Assembly (NCBI GenBank): GCA_947179485.1
Contig: OX359246.1
Span: forward strand, 24,304,001 to 24,368,000
Direction: 5' to 3'
DNA from: Allacma fusca
Lineage: Eukaryota; Arthropoda; Collembola; Symphypleona; Sminthuridae
Length of the DNA: 64,000 nucleotides
Under the pieces are notes generated by a model. That model was not told the origin of the DNA, did not search any database, and was given only the letters and a program-made list of their open reading frames with translations. This document shows, in pieces, positions 1 through 64,000 of this stretch (its first letter is position 1; the number at the start of each line of letters is the position of its first letter). The translations under genes were made by a program, and so were the position numbers.

Positions 1-102
1 CATGCATTTTGTGCAGTCAATCCGTGAGTAGTAAATAATTGTTTAGAGTTTCAGAATAAGCGACTCACAAAAAATGGTTTAAGCTTTCGGGAAATTAATG
101 AA

Positions 103-182
103 TACTTTTATTACAGACGTTTGATAAATTACAAAATAATTTATACTTTTATTACAGACGTTTGATGAATTACAAAATAAAA
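103..182. repeat. Two-copy 42-bp tandem repeat
   Basis: The block beginning acttttattacagacgtttg starts at 104 and again at 146, followed by nearly the same attacaaaataa tail, so the period is 42 bp. The two copies differ at one or two positions. No function is suggested. Confidence 0.75.
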
Positions 183-2474
183 TGTAGGACTTAAAAAGAT
201 ATTAAATACCTGAGTACTTTTCTCTTCAGGGCTATTTGGAGGGGTGATTTTGGGGGATGGATTCTGTCAAAAGATAACTTTCTGTCTGATATGCTTTGAC
301 ACGAGAGATTCCAAACTTAAATGTGCCCTGAGACATAATATGAATGAGAAATTTGAGGAAAGCAAAGTTTCTCCAAAACTTTCCCCATAGTGGTTTCCTA
401 CATGGTACTATTTTATAAGGTACCGGAAATTATTACAAACTTTATACTTGCACCATCCAAGCTCAATACAATTGAAAGAACATACAATAGCTTTTTTGGT
501 TATTGTCATCTCTGGAATGAAAGTGGAAGAAACTGACAGCAGTCACGTACAGTAAATTTATAAAATCGGGAACATCAGGGAGCCACAATAGGAAATACAA
601 TAGCTTCAGAAAAATAATTGCTAGAAAAATTCTAGCTCTTGGGTCCTTTCTCTCTCGTTCGTAGTTATTACATTGATGGATTTCCAGATAGCACAATTCA
701 GGCTTTTTTTTCCAGAACCCTGTTACAGCTCCAGAATTTGACTCTGATAGTATTTCTTAAGGTACAGATAATCTGTGATCAGTTCTAGGAGCTAAGACTC
801 TACGGGGCGAAGCGCTACAATGTGATGTACTTAATAGCATGAGGTCGTAATTTTAAATACGCGTGTGAATATCCAATTATAGATGGCGCAAGCTTAGAAT
901 TTCCGTTTCTGTACATGTTTTGTTTGTGTTAATGCTTGACCTCATTTATTGTCCTGGGGTCAAACAAATAACCCAATCTCCTTCAAAAACAATAGGCTTC
1001 TTATTTTTCAACTAAAATCTGCCTTGTACACAATATTGAATCCACCACATCTGAAATAATATCTTGCAGTCTCGCTTCGCCCCTAAAATTTAATATTGGG
1101 GTAAATAGGAACATATAACTCCATAACGTGTGTCTCCATTCATTTCGGATTTTGAGGGGATAATCTCTCCAAAGTGAGAAAGCAACTATAAACAAATTTA
1201 CTGATTACATTCAAGGACCTAAGGGTATTGAGGATGCTATACAGAACGGATCTCTTTGTAAAGATTGGGCGGAAACACTCCGGAAGAACTCTTGACTCCC
1301 TTTACCCGGAGATAATTTTCCAGGGAAAGCTTCAATTAGAACTAAGGTTTTAACTTTCGTCAAAAGTTTAATTTCATATTCACATTTGCTCATTAAAAAA
1401 AAATTAAAGGAATATAACTCTCACGGGGAAAAAATTCTAGTGTTCTTAAAAATTTTGTTCTACAGAGATATTAATTAAATCTTCATCTTTTTCCTACCAA
1501 TATTTGGATACGTGGAGTGTATATACTCTGGATACGAAGAAATTATGAATCAATATTCCAGGCACGTATAGTTGGAAGGCTGCGTATCTAAAAGAAATTG
1601 TAGGGATTTTAAGATGTCTAGCGTTAAAAGTTGTTTCAGAAAAATTCTGAGATTTTACTCTTGAAAATACAACTTGTAAAAGGTTTTATGGTATACAGTT
1701 GACCTTCAAGAATCCTCATGAAAAAACACTCAAGGGGTGGACTATATACTTAAAATCTGAAGATCCTTACCAGCTCAAGTATCAACTTGTTCAAGTATTA
1801 CAATAAATTTTATGAAAGATTTTTTCCCCCTGTTTTGAAGCATCACATATGTATATGGCTTATGCATCTCATCTTTTAACCATGCCTCAAACGCCCTTGA
1901 GAATTGGAGGAAGAGATTCGATTATATTCCTAATCCACGTTTAATATTAAATGTCAGCAGATATGAGTCTAGTACAATTTTGACAATTTAATGAGATCAT
2001 TTCCAATTAGTACAGTTTCAATGGTGGATCTCAAAAGTTTAAGTAATAATTTCCAGTGGTATTTCTGCTTGTGTGGTAATTATTACCTCTTTCTTGTTTG
2101 TATAACTCTAATGATTTGGTTTGAGATTTCCTTTTGATTTTATTATTTACAAAGTTTAGGAAAATTATATTTATTTAAACTTTCATACACATAATTACAT
2201 ATGTACAGGATATGAAAATATCCTACAGATTTGCGGTTTCAAGAGTCGGGTAGAATTTGTAATGTGAACTGTAACTGTCTGGGAATGAGGTGAGGGAAAT
2301 TCTAAAATAAAATTCTGCGTATTCTAAAATATTGTTTTACATGAGTATGAGTCTAAACTAGTTCTAAGCGAATCTTTAACAATGAGAGGAAGCTCCACTT
2401 AAATCTTACAATACGAGCACTCAAGAACATCTTCGGTTCTTGCCTCCGTCTGGGACTTTCTATTAAGTCTCTGG

Positions 2475-2570
2475 CCTTGATGTTCAAAGCCCGTAGTCTG
2501 TACGCTGGAAATTGCTAATATCCCCTTTCAAAGCCTTCCGTTCCAAGTATCACTCCTTGAAACATATATG
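2475..2570. repeat. Dispersed repeat, copy 1
   Basis: This segment aligns in the same orientation with 3990-4075. Shared blocks include ttgatgttcaaa, the ctgaaaatt/ctggaaatt block, and agccttcc(g/c)ttccaagta followed by acttgaaa. Divergence is high and there are indels, so it is an old copy of an unidentified interspersed repeat. No terminal structure was seen. Confidence 0.45.
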
Positions 2571-3989
2571 TATCATTGAGAATGATATTAATTTTAAGTG
2601 ACCGTACGTGGGAAATTATATTTACAAGAATGGAACAACCTGCAAAATTACGTTGACGTCTTTGACATAATTTATTTTCTGGTGAAAATCCCAGTCACGG
2701 TTTAAATTTCCTCCGAGTCGAGCATCTACTGTAATAATTATTCCTGCTGTGGCTTGGAATATATGAAGCCTCAAAATTTTGAAATAAAATTAAGGAGAAT
2801 TTAGGTTAATTGTCGAAAGGCTAAGAGATGGGTGAGCATTCATGAAATTAATTATTTTAGGCATCATGACAAGGTCCTTCAAATGCTTTTTCTCCCCCTG
2901 GTAGTAAAAAAGGAGGAGGATAAAAAATAAGTGATTCCACTAATTATTTCCAAAAACAAATTTCATATTTTTCAAGATTTATTTCAATATACATCATTTA
3001 TATTTTTTATTTATTTTGGTCAAGAATTATTGCAGTTATAATAATTGTCAAAGGCTTGTATTAAGGTCTGGAAACTTTTTGAGAATTTCAGAGTTTAAAC
3101 CTTTGCTGCTGCGGGGAAAATTGTTTTCACTCTTATCTTTTGACGGGGTTCTGTGGGAAATTTCATGAACTTTCCAGAGAGCTATCCGACTGTTTTATTC
3201 GCTGGGAATTGTGAGCATGACCCGTAATAATAGAGAGCACGGTTGAATCAGCCCCCGTCACAGAAGTGAAGATGAGAAAGATGCGGAAAGAAGGGATTAA
3301 ATAAAGGCATAGCATTGTCTCCTTATGTTAACTCTTTGCTCTCTCTGACCTCAATGTTTGACTTGAGAGATGAAATAAAGTGCAAATGAGTCCATTTGAA
3401 AGTTTCTTCACGCAAGAGCGTTCATGAATATTTTTATGAACGCGTGAGAATTTTTTAGGGAGAAAATGACTGCCCCCGAAATTCCGCCTGTCTGAATTTT
3501 TCTCCTTTTTGCATCTACGTAAAGCTCCATTTCCTCAACCGTGCTCTCTAGTACTATTACTAAAGGCCATGCCCACAATTCTTTACGAAAGGACCTGATG
3601 GATAGTTCCCTGGAAAGCCCATAAAATTTCCATCAACCCCGCGTCATAAAATATTTGGGAAAACATTTTGGCTAGGAACAAATAAATAATACATAAAATT
3701 CTCGTAAACATTCCGACTTTGCTTCATATTTTTGACGATTGTGACCTCAATTCTGGATGTAGGTCAATGAAACAAATTTTAGAAAATCTGGGAAACAATT
3801 TTCTTCAAAATGGGGGAATCATATGTTTTGAGTATTTGTATCTTATATGGGTTAAAGTGGGGGGGGGGAGAGAAAGGATATGAAACTCCCTACGTACAGA
3901 CTTCTTACAGTAAGCACCACTTAAGACCAAGAACACTCGGAATCAGGTTCAAGTAGTCCGTACATATGTACTTAATATGAAAAGACTTG

Positions 3990-4075
3990 CTTTGATGTTC
4001 AAAAAGCTCTGGGCTGAAAATTACTAATAAGCCATTTCTAAGCCTTCCCTTCCAAGTACCATTACTTGAAATGTT
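3990..4075. repeat. Dispersed repeat, copy 2
   Basis: This is the diverged partner of 2475-2570. A weaker echo (ccttccaagtat) occurs near 4609-4621. Family unknown. Confidence 0.45.
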
Positions 4076-7000
4076 TATGAATATACGAGTGAATGCATAT
4101 TTCATTAAAAAAAAGAGCAGGGTCGAGACAAGTATCGATTGGTAAATATTGTTTAAGATAATGTTATTTTACCAAAAACACTCGAGCTTAGAATTAATTC
4201 AATAATAATAAATTATAGGTATAATTAATAAATTTTGAGAGAAAATTTTTTTTTGTGCATTTATGGGAGGAGATTAGAAATATTTTTTTTCCTGATTTCA
4301 GAATCTGGGAATTTGCCTTCCTGCACAATTTGCATAACTTCGTAATAGCCTAACTAGTTTGGCTGTACTTTCTGTATACTTTGAAAGAATCCCAGTACAT
4401 TAGCTTACGTAAAGCTAATCCGATTATAATGAGTGCTCCGTAATCTTTTTGAAATCAATATGACAACCCACGCATTATAGATATACATTACGTTTAAGGA
4501 TCTAATTTCTGATTGGAACCACAAAGCTCAATAATTTAGTGCAGTCAGAGCTGATGTCTCCAGAGTGAGAGTTATAATCTCCGACTCTTCAGAATTAGTT
4601 ATAGAAACCTTCCAAGTATATTATCTTGCCTACACAACATTTACAACTCTTTCTATGTATTTCTCCGAGTCCTTGAACGCCGTGCCCGGAGTTTTTGTGC
4701 TACAAGGATGGAACAAATTTTGTAAAATCTGGAAGAAAATTTGCTATAAATTGGGGCATCTAATATTTTTCACTGCTGTCCCTTTTATGGGCTAGGGAGA
4801 GAAAAATGCTTTGAGGCAACCTGAAATATATCTTAGGGGCCCATAATTTTGCACTAGTAAAAGGATTTTATAGGAGCAAAAATAATTAAAAAGTTCCCGT
4901 TTGAAACCATGTTACTTTTTCTGTCTACCGCAGTAGAGCATATGAAATTACACCACTCTGTTGCTCGTCTTTCAGGAGTGTTCTTGTAAAGAGACTGTAC
5001 TGTATTTATATTGTCATCTTCTTCGGGGTAATTTTCTGAAGTGAAGTCTCCTTATTTTATTAAACTTTCTCCTGAGTGCTCTTGTTGTTAAAGTACGTTG
5101 TACGGGTATTTAACAAGTGTTTTTTAGGGATAGAATCTTAGAAAATTGGAAAAAGTTTCATGTCAGAGGCCTTTCATAGAATTAAATTAAAACTCGTCTT
5201 ATTGGATTTGTTTTTAGTTTCTAAGTTTTCCACTTTTGCTGACAATTTTATTTTGTAGTATGATTCTTGACACAGCAGCTCCTGCTTGACACAGGCTCTT
5301 TCCTAAACTAAAGTATAAGTGTAATTACTCATGTAATTACCCTATATGTGTAATTATAAATCAGGAGGTACACAAGAACATATATAATATATGAACATAA
5401 TTATATAGTCAAACAGATTAATGGAATTCCATGAAAGCCCTTGACTAATTTTAGAGGAAAGCTGGGGGTTGAAGTTGTTTACTAACAAAAGTTGTAATTG
5501 AGTGTTCATTCAGTTTCTGCTGTAGGGTAAAAAATGCTTTAATCGAAAAACATTTTTTTTGGCAGAGCACATTTCAGTAACACATGTGATATTACAATCT
5601 TGCCTGCCTTGGAAATGTCTGTTTGTTCACGTGTTGAATACATCATTTCTACAGGTCTTTTGCTCCACTCGTGCAGGCAGTGAAGTTTTAAAATTTACAG
5701 GGAAATAATAACTTGGCTTCCGTAGCACTTATTGACACGCATGGATAAAACGCTCAGAATTTTAAACGTTTTCAAATATTCGCGGTCAAAATTTCAAAAA
5801 ACATTTTAACCAGATCAAAATTTCAGAGTTGTCGAGACGACGCATTACATTTGGTCTTATATCTCCTTGAATCTTCTGGAGTTACATCGATTTTTGCATC
5901 TCTTCTTAAAATTACACATTACCAGGATGAACGAATATAGAAGCTTAGAATAAAGAAAAATAACCATTTCGACTTACGTAGCAGGGACATTATACGCTCG
6001 GCATGAGAGCCCTTATAAGAAAGAGCCTTTTCTCCAATGAAGCAAAAATATTCCCACAAATCCCCCATTACCGCAATGTTTATATTCCTCCTTCCAAAGG
6101 AGATTTGCAATTCAAATGGTATCCTCCTTCAATAAATGTTTTAACAGAGAGAGTGGATTGTATAACAAGATAATAAGAGCTCCTCCATAAAAAAAACAAA
6201 ACATTATGCACTTACTCTCGGATTGCGGTCTCGAGGAAAAAGATCCTATTATGGGAAATGGGAATGCGTCCAAATATTTTTGTCTCCATGGAAAAGGATC
6301 TCCCTGGAGGGTGTCTCCTCCAAGGAGAGTAAATACAATAAATATGTGCATTCTGTTGTAGTGTCCTTATAGACATGCACAACACAGCACAAGTGGATGT
6401 CATGTTGAAGCACAGAGTATTATTTCTTCCAACAACAACCAAGACACAAAAAAAAATTTGAATGCACGTGCCTCCTCACAAACTCCCTTTAGCTTATTTC
6501 CCTCTGACATTTCCCTCTAAACATTTTACTCACTTTGCAAAAGCATCCCTAAAGGCAGGGAAATGTGGGTATAAACAGCTAATAGAATAGGACAGACATT
6601 CACATTGTGGTGAGCGAGACTCTGTCCAAATAATTTCCCTTCAGGGATAAAGCATTCAGGAGTCTTACATATACAGTCAAAATGCATGTCATGTCTCAGA
6701 CAAAAACTGACGATTCTCGGAATAACTTAAAGCCAAGGAAGTTCCCAAGGAGCAAAGGTAACATTTTGGCAAGGGGGATGAGCGTGCCCAAATGTTTTTG
6801 TCATTACTGGGAACCAAGTGCTCGTATAAAGACGTCCCTTATAGCAATAAGCCATCAACTCTCTCTCTCTCTCTGTATGATTCAGCTGGAAGGGAATGAG
6901 AGGCAGGAACTTTTAGTTCTCAGTGTCTATACTTTAACATAGTCTTAACTACTGACTCCTTGAACACGTGGGATTTTAGTACAAGATTAATTTGTTATCA

Positions 7001-8756
7001 TAGACATTATTGTGTATGCATAGTACACAAAAGCCCAGCCCCAGAGAAACTCCTGGATGAAATGTTTTCACGAAGTGTATTAAATTTTCTTTCAACCTCA
7101 TAGCCATACTCTCTTCATTACCTCAAATGTGTAATTACTTATTTGTTCAAGCAATGAAACATTCTCCCTGGGGAAGAAATAAGATTATCTTATGGAACAA
7201 AAAGCCCTGTCAAAATATAAGTTAGGTTTATGAATATAGACTAATTAATTTTCAGGTAGCATCTTGGAAGGAGCTGGATGCACAATAAATTGAATACATT
7301 TCAATAGCGTGGACTCACATTTCCGTGTTTACAAATAATTCGTTAAAACTCATCTCCTGTAGCAGCTGAGATTGAGTGAATACATTTAAGCTTTTTGTAC
7401 AGTTGCTGTAATATATGAAGCGAGGATATTTACCAATTCACCCTTCGCATCCTTAACGCAATAAAGGGAAAGTCAAGGTATAATTATAAATATTTGTAAT
7501 GAAGGTATTGATGAGATTCTGCGCTAAACAAACATGAGAATCCACAGGTCGATTTTTCGTTTTGTGACGACTGAAACTCTATAATTTTTTTGGACCCAAA
7601 GAGCTATTGTGTATTGTTGCGTATGTAATAATAATGTTATAGAAAATATGATATTTTGAACAGGAGTGTAAATAAAATCTATCTCCGAGGGAATAGAAGA
7701 ATAAATAGTAGGAATAAATATTTACCACGATCTTATTACTTTATGTATCGAAATGATGTAAATTATCAGTGCTGAATGGAAATCTCCATGCGTTGGCAGT
7801 AATTATATAGGAATTACAAATGTGTAAATAAGCTCTCTTTTCCTTTGGCAGAGGAGATGCAAGTTGGGAATTGTGGGTAAGAAGGTCACTACACATAATA
7901 AGATGTACTACATGTAAATAATCGAAATAGTATGCCATTAAGAAGTAACTTTTGTTAAGGTACAGTTCTTCTCTTTTAATGTCAGCCATGTGCAATATTT
8001 TATTGCACCCGGAATAAAAGAAAATATGTAATATAATTATAGCAATGCAGTTTAATTGAAAATGCTGGTCTCCCCGAAGCACAGTCAAAGACTCCACGGA
8101 GCACTATGTAAATACTAAGTAGCTGCATGCATATTGCACTTGCAAGTGTACATGCATTTTCAGCATCCAAGATCTTCTAGTTTTAGAGGGTTTCAGCCAT
8201 GCATTATGCCAGTTTCTAGGCAGAACCCTGGGTTAAGTTAGTATTAGATTTAGCATATATAATTAGGTTAGAATCTTCCTTACAATCTTCAAAGAGAAAG
8301 CAAGATCTACCACCAGGAGGGCAATGGTGTTATAAAACTATAGATATATATAATTAGGTATACGTAAGCACACATACAAAAGCAAACATTCCTTGGACCG
8401 AACATTAGTTATGATTTTGTTACTTACAAGAATCTATTTAGTCTTACAAGATTACAACTTCGTAGGTCTAAGATCTCTACGTCAGAGTAATAATAAAGAA
8501 TTAACGTTCGGTATGACACTGAAATTAAATTATGAGATGAAAGAATGTTGTTGACGGAATACTGAATTGTAGATGTTTTGAAGTAATTAATTGTAGAATT
8601 AGTAGTGACTTGAGTGATGCACGTGTAGCTGTGTCAGTTTGTACCTTAACAAATGACCTAATAGTTCGAATTGGCATTGCTGCTGGATGATTCTCTCTAC
8701 GGAGATTACTTTTGTTTGAGCATTTCCTGTAACCAATTGTAGTAATTACTGTTGAG

Positions 8757-9470
8757 AGAATATGACGATCGTTGTTCCCTCGCGTAGAATTTTGTTTTGA
8801 CTGTTGAGGATAATTGTTGGAATGGTTATTGTTATTATAATAACCTTGCTGATTATAATTATTGGGATGGTACCCTTGCTGAAAATTTCCTCGGCCACTG
8901 CCCCTTCCACAGAAATTGTTGTTGTAATTATTGGCTTGACCTTGCTGTTGATTCTGAGGGTTTATGCGAAAAGACCAGCGTCCACGACCCCTTCTGCCAA
9001 AATTACTTCTGTTGTTGTTACGGTTGTTCTAAATTTTTTTCAGCAAAGTTGACAAGCTCCTTGAAAAAAGATTACCTTGGACTCATCTTTCATGTCGGTA
9101 CTCTTCTTCTCAGCTTTTGGTTCTTCCTTAGGAATTTTGGCTGTTTTCAGCTCTTTTGATTCCATCAATAATATTTTGTAATCGAGCCGAAAATACTGAC
9201 AAATTCGCAAAATCGGGACAAAAAATGAAACGTTCATATTCCTATGGAATTTTTCTAGCCAATTGGCTGATTTTCTTTTTCTCTGTTAATGAGCAGTCAC
9301 CTTGATATAGAAGATCGCATGCCTCAATTATAAAGGTGCTAATAGGGTTCTTCTCATCAGAAACGTACTTCTTCATGCCTTGTGTGCAACTTCTGAACTT
9401 TTGTCATTTTTAAAATGCGCCGTGAATTGTTCGCAAAATTTATTCAAAATTTCACCTGAGCCTACAGGCT
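8757..9470 (-). pseudogene. Broken retrotransposon gag relic
   Basis: Read on the minus strand, 9330-9470 gives gag-like phrases such as KYVSDEKNPISTFI and ACDLLYQGDCSLTEK, but split between frames. About 9040-9240 gives a charged Lys/Glu-rich linker. About 8757-9035 gives an Asn/Gln/Gly/Arg-rich tract (NNYNNN, QQGYYNNNN, GRRGRGR) like a nucleocapsid tail. Stops and frameshifts interrupt it and no zinc knuckle or pol follows. I take it as a decayed gag fragment of another Ty3-like element, unrelated in orientation to the giant element. The apparent + strand ORFs over 8797-9159 are antisense shadows of the Asn/Gln tract. Confidence 0.4.
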
Positions 9471-12028
9471 TATATATAAGCCTGCACGCCAGGATTGTAA
9501 AGTTTTCTCCATGCTTTTGAACCAAGCTGTAACTAGTTTTGACTTTGATGTTTTAAAGAAAAAATGCAGAATCTGAATTAAAAGTATAAGTTGAGCCCTA
9601 AATTGTGACATTCCTCAAGGATGTTACTCTGCCTTACTTCAGAATACATTTTGGGATCAGAGGGTAAAATACGTCCTTTCAATACATTAAATAATTTCTG
9701 ATTCCTCTGAATCCTTGGTAACGTCTCCTCGCAGGAGACGGATTTCGTGCATGAGCTAGAGGTTGGTATAATGTCCTGCCAATCCTGTACAGAATCCCGA
9801 AATCAAAAGTAACTCCCATTCTATGTACAAAGGGAAATTTCGGCTTATTTAGTTCGGGCCCTTAGGAAACCTCTGGAATTTCTCTTTCCCTTAATTTCTA
9901 ATATAATTCTAATAAAACAAAATCATTCAATTTTCGTCGGAAAGTCAAAAGGAGGCTAAATTGCAGCATTATGAAAGTCGCAGGGGTCGGATTTTTGTAA
10001 ATGTTCCTGGAAGATCATTTCCCTTCTGAATCTTCTGTATCTGCGGGGAGGTCCTCAGCGATTTTCAAAATCCCTACTGGCAGAAATAATTTCTCGTTAA
10101 GATATGAAATCTCTGCCAAATAAGCTCAACCAATCTAAAAACACCTGTTTTCCTGAACAAATTTTTCTGAAACTCGCCAAAAAATTTAAAATCCCTACCA
10201 AAAATGAGTCAAAGAATTTTCCCTGTTCACAAAAGGGAATCCCTTCCCTTTGAGTTTTCCCTACCAGAAATATTTTTCCCATGGGAAGAATATTCCTGTC
10301 TTTCACAAAAATCCAATCCCTGGAAAGTCGCATTAATGAGCAAAGCATTTAAGTGTAAATCATTTTCAAGGGAAAGGAATATCGTCCAACGAATATAACA
10401 CTCCGCCTTAAATTATAATTATACCAAACTAATTCACAACTCAGGTTTTTAGGATTTACAATTTTGCATTGCGAATAAAATAAAAATACGTCGAAACCCG
10501 TATTTAATCAGCTGCTACTTTATTTTTGATTCAACTTGTTATTAATTTTATTTACTTGCAAATGGATGCTCTTCAAAATTTCTAGTTCCCAATAAGACGG
10601 AACGAACATTTGTTCTGGGTACTATTTTCGTAAAAATAGAAAGAACATGTGCACTCACAATAATATAGTAATTGACAATCGCTATGTAGAAATCGGTTGA
10701 AAAGTTTGAGAAAAATTAATGAATTTCAAGCCGCAAACTTTCCGAAGTAAAACATATAGCAGCATTCCTGAATGTATTTTCTTTTGTATACATCTTCTCT
10801 ATGTATTTAGAAGCTGTATAATTAAAGGAAGGAAACCATATTCGAAACACGAATGCTTATTGTTAGTAGTACAATATTTACAACAATAAAGAAATCAATA
10901 ACCTTACTGTCATCATACAGGAAATAAGAGGTAGCTTTAGGAGGGCAGCAGTGCGTTTTTAATACATACAAACACAAACAGAAACAAACATTTGATCGAA
11001 CGGTAAATTATTCTTTTAATACCTACACAAATCTACAAGTAAAATAAAGCAAGTTATTAACACAGAAACTATTCTCATCTTTATTTTATTTCGTCTGCAA
11101 TCCAACCTTAGGAAGCTATAGTCCTCCGATTCCTGCGCAAAAGGTGAATTATTCAACAAGTATACACAAATTGAAAGAATGTTCCAAGTTTCAAACTATT
11201 AAGACTTGGACATGCATCTCCGCTCAATAGGACTTTAATCATTGCGTTTTTCACAGAAACGTTAACCATCGATCGCCATCCTGTTAACACGGTACATGAA
11301 ACTCTATATTTAACGGAACGTCTTAAAAAGTATTGTCTTTACATTGTCAATAATATTTGAAGATAGGGTTATTGATCACAGTTTTGCGCTGTATATGACA
11401 TGACATAGTCAAATTTTCCAACTTGTCGGGGTACTATAATAGGGAGAGTGTACCCTCGTATTTACTCATGGAAATGGAAGAATATTAGAAGCCAGTAGGA
11501 GATTCCAATCTTGTTTCCAACTTCCTTATTTCAATTTAATTTCGGAATCATGAGAAGCTGCCTAAGTCTAAGTATAGATATTTACCTACATAAGTAGTCA
11601 GAATATGAATTTCAGTGATGACAGGTTTCAAGCTCAAGCAATTCATTTCTTCCGCGTTGTTTCTGTCCATATTTGATGAGGGTATGACTCCGATAGTACA
11701 CTGACTGTGAGCTTTCGCATTTTGATAAATAGAAAGAAATATAGATTTAATAAGGGTAGGTATGGTTTTAAAGCCCTTAAAATACAGAAATTATCCCATG
11801 CATTACAAAAACGTTTTTATAAGATTTAAGAATCGTAATTTGAATAAAGATGAAGGAGAAAGTGTAAATATAATTACATGTATGTTGATACAATGATATT
11901 AGTAAACACTGTTACAGCAAGGGCCGTCAGATACTTACATACATCTTTTTCCTAAAAGATTTAGATTTTTTTTGTTTTCGTGGGCTACATAATTAACTCA
12001 TAATGAAATTTTATCGCAGGATAGCATA
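9471..12028. other. Gene-free stretch
   Basis: No supported coding region, RNA gene or clear repeat boundary was seen. Composition is AT-rich and open frames are short. Confidence 0.45.
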
Positions 12029-12108
12029 TCGTCGCAGAAGAGGCAAAAAGGGTCTAAAGGCTGCACAAAAGCATACTCACATAGTCCATTTTGCCTCTTC
12101 AGCGACGA
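12029..12108. mobile_element. 80-bp foldback MITE
   Basis: The left end reads tcgtcgcagaagaggcaaaa and the right end is its near-perfect inverse (ttttgcctcttcagcgacga). The TIR matches that of the 848-bp element at 49306-50153 (tcgtcggtgaagaggcaaaa). It is flanked on the left by TA and on the right by TG. It looks like a minimal internally deleted member of that family, able to fold over almost its whole length. Confidence 0.7.
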
Positions 12109-13764
12109 TGTGTCCAGTGGTTGTAACCATTACAGTTAATTTTAGTACGTCCAGATCGTGAAATCCTGATTCAGCATCCGGACAGAGTCTCCCATCTAAC
12201 GTGGAGCGAATACTAACAGTGCAAATGAAGAGGCATATGTACGTCCGTAGGTGACTTAAGGTTTATTCACAAGGATAAAAAATACTTGCGGTCTGCGTGT
12301 GCGCCAAACGCGGGAAAAAAGCCCTGTGCTTCGCACAGGGGCAATTACTTGAGAAATATCATGGCATGTCGAGAAGGGTTAATATTAATAACCCGCTTCA
12401 CTGGGCAAAGTAATCTCATATAAGACATGTGAACTATTAATTGTAAGACTAACAATCGTTTCAAATGGCTAGTTGGCAATTCATCATCAAAAAGTGATGG
12501 TACAACGCTCCAGCCCACTAAAGTTCTCTCCCAAACTCAATATTTGGCTATACACGGGGAATTTAACTAATCGCTTGATCAACTTAATACCCCCCAACAT
12601 TGTTATTACATCTTGCTGTTGCATCACTGTATGGTGCTTCACCCCTTAGTGGATCAGCACAACGTGCTGATCAAATATGATTTTTTTATGTTATTATAAT
12701 TTGTATGTGTCTCAGTTGTACCGTAATAATGTAACTGAAGGCTCAGACACTGGACGCACTGATAATTTAAAATAGGAAAAGTGAAAGGAATTCATACTAG
12801 CGCAACACTTTTCAATTGCTATTGTTACTAAAGTCCATGGTTCCTACAAATCAATCCTTAATTCCTAATGATATTTTTAAGGGATATAAAGATCAAATGT
12901 ATGGATGTAAAGGCTTGCAATTAAAAAATACTGAGCAAATAACTTCAGCAATACAAATTCCGAGAATTTATCTGACGTTACATATAAAAACTATTTCAAT
13001 AAGTACTTTCAATCCCATTTGCTTTTTCCTAATAACAGTCTCACACTTATGTGTACAAAGTTCAGTCATTAAAATTCTCCTCTCCTCAAATTCGTCAGTG
13101 CTGTAACCGAGCGTAGTTTTTCTCACAACCTGACTTAATTTAATCCACATTTGATGATTTTTGCTTGCGATAACGTTTCAGCCCGCTATGCTTCTCGGCT
13201 TGCTGTATTATACCACCGACTTGCTTGGCTATACAATGAAATAATATAGATAGTACATAGCGGCTTGCTATATAGTGAAATGAGCCGCGGAGGTTTGAAT
13301 TGTAAAGCCAAAGCCGCGAAAGTTTAAATCAACGGACAGGTCAAGACTCAAGACCAATAATAATAAGGATTACAGTTAATAGCTCGTGCTGTTTATTATA
13401 ACACATTGTTGCCGCCCCTACTAGTGACTTAGCACATATGTAGTGCTGGTCACAGATGTTTTTTTGTTTGATGCAGACGGCATTTTCAATTCTTAGTTTC
13501 TTAGCATATCGCATCACCCACTCATGGTTGTCTTTGTAGACTGAAAATTATCTTCCTCCGAAGACCGATGCTATTCGTATGGAGATATCCTTTGGTGAAT
13601 TTATTGAATTTGTTTTCCAGTCTAACGGGTTTGAATCTTTGAATATGTAGTTCTCTCTATTGTTACCAGAAATTCAATTCACCCCTCTATCGTAGCATTC
13701 ATTGGTCATTGTGGTTGCATTGCAGAGAATAGCATTACATATGTCTATGTATATCGTTGTGGTA
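12109..13764. other. Gene-free stretch with small palindromes
   Basis: No gene seen. It holds a perfect 8-bp stem with a 3-nt loop at 12322-12340 (ccctgtgc / gcacaggg). It also holds two copies of a motif around a GCAC...GTGC palindrome (12653-12671 and about 13424-13455) that recurs at about 48088-48118. Region 13160-13320 has alternating ggcttgctata-type phrases that look like repeat debris. The giant retroelement inserted at the right edge. Confidence 0.45.
12653..12671. repeat. Palindrome, copy 1 of dispersed motif
   Basis: An 8-bp inverted repeat, atcagcac / gtgctgat, with a 3-nt spacer, followed by aaatatgatttttt. The same arrangement, more diverged, occurs at about 13424-13470 and 48088-48125 (gacttagcac...gtgctgrtcacatatg). 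It may be the end of a transposon family; no element body was delimited. Confidence 0.5.
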
Positions 13765-13768
13765 ATAC
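13765..13768. repeat. Left target-site duplication (atac)
   Basis: The atac immediately left of the 5' LTR is repeated at 42577-42580 right of the 3' LTR. This is a 4-bp duplication, usual for Ty3/Gypsy-type integration. A preceding a would make it five, but that base also belongs to the LTR end on the right. Confidence 0.9.
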
Positions 13769-14349
13769 TGTTACGGATATATTATAAATAGAGTAGAATA
13801 AGCATAATCTAAGTCAGCAAATAGTTTGGAAGGTCGTAAGCAGAGGCTACGTGACGCCAAACGCTGACCTAACATAATCATAAGTAAAGGAAAGGAAATG
13901 ATTCAGATTATTTAATAAACAATAAACTAAGAATAGGATAAGATTAGATTTAAATTAAGACACGTAGATTAAGTACAAGTTCTAATCTCGACTTCAAGCA
14001 AGCAACATCAAGAGGAGCCGCACCTAGAGTCCATTCCCTCCGGGATGGAGCTCAAAAGGTAGCAAACGGGGCGACATGAAATCGGGAGATTTCAGGAGGA
14101 AGAGATTCAGAATCCAAATTCTATTTTGTGTTAAATGTTAATTGTTCAGTGTAAATTGTATCAGTTTAGGAACAATAAATTGGCTAAAAGTTAATAAAAC
14201 GAACTACACACAGAACTCAATAAGTTCCATTTATTCATGCGTTTCCAACAACATCGGATTCCAGGAATTCAGGGGATGGAACACCCGAACCTAGGCTACA
14301 TTGACTATTACCCACACAACATCAATACCCGGGTGATAGAGCTGTAACA
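13769..14349 (+). repeat. 5' LTR (581 bp)
   Basis: Begins tgttacgg and ends tgtaaca, with TG...CA termini. It has the same length as, and by reading the same sequence as, 41996-42576. A TATA box lies only 14 nt from its left edge (13783-13790), so U3 is very short. AATAAA-type signals occur at 13914-13919, 13921-13926 and later near 14170 and 14191, so R/U5 makes up most of the LTR. Confidence 0.97.
13783..13790 (+). promoter_or_regulatory. LTR TATA box
   Basis: TATAAATA, with an arthropod-initiator-like TCAGCA about 31 nt downstream (13814-13819, A at 13816). This predicts a transcript start near 13816 and a U3 of only about 47 bp. The same promoter recurs in the 3' LTR. Confidence 0.6.
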
Positions 14350-14380
14350 TGATGTTTCTGCCAGGCCTTCGGGTTTATTT

Positions 14381-14387
14381 GGTAAGG
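14381..14387 (+). promoter_or_regulatory. Candidate major splice donor
   Basis: ttg|gtaagg lies 33 nt inside the internal region, where retroviruses usually carry their major 5' splice site. It could pair with acceptors before gag (17427, 17457) and before the env-like ATG (38558). Inference only; RNA junction reads would decide. Confidence 0.4.
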
Positions 14388-14396
14388 ACCCGGAGG

Positions 14397-14421
14397 ATCC
14401 GTAGGTCGGGGACCTGCGGAT
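14397..14421 (+). promoter_or_regulatory. Stable leader hairpin
   Basis: An 11-bp stem (atccgtaggtc with gacctgcggat, one T.G wobble) closes a GGG loop. A further GG/CC pair (14392-14393 with 14424-14425) can extend it across a small internal loop. It sits just downstream of the candidate splice donor, the usual place of retroviral dimerisation or packaging stems. Role inferred from position only. Confidence 0.65.
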
Positions 14422-15022
14422 GACCCTGTGACATAAAAAGACCAAACTTTGTAGCAAGTAAGGTCGCTTAGTCAAACAAATTCACGGGATGGAAGTATGG
14501 GGTCCGAAACGGAGGTGATGTTTCATTTCTCTCCAGGGCCACCCGAAACTTCTCGTGAAAGGCAGTTATAACATGCAACAATGTTACCTCAAGAAAGAAA
14601 ATTTGGCCATTATCATCACGCGCGGATTCAAATAACAGTTCAGAAGTCCTAGTGCGGCACTAGAAAAAGAACTATTTTGTGGCCAGAAATATTATTTTAA
14701 GTGACTAGTGAAATTGGGACTCTTTCCAACCGGAAAATTAGGGGAAGAGGACGTCCAATAAGGTAATACTATTTTCTTTAAGGTTCATGAATTTCATGTT
14801 TAGGAGCATATTGATTTTGTAATGTAGTTACGAAGCGTAGCTAATATTCAGGAGTAATTAACCAGAGTTTAGAGACAAATCATATGTTCAAATTAGAAAA
14901 TTGCGCATATATGTATATGTATTTTGTGGTTTTCAGAGTACATAGTAGGTGTACGTGCATAACAAATTTTCACCAAAATTAGCTTCTTCCAGTAAAATAA
15001 GTCTTCTTCTATCTTTTTAGAC

Positions 15023-16784
15023 GCCTAAAGGGCCGGGTTTTGAGCGTAGGCATAAACAGTGTTCGTATTGTAAAGGGAACTATTCCGGCTGAAGTGCCGT
15101 TCTTGTGCGCAGTATAATAGTAATCTTTCTCTTCGTAAGTTTAAGTTCCTAATTTCAAAAGGGCCGTTTTTGAGCGTTGAAATTCTTTTAATTCTTCAAA
15201 TTACTTTTCAAAGTTTTGGGAAACCCCAGGCTAGGGGATAGGAACCCAAAACACAATTAAAATCTTTCAATCAATTAGGACATTTTTTTTATTAATACAA
15301 GACTCTCAAAATTCACTTTCCAAGCTTAGTTTAAAGCAACAATATGATCTATCTTTCAAGTAAATAACTCAAAATAATTTTTTCACTCTCTTCTTTCTCT
15401 ACATCTTTTCTCCTTCTAGTATAAGCACATCTGAAGGGCCGGGATTGAGCGCAGATGTCTTTAAATTCTTTAACCTCCAAATTACGTAATTAAGAGCCCC
15501 ATGGCTAGGTGGCAAAACCCAATTAAAACTCTTTCGCTGAAAATTACTTTCTTTACCTGATGTGTAGGTTTACACGGGTAACAATAGGATCTATCATAAA
15601 CTTTTCACAAACTTCTTTTCTTCTTCCATCTTTCCATCTCTACCAGAAATGCCGTTTTGTGCGCTGGGTAATTAGGACATAATTTGTCATGGTTTTGGCA
15701 AATATTAGGATTTCAAAGTCAATCCGGAAGGCCGAATGTGAGCACGGAGCATATCAGATTTCAGTTAGTCATTTTGCAAATCAAAACCTATATAGCTCAG
15801 TTAGAGAGCATAGGTAGATCAGATTATCTAAAGATTATAGTACGTAAGGTGTACAAATTTGTCGGAAGGGCCGAATATGAGCGCCGAGGTGATTAGGACA
15901 GTTTTTAATTAAGGCTTGAACAAAATTTAGTCCAAAGGGCCGAGGTACATTGAGCGTGGACACATTGGCATAGTACATAAGCATACATATAAGAAAATTC
16001 TCATCTACGTAGTTTAGGGATTCAAGGGCCGAAATGTGAGCGGAATCTTTGTTGTATATAGGTTTTAGTATACGTAGAATCCGAGAGGCTAGGAAGATTA
16101 GGAGGGACCTTATGGTTTAGTAGGGTTCGAGTCATTCCAAGCACGGAGGTGTTCGGATGGAGGGCCGACAAAAGTACCGATAAGCCTGTGACCTACTAGA
16201 GGTAATCGGAGAGGCTATGATTGACGCACCGATATAGGTATATGTTTGTAATGTGCCCAAGCTAGCGGATAGGTAACAGCAATGACTATTACTAGTAAGG
16301 AGGTCCATGGTTTAGTGGATAGGATAACAGGGGACATTCCAAAGCACGGATGTTCACTTTAAAATCTATGTATGCGGTTTCCAGCTATGGCCATACATAG
16401 GGACTTTCATATTTATTACTTCTTCCATAGATGACTCAGGGTTTTGAGTGCATCATAAGTTAGCCAGTCTCGAAGGATTTTGCTAGAGTAGAGAGAATTG
16501 GCATAAGAAACCACAGGCTCATGGTTTTTGAGAGTTGGTTATAGGGATAGGAATTCAGTAAAAATTCTGGTGCTTTCAGTTTTTGCTGTCTACAACAGAT
16601 ACAAGCCTTGCTGATGGTAGGATCGGTTCAAGGAAGTTCTTAGGTACGAATTAGGACGCGAAACATATCCTTTGGGACAGAAGGGTAATTAGTAGCGAGG
16701 AATACAGTCCTTATTAATTCTGGGAATCATTACAGGAGTATTTAGGGAATTTAGGCAACACCGGCCCGAATGTGAGGAGTGTTG
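15023..16784 (+). promoter_or_regulatory. Array of covarying hairpins with a GGGCCG...TGAGCG core
   Basis: At least nine hairpins have different but perfectly complementary stems around the same core, aagggccg-(3 to 9 nt)-tgagcg: 15023-15051, 15089-15112, 15151-15184 (8-bp stem), 15427-15458 (7 bp), 15643-15667, 15723-15748, 15862-15887, 15930-15961, 16019-16047, and a looser copy at 16756-16784 (6-bp stem). A degenerate copy without the second half lies at 16153-16180. In the two variant copies (15089, 15643) GGGCC/TGAGC becomes GTGCC/TGTGC (or ATGCC/TGTGC), so opposite positions change together. Stem change with retained pairing is strong evidence for selected RNA structure. Packaging, dimerisation or protein-binding roles are possible. 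Confidence 0.85.
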
Positions 16785-16842
16785 ATTGACAAAAAGACTG
16801 ATAATTTAAGGAGTTAGACGCAACTAGCCATTGCAAATAAGT

Positions 16843-17075
16843 AAGTTTAAGAAGGTTAAGTTTTAAGGTGAGTAAGTTTAAGAGCAGTAAGTTTTAAGGA
16901 GATTAGGTTTAAGGAGACTAAGTTTAGAGAAGGTTAAGTTTTAAAGGACATTAAGTTTAAGGGGAATAGGGTTTAAGGAGTTTAAGTTTTAAGGGAAGTA
17001 AGTTTAAAAGCATGGTAGGATTTAAGGAAGAATAATTTTTAACGGAAATTAAGATTAGAAAGTTTAGGTTTTAAG
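16843..17075 (+). repeat. Degenerate ttaag-rich tandem repeat
   Basis: About a dozen imperfect units of the form aagtttaagg-n-agtaagttttaagg, roughly 18-20 bp each, run head to tail in the leader before gag. The motif occurs on the + strand only. It could be simple replication slippage or a protein-binding or branch-point-rich zone; nothing else in the window resembles it. Confidence 0.6.
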
Positions 17076-17420
17076 GAAATCCAGGTGGTAACACCAGGAG
17101 GTACTCATTGGAAACGTTAGGATTACAGAGATTAAGTTTTAAGACCATTCACAGCTAAGGTTAGGGACGTTCAGGGATTGAACACTTAGGTTGTAAGCAC
17201 AGAAAATTCCTTTTCCAGGTTATCATCACCTATTGGCACAATTAAGTTTAACAACTAGGGTTACATAAGCATAGGCATACAAGGCAAAATTTTAGGAAAC
17301 GGGTTAAGTTGACATTTGGCATAAGTTTTAAGAAGGTTTTCAGGATTGAATTTGACAGAAGAACTCTCACAACCGTCAAAACAAATTCATAAAACCAAAC
17401 TCTACGAAACGCCTTAGCAT

Positions 17421-17457
17421 TTTTCAGCCCATCCAGAAAAAGTTAGGACGTTTACAG
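17421..17457 (+). promoter_or_regulatory. Candidate splice acceptors before gag
   Basis: agcatttttcag (ending 17427) and gacgtttacag (ending 17457) both look like 3' splice sites. The second leaves only gt before the Gag ATG at 17460. Joined to the donor at 14382, either would remove the whole leader with its upstream ATGs and make Gag translatable, while unspliced RNA would keep the hairpins. Confidence 0.35.
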
Positions 17458-17459
17458 GT

Positions 17460-20400
17460 ATGGAACCCGAAAAGAACCAACATCCATCAAGAAGGGAACC
17501 ACCACCTGCACCTTCAATACCATCTCGAAGGACTACGCGATCTGCAGGACCAGTACCACAGAATGAAACAGGCTTGGAGGAAATCCTCGCCCGTAGGAAA
17601 GAGGAGCGGAAAGCAGCGAAAGCCAAAGCTAATACAGCAACGGCAGGTGTAGACCTCTCTTCAACATCTTCAGCTTCGACATCTACAGTCATGGAAGAAT
17701 CCGGCAGTACAACCCTGGCATTATCTGCACAAAGTCCATCGGGCTCGCAGGCCACGGGGCACGGAGATAATCCTGACAATAATGATGAAAGCATGGATGT
17801 GTTCTTGGACACGGTGTCAACACCTGTAACAGGTACGGCAACCAGTCCGAAACGAACACCAACAGTATCGACAGCACAAACACCAAAGTTTTCAAAAACA
17901 AAGGTGGTGCAAGGACAGAATCTCCATAGACTAGCTATGCAACGAGAATTACGCGACCTCGAGGTAACCAACCTGGAGGGCCAACAGGTCCAACAAGACC
18001 AGGAGGTTGAGGCCACAGGCGAATTCATGCTAAATGCTAGAGGAGACATGGTTTTTGTCAGTCACGATGCTGACCCCACGATCAAGGAGATCCTGTCGCA
18101 ATTCAATCAACCTGAGGAAAGACCAACTAGTAGCGCTGCCATGTCATCATTTGAAATTCTCACGGATCCCGGAAGCAACCATACAAGCGTAGGGGAAGGC
18201 GAGCAAGGATTCGCAACTCCAGAAAGTGAGATGGAAGATGTGACCAATGAATCACCCAACAATGTGGTTGTCAGCAACCTGACAAACCCAGTTGACAACG
18301 GAGACATTCCTAAAGACACGAGGACACAATCCCAACAGGATGTACAAAGTCAAGGAATGTGCAGCAAAGCTACTGGACAAACAGAACAACAGGTTAATCA
18401 GCAAAGCTCAACGGAATTGGATGATTTGGAGGATTCCAACAGACCAATAGCTATAGCAACAAGTACACCAGAGATAATCCAGCAAGGGAATCTCAGTACA
18501 CACTCATCATTTAGGGACAATTTAGCAATAACTCAATCGGACGAGTCAACCGAACAGAGCGAACAAGGTGACTCACCAACAGGAGTGCCACGTACCAATA
18601 ACAGTATAGGGAGTGATCGTGACCAGGTCACTACTCAATTAAATCAGCAGTTATCAAACTTAAGCATCAGCGACCACTGTAAGGCTTCACAGTCGAATAC
18701 TACAGTTTCTCAACAACCAGACATACAACAACTTGTACGAGATAGGTTTCTATCAAGACCATCTCCAGGATTTTCCAATAGAGGAGATATAGGCTTTCAA
18801 AGGACACTCAGCCGGGTGTCTGAGTCTACAGAACAGGAAGGCCCAGTCGAGGATCAATTACCACCGATCAGAGAAGGGCAAGATAACATCCAAAGAGTGG
18901 AAGAAAATTTCGTACAATTAGTGACAGGTACAGGTGTGATAGTACCAGCGGGATCGTTTCAACAACTAGTGACCACAGCAGGCTTCCAACGGAACTCAGT
19001 GGAAAATTTTCTGGTAGTTCGAGGATTGGAAGGACAGCTGATAGAGGTGTATCACAGGTTAGCTCAAAATCTTTATACAGGTACAGTCCAGTGGACACAT
19101 TTTTTCCTTAGATTAGCTGAAGTCACCCACAGACGGGACAATAACAGAGATCCGAATAGGGAAGAAAGGGAAGTGTTACGTACACGTGCCTTTGAGTACG
19201 GTCGGAACGTCAGGGACAACATTTTCATCCCCACCGACGTCATCCGAAACCTTTTAGAGCACCGGGTATTGTCGTTGAGAAGTCATCAGGCACACCAGGA
19301 TAGCCAGATTTTCTTCAACGATACACCCAGGTATACGACCGTGATACAATCCGGAAGACTTAGTGAAAATCTAGAATTTGGTCAACCACGACAAGAAAGG
19401 CGAGTCAGCGACGAGAATAGGCCAGGTCCAGAACAAGAATCAAATAACAACGGGACCACCCAACAAAGCGTAATCGACTCCAGTGCTGACGACATCATTA
19501 GCAGGTACCTTAGGTACGACCAAAGAAACCCACCAGTAACACGGAATCCGGTTACGGGTTTATTAGAACCAGCATCTAGATCTACGCTAAGGACCATCTC
19601 AGGCGAACCTACAATACAACCCGTTACGTCACGAAGAATTTCACCCGAAAGCTTGAATACCAGCTCAAGCTCGATCAACAAGGCTATAGCCCAGGCAATA
19701 GCCTCAGCGACACTTCAAGCAGGTTTAGCAACCCCTCGAAATCGGAAGTCAAGTAACTCCGATCGTGACCATCTCAGACCAAGTAACCAGGTGACGGACA
19801 GTAACCAGGTAGATTACTCATCACCTAGGTCACAACTTTTCCAGAAATCGGTGAGAGGACATTACAGGGTAAAGAGTGCTGAGGAGAACAGCAACTTAAA
19901 TCCCAGGACCCGTCCACAAGGGATTACGACACGTGAGAGAACAAGCAATAGCTGTTGCGAGACAGCCATACAGAAGGGTAGCCCAAGAGCACCCACAACA
20001 TCACCTACAACCCAGACAGGTAATCAGACGCCAGCAGGGAGCTCTACGGCACAACCGAGAGTGACCCCGAGGTCCAGTAATTCCTGTCGCTCAACACCCG
20101 CAACCGGTGATAGGGGGCAATCAAGCCGACACAGCAACTCTCACGAAACAACACAGCAAATTAACCCAGTACACATCTCACCAGCCAGTCAGAATAGACA
20201 GGTGTCAACGGAAAATACGCCGAGAAACCGACCAACTCAACCTAACCTGCAATTTAGACCACAACCCACCCAAGACGATTTGGAGACACCAACCGAGGAG
20301 ATCGAGACCACCCAAATTGGTAGTACATCGCAGACTAACGTTAAAAGGGATTTAGCAACAACAAAGTTGTACGTCAACACCGATTCCACCCAGGCAACCA

Positions 20401-23400
20401 ATAACGAACAACTGGTACACCGAGTTTACCAGTCACCGGGAGGTCGAATCTACGTACATCCGCCCGTGCACGCGTTGCGAGCACCGCCACTTGACGTTAG
20501 TGAAACAGCTTTAAGAACATTGGTGCAAGTAGGGAGACAACTACGGGAGCAGAATCCGTCATTAACTATCGCAAATACCATCAGAAATTCTGACACAGGT
20601 ACTTACTATCAGGCATTTAGACCCCAAGACAGATTTACTGTCTATCAATCACCGAGAGGCTCGTTATATAACAGTCTACCAATAGGACGCACAGGTATAC
20701 ACCGCCACAGTTTACGAGGTCGAGACATCCTGCAACGAGCAACCAACAACGACAGGACCATCATAGAAGGTGGAGAGCTTGTAACATCACCCCAACCACC
20801 ACCTTCGGAACAAACATCTAGAAGCAACGAGTCGTACGTCCAAGGTGACACCTTAAGGTCACGGACAGCAACACCTGCATCTACGACACGCGCAGCAACG
20901 ACTTTTGCAGTACCAGTCAGACCAACTGGAAGGTTCATAACCAGGTCAGCCGACCGACCGACGACACCGACAGCTCCAGCTGTCCCCGTCAGACCCAATT
21001 CAGCAGTAGCAGGACCATCCCGAGTAACAACAACTCCAACCACAAGTCAAAGTACAGTCAATTGGCTTGATGACTTACAATACGGAGTAAATATTTGGAC
21101 AGGACCAAGTGGCAGAGTATACACCAGCGAGAACGAAGCAACCGAAGACGAGTTAGTACCAAGCAGGATAACAGTAAGACAATACTCGAAGATCGCCCGA
21201 AGACAGGACGGATCTAGAACCCAGGAAGTGGAGAACGAGGCGACTTGGACAGGTCAAGTGAGACGTCTAATTTACTTCAATAGAAGGGACGGTAGAATAC
21301 AACGAAGGTTCAGACCAACTAGAGACTCTGATTTTGAGGCATTCGCAGCTACCAGGGCAGAACACGAAGAAATTGTTCTGAGTACCAATCCCATATTTAC
21401 CTTCTGGAGGATACTAGCTCAAAGATCGGTAGACCCGAATCAAGTTACTAGCTACATTGCACCCGATTTTAGGCTCTATCATAGACACATCAGTCTACCT
21501 AACGGCATTCGTAGGCAGAGAGTACCACCAGGCTTCTTGGAAAACATCGAGAACGAATACGACCACCAAGAGGCGTTGAGCAGATTAGTTCACGACCGTA
21601 GCGTCGAAATCCTGACGGATACGTCTAGTGAAGAGGAAGTAGAGCGAATCATTCAGAGAGACACTCCGAGACGTGAGAGTGGTCAGCATAGCAGTGCACA
21701 GTCTAGTGAAGAGACAGACCATATTTTTATTGGAATTGACGAAGAGGACTTCATTATCCCAGAAGTACCAGGTCAGTTTACCATAAGAATTCCTATAGAC
21801 GACGCCTACGACGCTGCATTTAGAGCCATCGAAAGAGACGAAGAACTACAAGAGGAAGTGCGATTTGTGGATAATACCGGAGAAACTCACTTCTTCCCAA
21901 GAATCCGACTTCAAGACCTTAGTCCGGAAACTCAAGTCGTACTCACTCAAGTCAGAAAGAGACGTAAACCCTTACGAGCACGCCGTCAAATTGGAAATAA
22001 CCAACCCAGACCACCAGGCCCAGGACCCAGTGGTTCAGGGAGAGGAAACCAGCCGAGAGGGGCTAATAACAACAATTCCCATAACCAGCGACCATCTCAA
22101 TCAAGGTCAAATCCAGGTCGAAGAGGCTCAAGAGGAGGTAGACACATCGGAGGCAGACAAAGAGCAAGGAGTGACCCCGGAAGTTCCGGAGGAAGTAGCT
22201 CATCGTCCAGCTCCAGCAGTAGCAACTCAAGTAACCCTCACGACTTTGAGGCCTTCGACAACTGGAGGAATAGACAGATTGTGAACAGAAATAATTTCTT
22301 TAACCAGGTCAACGTTAACATCATCAACCCATACGTACCAATTAATCGCAATCAGGGAATACGTATTGAGGAAGTTGCAGACCAAGAACAGGTACGAATA
22401 ATTCCAAGGAGACATCTGGACGACGACATGACCGCCCTCATGTTTCCCAAAGTAGAATTCAAACCGGGTGTAGATGACCCAGAGACAGCCTTCGCAACAG
22501 CCGAACTCCAGACCAACAGGTTCGGAGGAGATACCATCATAACCAGGATGCAGTACGTACAGATCATCTTTGACCCACCCGTCAGGGATTGGATCAGAAA
22601 TTGGATTGCCGAACGAAGACTACATGAGGAACTACCTTACGACACCATTAACTGGGACGAATTCAGGGAGGAATTTCTAATAAGGTACAGTATCACCGAC
22701 CAAATGATACGTACGCTAATGGAAAAGCGAAAGATGAACACAGATGAAGATCCATGCGCATACATAGATGCGAAATTAGCACTAATCAATAGAGTCGACA
22801 GATTTATGCCCGAACTGGAGAAAATCAGACTCTTACGCGCAGGTTTAACATCCGAATACATAGTTTTCTGCCGAGGATGGACAGCAGGAACTGTAGCAGA
22901 TTTCATAGAGGGAATAAAACAGTATGATGAAGACCGAAAGACGGACGGCGCGGAATCTATTGAAACAAGATTTGCCAAAGTCCAAGAAATGTTGGAGAAA
23001 TTGACCTCCGGAATGAAACCAGTTCCAGCGGAAACAACTGTAGTGAAAATAGCTGCAGTAAGAGAACAACAGGACTATCGGAGACCTGAGGGTGGATCTA
23101 GTGACCAACGAGGACGAAGTCCAGGTCAGGGAAACTTCAACAATTCACGAAATTCCAGTCCAGGTTACAGCAACAATAGCAACTACCCGGACAGGGGACG
23201 TAACAATCAAGGTTACGATGACCGAAGGAATTATGGAAACCGAGGTAGATCTCCAACACCTGAGAGATTCTACAATAACCAAGATAGGAGTAGGCCTCAA
23301 TATAGAAATGATGGCAACAACTCTAACAACCAAGGTTACCCTCAGAGGAACCAAAATTTTGGATCTAGACAAAGTCCGAACAGACAATACTACAACAACA

Positions 23401-24008
23401 ACTCTAACAACCAGGGAAATCGTCAGTGGAATGACCAACAGATGAACCAAGGATACAACCAATCCCACAACGGCTATAATAACCAAGGATTTAATCAAAC
23501 TCAAGGCTTTATGCCACCTCAAGGGTTTAATCCGAATCAAGGATACCCACCACAACAGGGCTATGCACCGTTTCAAGGTTACGCACCTACCCAAAGTTAT
23601 GGACCATCTCAAGGATACGGCCAAGGACAAAATGCAGGGTACGCCAACCCTGGCATGCAACAAATTCAGGCCAACCCACAAGGTTACCAGAACCAGGGTT
23701 ATCAGCCAAACAATAACCAAGGAGGGCAACGACCCCAACAGTACAACAACAATAACAACAGGAGTAGAACTAACTCCAGGGACCGGAACAGCCAAAGCAA
23801 CGACAGAAACAACTCCTGGAGAAATCAACCAGACCGCCAGGAGCAGACACAACCGATACCGGGACAATTGGCGCTAGAATCCACCCAAACCGACTTAAAG
23901 TGTTTCGGATGTGGAGAGATGGGCCACCTGAGGAGAAATTGCCCACACAAAAGACAGTCTAGCCCATATCCGTCGGGAAACTCACAGAGGGGGGCGCACC
24001 CCCAGTAA
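17460..24008 (+). CDS. gag: Giant Gag polyprotein (2182 aa)
   Basis: Structural polyprotein expected to assemble the particle and bind genomic RNA. About 1600 N-terminal residues are low-complexity, rich in Thr, Gln, Ser, Asn, Arg and Pro. They contain a thrice-used Y-x-S-P-x-G-x-x-Y-like phrase (near residues 990, 1063 and 1215) and one PTAP (1170-1173), the late-domain motif of retroviral Gags, though it lies in a Pro/Thr-rich context. A poly-Ser run near 1590 precedes a helical capsid-like domain (about 1661-1825) resembling retrotransposon gag domains. Then comes an Asn/Gln/Tyr/Gly tract and a CCHC knuckle, C-x2-C-x4-H-x4-C, at 2148-2161. Ty3 Gags are usually 300-700 aa, so this is several-fold oversized. 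It ends in TAA, 25 nt after a -1 frameshift signal into pol. Confidence 0.93.
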   Translation: MEPEKNQHPSRREPPPAPSIPSRRTTRSAGPVPQNETGLEEILARRKEERKAAKAKANTATAGVDLSSTSSASTSTVMEESGSTTLALSAQSPSGSQATGHGDNPDNNDESMDVFLDTVSTPVTGTATSPKRTPTVSTAQTPKFSKTKVVQGQNLHRLAMQRELRDLEVTNLEGQQVQQDQEVEATGEFMLNARGDMVFVSHDADPTIKEILSQFNQPEERPTSSAAMSSFEILTDPGSNHTSVGEGEQGFATPESEMEDVTNESPNNVVVSNLTNPVDNGDIPKDTRTQSQQDVQSQGMCSKATGQTEQQVNQQSSTELDDLEDSNRPIAIATSTPEIIQQGNLSTHSSFRDNLAITQSDESTEQSEQGDSPTGVPRTNNSIGSDRDQVTTQLNQQLSNLSISDHCKASQSNTTVSQQPDIQQLVRDRFLSRPSPGFSNRGDIGFQRTLSRVSESTEQEGPVEDQLPPIREGQDNIQRVEENFVQLVTGTGVIVPAGSFQQLVTTAGFQRNSVENFLVVRGLEGQLIEVYHRLAQNLYTGTVQWTHFFLRLAEVTHRRDNNRDPNREEREVLRTRAFEYGRNVRDNIFIPTDVIRNLLEHRVLSLRSHQAHQDSQIFFNDTPRYTTVIQSGRLSENLEFGQPRQERRVSDENRPGPEQESNNNGTTQQSVIDSSADDIISRYLRYDQRNPPVTRNPVTGLLEPASRSTLRTISGEPTIQPVTSRRISPESLNTSSSSINKAIAQAIASATLQAGLATPRNRKSSNSDRDHLRPSNQVTDSNQVDYSSPRSQLFQKSVRGHYRVKSAEENSNLNPRTRPQGITTRERTSNSCCETAIQKGSPRAPTTSPTTQTGNQTPAGSSTAQPRVTPRSSNSCRSTPATGDRGQSSRHSNSHETTQQINPVHISPASQNRQVSTENTPRNRPTQPNLQFRPQPTQDDLETPTEEIETTQIGSTSQTNVKRDLATTKLYVNTDSTQATNNEQLVHRVYQSPGGRIYVHPPVHALRAPPLDVSETALRTLVQVGRQLREQNPSLTIANTIRNSDTGTYYQAFRPQDRFTVYQSPRGSLYNSLPIGRTGIHRHSLRGRDILQRATNNDRTIIEGGELVTSPQPPPSEQTSRSNESYVQGDTLRSRTATPASTTRAATTFAVPVRPTGRFITRSADRPTTPTAPAVPVRPNSAVAGPSRVTTTPTTSQSTVNWLDDLQYGVNIWTGPSGRVYTSENEATEDELVPSRITVRQYSKIARRQDGSRTQEVENEATWTGQVRRLIYFNRRDGRIQRRFRPTRDSDFEAFAATRAEHEEIVLSTNPIFTFWRILAQRSVDPNQVTSYIAPDFRLYHRHISLPNGIRRQRVPPGFLENIENEYDHQEALSRLVHDRSVEILTDTSSEEEVERIIQRDTPRRESGQHSSAQSSEETDHIFIGIDEEDFIIPEVPGQFTIRIPIDDAYDAAFRAIERDEELQEEVRFVDNTGETHFFPRIRLQDLSPETQVVLTQVRKRRKPLRARRQIGNNQPRPPGPGPSGSGRGNQPRGANNNNSHNQRPSQSRSNPGRRGSRGGRHIGGRQRARSDPGSSGGSSSSSSSSSSNSSNPHDFEAFDNWRNRQIVNRNNFFNQVNVNIINPYVPINRNQGIRIEEVADQEQVRIIPRRHLDDDMTALMFPKVEFKPGVDDPETAFATAELQTNRFGGDTIITRMQYVQIIFDPPVRDWIRNWIAERRLHEELPYDTINWDEFREEFLIRYSITDQMIRTLMEKRKMNTDEDPCAYIDAKLALINRVDRFMPELEKIRLLRAGLTSEYIVFCRGWTAGTVADFIEGIKQYDEDRKTDGAESIETRFAKVQEMLEKLTSGMKPVPAETTVVKIAAVREQQDYRRPEGGSSDQRGRSPGQGNFNNSRNSSPGYSNNSNYPDRGRNNQGYDDRRNYGNRGRSPTPERFYNNQDRSRPQYRNDGNNSNNQGYPQRNQNFGSRQSPNRQYYNNNSNNQGNRQWNDQQMNQGYNQSHNGYNNQGFNQTQGFMPPQGFNPNQGYPPQQGYAPFQGYAPTQSYGPSQGYGQGQNAGYANPGMQQIQANPQGYQNQGYQPNNNQGGQRPQQYNNNNNRSRTNSRDRNSQSNDRNNSWRNQPDRQEQTQPIPGQLALESTQTDLKCFGCGEMGHLRRNCPHKRQSSPYPSGNSQRGAHPQ
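23975..24003 (+). promoter_or_regulatory. Gag-Pol -1 ribosomal frameshift signal
   Basis: GGGAAAC at 23975-23981 is in the correct phase (G GGA AAC in the gag frame). An 8-nt spacer is followed by a GC hairpin at 23990-24003, ggggg-cgca-ccccc. The pol frame is open from 23963, just after its TAG at 23960, so the overlap with gag is only 46 nt and contains exactly this site. GGGAAAC is a known lentiviral slip sequence (FIV, visna). Shifting at AAC gives Leu-Thr-Glu-Gly-Gly and on into Pol without needing the ATG at 24029. Confidence 0.88.
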
Positions 24009-24028
24009 TTGAAGATATCCAAGAAAGA

Positions 24029-27000
24029 ATGAATGCAATTATAGCAACTAGAGTAAAAAGTCAGTCAAAAGACGACGAAGAATTAGAAATTATTGATCTC
24101 AACCCATGTCGTTTATCAAACGGCAACAAGTCCACTTTACAAGTACAAATATGCAGTATGATGATACCAGCTTTACTAGATTCAGGAGCAACAAGATCCT
24201 GTATCCAAAGAAATTTAGTACCCAGATGTGCGGAAATAAAAGAAGTTCCAAGCGCTCTGCGAGTAGCAGTAGCAAATGCGGAATTGGTAAAACCAATTTG
24301 TCTCACCAAATTCACAATGATGATTGAAGGTGAAAAACTTTTATTCAAAGGTCTAGTGATGGAAACACTAGAACCACGAATGATCATAGGTGAAGATCTT
24401 TTATCACGTTATGGAATAACGTTGGATTACAAGAACAATGAAATACGGAGTGACCGATTTCAAACAGTTCCAATGACTAGGGATACTCATCTCTATGTCG
24501 GGGAGAAAAAGGCCGACATAGAATTTGTCAGGTCAATTTTTTCATTTCACGAAGTCAAAGGACCAAAGAACATGATGTGCAGGACCCGAAAAGCAGTCAC
24601 AATACCAGCCTATGGACACATGAAAGTGCCCATACAAATTCCAAAACGTATCAAAAAGGATTTTTATTTACAACCATCAGAGAAACTATACACCAGCAAG
24701 CGACTTTTAGTAGCCGCAGGTGTAGTACCAAATGAAGAACCTTTCGCATATGTATTTAATCCAGCTCCATGCCCACAAACGATGTATGGACGGACAGCTA
24801 TAGGTCATGCTGAGGAAAATTTTGATCTCATCAAAATCAAACGCAACCAATTACGTGATGCTCACAAAAAGCTCACACAAGAACAGCTCGATTGTTTCGA
24901 CGTCAATGAAGAGCTCGATGAAGAAGGACGAGCTAAGTACCGAGCATTGTTGACAAGATATCCAGAGTGTTTTGCATTTAACAAGGGAGATTTGAAAGAA
25001 CCAGCGTGGATTGATCCCATTCGGATTCATACGGGAAATAATCCACCCGTTCAGGCAAAACCTTTCCCTTGCTCACCCATGGAGCGACAAAAAGTACGAG
25101 AAGAAGTACAAAAGATGTTAGATGCAGATATTATTAAGGAAGTGAATGGACCGTACAGCAGTCCACTATTTCTCATCAAAAAGAAAGACGGAACATTTAG
25201 ATCAGTTGTGGATTATCGAGCGTTAAACAAGACCATCACAGATCAAGTTTACCCTTTAGCAAGAATAGATGACATACTTATGCAATTTGGAAAATCTGCA
25301 ATGTTCGACACTCTTGACATGGAGTCAGGCTTCTTTCAACTATTAATACACGAGGATGATCAAATTATAACCTCTTTCATTACACAGGATGGATTATATG
25401 CATTCAAACGACTACCTATGGGGGTCAAGATTGCACCGTCAGCTTTTCAGCGAGCAGCAGATCAAATGCTTGGCTCACTCAAATTTAGGGGAGCCATGGT
25501 ATATTTAGATGATGTAATCTCTTATGGAATTCATCTTTTGGACAAATTAGCATCTCTCGAAGAATTGATGTTAAGAGCCAGCAACAAAAACTTTAAGTTC
25601 AAGCCAAAGAAATGCAAATTTGGATATTTTGAAGTAATTGTCTTAGGATTTAAAGTATCCAGGGAAGGCACCAGTCCAGATCCTGCAAAGGTGGACGCTA
25701 TTAGACATGTGCCAATACCAAAATCTGAAACAGAAGCGAGAAGATTTTTCGGAATATGCAGTTTCTACAGAAAATACATCAAGGACTTCGCAAAAATTGC
25801 TAGTCCCATCTCACAATCATGGATTGGCAGTAAAGGGAAATCTGAAGGTCAAAAACGCATAAGATGCTTCCAATGGAGTGCAGATGCAACAATTGCCTTC
25901 AACATTCTCAAAACCAAATTAATGACACAGCCAGTTCTAGCTCATTTCAACCCAGAGTTGGATTGCATACTGCATACAGATGCATCAATTTCAGGACTAG
26001 GATGCTGTGTACTTCAAGATGATGGAGGAGAACACCCAATAGCTTATGCTTCAAGGACACTAATTCAATCAGAAAAGAATTACTCAGTCACAGAATTAGA
26101 ACTAGCAGCAGTCGTATATGCAGTTCGCAAATTCAGACAATACCTTTATTTGAGGAAATTTTTAATCAGATCAGATCATTTAGCATTGTGCTACTTAAGA
26201 TTACAAAAAGATCCAAACCACCGGATAAGTAAGTTTGTAAATAAACTACAAGAATTTGACTTTCAAGTCACATACAAGAAAGGAGCATTACACTTGGATG
26301 CAGACTTTCTATCCAGAGCTCCATTACCCTATACAAAGGAAGATTTGGAGGATACAGAGGACCGAGTGATCGAATTTGAACCAGACCCGGTCAAGGAACA
26401 CAAAATTGCTTTGGAAGAGCAAAAACAAATCCCTCAGGGGAACATAACAATGCCACCACCAGCGTGTGCAGCCAGCCTTACGACCAGGGAAAGCTATAAG
26501 GGAAAATATTGGACGGATGACGAAAGTCAATCCTCAGACGAAGAGGAAGCCATAATCCCACAGCGACAAAATCCATGGTCAGGAAGATTGAAAGGTCAAC
26601 CCAGGCGTAAAGTCAAATCACAAGTGGAAATTTTAGTACCTCAACCGAATTTGGAGGAAACGGATTGGGAGAACCATACAATGAGCGTAAAGAGCCGTGT
26701 AAATGAAGTAACACACAGCTACTCAGCGCTCAAAGAATGGAAATTATCCGTAGATGACATCATCACAATCCACGAATTTCGGGAGGATGACCCACTAGAG
26801 GATGAAAATACCTGGAAATACACCAATGAGTATATCTACGAGAAAAATCTCAAACTAATACAAGATATAGAGCGTCACAATGCAACAATAAATGAATTAG
26901 ATATGAAAGAATTTCTATCGCCAAAGAAAGCTCAAGTTCAAAATGAGCATGAAGATTTTGACAGAAATACTATCACTGACATTGGAATGGGGACTGATTG

Positions 27001-30000
27001 GTCTCCTACTCCAAAGTCAACGACAGCAATAACGTCACAAAGTCCAACCGATGGGAAGGTTGACATTGATTCACCAAAATCCCTAGGGCAGATGACACGG
27101 AGTACAATGGAATTCACAACAATGGATGGGGCAGGTGAGGCTGAAACAAAAGCTGTACATCTACCACCAGCCATGATTGTAGACTCCGAGACGGAAGTCC
27201 ATGACCAAACTTTGAAGAATCAGGAAACAGCGGATCTGGTGAGCCAGGCAGCTGAGACTACACAAAAGAAGTCCTCAACTTTCCCGCCCACCCATCCCGC
27301 CAGTCCTAAAGAGGCCAAGAAATTGGTACTCACGGATGAGGATAGGAACGTCCAAAAGGAATGCGACCAACCGACACTGGAACAGGAAAAGTTCAGTGTG
27401 GAAAATCACATTCCATCCGGACACGATCCCACAGATGAGGAGAAATGGTTTGCATTTGAAGAGACTTGGAGGAATCCAACGTCAGCAAAAGGAGACGAAT
27501 GGAAGCTCAAACAGGAAGTTATTTCGCAATTGAAGACATACACTGCACAATCTGCCAGGAAGACTGATCAAGTTCCTGATGCAGAAAGTCCAGGATATGT
27601 TAACAATCCGGATCTTGATACCCCACAGCGGATCAAGGCGATGAAAATTTCCAGAGATGTGGATGAATGGATGAAAAATATCCAACGAAGATCTGCAGCA
27701 TGCGAGTCGGAGGAAAACAAAAACCCTCCGCCGTCGCATACGTACATATCCACAGAGAATCCAGTTAATAAAGACAATTACTCTCTACTGGCGACCACAG
27801 TAGAAGAGCTGAAGAAAAATATCCGGGAAGGTGAAATTAAATTCACCGATGGAAGATCATGGAAGATTCAACCTTTGAAAGGGCAGGGTGTTGTGACAAG
27901 TAAAAAGACGTCACACTCACTATGTCTTTCACAGGATGAAGACCAAAGAAATAAAGACGCTCAGAAAACTGAGGACATGTCATTAAATAGAGCAATAAAA
28001 TTTGTTCCAGGAGCTCACGCACTACAGGGGTGCGAAGGGAGCAAAGATACCTTTTCCACACACAAGCCTGTGTGTAGGATGCTTGAAGATGAAGAGCAAG
28101 TTACTATGTTAGAGGAACATAACATGCAGGAGATGCAAAGGGACGATCCAGATTGTTTATTTATCATGGACAAAATAAAGATGCGGCATACGTTAAATTG
28201 GAAGGACAAAGAAAAGTATAGCCGATATGAAATTGATGAAGAAGGGATTCTTACTATAGTACATAAAGATGGACGTAAGCTATACGTACCCCGAGTACTT
28301 AGAAATTTCCTACTATCAAAAGCTCATGATGGGATCCTATGCGGAGGACATTTAGGATTCCAGAGAACTCTTCATAGACTCAACAAAAATTATTTTTGGA
28401 GAAAAATGAACGTCTCAGTAGCAAAATATGTCATGTCATGCGAAAGTTGCCAAGCAGCTAAATCCATGAGAATGAAGCCAGCAGGACTGCTTCATCCAAT
28501 CAGGATAGAAAATGTAGGAGATGCATTATGTATTGATCTCATTGGACCCATGCAAATTAGCATAAAAGGGAATAAGTACATTATAATCGCACAGGATTAT
28601 GTTTCAAAGTTCGTGATCGCAGAAGCAATTCCTGATAAAACTGCTGACAGGATAGCAGAATTTTTGCTTCACAAAGTAGTTTTAAAATACGGACTGTTTA
28701 AAAACTTGCTGAGTGACGGAGGATCCGAATTCAGAGCGGAAATCACTCAAGCATTACTTCGCAGATTAGGCATGAACCATTCTACATCTACAGCATTAAG
28801 ACATAATAGTGTTGGACAAATAGAAAGAATGGTCCAGACTATAAGCACTATGCTGAGTCATTATACTCAAAAAGAGCAAGCACTATGGTGCAGTTGTTTA
28901 CCATTTCTAATAAATGCTTACAATTGCAGTCACCATGACGTGACCAAAGAAACTCCTTATTTTATGATGTTTAGGCGACAACCTATATATGATTTTAACT
29001 TACAACTGTGTTTAAGCAGCGTCGACACAAATTTTATGAGTGCTGAGGAAGCCACTACTAGAATAGAAAAAGCTATTGCTAAGATAAGGGAACGTCAGGA
29101 CTACAGTAAGGATTGGTATGATAGGAAAAGAAGGTTCGTTAAATTCAACATCGGAGACACAGTGCGAGTCTTTACACCGACCAGGATAGTTGGAAAGAGC
29201 GAACGCTTTCTTCACCCTTACAAAGGACCCTTTGTAGTCATAGAAGTTTTAGCCAAAGACAATTATATCATTCAAGACCTTAGGAATTCTAAAAAGAGAC
29301 AGAAAGTCCATGTGGAAAGGCTTAAGAAGTGCCTACAGCGAGAACACATTGAGGACGAGTATAGTTATGATTTAGATTCCGATATAGTGGAATTGGTGAC
29401 AAAACGAAATTGGAACAAGTGTGGAAAAGTTATAGTGAGTCAGCCACGGTCAATTCTTAAGAGTTCGACCACTTCAGATAACAGTTCAACTACGAGCAAG
29501 AAGGTGACTTTTAAAGTTCAACCTGCTCAAACCGAAGAAATAACTAGAGAATTTACATCCGAAAATTACTCAGACAGTGCAAGTGACAAAGCTCAGCCAG
29601 TACAACAGAGAGGAGAATTTTGTGACAAAAATTACTCACACTCTCAGATCACCCCAAGTGAAGGAGGGAAACCAAACCAGGGACTACATCAACACAAAGA
29701 TAACACTCAAGGAGAAAAAGGTACTACTAAGCAGTCAAGTACACAAGTAAGAAAATTTTCGTCAGAAAATTATTCAGATAAGCGGGAATTTTTAGATAAA
29801 AATTACCCATATTTCACTCGCTCGAAAGTAAATGAACACTCTAGAGGAAATCAGGGACGAGATAAGGGGATTGAAACAACAGAGGAATTTAGTCCAAATA
29901 AAAATTTGGAAGTACGCAGCTCAGGAAGAGTACATCAAACAGAGAATCGCAGCTTTAGAACTGCTAATTCAAGAGACAAAACCTCAAACGTCAAGTTTCT

Positions 30001-31225
30001 GCCCACAAGTGGAGAAATCACAAGACGAGGTGCAACCAGAGTAACTGATGACACATACAAAGAGAGAATTAATCCTAATCATCCAGGGATTACAAGCCCA
30101 ATTAATCAAGGCAAAGGAGAACGAAATTCGTCTCCAACAAAGAATTTTACATCAGATTGCGGAACAGGAGGAAGTACTGAGCAAACTGAAACAACTCGAG
30201 GGAGATCACAAAGCAACCCTCCAGGAAACTCAGAAAGCCAAAGAAGATATTTCGGATTTAATAAACCAGCTGAAAACAGCTCAGGTGTAACATCCGAAGG
30301 TGAGGAAGAAACTCAACCACTTATTGACGAAAGTGACTTTAAAACACTTAAGAAATTAAGTAGTTCAGGGATAAGTCCAACAGAACTTGATGTGGACGAC
30401 AGCAGTGAGTATAGAGAGACAAATTCTTACAATTCGGGATCAGAACCGAGAATTAATCAACCGCCTACGAGAGAGAGAGGGAGACCTGGACAAATTGAAA
30501 CAGGAAATCAAGGACCTTCAGAAGCGACTTCACGAGTTGAGGTGCCTTGGCCCTCAGTAGAGGCGGACATTTCGACACAATTGCTTCACTCAGATGAGCA
30601 AAAGGCCTTGGAAGAGCCCCCCTTTGTGGAACTCAACACCAAGCCCACCCAGCGAAGCTCAGAGACAGACACTGCAAAGCCTACAAGCGCAAGGCAGTCG
30701 GATCAGAGAAGCAATAGCACGAGTAGAGAGAGAGATAGAACAAACCGAGAGAGCCAAGAATACTCTGAAGAATCAAATTCGAGCAGCCAACAGCTTAGCC
30801 AACAATTCAACCAACCCTCGGAACGAGAAGTCCTTGTAGAAAATTCTACAGAAGAGGACGAAGAGTTCCAGGAAATTCTAGCAGACGAAAACGGACAAGA
30901 CTCTGTAGATACGCATACAGAAGTCATTAATACACCTGTAGAATTTTCTACAGAAGAGGACAGGTCATTGGATGTCATCACGAAAGACAATCCCAGAAGG
31001 CCTGAGAGAATTAGAACAAATACGTCAGACCACCGAGAGACATTCAGCGATCCTCAGAACCCGACGAGTACAAATCCAACAGGAACTTCAACAAGTTCAG
31101 GAGGAAATTCGGGAGTTAAAGAAGCAGGGGAAACATCTCAAGAAGGAAGCGCTGAAGAAACCGGAGAAAGCAGACGATACCCAACTCGTACCCGAAAAAG
31201 GACGAGAAGATTTGGATCAGTCTAA
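24029..31225 (+). CDS. pol: Pol: protease, RT, RNase H, integrase, with long extra regions (2398 aa from ATG)
   Basis: Replication polyprotein. Residues from the first ATG: aspartic protease DSGA 51-54; RT with the PMGVKIAPSAFQ and YLDD (492-495) motifs; RNase H with TDAS (Asp 651); an integrase HHCC zinc domain (about 1430-1480, ending C-x2-C); an integrase core with Asp 1503, Asp 1563 and Glu 1599, i.e. a D,D35E spacing; and a GPF-type C-terminal segment near 1735. Two regions are extra: about 680 acidic, low-complexity residues between RNase H and integrase, and about 630 Ser/Thr/Glu/Asn-rich residues after integrase, with four F-x-x-x-N-Y repeats. All catalytic residues I checked are present. 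The frame is -1 to gag and open upstream to 23963, so the functional product is probably Gag-Pol by frameshift. Order RT-RH-IN is that of Ty3/Gypsy. Confidence 0.95.
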   Translation: MNAIIATRVKSQSKDDEELEIIDLNPCRLSNGNKSTLQVQICSMMIPALLDSGATRSCIQRNLVPRCAEIKEVPSALRVAVANAELVKPICLTKFTMMIEGEKLLFKGLVMETLEPRMIIGEDLLSRYGITLDYKNNEIRSDRFQTVPMTRDTHLYVGEKKADIEFVRSIFSFHEVKGPKNMMCRTRKAVTIPAYGHMKVPIQIPKRIKKDFYLQPSEKLYTSKRLLVAAGVVPNEEPFAYVFNPAPCPQTMYGRTAIGHAEENFDLIKIKRNQLRDAHKKLTQEQLDCFDVNEELDEEGRAKYRALLTRYPECFAFNKGDLKEPAWIDPIRIHTGNNPPVQAKPFPCSPMERQKVREEVQKMLDADIIKEVNGPYSSPLFLIKKKDGTFRSVVDYRALNKTITDQVYPLARIDDILMQFGKSAMFDTLDMESGFFQLLIHEDDQIITSFITQDGLYAFKRLPMGVKIAPSAFQRAADQMLGSLKFRGAMVYLDDVISYGIHLLDKLASLEELMLRASNKNFKFKPKKCKFGYFEVIVLGFKVSREGTSPDPAKVDAIRHVPIPKSETEARRFFGICSFYRKYIKDFAKIASPISQSWIGSKGKSEGQKRIRCFQWSADATIAFNILKTKLMTQPVLAHFNPELDCILHTDASISGLGCCVLQDDGGEHPIAYASRTLIQSEKNYSVTELELAAVVYAVRKFRQYLYLRKFLIRSDHLALCYLRLQKDPNHRISKFVNKLQEFDFQVTYKKGALHLDADFLSRAPLPYTKEDLEDTEDRVIEFEPDPVKEHKIALEEQKQIPQGNITMPPPACAASLTTRESYKGKYWTDDESQSSDEEEAIIPQRQNPWSGRLKGQPRRKVKSQVEILVPQPNLEETDWENHTMSVKSRVNEVTHSYSALKEWKLSVDDIITIHEFREDDPLEDENTWKYTNEYIYEKNLKLIQDIERHNATINELDMKEFLSPKKAQVQNEHEDFDRNTITDIGMGTDWSPTPKSTTAITSQSPTDGKVDIDSPKSLGQMTRSTMEFTTMDGAGEAETKAVHLPPAMIVDSETEVHDQTLKNQETADLVSQAAETTQKKSSTFPPTHPASPKEAKKLVLTDEDRNVQKECDQPTLEQEKFSVENHIPSGHDPTDEEKWFAFEETWRNPTSAKGDEWKLKQEVISQLKTYTAQSARKTDQVPDAESPGYVNNPDLDTPQRIKAMKISRDVDEWMKNIQRRSAACESEENKNPPPSHTYISTENPVNKDNYSLLATTVEELKKNIREGEIKFTDGRSWKIQPLKGQGVVTSKKTSHSLCLSQDEDQRNKDAQKTEDMSLNRAIKFVPGAHALQGCEGSKDTFSTHKPVCRMLEDEEQVTMLEEHNMQEMQRDDPDCLFIMDKIKMRHTLNWKDKEKYSRYEIDEEGILTIVHKDGRKLYVPRVLRNFLLSKAHDGILCGGHLGFQRTLHRLNKNYFWRKMNVSVAKYVMSCESCQAAKSMRMKPAGLLHPIRIENVGDALCIDLIGPMQISIKGNKYIIIAQDYVSKFVIAEAIPDKTADRIAEFLLHKVVLKYGLFKNLLSDGGSEFRAEITQALLRRLGMNHSTSTALRHNSVGQIERMVQTISTMLSHYTQKEQALWCSCLPFLINAYNCSHHDVTKETPYFMMFRRQPIYDFNLQLCLSSVDTNFMSAEEATTRIEKAIAKIRERQDYSKDWYDRKRRFVKFNIGDTVRVFTPTRIVGKSERFLHPYKGPFVVIEVLAKDNYIIQDLRNSKKRQKVHVERLKKCLQREHIEDEYSYDLDSDIVELVTKRNWNKCGKVIVSQPRSILKSSTTSDNSSTTSKKVTFKVQPAQTEEITREFTSENYSDSASDKAQPVQQRGEFCDKNYSHSQITPSEGGKPNQGLHQHKDNTQGEKGTTKQSSTQVRKFSSENYSDKREFLDKNYPYFTRSKVNEHSRGNQGRDKGIETTEEFSPNKNLEVRSSGRVHQTENRSFRTANSRDKTSNVKFLPTSGEITRRGATRVTDDTYKERINPNHPGITSPINQGKGERNSSPTKNFTSDCGTGGSTEQTETTRGRSQSNPPGNSESQRRYFGFNKPAENSSGVTSEGEEETQPLIDESDFKTLKKLSSSGISPTELDVDDSSEYRETNSYNSGSEPRINQPPTRERGRPGQIETGNQGPSEATSRVEVPWPSVEADISTQLLHSDEQKALEEPPFVELNTKPTQRSSETDTAKPTSARQSDQRSNSTSRERDRTNRESQEYSEESNSSSQQLSQQFNQPSEREVLVENSTEEDEEFQEILADENGQDSVDTHTEVINTPVEFSTEEDRSLDVITKDNPRRPERIRTNTSDHRETFSDPQNPTSTNPTGTSTSSGGNSGVKEAGETSQEGSAEETGESRRYPTRTRKRTRRFGSV
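29550..29804 (+). repeat. Four AT-stem hairpin repeats in the pol tail
   Basis: Four copies of AATTT(T)-n4-8-(A)AAATT occur at 29550-29567, 29616-29633, 29754-29771 and 29787-29804. The last is a perfect 7-bp stem with an AGAT loop. In the Pol frame each encodes F-x-[SD]-[EK]-N-Y. Either a peptide repeat or an RNA fold could be the selected feature. Confidence 0.55.
29832..30044 (+). CDS. Overlapping coiled-coil ORF 1 (70 aa)
   Basis: This ORF sits in the +1 frame relative to Pol. Its ATG directly follows a stop in the same frame (TAAATG at 29829-29834). The product has heptad-like Ile/Leu spacing with Glu/Lys/Gln between, for example LEEIRDEIRGLKQQR. Expression is unproven; purine-rich sequence read out of frame can mimic a coiled coil. 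Confidence 0.3.
   Translation: MNTLEEIRDEIRGLKQQRNLVQIKIWKYAAQEEYIKQRIAALELLIQETKPQTSSFCPQVEKSQDEVQPE
30048..30290 (+). CDS. Overlapping coiled-coil ORF 2 (80 aa)
   Basis: It starts 3 nt after the stop of the previous ORF, in the same frame (TAA CTG ATG). It is almost entirely heptad-like, with segments such as LQAQLIKAKENEIRLQQR and VLSKLKQLEGD. It is the strongest coiled-coil candidate of the five and overlaps the Pol tail. Confidence 0.35.
   Translation: MTHTKRELILIIQGLQAQLIKAKENEIRLQQRILHQIAEQEEVLSKLKQLEGDHKATLQETQKAKEDISDLINQLKTAQV
30390..30560 (+). CDS. Overlapping coiled-coil ORF 3 (56 aa)
   Basis: Same +1 frame. The core includes IRDQNRELINRLRERE and LDKLKQEIKDLQKRLHEL, a regular heptad. 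It ends TAG at 30558-30560. Short, but consistent with its four neighbours. Confidence 0.3.
   Translation: MWTTAVSIERQILTIRDQNRELINRLREREGDLDKLKQEIKDLQKRLHELRCLGPQ
30594..30839 (+). CDS. Overlapping coiled-coil ORF 4 (81 aa)
   Basis: Same +1 frame. A Pro-rich start is followed by LQSLQAQGSRIREAI and VEREIEQTERAKNTLKNQI, again heptad-like. Confidence 0.3.
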   Translation: MSKRPWKSPPLWNSTPSPPSEAQRQTLQSLQAQGSRIREAIARVEREIEQTERAKNTLKNQIRAANSLANNSTNPRNEKSL

Positions 31226-31235
31226 AAGCGAATGA
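30972..31235 (+). CDS. Overlapping coiled-coil ORF 5 (87 aa)
   Basis: Same +1 frame. Residues such as LRELEQIRQTTERHSAIL and VQIQQELQQVQEEIRELKK form a clear amphipathic heptad. Its TGA (31233-31235) overlaps the ATG of the next ORF (31232) as ATGA, a layout known for termination-reinitiation in some retroelements and viruses. Confidence 0.33.
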   Translation: MSSRKTIPEGLRELEQIRQTTERHSAILRTRRVQIQQELQQVQEEIRELKKQGKHLKKEALKKPEKADDTQLVPEKGREDLDQSKSE

Positions 31236-31558
31236 GCACCACCAGATACTTAACAACAATACCAAACTGTGTTAGTTTTGGTCAAAGCGAGATTGATCTC
31301 AAGATTGGAGACCGTATAAATCTCATTAGTTATCTCATACGACAAGGTCGAAGGAGAATCCGATACGTAGGTACGTACACAATCATTAAAACAGATTACT
31401 GCAAAGTATTTTATCTTCAACCAGATGTCAGAGAACAGAGGGTCACGTGCATCCGGGTCTCGAACCAACGAGACTCCACGCCAAGACGCCCTACCCGCCG
31501 TCGACAGGGACGACGACGATCGACCACGTTATTGGACCCAATACGTGAGTCAAACTGA
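31232..31558 (+). CDS. Small Arg-rich protein (108 aa)
   Basis: It begins 7 nt after the Pol stop at an ATGA junction. The first 75 residues look folded, with alternating hydrophobics and two Cys (near residues 57 and 72). The C-terminal third is basic, with RRPTRRRQGRRRS. I do not recognise the family. Arg-rich motifs of this kind bind RNA in Rev/Tat-like accessory proteins, so an RNA-binding role, perhaps on the leader hairpins, is conceivable (inference). It overlaps the next ORF by 134 nt in another frame. Confidence 0.6.
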   Translation: MSTTRYLTTIPNCVSFGQSEIDLKIGDRINLISYLIRQGRRRIRYVGTYTIIKTDYCKVFYLQPDVREQRVTCIRVSNQRDSTPRRPTRRRQGRRRSTTLLDPIRESN

Positions 31559-31883
31559 AGTGGAAATACCACAAGCAAAAATTTTGCCAAACTCAGATAC
31601 GGGACGACTCGAAGTTGTCCTCAGAGTAGACGGGAAGTTACCCCATAGGATTATCGTCCAAGGACGAGATGGGCGAGAAATCGTAACTCATTCAGTACTA
31701 ATTGGAGCTCTCAGAAAACCTCGAGAGTTAACAATAGATTATCGTATACTACGACGAGAACCGCACTTTTGCGGGTCAATAAATTTTCCGGAACAACAAG
31801 TGGAAGTAGATAGAGGCGAGCGAGCGCCAGATGATCTTGTTTACCTTTTTAAAGGACAAGAATTTAATCCCACTCCCATATGA
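31425..31883 (+). CDS. 152-aa ORF ending at a leaky-looking TGA
   Basis: An acidic/basic N-terminus (about 35 residues) is followed by what looks like a compact beta-rich domain: LEVVLRVDGKLPHRIIVQG, then HSVLIGAL and LTIDYRILRR. Family unknown. It ends TGA at 31881, but the same frame then stays open to 37991, so it may be the N-terminal part of the large downstream protein, either by readthrough or because this copy has a nonsense mutation. Confidence 0.6.
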   Translation: MSENRGSRASGSRTNETPRQDALPAVDRDDDDRPRYWTQYVSQTEVEIPQAKILPNSDTGRLEVVLRVDGKLPHRIIVQGRDGREIVTHSVLIGALRKPRELTIDYRILRREPHFCGSINFPEQQVEVDRGERAPDDLVYLFKGQEFNPTPI

Positions 31884-31901
31884 CGACAGATCCCTATCTG
31901 T
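31881..31901 (+). promoter_or_regulatory. Possible stop-codon readthrough element
   Basis: TGA CGA is followed 2 nt later by a 6-bp hairpin, acagat-ccct-atctgt (31886-31901). UGA-CGR plus a 3' stem is one known class of readthrough context. Downstream codons continue open with no stop for 2036 codons. The stem is short and close to the stop, so evidence is moderate. Confidence 0.4.
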
Positions 31902-32075
31902 AGAACACGTAATAGACAGCCAGATGATCCATGGCTAGTCCAAAATTACAGGCAAGAAAAGGACGTGCCCGGACAAAAGAATCCAAGGGGAGATTATGAC
32001 CATGATCCATGGGCATTTACTCCAGGCCTTCAATATGAACGAGGCAAGACAAGTCGAAGCTCATCTCGGAAAGTG

Positions 32076-35000
32076 ATGGGAGCCGACCCTATTTGTGGAG
32101 TAACCCGAGTCAACATCCCCGAAATTAGTGAATGGTTACCGCAACAAGAGGAACAGGTCGAGGACGTAGCCCATAGAATCAGTAGACGTATTGATGACAA
32201 CTATGGACCCGATCTGAGACGAGGGAACTTGGAGGACCGACGAAGGGAGCCTCCGAGATTCGCAGCCTACTCGGCACATATGGTACCAGCCGGGAGAGGC
32301 CGCGGGCGGGCCATCACCAATGGAGAAAGTTCGGGTAGGCAACACAGGAGCTCAAGAGAAAGTTCAAGGGAAAGACACAGCTCTAAAGACAGCAGGACCA
32401 GGAAGCGGGAGACAGAGTCGTCATCAGAGAGGAAGAAGCGACGGGAGGACGACAGGTCAAGGAGCCGCTATGACAGTCCAGCGCGGTCAAGGAGCAGGAG
32501 AGAGTCAACCCCACCACCTTCGCCATTTTTATCGCCAGCAGCAAGAGATTACAAGGACCGCATGGAGAGGGAGTCAATACTGACAGTACCCATAGCAGCT
32601 CCAGCCTTAAGCTATACCGCGGTCACAAAGATGCCACCGCCAACAATACCGGTTAATAGTGAACCACCTAAACCACAGCGTGCAGTTTGCATCGCTCAAA
32701 GAGAAAGACCAGTGGAAGTACCTGTAGTGACTCCACCATCAGTAGCTGTGACATTATGGAGCGAGGAAATTGCCACGGACACAGCTACAACAGCAGACAG
32801 AGATACCGCTAATGAATCTTCTTCAGATTCAGAAGAGGAAGAGACAGTACCTATCCAAACCTGTAGTAAGAAAGGATGTAAAAGGGTACGACAAGTAATT
32901 GCAACCGACAGTGGACCAGTGATACAACAGGAATGTGAACATCATGCAAAGAAACGTGCAAAAAAGGAGAAGAAGGTCAAGAAGGAAGCTCAGATGACCA
33001 TCTTAGAACTATTTGGACAGAGCACAGTACCAACCCAACCACCGGCGAAATGGCAGTCGAACATCGTAAAGATTGGAGAGGACTCCAGGAAGGCAGGGAA
33101 GCATGAGGAGATGGTGAACCGAATAAAAGATCTCGGGGAAATCATCCGCAACCTTGCCAGACAAAATGTCAACGCAGACAGTGCGAAGAAGCAAAAGGAA
33201 GGATTAATGAAGGAATTAGCACGCCACCGCCAGGAATGGATAAAGTGGAGAAATGATAACGACTTTCACTTGGTATGTGCTGAGTCAAAGATAGACCTTC
33301 AAACCAGAGAATTACCTCCAGCACACTTTGAACCAACAAACATTCCAACGTCAACAGCAACATCCGGAGAGCTAGAGCGTTTGCTCGCTCAGGAAAAACG
33401 AAATGGTCCAGAAACTGCAAGCCCAACAGGAATGGCAACGGAAATGCCACCCTCACCAGGACAAAACGTCGAAGTTGCAACATCTGAGCTATCTATAGCC
33501 GAGCAACACAATGAACAGAGCAGTAGCTCAGAGGATTTTGAGGTGATCAGATCAAAGAAAAAACACAAAGATCGAGAATCATCAATAACTTCGGATACAA
33601 CAGAAATTGTTAATCACCACCAGCTTTCATTGGCTGATTTTGCCAACTCACCCCAGGACGGAACCGTCATCCTCAGTGAAGACGAGGAACCACGACAACC
33701 AACCTCTTCAATTCAAACGCCACCTCACACACCGGATATGGGACGTGGAGGAGGAGGAAGACGAGGAGGACCCATACCTTACCTTGGTAACAGTTGGTTA
33801 TCATTTTTATTAATGTTCGGTTTAATAACATCTGCTGTAGGACAATCCGACTTAAGAAAGGAATTGACGGGACACTACGGACCATATCCAACAACCCGGG
33901 CATCACATTACCAGTGGTGGACCCGATTGGAAACCGAAAACCCAACCAGTCCAAGAGGCGTTGACTATGTCAGCCTAGACTTTGAGAATAAGGAAGACTC
34001 GGAGGAAATCGGACACTATGACCCTTACGGCCAACGGGAATGCCCACCGGTCGGAAACTCAGCCGTACGGTACCAAGGCTTCGGTTCAGCCACAGCGCAC
34101 CGACTCTGGCAGAATGGAGTAGTACGAGGAGTAGCAGGAGCCGTAGGCATGTGTACCACGGGAATGGTCATAGTAGGAGTCTACACTAGCTCGATCCTAG
34201 ACGCAGTCAGGAGATGGAATAAACCACTAAAAACAGTCAAAATACCACAGGACTGGGTACTCATTGAGTCCCAACTACCAGATCAACGACCTATCTGGAT
34301 GATAATGCCCGTCAACGCCAGTGAGGAAAAAGAGTTAGAAGATTTTCTTAAGGAAGATCCAACAGCAACAGAAATATCTCCGAACTTAATAGCATTACCA
34401 GGTGATATCCAAAGGAATGCTCATTACCTCAACGAGACTTCTGTAGCCAAAGTATGGAACCAAGCTTTAGGCAAAGAAGTGGACGCGGAAAAATCCGAAA
34501 ACGGGAGAGAGCGACGACATGCACCTGAACCCACTTCGGAGGAAGAGGAACGACGACAAAAGATTCGAGATCAACGGAAATTACCGCAAGCTATTTGGTT
34601 AATGTCACAAGCAATACGTGACGGTTACCATCTAACAACAAAAACTTTACAGTCAGTCGCAATGGACTTACTAACAAAACCAATCCCGTTACCACTACAA
34701 ACCAAATACGAAATTTGGAAGGAGTACGAGATACAGTACGGGAAATTCATCAACAAAGTCATCCAAATTCTGGGACTTAAAGACACACACACACGCACCA
34801 GGCGAAGTATCTTGGCAAAAGACCAGATAAATATCCTACAACGCCAGATGCAAAACAACCCTCACATTATTACGAAAGGGGAAGACTATGTTCACCCCAC
34901 TGAGGAAATTGCAATAGGTGAAGTTGTACACTTCGCACTAGCAACGACAATCACAGAAGCAAACTGGACGATAGTTTTGCTCATACCACACATATATAAC

Positions 35001-37991
35001 GGCGTTGACCATCTTGAAGAGGAAGAACTTAAGGGATGGGAGACAAAGGCACATGCCAACGTCTCACAAACCCACCCACTCTTCCAGCGAACGTCGGAAC
35101 GAGCAGCCAGAGAACGGCAGCGGCGAGAGGCATTCGTAGGACCGACCAACGCATGGTCACCCGTCAGTTATAGCAAACAATTCTTAAAACAACAGCTACA
35201 GCTTATGCTGGCACGGATTGAGGAAGAGGAGGCTCACTCATCGTCAGGAAGACCTACAGGGATTATTCAACAGCTTGTAAGATTTACCCTCAGAATGGTA
35301 ATCTATATTGGCACGTCCGTCGGAATGGACTTTGGAGGGAACCAGGACCCAATACGGAAAGGTGACCCCGGAAGAAGCCACCCACGAAGGACAGAGGGAG
35401 CAGAAGGACCGGTTTTGGCCTCAGAAGAGGAACCGGCTGTGCCAACGGAACAAGCTGTGGAGGCTCAAGAAGAAGGAGCCGGGACATCATCAAAAGTAAT
35501 CAAGGAAGAAGTCTTGGACGACGAGGAAAAGCCACCATCAGAACACCAGGTAGATAGTTCATCAGACAACGAGACAAACAGCAAGTGGGTGAAGACCAGA
35601 TGTGAATACTGCCCACTCAAACATGGCCACAAGCCACCCGTAAGATCAAAGACCAAGTTAGCAGCACATGAAGCTTGGCAAAGACAAAAGGATATACCTG
35701 TACAATACATCCGAAGGAGAAGACCAGAGTTGGACAGATTGTACGGAAGAGACAATGCCCCAAACTGTACATTCCGGTATAGAGGACGACAACGAGGTCC
35801 AGAGCCAGATAGTGAACGCCCCAGGGTTAGAGTATACTCACCCATTAGGACTGTAATATTCAACGATACTAGGGACAGACGAGGATCAAGGTCACCATCA
35901 CCAGGACCATCCACGATAGCGGAACAACCTATACGACCCATTGAAGACAGACTGAAGTCCAGACGAGCTAGACAACGTCAACGAAAGGTGGAGTTTAAGG
36001 AAGAACGCCAGGAAAACCCACCAGCTCCAGCACCGGAAGACCCACTGGCACAGCACGACTCACCTGATGTAAGATTCGTTGATTTAGCTCACGTATCATT
36101 TTACATAGGAGTCCGTGGATGGATGGTAGCACCAAGTTGGGAAGACGAAGATGCGGAAATAGTCATCTTTACCAACCCGAACGAGACACAGTTATACAGC
36201 CAACTGGATCCGGTACGACTTCAAGTGAGAAATATGGTGGAAAGGGCCAGTGATCCATTGGACCACTCACCGCCTAGATTTCTGGATCAAGTACTGGAAG
36301 ATATATCTGGAGACGAACGCCATAGCCGGATAGAAGCACAGTACTCCAGGAGGACCAATTACTTCAGCAACAACATGGACACCAGGGAAAGATCCACCAT
36401 GTGTCCTCATTGTTATCAGAAATCTACCATCGACCCAGAGAGATTTCCAACATATAATATCTCACATCGTTCAACCAACAGTCCAGAACAAAATTTAGTG
36501 AGATGGCTCAACAGAATGTACAGGGAGACATTTATCGAGAGACTTGATAGCCACCAACAACCTACTCAACCACCTCAACTACGACTCGAGCAGTTACAAA
36601 GGGCGCTTAGCACCCTAAGCGAACCCAGAACAGATGCTCACGAATCAAATATAGAATACGCCGAACATCAGGCAGGAATAGATTACAACAATCACGGAGA
36701 ATTAATCCGGGAAAGAAGGGCATTGCTGTATGATGCAATGGACCATCCCACAGATTATCGCAGACTAGACCCAAGGGAGCGAGACCTGCTCATCCTATAC
36801 GGGCAAAGTCGAAGAAACGTACCAATGGAAAACACCCGTCTGGAAACGATGGCAGGAGACATGAACATCTCACCAGGGGAAATGATACCGAGACTTTGGA
36901 CAACATTGTTCAATGGTCAGAGAGGTATTGATAATCACCAAGTACCAACATATCTAACATGTCGGGAACATCAGGGAGTAATGCAAGGGCTCACGGGAAC
37001 CGAGCTACGCCGATTGATTACTCAGATGTGGTTTGACATAGGAACTCAGCCAACCTGGCGAGAGCAAGAAATATGGATAAATAGTTTCCTGCTCAGAGGA
37101 GACGCCATCACCGGACGTGGAGAGAAAGCTCTACAACAACTAGCGAGTATACCCATACACATGCTAAGTTTTCAAGAATTTGCAAGTATGACCGAAAGGA
37201 TCATAACTCTTTATCATCAGGACGCGGCAATTCAGGAGTGGCGACAATTCGGAGCAATAAACCAGAGCAGCGGCAGTCAACCCAATACAATCGACGACAT
37301 AGAGGAAGAACTAGGTCAATGGGAAGACTGGATATTCGCAATGAAACTAGCGGGAGAAGGCCAAAAGCCAACTACCCTATACGCTAGAAAACTAAAAGGA
37401 GGAGTAGCCACCCTAAGACAACCCCGGAAAACAGGTTCTTTCAGAGACCTAAACGAACTTGTCACGATACGAATCTGGCAAAGAGAACACTTTCACAGGA
37501 TTCGGGAGCAAATCAGCAACCGTGGAGATGGACCGAGTTATAAACCATACCAACTATCTCCAAGAAATGAAAGACGACCAGGAATAACACCAATACACAT
37601 GATACCGAGTGCAATAGACCGATTCCAAACACCCCAATGGCGATCAGTTGTCATTGATGGAAGACCAGATGAACCGGACATAATAAATCTCATACGAACC
37701 CTCAGAGGTCGAACAGGAATCGAAATAGTTTTTCGAGACCTCGGACATGATTTTTTACAGGAAGAACTCAGGAGAGACCCAGTGACACAACAGAGAACCA
37801 GCTACCTTTCCATAACAAACCCTGTAGAGCACAGAAGGCTAATGGATCAGTTATGGGAAAGATCATCACGTGCAAGATGGGACCCGGAGATTTTATCCGA
37901 GAATAGATTCGCAGTCATATCATTCCGAACACTAGCGGAAGGAGAGGAGGAGACAGGCACCCTCAGAGGGCCGTCCGAGGAAGACGATTAA
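32076..37991 (+). CDS. Large accessory/env-precursor-like ORF (1971 aa from first ATG; open from 31884)
   Basis: Family not recognised. The frame is open from 31884; the first ATG is at 32076. Residue numbers here count from codon 31965. The N-terminal part has an RS-rich region (about 120-190, SR/RE runs as in splicing factors) and a Cys/His group. At 609-628 a hydrophobic stretch ending TSAVGQ looks like an internal signal peptide. It is followed by a region with N-x-S/T sites and two dibasic furin-like sites, RERR and RTRR (944-947), as in envelope precursors. A weaker hydrophobic segment lies near 1110. The C-terminal 850 residues are hydrophilic with C-x2-C/His clusters and Arg-rich patches. 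It could be a fused or readthrough product of several functions. Nothing in it is broken. Confidence 0.75.
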   Translation: MGADPICGVTRVNIPEISEWLPQQEEQVEDVAHRISRRIDDNYGPDLRRGNLEDRRREPPRFAAYSAHMVPAGRGRGRAITNGESSGRQHRSSRESSRERHSSKDSRTRKRETESSSERKKRREDDRSRSRYDSPARSRSRRESTPPPSPFLSPAARDYKDRMERESILTVPIAAPALSYTAVTKMPPPTIPVNSEPPKPQRAVCIAQRERPVEVPVVTPPSVAVTLWSEEIATDTATTADRDTANESSSDSEEEETVPIQTCSKKGCKRVRQVIATDSGPVIQQECEHHAKKRAKKEKKVKKEAQMTILELFGQSTVPTQPPAKWQSNIVKIGEDSRKAGKHEEMVNRIKDLGEIIRNLARQNVNADSAKKQKEGLMKELARHRQEWIKWRNDNDFHLVCAESKIDLQTRELPPAHFEPTNIPTSTATSGELERLLAQEKRNGPETASPTGMATEMPPSPGQNVEVATSELSIAEQHNEQSSSSEDFEVIRSKKKHKDRESSITSDTTEIVNHHQLSLADFANSPQDGTVILSEDEEPRQPTSSIQTPPHTPDMGRGGGGRRGGPIPYLGNSWLSFLLMFGLITSAVGQSDLRKELTGHYGPYPTTRASHYQWWTRLETENPTSPRGVDYVSLDFENKEDSEEIGHYDPYGQRECPPVGNSAVRYQGFGSATAHRLWQNGVVRGVAGAVGMCTTGMVIVGVYTSSILDAVRRWNKPLKTVKIPQDWVLIESQLPDQRPIWMIMPVNASEEKELEDFLKEDPTATEISPNLIALPGDIQRNAHYLNETSVAKVWNQALGKEVDAEKSENGRERRHAPEPTSEEEERRQKIRDQRKLPQAIWLMSQAIRDGYHLTTKTLQSVAMDLLTKPIPLPLQTKYEIWKEYEIQYGKFINKVIQILGLKDTHTRTRRSILAKDQINILQRQMQNNPHIITKGEDYVHPTEEIAIGEVVHFALATTITEANWTIVLLIPHIYNGVDHLEEEELKGWETKAHANVSQTHPLFQRTSERAARERQRREAFVGPTNAWSPVSYSKQFLKQQLQLMLARIEEEEAHSSSGRPTGIIQQLVRFTLRMVIYIGTSVGMDFGGNQDPIRKGDPGRSHPRRTEGAEGPVLASEEEPAVPTEQAVEAQEEGAGTSSKVIKEEVLDDEEKPPSEHQVDSSSDNETNSKWVKTRCEYCPLKHGHKPPVRSKTKLAAHEAWQRQKDIPVQYIRRRRPELDRLYGRDNAPNCTFRYRGRQRGPEPDSERPRVRVYSPIRTVIFNDTRDRRGSRSPSPGPSTIAEQPIRPIEDRLKSRRARQRQRKVEFKEERQENPPAPAPEDPLAQHDSPDVRFVDLAHVSFYIGVRGWMVAPSWEDEDAEIVIFTNPNETQLYSQLDPVRLQVRNMVERASDPLDHSPPRFLDQVLEDISGDERHSRIEAQYSRRTNYFSNNMDTRERSTMCPHCYQKSTIDPERFPTYNISHRSTNSPEQNLVRWLNRMYRETFIERLDSHQQPTQPPQLRLEQLQRALSTLSEPRTDAHESNIEYAEHQAGIDYNNHGELIRERRALLYDAMDHPTDYRRLDPRERDLLILYGQSRRNVPMENTRLETMAGDMNISPGEMIPRLWTTLFNGQRGIDNHQVPTYLTCREHQGVMQGLTGTELRRLITQMWFDIGTQPTWREQEIWINSFLLRGDAITGRGEKALQQLASIPIHMLSFQEFASMTERIITLYHQDAAIQEWRQFGAINQSSGSQPNTIDDIEEELGQWEDWIFAMKLAGEGQKPTTLYARKLKGGVATLRQPRKTGSFRDLNELVTIRIWQREHFHRIREQISNRGDGPSYKPYQLSPRNERRPGITPIHMIPSAIDRFQTPQWRSVVIDGRPDEPDIINLIRTLRGRTGIEIVFRDLGHDFLQEELRRDPVTQQRTSYLSITNPVEHRRLMDQLWERSSRARWDPEILSENRFAVISFRTLAEGEEETGTLRGPSEEDD

Positions 37992-38563
37992 AACGTCACA
38001 GAGGATAATAACCTGACCATTCCATCCAGGTCATGGTATAAAGAGAAAGAGAACTAGCGGGGAAAAGCAGAAGCCAAATTACCTGATGACGGAAGAAATT
38101 CCCGAAGGGAATGTAAAGTGTAGATTATTTCGCAAGAAAGGATCTACGATAAAACATTTTTAAGATCTTATGTAGCATCAACCATTGGGATTACGGCGGA
38201 TGTTACATAATGATCACCATAACAGAATAGTTAGAAAAGAAAAACAAATAAAAATAAAATACAAAATAGAAAACCAAACAAAAATAATTCACTTACTAAC
38301 ACATTTTATAGAGTTCATAGGATAGAAATACTAACAAAAGATTATGTCACCGGAAGTGGGACACACGGATTACAACATCGGAATTAAGAAAAGAATTCTC
38401 TTTCGCAATCGGAAGATGAAAACACAAACAATTAATTGATATAAATACGAGACTCTTGAAACAGAGTACTCATTATAACCTCAACACCCACAGAGAGCTC
38501 AAATACTTGAGACTACTCAGGGATAAAGAACAGTCACACAAAAGTTTTTTTCACACAGTGAAA
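37992..38563 (+). other. Spacer with env splice acceptor
   Basis: AT-rich noncoding DNA between the large ORF and the env-like ORF; apart from the acceptor at its right edge I see no feature. Confidence 0.5.
38541..38558 (+). promoter_or_regulatory. Candidate 3' splice site before env-like ORF
   Basis: A T7-containing tract ends tcacacag at 38558, five bases before the ATG at 38564. A subgenomic mRNA spliced here would place this ATG first, as in retroviral env messages. Confidence 0.6.
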
Positions 38564-39310
38564 ATGAAGTACCAAAATCTTTTGAGCCTTGCAATAACTC
38601 TAATTGCAATGGACGTTTCCGAAACCAGGCCGATAGCACAACCAAGTCCAGAACCATGGGGAGGACCATTAGTAGCAGCTTTAGGAACCCAGGTCGGAAA
38701 ATGGTTCGCAAATTACATGGTACCAGCCTTAACAGTCGGAAGCGGAGCCATTACGGCATCAGTGTTATCACAAAAGGACCCAGTAGTACATATACTACAC
38801 CACAAAGATGACGGGAAACTAGCCGTAGTGCAGTACGACCCGAACGATCCAAACGTAGAAGCCCAGAGAATCATGGAGAGGAACCGACAAATGGCTTTAC
38901 TACAACCCCAACAACAATTTATACAACCCCAACAACAATTCATACAAAACCAACAGCCCACCATGCTGAGGGATAGCAGACCACCTTGGATGGAGCAATT
39001 CAACGAAATTGATTGGAAATCCAATGAGGTTCCAACATCAGACACGGATTACACCGTAGTCATTATTAGTTCATTCGGTTGTATTACCACAGTAGTGATA
39101 TTTATATTCACAGTAATACTGTACCGAATTCGAATGCAGAAAAGAAAATCAGATCAACAAACAGCGAACGAGAAAGAATTAGACAATGTTGCAGACACAG
39201 CGGCATTAGTCCAAAATTCTGTAGAGCAGTTAGTCGGATGCAGAATAGTGAGGCCCAACATACAACCTCAAGCAGGCCGACACACAACCAGAGCAACCGT
39301 ACAACTATAA
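38564..39310 (+). CDS. Env-like single-pass membrane protein (248 aa)
   Basis: The start was chosen at the ATG that begins a signal peptide (MKYQNLLSLAITLIA) and lies just after a splice acceptor; the frame is open upstream only from a TTG at 38456. The order is signal peptide; a Gly/Ala-rich hydrophobic segment (about 32-65) that might be fusion-peptide-like or a second membrane segment; a Gln-rich repeat, PQQQFIQ twice; a C-terminal TM (about 165-188, VVIISSFGC onward); and a Lys/Arg stop-transfer sequence with a cytoplasmic tail of about 60 residues. No N-x-S/T site stands out and there is no furin site. It is far smaller than classical insect-retrovirus Env, so it may be an envelope subunit acting with the larger ORF, or an unrelated membrane protein. 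Intact. Confidence 0.65.
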   Translation: MKYQNLLSLAITLIAMDVSETRPIAQPSPEPWGGPLVAALGTQVGKWFANYMVPALTVGSGAITASVLSQKDPVVHILHHKDDGKLAVVQYDPNDPNVEAQRIMERNRQMALLQPQQQFIQPQQQFIQNQQPTMLRDSRPPWMEQFNEIDWKSNEVPTSDTDYTVVIISSFGCITTVVIFIFTVILYRIRMQKRKSDQQTANEKELDNVADTAALVQNSVEQLVGCRIVRPNIQPQAGRHTTRATVQL

Positions 39311-41985
39311 CACCGACCCAACCGGGAAGGACCAACACAAGACAGAAAACAACGAAGAAAAATACGCAAAACCATAAAATTGTATGGAAAAATATTTAAA
39401 AATATTTCTTAATTATAAGATAGTATTAGAAAAATAATAGAATAAGTAGTTATAAGTAGGATAAGGTTAGGAAGAGAAAACACAGAAAATCAAGTTCGTA
39501 TACAACAAAAATATAAAAATGCAAAATGAAAATAACAAAGTTCAAATAACGAACGAAAAGTTCAAGTTAGTTAAAGAGGCAGATCCCCAATGAGAGTAAA
39601 AGGAAAAATAGTCTAAAGATTATGTGATTCAAATCAATATATCTTTCGTGTCTCGATGGATTCATTATCCATTTTCTTTCCAATTTTCTTTCCACCCCAT
39701 TGATTCCAGTGATTAGATTTTTATTGGATATCAACCTATCAAGGCAGGCTATGTTTTGAAAACAAAGATTTATTTGTTAACGAGACGAAAAATGTTTCAA
39801 GATAAGGTTCAGTTCTAACCAAAATTTTAGGCAATATCATAATTCCTTGAGGCTTGTTAACTCAACGGCCAATGAGTGATGATTGTAATGCCTTGTGACC
39901 TTATTAGGTTATTCAACTCCATATGAGAAGGATAAATTTATATTTCTAACCTACTCATCGTTTGGGATGAGCGGGATAACAAATTTCCAGCAAAAATCCG
40001 AACCCTGTATAAGCAAGTTCTCTACGATCAGGATCAGTTTACCTTTTAGCTTCAGTTCAACAAAATCTATTTAGCTAGACGTGCTAATATGTTAGGTACC
40101 TAGAAAACAGATTAAGTAAAACGGAAGTCCAAAGGATAGATTCTTCCAAAAGAATTCCTGTAATATACTATGTTCGTTTACAAATTATTTACTTGCAAGA
40201 TGTATCGCATTTTAAATGAAAGTTGACATGAATGTGCCCAGATCTGAAGGATCCCAGGAGCACTAGATCTCCTATAAGGATCAGAAAAATAAACAAAAAC
40301 ACACACTACGAATAGGTAGGAGGAACTTTAAATAAAAATATAAAAAGTAAGAAAATTACAGTAATGGAATCATTAAACGACCAGTTTATAGACCCACATA
40401 TCCTTCATTGGACTTTGCTGACACAGCAGATTCTGTTGTCACAGAAATTTTCAACAAAATCCAACGTCGGGATTTAAAGGAGTCTAAGTTTTAATATGTC
40501 ATCGACATATACGAGGGCAGTTTCATATTTTTAATCGCGAGTTTAAAGGCAACTAAGATCTACATTGCAAACAGTGTTAACATCTTTTTTACAATTTCAG
40601 TACACATCAGAGATGACAAGAGTTATCATTAGAAAAATTAGCTCTTACAGTTTCGGTGATGAATTCCAACGGTTTACGGAACCATTAAATTCACTTCGTT
40701 TATACACAAGGATTAAATTCAGCATTTAAGAACAAAATTTTAAATCTTAAAAGATCAAACGTCTTATTAGCTTTGTTACATTCCATAATTTCGCAAGACA
40801 CATTGTGTTTTCTTAATACAATTTGTAAAGAAATTTTAAACAGAAAATTTAGCTTACAAATTCGACACGTTCCATCAAATAGGATTTTTTACAGATCAAG
40901 GTATATACATATATTTATGATTATCGCCAAAATACATTCCTATCTCAATTGAGGAAATAGTTCACGGTACAATATGATTTTATGTCTTATGGAGTAGTAA
41001 GAACTACTTACTGAACTTCATAGAGCACGATGTTTTCACATTTGGTGAAATTGCCAACAGTTGTGCATGCGATGGACATAATTCCTAATCTAGCTACCCA
41101 AGAACAATTATTTCCATAAAATATTTTTCTATTACTGAGTGACGTTTTTGCGCTCAGAGCCGTCACTTCTGGTGGAGATATCAGATAATCAAACATTTTT
41201 CTAACAAAATCTTCCCACAACGATTTGTCTATGACAGGTTAAATTGGTTCACAAGGAAACTCACGGGATTTCATGAGAAATAACATACTATCAGTCTTAT
41301 TATCTAACAACAATCTCAGCATATAACATGCTACCCCAATTGTTGCAACAACTAGTATTCAGTATCAGAAAATTAGAAATCAAATGAGAATAGGAACAAG
41401 AGAAAATGTTTCATATCTGCCTTCAAGTATTCTTGATAGTTTTTCACATTGCATTTCGTCCTCGCCTTTGCGATTTGAACTTTTAAATGCATTTTCTTCC
41501 AGCAATTATAAACAAAATTCTTTTCAAAACATGTGTACAAAATTTTCAATTCTGCTACGATGTTTCTAATCTTAGATAGATGACGTTAGAAATCAAGTTA
41601 AATGATGATGTAAATAACGATGTATTCCATGTAAATATTGTATATGCAAATTGTAACACCTATATTTGGTTGTGCAACGATTCTAAGATCTAAGATTATA
41701 AGAAGAACTTTCACAACAGTATACAAACAATAACACCATCAAATATTGTACAGCATTACAAAGTATATACACATATGATGATGAACATGTATAAAAATTG
41801 TATGCAATGCCTTAACAATAAGAATGCCCATGAATACCATTACGACCATGCTACAAAGACCAACCATTACCATAACGACCAAGATTAAGCTACAAAGTAT
41901 GGTAACAAAAATAAAAATTAGTATAATTACAAATAATATGAACTTGAACTTCGACAGATGACATTGTCGAGGACGACAATTACCC
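39311..41985 (+). other. 2.7-kb 3' noncoding region of the retroelement
   Basis: No supported ORF. AT-rich, with a notable hairpin at 41139-41166 (gtgacg / cgtcac) whose loop contains gcgctca, complementary to the tgagcgc of some leader hairpins. Long 3' regions in retroelements may hold RNA export or polyadenylation signals; none is proven here. Confidence 0.5.
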
Positions 41986-41995
41986 AGAAGAGGAA
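41986..41995 (+). promoter_or_regulatory. Polypurine tract
   Basis: agaagaggaa directly abuts the 3' LTR. This is the position and composition expected of the plus-strand primer. Confidence 0.85.
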
Positions 41996-42576
41996 TGTTA
42001 CGGATATATTATAAATAGAGTAGAATAAGCATAATCTAAGTCAGCAAATAGTTTGGAAGGTCGTAAGCAGAGGCTACGTGACGCCAAACGCTGACCTAAC
42101 ATAATCATAAGTAAAGGAAAGGAAATGATTCAGATTATTTAATAAACAATAAACTAAGAATAGGATAAGATTAGATTTAAATTAAGACACGTAGATTAAG
42201 TACAAGTTCTAATCTCGACTTCAAGCAAGCAACATCAAGAGGAGCCGCACCTAGAGTCCATTCCCTCCGGGATGGAGCTCAAAAGGTAGCAAACGGGGCG
42301 ACATGAAATCGGGAGATTTCAGGAGGAAGAGATTCAGAATCCAAATTCTATTTTGTGTTAAATGTTAATTGTTCAGTGTAAATTGTATCAGTTTAGGAAC
42401 AATAAATTGGCTAAAAGTTAATAAAACGAACTACACACAGAACTCAATAAGTTCCATTTATTCATGCGTTTCCAACAACATCGGATTCCAGGAATTCAGG
42501 GGATGGAACACCCGAACCTAGGCTACATTGACTATTACCCACACAACATCAATACCCGGGTGATAGAGCTGTAACA
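41996..42576 (+). repeat. 3' LTR (581 bp)
   Basis: Same length as the 5' LTR and, read side by side, the same bases throughout. It ends gctgtaaca and is followed by the atac TSD. It supplies the AATAAA signals for the element's RNA. Confidence 0.97.
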
Positions 42577-42580
42577 ATAC
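42577..42580. repeat. Right target-site duplication (atac)
   Basis: Matches 13765-13768. Confidence 0.9.
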
Positions 42581-45569
42581 TTTATGCGATTAGGATTCTC
42601 ACTGATTTACTTTACCAGTTTGAATAGCAAGACGGGCCACGCTGCGAGGTCACACGTGCCTGTTATTCTCTGAAGGAATTTTGTCAGGACTTTTTTATTT
42701 CTTCTATAAATTCCATTCCCGATACTAGAAATCCGCAGAGTGGGATTTGGGCTATGGTAGCTTTGAACATCCGCATGATGAGTCTATATAAGTCAGTCTG
42801 TTGTTTTGATAGTACTTGAAAACTGCTATTACAATGTTATTTTTCCCGAGTTGCCATAGATGGACGTTAAAACTTTTCCATTTGGGTGAAACTCAGCTCC
42901 CAAGTACTAAAATACGAGTCCTTACCACTTCAATTTTGCTCTCATCATAGAAGAATTATTCCAAGCGCATTATTTTCATCCTCCTGATATGGGCTTGGTG
43001 CTTTTCAAAAATTACAACCATAGGTTTGTTCAAGTTGATGATGTGGTCGGGCCCACTAAAGAGATTGCCTTTACAAGACATTTTTTTTGGGTAACATTTT
43101 GGAGCATTTCCCATCACTGAATTTTCAACACACCGAAATCTCACTCACAACATTAGCGATAACGTGTTTCCAATTATGGTCCTTTTGAAGTGGAGGGGAG
43201 GCTAAAGTGCAAAATAAAAGTAATAATAAAATTCATGCTATACTATTCTTATACAGAGATTGTACATACTTTACAAACACACACTCCAAAAAGGTTTGTT
43301 CATAATACAAGGGAAGTTGTTAAGTAGACAAAGTAAGTGTTGTGTAACCAACAAAAGGGCCATTTTCCAAGGAAAAGTGATGCAGTAGACTCTAAATACA
43401 TGAACAAGAGGACCAGCAAAAGGAAAAATGACTTGCTCTGTTAAAGTAGCACAATTGTAAAGGATGAAGAATAAACTTTGGGGTAAATGGTTACAAAATG
43501 CGTGTGTCAGCTTTCCCTCTATGTTAGAAAAGTTGATTACAATTTGTGCCTCTGTATAGCATGAGCCCGCTGTAATAATATATATACGTTGGAAAATAAG
43601 CTTTCAAAAATTATTGAGAGTCTCTAATAAATAATTACTGGAGTGCAAGGCATGTCATGGAATATAAAAATGACATTAGATTTCCCACAATTTAAGATCC
43701 CAAAACGTTCAAGAGCTCCCGTCTATTTTCCTACAGCTCGAGCCAGGGCTCTCTACTTTTCCTCGCATTGCTTTGCAATCATCTAGATCGATTTTATTGT
43801 CAATGAGCTCCGGTCTGAATGAAGGAGGATTTTTGACTAAATACATCCCAGTTCGTACATAAACTCATGCTGAAGAGAGGCGGTTGCGGACCTCGTAGCA
43901 AGTAAATCAAAGGTAATAAGTCTTGAAGAGATATGTCTTCAAAAAAAATCTGAGGGAATTTAATCTTCCTCTTCCAATTATTTTCCCAGTGGAATTACAT
44001 GGCTTTAAAAGATTGTTCCAGCCATTGTATGTACATATAATTACATAGGTTTTTGTAACCTGGGATATAGCTCCTTATAAAATGAAGATCCCCGACATTC
44101 TGTGCTTACAATTTCCGTTATAAATTTTTTATGCTTGTATTTACTAATGAAATATCTTATGTTGAACCGTTCTTCAGGATGGAAATTGCCTGGATGTTTC
44201 TAAATTGGCTTTTAAATTAACTGGACCTTTTTCTCTTCTGATGAAAATTTATACGGAAATTCTTATCAAAACGTTACATCTTTTTTTTTTATCTAAAACA
44301 TCACATGCTTCGCAAAGATGCTGGTGAGATTTGGATATAGCACACTTTCAGGGATGATTCAGTTAATTCTTAAAATATACTTTTTAAGAGAATGATAGAG
44401 GCAATTTTGGGAGTGTACAAATTGTATTCCGCATTTTTTCTCTTTCCTTAAGCCCTTCGTTAACAGTAAGGTAAAAATACGGAAATTTGCTATTTAAATA
44501 CCATCACAAGGGAATCATTTCTGAGGGATTGGAAATCAGTAGAATTAACAGTAACTAGAAATTTTAACTCTTTTTTATTATAAATTATGCGGTATAATAT
44601 CACGCTATAAATCTTAAAAGGAGTGCATGCATTTATTAACATAATGTGCTTAAGACTGCTCACAAGAAATATCCCTCAAGGTATTCAAGTACCTCCGGTC
44701 CCTTCTAATTGGATTTTACTCTAGTCCTTTAACGAATCAAACAGATTTCGTAACCTTAGAGAAAATCCTTTGCAAATGTACGCACTATGGGGTTGTTTGA
44801 CATATTTGTATAGAGTATTAAAAACTTACAATTAGCCCCTTTCGATGAAATTTGTTTTTGAGGGAGGCTTATTGATCCTAAGGTGTGACCCACTGAACAT
44901 AAAATAAATCCCATAAATATAAAAGCAATGAGTGACAATAAGCACGTATGTAAACCTAACGAACATATTGACTCCACTGTAAACTGATGTAAATTGGGTT
45001 CGCGTTGAAATAATAGAGAGCTGTATTGCACACCTCGCAACCCCTACAAAGAAAAGACCTAAGACGTGCTTAGAATCCCAAATGCGATTCAGCTCCTTCT
45101 CATTTTCCTTCAAACAAACTTTACTTCAAGCAAAGCTTCAAAAGTGAATGTGTCTTCCACGAATGTAAATAAAACTTTACAAAGGCAGTCAGATGAAGGA
45201 AATGCACGCTCGAGTGATGCAAGGCCCAACCTACGGTCATGCCAGGTGACTCGATAAAAGGATCTGGAATGGGAAGGATCCAGGGCATGTGGGAATAGTT
45301 TAAATAGGAAGCTCTTCTTAATGTGCATGTGTGAAAAAAAAGCTATTAAAAAGTGAGGGGGGCGTATGCAAAGTTTCTAGGGAAAAAAAGATTTTGCTGA
45401 ATGTGACATTGCTGCACAAGTGCAATAATTAGCATTCAATTTCAAAAGAACAGCTGGAGTAGAACCTGACAGAAAATAAGTTGGAAATTGATTCCTCTCT
45501 CCAATTTTTATAATCTCTCAAGCATGGAATTACATTTGTTTTGTCATTGTGTTGACAGGAAATATGTTT
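42581..45569. other. Gene-free spacer to the P450 cluster
   Basis: No gene or RNA recognised. It continues the pre-insertion sequence interrupted at 13768 and ends at the stop codon of the first P450 gene, so the right part probably includes its 3' UTR. Confidence 0.45.
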
Positions 45570-48500
45570 TTAGACATTTCGATCCTTCATAATCACATAG
45601 TACGGATCGGACTGGAGGAACATCTGTGTGGAGGATTCCATGGTGGGTTCGGGTTTCTCTGGATCAAATGTAATTTCAAATCTTTGGACGATGGCAGTTA
45701 AGAAGAGGAAAATACTGTCTCTTGCAATTTGCTCCCCAACACATTGACGTTTCCCGACTGAGAAGGGGATGAGGGCGTCGTTATTTTTCAGGACGGTTTT
45801 CCCATCCTCACTCAAAAATCTCTCCGGGCGGAAATTTTGTGAGTCACCCCAGATTTGGGGGTCGTGATGGATATGATACTGATTAACTATTATCCAGCTG
45901 TCTTTCGGAATGGTGTAGCCACTCAAGGTTGTGTCTTCCAGGGCGGAATGGAAAATTCCGAGAGATGTGATGGAGGATTTACGAAGGGTCTCCAGGATAA
46001 AGGCTTCTGTGTATGGGAGGCTGTAAAGATTAGAAAAACATTTGAGTGGAAGGTAATTCGAACTATTTTATAAAATCACACTTTAGCAAACACAGGCAGT
46101 GGATATTCCCCATAATGTCAATAATGTCACTCTGAAGCAAGCTAAAATAATATTACTCTTTCCTATCGTCCAGTGTGGGTTGTCTGGATTTCCCCACTAC
46201 TTGATCCAATTCCTGGTGAAGTTTCTTCTGAGTTTCTGGACATTTGGTCAAGTACATAATTGCCCAAGCTAACGTTGAGGAGGTGGTTTCAGAGCCAGCG
46301 CCAAACAAATCCGAGAGAACGACAACAAGGGAATGGTCTGCAAAAATAAAATAAAATGTACAGAGTCCAGGAAATTTCAAAAACGTTGCTGTAAATATAA
46401 CTTTGTAAATACTAATAGCACCCCCAGGGTCAATTGCATGTATGTACATATGTATGTACCTCCAGATGCTTTGTAAAAACTGGAATTGGGATCCGTAGTT
46501 TTATTTACTTCGCTCAAGTAAGAATCAATGAAGTCTCGTGGAGTGTTCTCTGGGGAGTATTCTTTTCTATGTTCATTAACGGGCTTTTCAATAAAAGCCA
46601 AATTTTTAACAACCAGTTCTTGGACTTTGTTCCATCCAAAGAGTTTGGGAAACGCTTGAGCTAACTTTGGGAAGAAGAGAATTATCGGAGATTTTAAAAC
46701 ATCTTGAAAAACTCTGCAAAAATAAATGAAATATTTTATTGCGTTTCATTTTTGAGCTAAATTTCTGTAGTAATTATTTTATTATTAATCTTCAGCGTAC
46801 GTACGTACCTGTTAGTGGAGTCCAGAAAGTCCGTAATTTGGGGATCATTTTGGGAGAAGCGCTTCCCAGTCATGATCATCCAGAGGGAGTTGATGGTCGC
46901 AAGTGTGAATTTACGATTTAAAGAAATTGATTGACTCTCTTGGGATTTGAGCCATGAGACATAATCATTGACTTCCTGCACAGCCAGATCTCGCATGGTT
47001 GATTTACCAAATCCAAAATCCCGGAGGTTTCGTAACATGAAGCGCCGCTGCTCTTGCCAGACTTGTCCATGTGAGGCGAAGATGCCTTTTAGGGAAGAAA
47101 ATAGTTAAATTATTGGTTGCAAAACTAATTTTAATAAGTATAAAGTGCTTCATCCTCTCTACAAGAGCATTCAAGTATGGGGTCATCGGTTTGACTTCAA
47201 AAAATTAAATGAGATCACGTATAAACACATGCAAAGAAATGTGTATAGAAAGTTGTTTAGCAAAGCTTGCTCCATCTATAGTCGGATTTGTCCTTAACAA
47301 TGATTTTCTTTTCCATGAGCCAGTAGTTGTTGCATAAAACTCGTTCATGCGTCATTTGAATATTAGGGTAAACGTTTTTTTAAATTTAGTAGATGCATGA
47401 TGCATACTCATTACCTACGATTCAGGGTTGGTTTGGTTTAAACCAAATGATTTAAACCACGGTTTAAACCACCGGTTTTTTTATAAAAACCAATGGTTTA
47501 AACCAAACACCTAAAAGTTTAATATTTTCAATCCAAAATGCTTATATTTCGTCGTGCGCAAAACTTGTGCAGTTACTGTGATATTGTGTAGTTAAACTTT
47601 AGTGAAGTAAATAATACTATTAGCTTTTAGTCCTGTACATTTGGAAATTCGGTATCGTTTGTACAATGAAAAATGCCAAACTTGTGTTTATGCTGGACAG
47701 TTATCGTTAAAATTATATCTAAATTATTAAATATTTAATGCTTTGTGATACTTACTGAGTTTGGGAAATAAGTAAAGTTGTTCAAATTCACATGTTTTTG
47801 CATATTAACGAATGTTTTGGATTGAAAATTTGTTTAAACCAAAAAAACCTGGTTTAAACCAAAAAAAAACCCGGTTTAAACCAAAAAAACCTGGTTGTTT
47901 GGTTTTTTTGAAAAAAACCCAAAAAAAAACCCAACCCTGCTACGATTAGACACGGGAATTTTAAATTTAGAGTATAAATGTTTTCCTAAAAATTTTCCCG
48001 TAAATACATTTTAGAGTATTTATAGGAAAACATATTATAGTTGCTAGCTTATGCTGTCACATCCTATAGTGATGCTTTGACCTTTAATGACTTAGCACGT
48101 AGTGCTGATCACATATGATTTTGTTGTTCCTTTAAAAAAAAAGCTTGCTTCAGCAGTAATTATGGAGTGCAGCAGAACACCAACATTTCTAGCCTTTAGG
48201 GATACTCTTATAGAGAGTAGAGGTCACTGCATAATAACGTATCCATCTGAATTGGGAAAGCATAAAAAATGCACAAAGTTTATAAAAAATAAAGCCTCAC
48301 TTACCATAGTTTCCTTTAGCAAAAATATTAAACAGTGCAAAGTCCGGCTTGCCTAACAAAGCCGGGTTGTTGTTAGCTTCCTTGGCAATCTTATGGTCGG
48401 AAATGATAATAAAGCTGCAAAAACAACCTCAACGTTACAAATAACACGAAAAACCAGAGTCCTTCACAAAACTTGAGGCATGTTCTCAGGTAAATAAATT

Positions 48501-48855
48501 ATTGACATGTTTTAAACTTACTCGTAACTGGCAACCTTGACAGAAAAAATATTTCCGTATAGTTTCACCCATTCTCCGAATCGGATATGAGGTTTGAAAG
48601 ATATGGAGAGTAAACTCCCTAAAATTGGTATCCCCTTTGGACCTTTCCAAAAATTTTAGGAAACATTTAATTAGTACACCGGAAGTTATGCCAAAAATTA
48701 GTTTTACTTTATTTATCCGCCCAAAAGAACACTCAAAAGAATTTATATGTTAACTTACCCGGCGGATATTTTCCTGGACGACTTTTACCTTTAAATAAAT
48801 AATAAAGGAAGGTAACGAAAGTTGCTGTAATAATTAACGAAGTTAATGTTATCAT
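45570..48855 (-). CDS. Cytochrome P450, copy 1 (496 aa, 7 exons)
   Basis: Haem monooxygenase of the ER membrane; clan-2-like by sequence feel, substrate unknown. Exons (minus): 48855-48759, 48642-48522, 48414-48305, 47085-46809, 46713-46460, 46337-46157, 46020-45570, total 1491 nt including TAA, all with GT-AG junctions and consistent phase. It starts with a hydrophobic N-terminal anchor and a PPG hinge, then WQEQR (helix C), AGSETT 300-305 (helix I, O2 activation), ETLR 357-360 (helix K), FRPERF, and PFSVGKRQCVG 432-442 with haem ligand Cys 440. Length is typical and nothing is broken. Intron 3 (1219 bp) hosts a hAT MITE. Exon lengths match copy 2 except for one codon in exons 1 and 7, so the two arose by tandem duplication. 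The exon 4 donor lies in a (GTAC)n run. Confidence 0.95.
47423..47939. mobile_element. hAT-type MITE in a P450 intron (517 bp)
   Basis: Starts cagggttgg and ends ccaaccctg, flanked by a perfect 8-bp duplication ctacgatt (47415-47422, 47940-47947), the hAT hallmark. Both ends are made of repeated ggtttaaacc palindromes separated by A/T runs. No transposase; it sits in intron 3 of P450 copy 1. Confidence 0.92.
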
Positions 48856-48886
48856 TGCAATGCTGATGGGAGAAGATGCAGTTGTG

Positions 48887-48926
48887 AACTGATTGTGAGG
48901 AGCGCATCAACTGGAGATTGTTTTAT
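48887..48926 (-). promoter_or_regulatory. P450 copy 1 core promoter (tentative)
   Basis: On the minus strand an ATAAAA (48926-48921) lies about 36 nt before TCAGTT (48892-48887), an arthropod-type initiator, 32 nt ahead of the start codon. Confidence 0.4.
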
Positions 48927-49303
48927 GGGTATGTGCTACTGCAATTGAAACATGAATTTTTTACGATGAAATCTCTTTGGATGGTTTAGCATTTAACCTT
49001 GGACGTCCCTTGGTCTCACATCATCTTGTTATTTTCTATGAGAGAAAAATTGTATTCAAGCATCTCAGCCCCAAGGACGAATCAATTGAGTCACTCCTAA
49101 AAAAATCACTCTCTCTGCATGTAAAATGACAAGTTTTTTCACGTATTTTCAGGAGCGCTTTGATAAGGTATTTGCATTATATGTAATTATTTTGTACTAT
49201 GGTGTGGGGTAGAAGTGCTTGTTTGTCCCTGTTTACAAATCATTGATTCATTGTCAGCGTTCGGCCAGTCTTACCTTTTAGCCTTGTTTTGGCATAGGTG
49301 GGA
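48927..49303. other. Intergenic spacer
   Basis: Upstream of P450 copy 1. Nothing recognised; bounded on the right by the foldback element. Confidence 0.45.
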
Positions 49304-49305
49304 TA

Positions 49306-50153
49306 TCGTCGGTGAAGAGGCAAAATGATCTAGGTGCATGATCGATTAGAATCAAAATGATCTACTTGCAGTTTCACTAAAGGCAAAATGATCTACTTGC
49401 ATTGAATTTTAAAAGCAAAATGATCTAGATGCAGTTTTTCCTAAAAGCAAAATGATCTAGATACAAATTATAATAAAAACAATATAAGTAAACACGTTCT
49501 AATGCCGGTGCACAAAAATGTGAGGTATTCTAAATCTTTTATATGTGCATTTAATTCCCCAATGCCTTCATTTCATTCTTTCAGTAACATTGAAAAAAAT
49601 ATATTGTCAATTATGATTTAACATTTGAAAATGATTCCGAATGTTATGATAATGGTGATGATCGTAAAATACGATTTGAAGAAACTCCACGTTGAGAATT
49701 ATTAAAGGGAAAACCAATTCAATGTGCACACTAACACATGAGCACACTGTGATTTTGAATCGTCTTTTAATTCGTCGATTTTAAAATAAATGAATATTGC
49801 AGTTTTCGTAACTAAAAATGTATTAGATGCAATAAGAGAAATTAACTTTAGTTGCCGGAATGATCCTTAGTAATATCAAACAATTCAGAAAATATTAACC
49901 CACAACCCAAGGTTAATTACAGTCATTGTTAGCCCTTATAAGCCACGTGTCCTCCTTACAGACGCTATTTTTCTCACAAAAAAAATTAGACCAGCACTTA
50001 GATCATTTTGCTTTTATGGAAAATTGTATGTAGATCATTTTACTTTTAAAGAGGCTTGCACCCAGTTCATTTTGCCTTTAGGGAAAAAGTTATGTAGATC
50101 ATTTTGATTCTAATCGATTATGCACCTAGATCATTTTGCCTCTTCACCGACGA
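49306..50153. mobile_element. 848-bp foldback element with subterminal motif array
   Basis: The TIR is about 60 bp with one mismatch, beginning tcgtcggtgaagaggcaaaa, flanked by TA on both sides (49304-49305, 50154-50155). Each end carries five copies of gcaaaatgatcta-nn-tgca, about 30 bp apart and inverted between ends. The middle has no coding frame, so it is non-autonomous. The 80-bp element at 12029-12108 has the same TIR. The TA target suggests a Tc1/mariner-like mobiliser, but the subterminal array is atypical. Confidence 0.9.
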
Positions 50154-50155
50154 TA

Positions 50156-50672
50156 TAATCTCTGGCTATAAAAGTAATTATTCTCAGAGATTTTTTCCAT
50201 CCTGGCAAAAACAGACATCCGAACTCATTCCACTTGACAACAATTTTAATTTTGTTCCTTATGCATGAAACTAATGGTTTCAAAATTGAGCCACAATTTG
50301 CGTGGCTTCTCAAGATTGCTCTTATTGTCAGAGTGGGAGTGCACTGTGAAGGGGGTCTCAAAAAAACATTCCCCCATTTAGTTAGGTTATTGCTTACCCA
50401 TGGTATATAAGCACTAAACACTAAACAGGATATTTGATCATTACCCAGATTTTATAAGAAGCCAATAAATCTCTACATTTGTCATTTACTATCATACTAA
50501 ATATCATAACTCACATATTTTTTATTGATTGAAGGGTTTTATAAAGTTAGGATTGGAATGTTGTACAGGGCCAATTCCGTACATACATACATAAATACAT
50601 GAAAATGTACACTATATATGTACGTATTTATTTTGGAAAGGTATACACCTTTGAACGCTCCGACTAATGCCA
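50156..50672. other. Intergenic spacer with short tetranucleotide repeat
   Basis: 3' flank of P450 copy 2; contains a (catac/ataca) microsatellite near 50581-50603. No gene. Confidence 0.45.
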
Positions 50673-52917
50673 TTAAGCAGTTCGATCAGTCATAATCACG
50701 GAGTAAGGGGGTGTCGTAAGGAACATCTCTGTAGAGGATTCCAGGGCAGGTTCGGGCTTCGTTGGATCAAATACAATATCAAATCTTTGGATGATGGCAG
50801 ATAGGAAGAGGAAAACACTGTCTCTTGCAATTTGCTCCCCAACACACTGACGTTTCCCGACTGAGAAGGGGATGAGGGCATCATTTTTCAGAAGGGTTTT
50901 CCCATCCGCACTCAAAAATCTCTCCGGACGGAATGTTTCAGGATCACCCCAGATCTCAGGATCGTGATGGATGTGATACTGATTTACTGCAATCCAACTG
51001 TCTTTCGGAATGGTGAAGCCATTCAAAGTAGTGTCCTCCAGGGCGGAATGGAAAATTCCAAGAGGGGTGATGGAGGACTTACGAAGGGTCTCCAGAATTA
51101 CAGCTTCAGTGTATGGAAGGCTATGTAATTATTAATGATACAAGAAAAACATTTTAATTTCACTGACTCTACTGGATATGGTTCATTTGTTGGGATTAAC
51201 TTGAAATAAAATTTAAGAATACTAAAATAACAAGTAAAAATCCCCAGTACTTTTTCCTATCGTCCAGAGAGGGTTGCTTGGATTTACCCACAACTTGATC
51301 CAATTCTGCTTTAAATTTCTTTTGAGCTTCAGGGAATTTACACAAGTACATAATTGCCCATGTCAATGTTGAGGAGGTAGTTTCAGAGCCAGCTCCAAAC
51401 AAATCCGAGAGGACCACGTCCAAGGAGTGATCTGTAACCAAATGGAATATGTATTTATTTTTATTTCGAAACATTTGAGTAAATTTTTCGATTGAATTAT
51501 TTCCCCTATAAATTCCCCTTATTAATTAAAACATTTTTTGTTATGACTACGCTAAAATGACAATTTATTGTAATAAGAATACATACTATATATTAATCTT
51601 TGCTATTGGGAATAATACCTCCAGATTTTTTATAGAAACTTGATTTCGGATCATCTGTCTTTTCAATCTCTCGTAAATAAGAATCAATAAAATCCCTTGG
51701 AGGTACATCTGCAGAAAATTCCTTCCTGTGTTCATCGATGGGTTTTTTAATAAATTCCATGTTTTGATCCACCAGTTCCAAAACTCTGTTCCATCCGAAG
51801 AGTTTTGGAAATGCTTGGGCTAGACGTGGAAAGAATAGCACTACGGGGGACTTGAGGAGGTCTGTAAAAACCCTGTGAAAATCATTTGAATTTATTATTT
51901 ACCAGTATTTTTCAACAGTATCTATAAATAGGATTCATTTTTCCAGCGTACTTGTTACTTGAGTCCAGGAAATCAGTCATTTGGGGGTCATTCTGAGGGA
52001 AGCGCTTCCCAGTCATGATCATCCAGAGGGAGTTGATGGTCGCAAGTGTGAATTTACGATTTAAAGAAATTGACTGACCCTCTTGGGACTTGAGCCATGA
52101 GACATAATCATTGACCTCCTCCATGACCAGAGAATGCATGGTTGATTTACCAAATCCAAAATCCCGGAGGTTTCGTAACATGAAGCGTCGTTGCTCTTGC
52201 CAGACTTGTCCATGTGAGGCGAAGATGCCTTTTGGGGAAGGAAATTGTCAAATTTGTGGGTTTCATATTAACTCATAACAATAATTATTAGGCAATACAG
52301 TATTATTGTGTAATCAATTTTGTCCATCACAGTCTCACTCAGGTGGATTCACTTACCATAGTTACCATCGGCAAAAATATTAAATAGGACGAAGTCCGGC
52401 TTCCCTATCAAAGCCGGGTTGTTGTTAGCTTCTTTGGCAATTTTATGGTCGGAGATCACAATAAAGCTGTAAAAATATTTTGGGAAATTTAAATAATTAC
52501 AGAACCAAAGGGATTTTATGAAAAATATGAGGAATAGATATACTCACTTGTAATTGGCAAGCTTGACAGAAAAAATATTTCCGTAAAGTTTCACCCACTC
52601 TCCGAACCGAATGTGTGGCTTAAAAGAGATGGAGAGCAAACTACCCAAAATTGGGATCCCTTTTGGACCTTTGTAAAAATTTTATACAACAATTATAATT
52701 ATTATTATTATTGCATGGAATTAAAATTTCCTCTGCGAAAAAAGAAGCTAAAATGAGAAACTCTACAGGGGTAAAAATGAATTATTGAGCGTATTTTTGG
52801 TTTGTAGTTATTTTTACCTGGTGGTGTTTTTCCAGCATAGTTTTTCTTTTTGAAAAAGAAATTGTAAACTAATGCTGCAAGAATTGCTGTAACTACTAAA
52901 GTAGTTATCGAAACCAT
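50673..52917 (-). CDS. Cytochrome P450, copy 2 (496 aa, 7 exons)
   Basis: Paralogue of the preceding gene with the same architecture. Exons (minus): 52917-52818, 52668-52548, 52466-52357, 52228-51952, 51872-51619, 51431-51251, 51120-50673, total 1491 nt including TAA. Introns are short (78-186 bp). An N-terminal anchor ending in a Lys-rich FFFKKK stop and a PPG hinge are followed by AGSETT 301-306, ETLR 358-361, FRPERF, and PFSVGKRQCVG with haem Cys 440. All hallmark residues are present. Exon 4 is nearly identical in DNA to copy 1 whereas introns differ, which suggests recent duplication or gene conversion. Probably an ER detoxification or hormone enzyme; the substrate cannot be inferred. 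Confidence 0.95.
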
Positions 52918-52948
52918 TTTGATGCGAATGAAGGACCAAATAAGCGTC

Positions 52949-52983
52949 AACTGAGCGTTTCCTTCGACGGAGTTTGCATTATA
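52949..52983 (-). promoter_or_regulatory. P450 copy 2 core promoter
   Basis: On the minus strand TATAAT (52983-52978) stands 31 nt before the A of TCAGTT (52954-52949), the classic TATA-to-initiator distance. The 5' UTR would be 35 nt. Confidence 0.6.
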
Positions 52984-54850
52984 TCATTAATTTTACAACT
53001 TGAACTTGGGACTTAATTGAATGCTTTAATCTTTTGAAATGCTTGTTAAAAACATATTTTTCTTTTTATCAGACATGGGAGTGCATTTAGAACAATATGT
53101 TTGCTTATGAGTTTTTTGTACGTAGCGACATGGACAATAATAATATTGCAGATATGATACAATGAAATATGTTTATCATCACTACAGGGTTTAATTTTGT
53201 TCAAGTACGTGTTTTTATCCTAGCAGTGATGAAATTACTGGACGGGACAAATAAGCGTATATAAAAAAAAATTAAGTTACTTTTACAGAGCAGGGCAGTT
53301 CATTTGCCCTGTCCCCTTTTGACCAATCATCCGTGATTGGATTCCCGTAATTTGTAGCAATTTTTGTTAATTGTCTTTCTAATGTTTTAATGACTTAGGT
53401 CAAAATTTCTGGTCACAAATCAGGGGTAATGAACTTGAAGTCACATTTTTTGAAGGATTTGAAAGTTAGAAGTCGTTTTTTAATTTTTATGTGTTTTCTA
53501 ATGAGAAATTAAAAATGTTTTGCATTGGATGTTCTCAGCATGGTCATCTAAACGTGGGCACTGGGTTGCTCATCAGGATCAAAAGTGAGGAAAATATTGA
53601 GGTCGTTCTAAAGCTACCATTTGGTTGTGCCAGGTATTGCGTTCCGAAATAATTGCTTTCTAAATTGCTGTTAGGACTAGCAAATTTTTGAGAGATGTTA
53701 AAATTATGGCTTCAAGAGTCTGAGATAATGAAATGAAATTTAATTATGCAAAGAATTGTACTATACAGTTAGTTCATTTCCTTGTTTGAAGGTAATGAGA
53801 AGGAGTTCAGCATTGGCAATCTGTAAGAGATACGATCACCACTGGATTTATGCGGCGGCCTTCATTCCTACAGTCAATTATGGGATAATTACCTCATCTG
53901 TATACAATTTTACATAAATTCATATAAGTATATACACGTTAAATACGTGTAGAAAATAAAGAGGCACAAGTTTATTTCTGTGACATTAGGCATATGTATA
54001 GTTTGTCTCACTTGGAAAGGTAGTTTCAACGTAGGGAAAAACTCCAGTTTAATAATTGTGGTGAGCGCAGAAAAGTTGTGAGAGTTTGTTCGATTTCTGC
54101 ATAGCGCGAATCCCTGGGTAGGGTGTCACCTTCAACTTCAACCACTCTGGAATGAAAACATATAAGAGCTTTATAAAGCGTCAAAAAATTATATCAGCTA
54201 ATACTCTGAACTCGTTATCAGATAACTATAAAATCTCCATGGCTGCGATAATTTCACAAATAATACTGCTAAATAATTAATAAGATTAGATTGGCTCACT
54301 TATGACACAAGATTACGAATAAGTGGATCGCTTATAATTACCGTGATAATGTCAAACATTGCAATAATACGAAAAGCTCGAGAAGGTAATGTGTAGTGTA
54401 TAAATGCTAGCAAACTATTGCAAAAGAACGTATGTTTCATAACCTATAGGGAACATATCATTTGTGCAAGGGACTGATTACAATGTCCAGAACTATTCCA
54501 AAGAAGAACATACATAGGTACTAAATTGAGGAATAAGTATTGTGTCTTCTACAAAATCACAATAGATACACCGATATACACTTACTATGATTATGTCAAC
54601 TTACAGGTTTAAAATTAAGCTATTTGCATTATATTCTTTATTAGGGAGTTCAGAATGTCTGACCTTCAAATCAGAGCTTTTCAGTGAAGTGAAAAACGTT
54701 TGGGTGAAGAACAATATTTTACCGCATTCCCGTGTAATCTTGTTAACTGGATTTTGCATGGTTATAAAAATGCATTGTACATGCTTTCGTCCTTTAAACT
54801 AACCAAAATTGGTATTCCTACAGTATTGGGCCTGTTTGAAATAACAAAAT
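52984..54850. repeat. Segmental duplication unit A
   Basis: From exon 1 of P450 copy 2 (52818) to about 54630, this stretch is collinear with 56635 to about 58690. Shared landmarks are the gttatcgaaaccattttgat start region, the gagyagg-cag-ttcatttgcc block (53290 / 57028), the gaaaactccagt block and the acaaaattaag block near the end. No gene in it beyond the P450 promoter. Confidence 0.75.
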
Positions 54851-54852
54851 AT

Positions 54853-56574
54853 AATTGCCAGGCACTACGGTATAGGAGGATAGGTGGAATATTGTCTCCC
54901 CCAAATAGTCAGGGAGGGGCAGGCTATGCAGTAGCCCCCCCCCCAATTTTTCAGGAAACGAATTTACGTTTTGCTAACTTTTTGCTACAAAATTTCTATG
55001 AAACCTCAAAATTTTCTGAAATATTTGAAGAAGATTCTATTTATTGTGTTTAAAAAGAAATTGTAACATTATACTTCTAAACAGTTTGCGAATGTTTCGA
55101 TTAGGAAAATTGAATAAAATTGTATGATATTCTCCAGATTTTGTGAATATTACAATGTGTTATATATATTTCAACAAAAATCATATTTTTCCGTTTCGTT
55201 TGTCTCGCTCATTGCCTGCTCTCGATATGCTTTCAAAATATCTCGTTCTCGTATTTTTTTCAAAAACGATAACGAGACAAATGAGAATTTTAAAACCATA
55301 GAGATACACACCCCTAAAATGCATACGTGGAGAGATTGGTTCATCAAGGTAACTGTCGAAATTGTCAGGGTGGTAGATCCGCAGGAAAAACTAGTGAAAA
55401 AAAATTTGCTTACATAGATATACATACATACATCTAACCATAGAGTCCACCTGATAAACAGAAGAACACAAAATCAAAAATTTGACAATTTGTAGGTCCG
55501 TATGTTCGAAAGACAAAAAATCGTCGCTTCGCAAGGATTCATGTCACCCCTGTGGGTGTGATACTGCCAAGAGCAGCGCAGATGTTTCCGATACTTCTGG
55601 GGAATTTCTATGGACACGATCCCTGGACGAAAATTATGAGAAGATTTTATTGACAGCGTTCCAGTAGCATTCCCTAAAAAGAAATCAAGTTGGCGAGCCA
55701 AGTAAATTTGCCCAAAGGCCTGACCGTGATAATGTGCAAATGCATGACATGGCGAGTTATCGTATTGCATAGAACGGTAACCCGGGTAACTCCAAATCGA
55801 TTTGACTGACTGCGTTCATATACAAACATCCAAGGATTAGTCTTCAGGAAAAGCTGTGCAAAATTTGGTTGAAGTCGGTCGAGTAGTTTCGGAGTAATTG
55901 TGTTAGCAATTACTAGCAACGAAAATCCAACATTTTAAAATTTTGATCGAACCAAATTGCAAAAGGTTTTGCAAGGCTAATGAAAAGTTTATATCAATTA
56001 CCAAAACATACCTGTTGATAGGCGGAAAATTTGATTTAAACAATTCACAGCCACATTCTTTGTTGCAAATGGTTTGGACCGACATGTGGACCAGAACATG
56101 CAATTCGGATTCTGATAGACTAAATCCACTTGAGAATGTTCATTGATTCAAGATATTGAAACATACTAATATGAAATGCTGCTGCGTTTCGACTAGACTA
56201 GACAAAAAGTCAAAGAACAGACCGAACCGCATCCCCAGAACTAGCGCACAATCAGTGCATTGACTCTACGGTATCTTAATTTGAAGCCCATAAAAATTTG
56301 CTATTTGGTTTTCGAATTAGAAATTTGTAATATTCGAGCTTCATTTGTTGTCTTTTGAGAAAGCTTTTTAATTTAATTTGCAGAAAAAATCTTCAGAAAA
56401 TTTAAACTCAGCCAAACAGGGCAGGATCGATACCACGCCTGCTTATATGAACTAGCGCAAGAAAAACTATATATGTAAACCTATGCATGCACGGTTGCAT
56501 GTACATATCTGATACGTGAGTAACTAAATTTTGCCCCCCCCCCATTATTTTGGACGGTCCGGAGTGCCTGGTAA
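54853..56574. mobile_element. Possible 1.7-kb TIR element
   Basis: The inverted ends ttgccaggcactacgg (54853) and ccggagtgcctggtaa (to 56574) match at 14 of 16 positions, each near a run of ten C (about 54938 and 56535). No convincing TSD, no intact transposase. It contains a structured repeat (55512-55590) and a ggttgaagtcggt phrase shared with 63500-63990. Boundaries are tentative; it splits the two duplication units. Confidence 0.45.
55512..55590. repeat. Three-hairpin dispersed repeat, copy 1
   Basis: Shares aatcgtcgcttcgcaa and gcagcgcag blocks with 63208-63275. The middle stem differs in sequence (caccc/gggtg here, gcgcccc/ggggcgc there) yet still pairs. Confidence 0.55.
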
Positions 56575-58690
56575 CTCCCAAATTCTGTGTTCGTAAAAAT
56601 TAATTGAACATATTGTGGCATGTTGTTATTCTACCTGGCGGTGTTTTCCTGGCATAGTTTTTCCCTTTGAAAAACAAATCGTAAACTAATGCTACTATAA
56701 ATTGATGACTAAACTAACTACTAAAGTAGTTATCGAAACCATTTTGATGCGAATGAATGACCAAATAAACATCAGCTGTCGGTTTCTTTCGACTGAGCTC
56801 GCATTATGTCATCAATGTATAAAAACTGGACTTGGAAATTGATTCAATGCGTTTATCCCTTTTAGTAATTACACATAAGGTCAAGGTCAATGATAATTGC
56901 AGATCTGATAAAATTAAATATTATTGTCACTAAAGCTCCTAATTTTGTTCAATCAATCATCCTAGTAGTGATGCAATTACTGGACGGGGCAAATATTCGT
57001 ACATGTTATGTTAATTTCCATTTACAGAGTAGGCCAGCTCATTTGCCTGGCCCTGCCCTGTCCTTTTAGCAAGTTATTCGTTCAGGATTATATTTCCCCA
57101 ATTTACAGTAAATTTTGTTCCAGATTGTCTTAAAGATATTTCATTGACCTAGGCCAATATTGCAGGTTACAAAACAGATTTCACGAACTTGAAGCAAAGT
57201 CCAATTTTTTAAATATTAAAATTGAAATCATTTTTGTCCCCGGCTCACAATGTTCGTTCGTAATATTGCATGCGCAATTTTCTTATGAGAAATCAAATAG
57301 GTCACGACATTGAATATTCTGAGCATGTCCATCAAAACCGGGAGCTAAGTTGGAGAAATTTCGTCTCAGAATCTAAAACGAGAAAAAGTGGACGTCTTTC
57401 TGAGGTTACAATTTTGCCGTACCAGCTATCGTCATCAGAATTTTGTTTCCACATTATTATTGGGATAATACATATTTTTGGGAGAGTCAAGGTCAATAAA
57501 TTGTGGCTTCAGGAGCCAGAGAATATGAAGATTATTTAACATTTAAAGCGAATTGTTGGATTGTACTATCCGACTACATGAGTCATGAGTGCTGGGCACA
57601 ATATTATTATATTACGATGAGTTGTTGATAAGAATACGACTGAAAGGACATATGTATACATTGAAGAAAAGGTATTGGATCTAGATAGTCTCTGATTTCA
57701 AATATAAATGTGCATTGAATGTGAGTTAAATCTGATTCTGCAGATCAAGCTGGCGACGGCAATAACGAGTGAGAAGTGAATGTTCATTGTCCTTTTTTTT
57801 TGCGTTGAGCACTCGGTTGATTTTTTGTCGAAAGGTAAACAGAAAGAGTTCAGCATTGATGTTCTGTCAAAGACATGGACATTAACTGCTATTTAGATTC
57901 ACATAATGAATATCATTCATGCCGCGAATTCCCAGAAAATAATCTAATTTAGATATACTTTTGCACATAATCGTGTAAGTAATTAATTATAAATATCTAC
58001 TATAAACAATTACTAAATGTTTATAATAAAGAGGCGCAAGTTTATTTCTACGACATCAATTAGTACTCTCTCAAGGGAAGGTAGTTTCATCGTAATTTTA
58101 TTCACTATGAAAAACTCCAGTAACACAATTTTGGTCAGCATAGAATTTAAGTTCGGCTAATGCAGACCGCAAATCCCTGGGAAAGGTGTCACCCTCAACC
58201 ACTCAGGAATAGGAAGATATGATAGCTTTACAACACTGAAAAATTATATCTGCTACTGCTCTGCTTTCATAATCAAACAATTATAAAATCTCCCTGAATG
58301 ATAAATTTACAAATAATGCTGCTAATTAATAGTAAGATTAAGTGGCTGACTTCTGAAACGAGATTACAGATAGGAGGCTTATTTATAATACACATGGTAA
58401 TGCTGATCATTGCAATAAAACAAAAAAATCGACAAAGCAAAGTGCATTTTGGTTAGTAGATATAGATATAATTGCTAATAAACGCACATTGCAATAGAAC
58501 ACGCATTTCATAACACATCAATAATAATTTGCACATTGGACTGATTGTGAGCGACATTACAAACTACATTAATAAAAGAATATTCTAAAGATAGAAAAGT
58601 TCTACAAAAATTCTGTATCACCTACATAAAATGACTATGCTAACTTACCGGTACAAAATTAAGTTATTTCCGTTGTATTCTACATAACAC
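56575..58690. repeat. Segmental duplication unit B
   Basis: Diverged second copy of 52818 to about 54630, holding the broken P450 first exon at its left and ending just before the sugar-transporter stop. No other gene seen. Confidence 0.7.
56635..56742 (-). pseudogene. Orphan broken first exon of a third P450
   Basis: Matches exon 1 of P450 copy 2 (MVSITTLVV start, PGK near the donor, donor GT at 56634-56633). A small insertion shifts the frame and creates stops within about 20 codons. The TATA of the parent promoter is changed to cataatg. No further exons follow; the space is taken by the possible 1.7-kb element. A relic of a duplicated P450 gene. Confidence 0.85.
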
Positions 58691-58772
58691 CTAGAATTAG
58701 CATGTGTGTAAATACTCCTTGTGCATGATTCAAGTTTACATAATCCCGTATAACTCAACTAATTTAAAATGA

Positions 58773-61245
58773 TTAGCGTCTGCCAAAATAGCGTTGAATT
58801 TCATCCAAACTTTTTCCTTTGGTTTCGGGGACCAGAACAAGACAAAATACAAATCCGAAGAAGCTCACAGCACTAAATAGCCAGTAACAACCGTAGGAAG
58901 TCATAGCTGCAGTCATACTTGGGAAGAACTTTGTAATAATAAAGGCCAGAAAATAATTGAAGGCTGTTGCAATAGAAGCTGTCAGACCCTTAACATGAGG
59001 AGGAAGTAACTCACCCTGTAAAACAGTGAAAAAATGCATTAAAGTGTTTCGAAAGACTTTTGTGCATATGACATTTTTAAACTACTTAAATTATTTAACA
59101 ATAATTACCATCATAGTCCACGGTAAAGGTCCTAGTGCCAAATTGTAGGTAATAATGTACAAAATGAGACTAGTTAGTGGTAGCCACCCTAACGATGAAG
59201 CCCTTCCCGTGTCATGTTCTTTCAAGTAGAAGTAAACTCCTAACATCAGAAGACTAATTCCCATTCCCAAATCTGAGACAACAAGCAAAATCTTCCTTCC
59301 TAGCCTCTCCACAAGAAGGGTAGACACGAACACAAACAAAACCTGGACGGCTGCAATGATAATTGCAGAGAGGTTTGCATCAATGCCTGTTCCAGCATCT
59401 TGAAATATCTCAACAGAGTAGAAGATGACTACATTGATGCCTCCAAACTGCTGCAAAAACATTAGCATCAATGAAATCCCGGTGGGTTTCAGAACTGGTC
59501 CTGCCAGCAGGTCTCGGATAGAGACCGATTGTGCCTGATTTTCTTCCAAGCTCCTTGCAATCTGTAACAAATACAGTTTCGAATTTCCTATGTCTATATT
59601 TATGAATCATTATTGGAGTTTCTTCAAGAAAATTATCGACTAAACTCACAAGTTTCATTTCGGGTTCAACGTCTTCCGTAGAACCTCCCCTCAGCCACCT
59701 CAAGGCCATCCGGGCATCTCCTGGCCTTCCTTTGGACAGTAAAAATCTCGGACTCTCAGGCATAAATACCATACCAATAGCCAATATCACAGGAACGGAG
59801 GCACTTATGATGCAGAGCCATTGCCAGGTTACAACTGCGCCCACAATGTACCTAAATACAAATTTCGGTTAGACAAAAATAAATAAACTCCGCTCAAATA
59901 GATTTTCAAGAAAGATTTAGGTGTGATTACACATGCAGCAAGACAAATTCTTTATCATTCTACCCTCAAACATTAATAGGTAAACAATGTGAACTCACGT
60001 AAACAAAATACCAATGCACAATACCAGAACAAGTGTGTTACTCAGTAAACCTCGAATTTCAGTCTCAGCAATCTCACTCACGTAAACAGGAATTAGAAGA
60101 GAAAATGAGCCTCCACAAAAGCCTGAAAGTTTTTCATCAAAATCAAAAAAATCAAACTATAGGGTATATATACATTATGCTTCCAGCAACTTGCATCTTT
60201 TTATTTATTCCTTGTTTTTACCTTGCTCATCTTTAATTTGACTATTTTAAAATTGCTAATCACCCGTAATAAACCGTCCAACCATGATCAGAGACAAAGT
60301 TTTTGCATAAGCCATCATCAGCCAACCTGCTACAAAGGGGGCAGCAAGTAGCAACATTGTACCCTTCTGGCCTATTTTTTGAATTGAATATCCACTGGCA
60401 AATCCGGCCACTAAAGCTCCAATCTTAAAAACAAAAATTTATTACTTTTATCCCATTATTTAACATACATTTAAAAATAATATTACTGACTCGTAAATTA
60501 TTTCACGCGACTTTTTTTAGCTCTGATTCCCTTGCCTCAATTATTGTCACTGTCCTAACATACTGTATTCTTCGAGCAAAAAATCTAATATTCATGGAAA
60601 ATAGTGCTAACAACATGTAATCCCCCAATAAAAAACCCCAGGAGCTCAGGAATTGTCAAAATATTCGCACGCAGAAACTTCGAAGCGGCAAAATTATCAT
60701 TGAAAAAAGCCATCCAAGAAACGTGCTCCCACAAACTGCATACTGCATGTGCTCCTTCCCTTATTGATCCGAAAAATGAAAAGTAGGTTAGTGGCACAGC
60801 ACACAAACGCTCCGAGTCTGGTACACTTGTACAAGTTACTATTAATACGTACATACATCTGACCTCATACAAATGGCTACAATTACAACAAAAATGAAAA
60901 ATACAAAAACCCATCCGAAATTATTACCGGTGTCAATGCAGAGATCCAAGTAGCTTCGTCCGAATCAGATTCAAATCCTGGGAAGTCCCCACTTTTGGCC
61001 ATACTCGGCAGAGCCGGAGATGTCCATCCCAGAACAGTTCCCAGCCCAAAGGCTCCAATAGTAGCTGCAAACAAAATAAATACACCAAAATATTAGATTT
61101 ATAATTCCTACGGATAGTAATGAAAAAAAACAAAATACAATAAACATCTTGTACCCACTAATGCCGCAACATACTGTGGAAGTTTCTTGGGTATAAAAAC
61201 TACTATTTCTGGCTCCTGCGGTAAAATGCTACTTGTCTCCTCCAT
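58773..61245 (-). CDS. Facilitated trehalose/sugar transporter, MFS (469 aa, 7 exons)
   Basis: Twelve-TM plasma-membrane sugar carrier of the Tret1/GLUT type. Exons (minus): 61245-61155, 61064-60928, 60423-60264, 60122-59999, 59851-59650, 59561-59109, 59015-58773, total 1410 nt including TAA, all GT-AG and in phase. Family marks: GWTSPALP after TM1; a degenerate GYSIQKIGQKG loop where most members have GxxxDRxGRR; PESPRFL 202-208; QQFGGIN 275-281 in TM7; RLGRK 324-328; and PETKG 452-456 near the C-terminus. Length is normal. The altered TM2-3 loop is the one oddity. Substrate (trehalose or glucose) is inferred from family resemblance. Confidence 0.93.
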
Positions 61246-61289
61246 CGTCCTCTTTCACCGACTTCTGCACTACAGCTACTACAGTTTCA

Positions 61290-61295
61290 GACTGA
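61290..61295 (-). promoter_or_regulatory. Sugar transporter initiator (Inr with DPE-like site)
   Basis: Minus-strand TCAGTC is followed at +28 by AGAAGT, five of six matches to the DPE consensus. No TATA box. It would give a 5' UTR of about 48 nt. Confidence 0.4.
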
Positions 61296-63018
61296 CAGGA
61301 CCGGGACTCCGCTTGTTACAGTCTAGCATATGAATGAGATCTGAAAAACCGAATAAAGATTGCGCCTGTGACTTTCTACACAAAACATAAATGTACGGTC
61401 CTGATGTCAAGTTCACATTTGAGACTGCACGAGCTATGTGCGTACAAACGAGTCAGTACTGAAATTTTAATGACACACGAAAATATTTACACTCATTTAA
61501 TTATCGTGTTACCATACAATTTCCCAGTACCAGCACTTTATAAAAGCAGTCCCTATCATAAGATTAAAATAAAACTTTATCTCAACAAAATTGACACCGT
61601 AGTGTAATCAAGCCTCTAAAGCTACGTTTGCAGAAGCTGGCTCACCCTGAACTTATTATTATTCCTGTAAATGATATTTTCATCCCGCCCATAAAACCAA
61701 ACTAATGACATAATTATTATTAGACTTTATTTTCTCCGCAGTACTATATTATAATAAGTATTTCTAACTTTTTAAGCACACGTTAAATAAATGGTGTTAC
61801 TCAAGCTTCAAAATATATCCTATCACTTGTGTTGTTAGCCATACGACGTGTGTACTACACTTTAATGTAGTTTACTAAAAAAAACACCCCCTTAAAAAAA
61901 TATTTTTCGTTTCCTATTTTTTTTTATTGCAAAACCATTCAAATATCAATCAATTTCAAGTGTACTATTAGACTTACTGCTGTCAACCTGGAACTTTTTT
62001 AGGCTGCTAAAAATGCTCCGCCAGAACAATGCACACGCATAAAATTTGTGTAAATACAGTACGCAAACCTAAAAGATGTATAAATATCTACAAAACACGT
62101 ACATGAATAGCATAGCTGGCGTGCAAAATTATTCTCGCAAATATTCACATATAGCTCGAACAAACGCGAATATAAATGACTCTTTATTCTCTTTTACCAT
62201 TATCCTAATAAAATCATTCCAGTATAAATACCACGAACAGTAGAATCAAAGGACCTTTTTGTAAACACATTACAGAGCATGCTTACACGCATATCATGCT
62301 CTTGTCTAAATAACCTTGTCAATCCTAAAGTGAGTGTGTTTCTGTCAGAAATGAGAAATATCCGTAAAAGTATATCATTGAAGGGCATAGTAGCTCTACA
62401 GTACATTCCAGTTCCAACATATGGACGTACATATTTGTATACTTTTTGTCCACGACAAAGTTTGAAGCGTATATATTGTGTTTACAAGCTCATATACATA
62501 ATTACATATAATACAAGTACATATTCCCAACGTTGAACGAACTCTTAATACTTAATGCTATAAGAGTATAGCGAGTGTCTGTCTACCCATTTAATATCAA
62601 TTTCTCACAAATATCATGCATGTATATGATGTGAGAAGAGGCAAATATACGAGCGAGTCCCACGAACATTATTCTCTCATAAAGTGAATCGGCAGGAATT
62701 ACCCTCACTTTTTAAGTACATCCATGACCACGACATTTACACTTGCACTGACCTTGTAATTTGTTGTTATTGGAGGAGTCGTTGGCTGATAGTAGAGGAC
62801 AACTTCCCTGTAGTTACACAATATGTAGATATATTATTATAAGTCTTAGGATAAATCTTCGTAATTCTCACTTTTTCTTCTTAATGTAACTACACGTGAG
62901 ATAGAAATGGAATTTTCTAGAAAAATCCGATAAATTGCGCAGATCTGGGAGAAATTTTTGTCTGTACGAAATGCCATACTAATGTCAGTGGAGTTAAAAA
63001 AAGGGGCAAAAATTTGAT
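61296..63018. other. Gene-free spacer
   Basis: Upstream of the sugar transporter up to the 5S gene. No coding region or repeat with clear ends was recognised. Confidence 0.45.
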
Positions 63019-63136
63019 GCCAACAACACCCGGGGTTCCCAAGCGGTCACCCATCCAAGTACTAACCGGGCCCAACGTTGCTTAACTTCAGTGATCGGAC
63101 GAGAACTGGTGCTTTCAACGTGGTATGGCCGTTGGC
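63019..63136 (-). rRNA. 5S ribosomal RNA
   Basis: The minus strand reads gccaacggccataccacg at the 5' end and gggtgttgttggc at the 3' end. Conserved internal blocks include tctcgtccgatcac, gaagttaagcaac, ggttagtacttggatgggtg and accgcttgggaac, which cover the Pol III box A, intermediate element and box C. The ends pair as helix I. A TTTTT terminator follows within about ten bases (63009-63013). At 118 nt it is about two short of the usual 120 as delimited here. I see no SINE tail, so a real gene or full-length dispersed copy is likely. Confidence 0.95.
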
Positions 63137-63207
63137 ATAAGATCTCCCAATAATTCCTGTACTTATCCTCAGCTCTAAATATTAAACACGATATTTCCCT
63201 CTACTAT

Positions 63208-63275
63208 TAAAAATCGTCGCTTCGCAACGATTCAACGCGCCCCTCACGGGGCGCACTGCGAAGGGCAGCGCAGCT
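63208..63275. repeat. Three-hairpin dispersed repeat, copy 2
   Basis: Three successive hairpins: aatcgt/acgatt (63212-63232), gcgcccc-tcac-ggggcgc (63237-63254) and ctgc/gcag after it. Partner of 55512-55590. Confidence 0.6.
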
Positions 63276-63474
63276 TTGTAGAGGTTTTTAAATAAAGTAA
63301 AATTTGTGTAGAGAGGATGATAGTTGATCGGAGAATATGTGCCAAAATAATTTATGCACAAAATGATACAAGAACGTAATAAAGAACATGAGTTGTGACA
63401 TTTACGTTTGGAATGCAGAAGCAATAAAATCCATTTTGAAATAGTCTTACCTGTACCTATTTTGCACTTCGTCA

Positions 63475-63930
63475 TCATCAGTAACATTTTCAAAATCTTG
63501 TAGCAACTGAATGTAAAGTAACTGTGTAAGCTTTGGTTGAAAGCCGATAAGAAATGGCATAAAAATGCATAGTAATACATATATGACCTTTTATGAAATA
63601 ATTTTTTACGGCCAAACTGCGTGACCGATTTTGACCACATTCAGCAACTGATGTGCTTATGGTATGTAAAGTCACTATATAAAGTTTGGTTGAAGTCTGA
63701 TAAGAAATGGCATAAAAGTGCATAGTAATACATATATGACCTTTGATGAAATAATTTTTTACGGTCAAACTGCGTGAACGATTTTGACCACAATCAGCGA
63801 CTGAGGTGCTTATGGTATGTAAAGTCACTATATAAAGTTTGGTTGAAGTCTGATAGGAAATGGCATAAAAATGCATAGTATAACTGGAAATAATTTTTAC
63901 GGTCAAACGGTTTGACCGATCTACACTAAA
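63475..63930. repeat. 153-bp tandem repeat, nearly three copies
   Basis: The phrase ggttgaa(g/a)(t/g)c starts at 63535, 63688 and 63841, exactly 153 bp apart, with the flanking aaatggcataaaa and aattttttacgg-caaac blocks also repeating. Because 153 is a multiple of three, it makes a repetitive minus-strand ORF, which I do not regard as a gene. The ggttgaagtcggt phrase also occurs near 55869 and 63989, so the unit belongs to a wider transposon family. Confidence 0.85.
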
Positions 63931-64000
63931 ATGTATCCCAGAGGTCGCTAAGGTACGATTCTTTGCTTCGTAATTTTTGGTTAAAATCGGTTAAGCAGTT

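What the first reader, a model, noticed from the sequence alone, without database searches (positions are those of the whole stretch)
13769..42576. A 28.8-kb, apparently intact and very young giant LTR retroelement
Size is several times that of ordinary Ty3/Gypsy elements. The two 581-bp LTRs read as identical, the TSD is perfect and all major ORFs are open. Besides gag and pol it has at least four further ORFs of unknown family. This looks like a new giant lineage with retrovirus-like organisation in an arthropod.
Basis: partly seen in the sequence, partly recalled or inferred. Interest (0 to 1): 0.95.

Follow-up and report, generated by a model that had tools for sequence, protein, structure and literature searches.

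The report
Giant multi-copy Ty3/Gypsy retroelement family
The 28.8-kb stretch is one copy of a large family of unusually long, recently active virus-like jumping elements that carry two extra genes of unknown origin and a row of nine matching RNA hairpins, which makes it a new giant branch of a known kind rather than an assembly error.

Summary
A 28,808-bp LTR element lies exactly at 13769-42576: identical 581-bp LTRs, ATAC duplication, polypurine tract. It is no artefact or nested composite: 16 LTR pairs in its 393-Mb genome lie 28.6-28.8 kb apart. Within these pairs the LTRs show 0 differences in 9,244 bp, yet copies differ by 3.9% on average. ORF5 scores 114 close rows and 28 of a second family at 50-54% identity. 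Pol is standard Ty3/Gypsy with catalytic residues present. Gag, ORF4 and ORF5 evolve under purifying selection (pN/pS 0.13-0.24). Correction: the window copy is not intact. ORF3 and ORF4 are one frame elsewhere; the stop between them is absent from 15 of 15 other copies. New: the 3.1-kb leader holds nine hairpins with one conserved core and covarying stems in 18 of 18 copies; the core occurs 635 times in the genome, reversed control 0. Best reading: an autonomous, recently active giant Metaviridae lineage with retrovirus-like layout. That the hairpins are a genomic-RNA signal and ORF5 a fusogen-like membrane protein is inferred.

The parts
13765..13768 (.). target-site duplication ATAC, left
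   Evidence: ATAT or ATAC in 14 of 15 other pairs
13769..14349 (+). 5' LTR, 581 bp, TG..CA
   Evidence: identical to 3' LTR
14350..14362 (+). primer-binding-site-like stretch directly after the LTR; TGATG form in 15 of 18 copies incl. window, TGGTG in 3; resembles the 3' end of tRNA-Val by recall only
   Evidence: tRNA identity recalled, the genome check did not complete
14350..17459 (+). 3.1-kb untranslated leader, no + strand ORF of 60 aa or more; 2,997-3,148 bp between anchors in 18 copies
14458..14463 (+). splice-donor-like site CAA|GTAAGG
   Evidence: exact string in 15 of 18 copies; splicing not shown
15021..16048 (+). array of nine hairpins: variable stem, AAGGGCCG-like core, 3-8 nt, TGAGCG-like core, complementary stem
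16840..17007 (+). degenerate 31/16-bp tandem repeat in the leader
17456..17457 (+). splice-acceptor-like AG (TTTACAG) just before gag
   Evidence: 18 of 18 copies
17460..24008 (+). gag, 2182 aa; capsid-like region about 22617-22850 (below cut-off), CCHC knuckle 23898-23948; N-terminal ~1,700 aa without recognised relatives
23963..24008 (+). gag/pol overlap, pol in the -1 frame, with a run of six G and a short G/C inverted repeat
   Evidence: frameshift inferred
24029..31225 (+). pol, 2398 aa from ATG: PR 24128-24424, RT 25175-25657, RNase H 25952-26257, integrase zinc domain 28286-28465, integrase core 28520-28795 (D-35-E); unassigned stretches 26321-28228 and 29336-31222
31425..37991 (+). ORF3-4, one frame of about 2,200 codons in other copies; in the window copy split by an in-frame stop at 31881-31883. 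Basic N-part, signal-anchor-like segment about 33774-33854, RERR and RTRR sites, long conserved C-part
38564..39310 (+). ORF5, 248 aa: signal-like N-terminus, G/A-rich hydrophobic stretch, one strong transmembrane segment (residues 167-185) followed by Tyr and a basic patch
41986..41995 (+). polypurine tract AGAAGAGGAA
   Evidence: same in the 15 other pairs kept
41996..42576 (+). 3' LTR, 581 bp
42577..42580 (.). target-site duplication ATAC, right

Best explanation
It is one copy, broken in one gene, of a giant autonomous Ty3/Gypsy (Metaviridae) family that has transposed very recently. Shown by sequence: LTR structure, ATAY target preference, many equally long copies, identical LTR pairs, PR-RT-RH-IN with catalytic residues, purifying selection on gag, ORF4 and ORF5, and a covarying hairpin array in the leader. 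Inferred: the genomic RNA starts in the LTR and is primed by a tRNA. Pol is made by -1 frameshift from Gag. ORF3-4 and ORF5 come from spliced RNAs that use the donor-like site at 14458. The nine hairpins lie between that site and the gag acceptor-like site, so they would mark unspliced genomic RNA for export or packaging, read by Gag or another element protein. ORF5 acts at membranes, much like the sORF2/FAST-like proteins of insect retrotransposons, and may help particles pass between cells. ORF3-4 is a second, partly secretory polyprotein.
For: LTR, TSD, PPT. 16 pairs 28.6-28.8 kb apart. 0 differences in 9,244 bp within 16 LTR pairs against 3.9% mean between 18 copies (window pair). Pfam PR, RT, RNase H, integrase; catalytic residues and a D-35-E spacing; best PDB match Ty3, E 1.3e-103. 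Gag open in 18 of 18 copies as far as fetched (2,024-2,074 codons), pN/pS 0.134. ORF4 open in 5 of 5 fetched copies, pN/pS 0.138 over 6 sequences; ORF5 without stop in the covered part in 15 of 15, pN/pS 0.244 over 16 sequences. RT: 97 scored copies, 95 without stop, 69 with a pol frame of 2,393 codons or more, one of these with an in-frame TGA. Hairpins: 41 of 45 positions paired against a random mean of 17.7 and a maximum of 30 in 20,000 draws; 16 cells with double changes against 4.3 in shuffles, 0 of 500 as high; 635 genome matches against 0 reversed. Splice-like sites. ORF5 layout, compared with PMC11952523 sections 8 and 10.
Against: This copy has a stop inside ORF3-4. 7 of 24 scored ORF4 copies report a stop in the matched part and 28 of 97 RT copies a pol frame shorter than 2,393 codons, so many copies are defective. 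No RNA, protein or particle data. Single hairpins do not fold better than shuffles: six of nine tested, z -0.95 to 0.75, and in one of the six the lowest-energy fold lacks the stem. With a looser stem geometry the array test is weaker (ten sites, 56 against a mean of 34.7; 1 of 2,000 draws as high). ORF5's acceptor-like site differs between subtypes, and ORF5 lacks the MGxxxS/T start of sORF2. No envelope or fusogen family matched, and structure models were uninformative. Ranking of hits by LTR similarity may favour young copies.
Confidence: 0.8

Rival explanations
1. The internal 27.6 kb is several nested insertions or an assembly chimera.
For: The size is extreme for Ty3/Gypsy, and gag and ORF4 found no relatives.
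Against: 16 pairs of the same length on five large contigs; leader, gag, ORF4 and ORF5 at matching places in the fetched copies; no second repeat pair of 40 bp or more inside.
Confidence: 0.02
2. The repeated leader motif is a DNA-level binding array (as recalled for the Su(Hw) sites in the gypsy leader) and not an RNA structure.
For: It is an array in the leader; single hairpins are thermodynamically ordinary.
Against: Stems differ between repeats but stay complementary in a fixed geometry, which a DNA site would not need; the nine hairpins have the same orientation.
Confidence: 0.2
3. The stop between ORF3 and ORF4 is a programmed read-through site, so the window copy is intact.
For: ORF4 downstream in the window is otherwise open.
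Against: 0 of 15 other copies have a stop there, and the 23 other scored copies report one longer frame.
Confidence: 0.04
4. The accessory ORFs are passive passengers or captured host DNA without function in the element.
For: No Pfam domain above cut-off; ORF4 without PDB match.
Against: Low pN/pS in the blocks of ORF4 and in ORF5 and conservation in a second family at about 52% identity.
Confidence: 0.03

Closest known systems
Burro giant Gypsy-like elements of planarians (PMC6431247, outline and section 7 read)
   Same: Size class (Burro >30 kb in all, internal region up to 25 kb), Gypsy-type pol, huge ORFs with unknown parts, many copies.
   Different: Burro has one ~4,900-aa ORF1 with env-like and host-like domains between gag and pol and 2-3 zinc knuckles. 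Here gag and pol are separate overlapping frames, one CCHC was found, no such domain is found by Pfam, and the extra ORFs follow pol.
Ogre (plant Gypsy elements; same section)
   Same: Oversized Ty3/Gypsy element with extra coding.
   Different: Ogre size rests largely on LTRs of 1.9-6.5 kb; here the LTRs are 0.58 kb. No leader + strand ORF of 60 aa or more.
sORF2-bearing mdg1-group and other insect retrotransposons (PMC11952523; abstract, sections 8 and 10 read)
   Same: A small one-pass membrane protein; Tyr directly after the membrane segment and a basic patch, kept in both families here.
   Different: sORF2 is 63-107 aa with an ectodomain of about 30 residues and often a myristoylation start; ORF5 is 248 aa with a front part of about 165 residues and a signal-like start, and lies after pol.
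Ty3/Gypsy-like pol proteins annotated in the pseudoscorpion Cordylochernes scorpioides
   Same: The 13 best full-database pol hits, about 41-43% over RT-RNase H for the best.
   Different: Among the 120 listed relatives no separate BLAST match at E 1e-3 to ORF3, ORF4, ORF5, gag beyond the zinc knuckle, or the pol stretches outside the conserved domains.
Troyka (PMC12440569, outline and abstract read)
   Same: LTR retroelement related to Gypsy.
   Different: Troyka has 3-bp TSDs and CG..CG ends; here 4 bp and TG..CA.

Membership tests
Metaviridae (Ty3/Gypsy) | PR-RT-RNase H-integrase order in pol | tested here: met
Metaviridae (Ty3/Gypsy) | RT nearest to Ty3 rather than to retroviruses or caulimoviruses | tested here: met
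   Ty3 E 1e-103 and 1e-72, next 'Enzymatic polyprotein' 7e-44, then Peptidase A9/RT 3e-30; by PDB ranking, not by a tree with named references
Metaviridae (Ty3/Gypsy) | LTRs TG..CA with 4-6 bp TSD | tested here: met
   (15 of 16 pairs with TSD)
Metaviridae (Ty3/Gypsy) | Gag with capsid domain and zinc knuckle | tested here: inconclusive
   CCHC just above cut-off, Retrotrans_gag E 0.1 below cut-off
Errantivirus-like | env homologous to gypsy Env / baculovirus F | tested here: inconclusive
   no such Pfam hit in ORF3, ORF4 or ORF5; remote homology not excluded
Errantivirus-like | RT inside the errantivirus clade | not tested
   no named reference RTs at hand; the tree has database hits only
Burro | env-like region in frame between gag and pol; apoptosis and ubiquitin domains | tested here: not met
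   gag and pol overlap directly; no such Pfam domain
Ogre | LTRs of 1.9-6.5 kb | tested here: not met
   581 bp
Ogre | ORF ahead of gag (recalled) | tested here: not met
   no + strand ATG ORF of 60 aa or more in the leader
Troyka | 3-bp TSD, CG..CG ends | tested here: not met
sORF2/FAST-like membrane protein (ORF5) | short protein (63-107 aa), ectodomain about 30 aa | tested here: not met
   248 aa
sORF2/FAST-like membrane protein (ORF5) | single TM, Tyr after it, basic patch | tested here: met
   in 5 of 5 aligned sequences; a second, weaker hydrophobic stretch lies near the N-terminus
sORF2/FAST-like membrane protein (ORF5) | membrane fusion activity | not testable with these tools
   needs an assay

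The most novel reading that the evidence does not exclude
A genus- or family-level giant branch of Metaviridae that works as a complex endogenous retrovirus. It would have a 28-kb genome, a second large polyprotein, a separate fusogen-like membrane protein and a nine-hairpin genomic-RNA recognition array, and it would spread through repeated recent germline entry from a diverse replicating pool, as the 0% within-copy and 3.9% between-copy LTR divergence could suggest.
Probability: 0.35. Interest if true: 0.9.

Novelty: new variant of a known kind. Interest (0 to 1): 0.8.

Why it matters
Few animal LTR elements of this size are described (by recall and by section 7 of PMC6431247). Here a young multi-copy family with a diverged sister family lets one ask why a reverse-transcribing element keeps 28 kb. 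The gag, accessory proteins and repeated RNA motif are conserved without recognised relatives, so they offer new testable parts of retroelement biology: export or packaging of a very long RNA, and passage between cells. The hairpin array, with 635 core matches in one genome, is a clean natural covariation data set.
Full report
Observation. The two 581-bp LTRs at 13769-14349 and 41996-42576 are identical, begin TGTTACGG and end GTAACA, and are flanked by ATAC on both sides. A purine run AGAAGAGGAA stands just before the 3' LTR. No other direct or inverted repeat of 40 bp or more was found in 12000-45000. Open frames of 2,196, 2,420 and 2,035 codons, stop to stop, follow each other on the + strand; a strong A-over-T bias covers about 17-40 kb.

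Not an artefact. One search places the window at C8:24304001-24368000 of a 392.7-Mb assembly of 91 contigs. It scored 40 of 297 LTR candidates. Among these 40 rows are 18 pairs (distances read by me): 16 at 28.6-28.8 kb, one at 23.9 kb, one at 4.1 kb; four rows are single. For 15 pairs plus the window I compared the LTRs whole: each 5' LTR string occurs unchanged in its 3' locus, 9,244 bp in all with 0 differences. The 5' LTRs of 18 copies differ from each other by 3.9% on average, 0.7-6.8% (window pair). The 4-bp TSD is ATAT or ATAC in 15 of 16 pairs; L015 has none. With a recalled rate of 3e-9 per site and year the mean insertion age would be under about 54,000 years (95% bound). The host and its rate are unknown, and hits were ranked by LTR similarity, so this is only a rough guide.

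Copy number. ORF5 as query scored 150 of 215 candidates (counted by me, some rows partial): 114 rows at 83-100% identity, 8 at 62-78%, 28 at 50-54%; 142 of 150 rows have no stop in the matched stretch. RT as query scored 97 of 2,177 candidates, all 99-100% identical; 95 of 97 have no stop, and 69 report a pol frame of 2,393 codons or more, one of these with an in-frame TGA. The 50-54% group is a second family. One of its copies carries ORF4-like sequence directly upstream of ORF5: L085, 52% over the C-part, and L086 with the same RERRHAPEPTSEEE and RTRRS sites. In the listed part of contig C1 (one search lists the first 100 of 635 places), 5 of 6 second-family ORF5 rows have their first hairpin-core match 24.7-24.9 kb upstream (window: 23.5 kb); the sixth has matches about 47 kb away. 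The giant layout is therefore probably older than the split of the families.

Proteins. Pol has protease, RT, RNase H, integrase zinc domain and core, with DSG, YLDD, the RNase H acidic residues, HHCC and D-35-E. The best solved relative is Ty3. A 636-residue stretch between RNase H and the integrase and a 629-residue C-terminal stretch gave no Pfam family above cut-off. One search found 835 pol relatives and listed 120; the 13 best are from Cordylochernes scorpioides. RT-RNase H identity is at most 43% among 115 stretches, and the window sits on a long branch (its grouping with P0021 has support 0.29, the next node of four sequences 0.99). Against the 120 listed proteins, BLAST at E 1e-3 gave no match for ORF3, ORF4 or ORF5, two for gag (both at the zinc knuckle) and one separate pol match outside the conserved RT-to-integrase part, at the protease. 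Gag and ORF4 found nothing in the protein collection and ORF4 nothing in the PDB.

Selection. Gag is open in 18 of 18 copies as far as fetched (2,024-2,074 codons), pN/pS 0.134, and 0.06-0.27 in blocks of 250 codons. One block has about twice the synonymous divergence of the rest, which suggests recombination. ORF4: 5 fetched copies plus the window, 0.138 (0.08-0.18 in blocks). ORF5: 15 fetched copies plus the window, 0.244. These are Nei-Gojobori proportions summed over all pairs, so shared history is counted repeatedly. Pol selection was not measured; the RT protein is 99-100% identical while LTRs differ by 3.9%.

The window copy is broken. ORF3 and ORF4 are separated here by an in-frame stop at 31881-31883. 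None of 15 other copies has it; one of them (L076) has a different in-frame stop. In one search, which scored 24 of 595 candidates, the 23 other copies report frames of 2,201-2,222 codons, and 7 of 24 rows report a stop inside the matched part. ORF3-4 is therefore one gene, and this copy probably cannot make the whole protein.

Leader hairpins. Between 15021 and 16048 there are nine repeats of the form stem, AAGGGCCG (variants), 3-8 nt, TGAGCG (variants), complementary stem. The pattern finds nine in each of 18 copies and nothing else in the 64-kb window on either strand. In the window copy 41 of 45 stem positions pair, against a mean of 17.7 and a maximum of 30 in 20,000 draws of places in the same leader. 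A first, looser test with ten sites and free stem geometry was weaker: 56 against a mean of 34.7, 1 of 2,000 draws as high. Across the nine repeats all five pairs show double changes: 16 cells against 4.3 in shuffles (0 of 500 as high), five pairs against 3.0 (13 of 500). Sliding the partner by one to three columns drops pairing from 91% to 20-42% (the structure was derived from these sequences, which favours it in this control). The strict core occurs 635 times in the genome and 0 times reversed. Single hairpins are not unusually stable: six of nine folded, z -0.95 to 0.75, the stem present in the best fold of five of the six. A protein or tertiary contact may be needed. Isolated single matches with one constant loop also occur and are unexplained.

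Expression. The donor-like CAA|GTAAGG at 14458 is present as an exact string in 15 of 18 copies. An acceptor-like TTTACAG stands before the gag ATG in 18 of 18, one before ORF3 in the window (other copies not fetched there), and one before ORF5 whose form differs between subtypes. If these are used, the hairpin array is intronic and specific to full-length RNA, as retroviral packaging signals often are (recalled). This is inference. Gag and pol overlap in the -1 frame at a G run.

ORF5. Signal-like N-terminus, a G/A-rich hydrophobic segment, one strong membrane segment, then Tyr and a basic patch, kept in both families. Voichek and colleagues (PMC11952523, abstract and sections 8 and 10 read) describe short sORF2 proteins of insect retrotransposons with a membrane segment, a following Tyr and a basic region, used for passage between cells. 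ORF5 shares that design but is longer and lacks their start motif, so I call it similar in kind, not a member.

Known things. Burro and Ogre are the nearest in size (PMC6431247, section 7 read) and fail on layout or LTR length. Troyka (PMC12440569, abstract) fails on TSD and ends. No arthropod giant of this kind was recognised in the listings of seven searches of a library that holds open papers only. Repeat databases could not be searched, so an unpublished or database-only consensus may exist.

Verdict. Real, multi-copy, young and still largely coding; a new giant variant of Ty3/Gypsy with two conserved orphan genes and a covarying RNA array. The window copy itself carries a defect in ORF3-4. 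The function of the extra parts is inferred.

Noticed in passing
window 63018-63136 (-): 5S rRNA gene, 114 bits, full model length.
   Followed up: no
window 63511-63880: Tandem repeat of a 153-bp unit, 2.4 copies at 92%, near the 5S gene.
   Followed up: no
window 49318-49482 and 49999-50141: Two 32/64-bp tandem arrays whose units look like reverse complements of each other, 0.5 kb apart; possibly a fold-back element.
   Followed up: no
G000 contig C1, e.g. 1155086, 8129244, 13579613, 17801705: Isolated single hits of the hairpin core with one constant loop (CATA), away from arrays; perhaps a third element family.
   Followed up: partly
L045-L059 and L080-L084, upstream end of ORF5: ORF5 has two alternative N-terminal forms (MKCQ/MKYQ and MEYKWYI), as if modules were exchanged between copies.
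   Followed up: partly
gag codons 1250-1500 in 18 copies: Synonymous divergence 0.26 against 0.07-0.13 in the other blocks, suggesting recombination with a diverged lineage.
   Followed up: no
C12:55188639 and 55212511 (L016, L036): Two LTRs with the same left flank, 23.9 kb apart; duplicated locus or assembly duplication.
   Followed up: no
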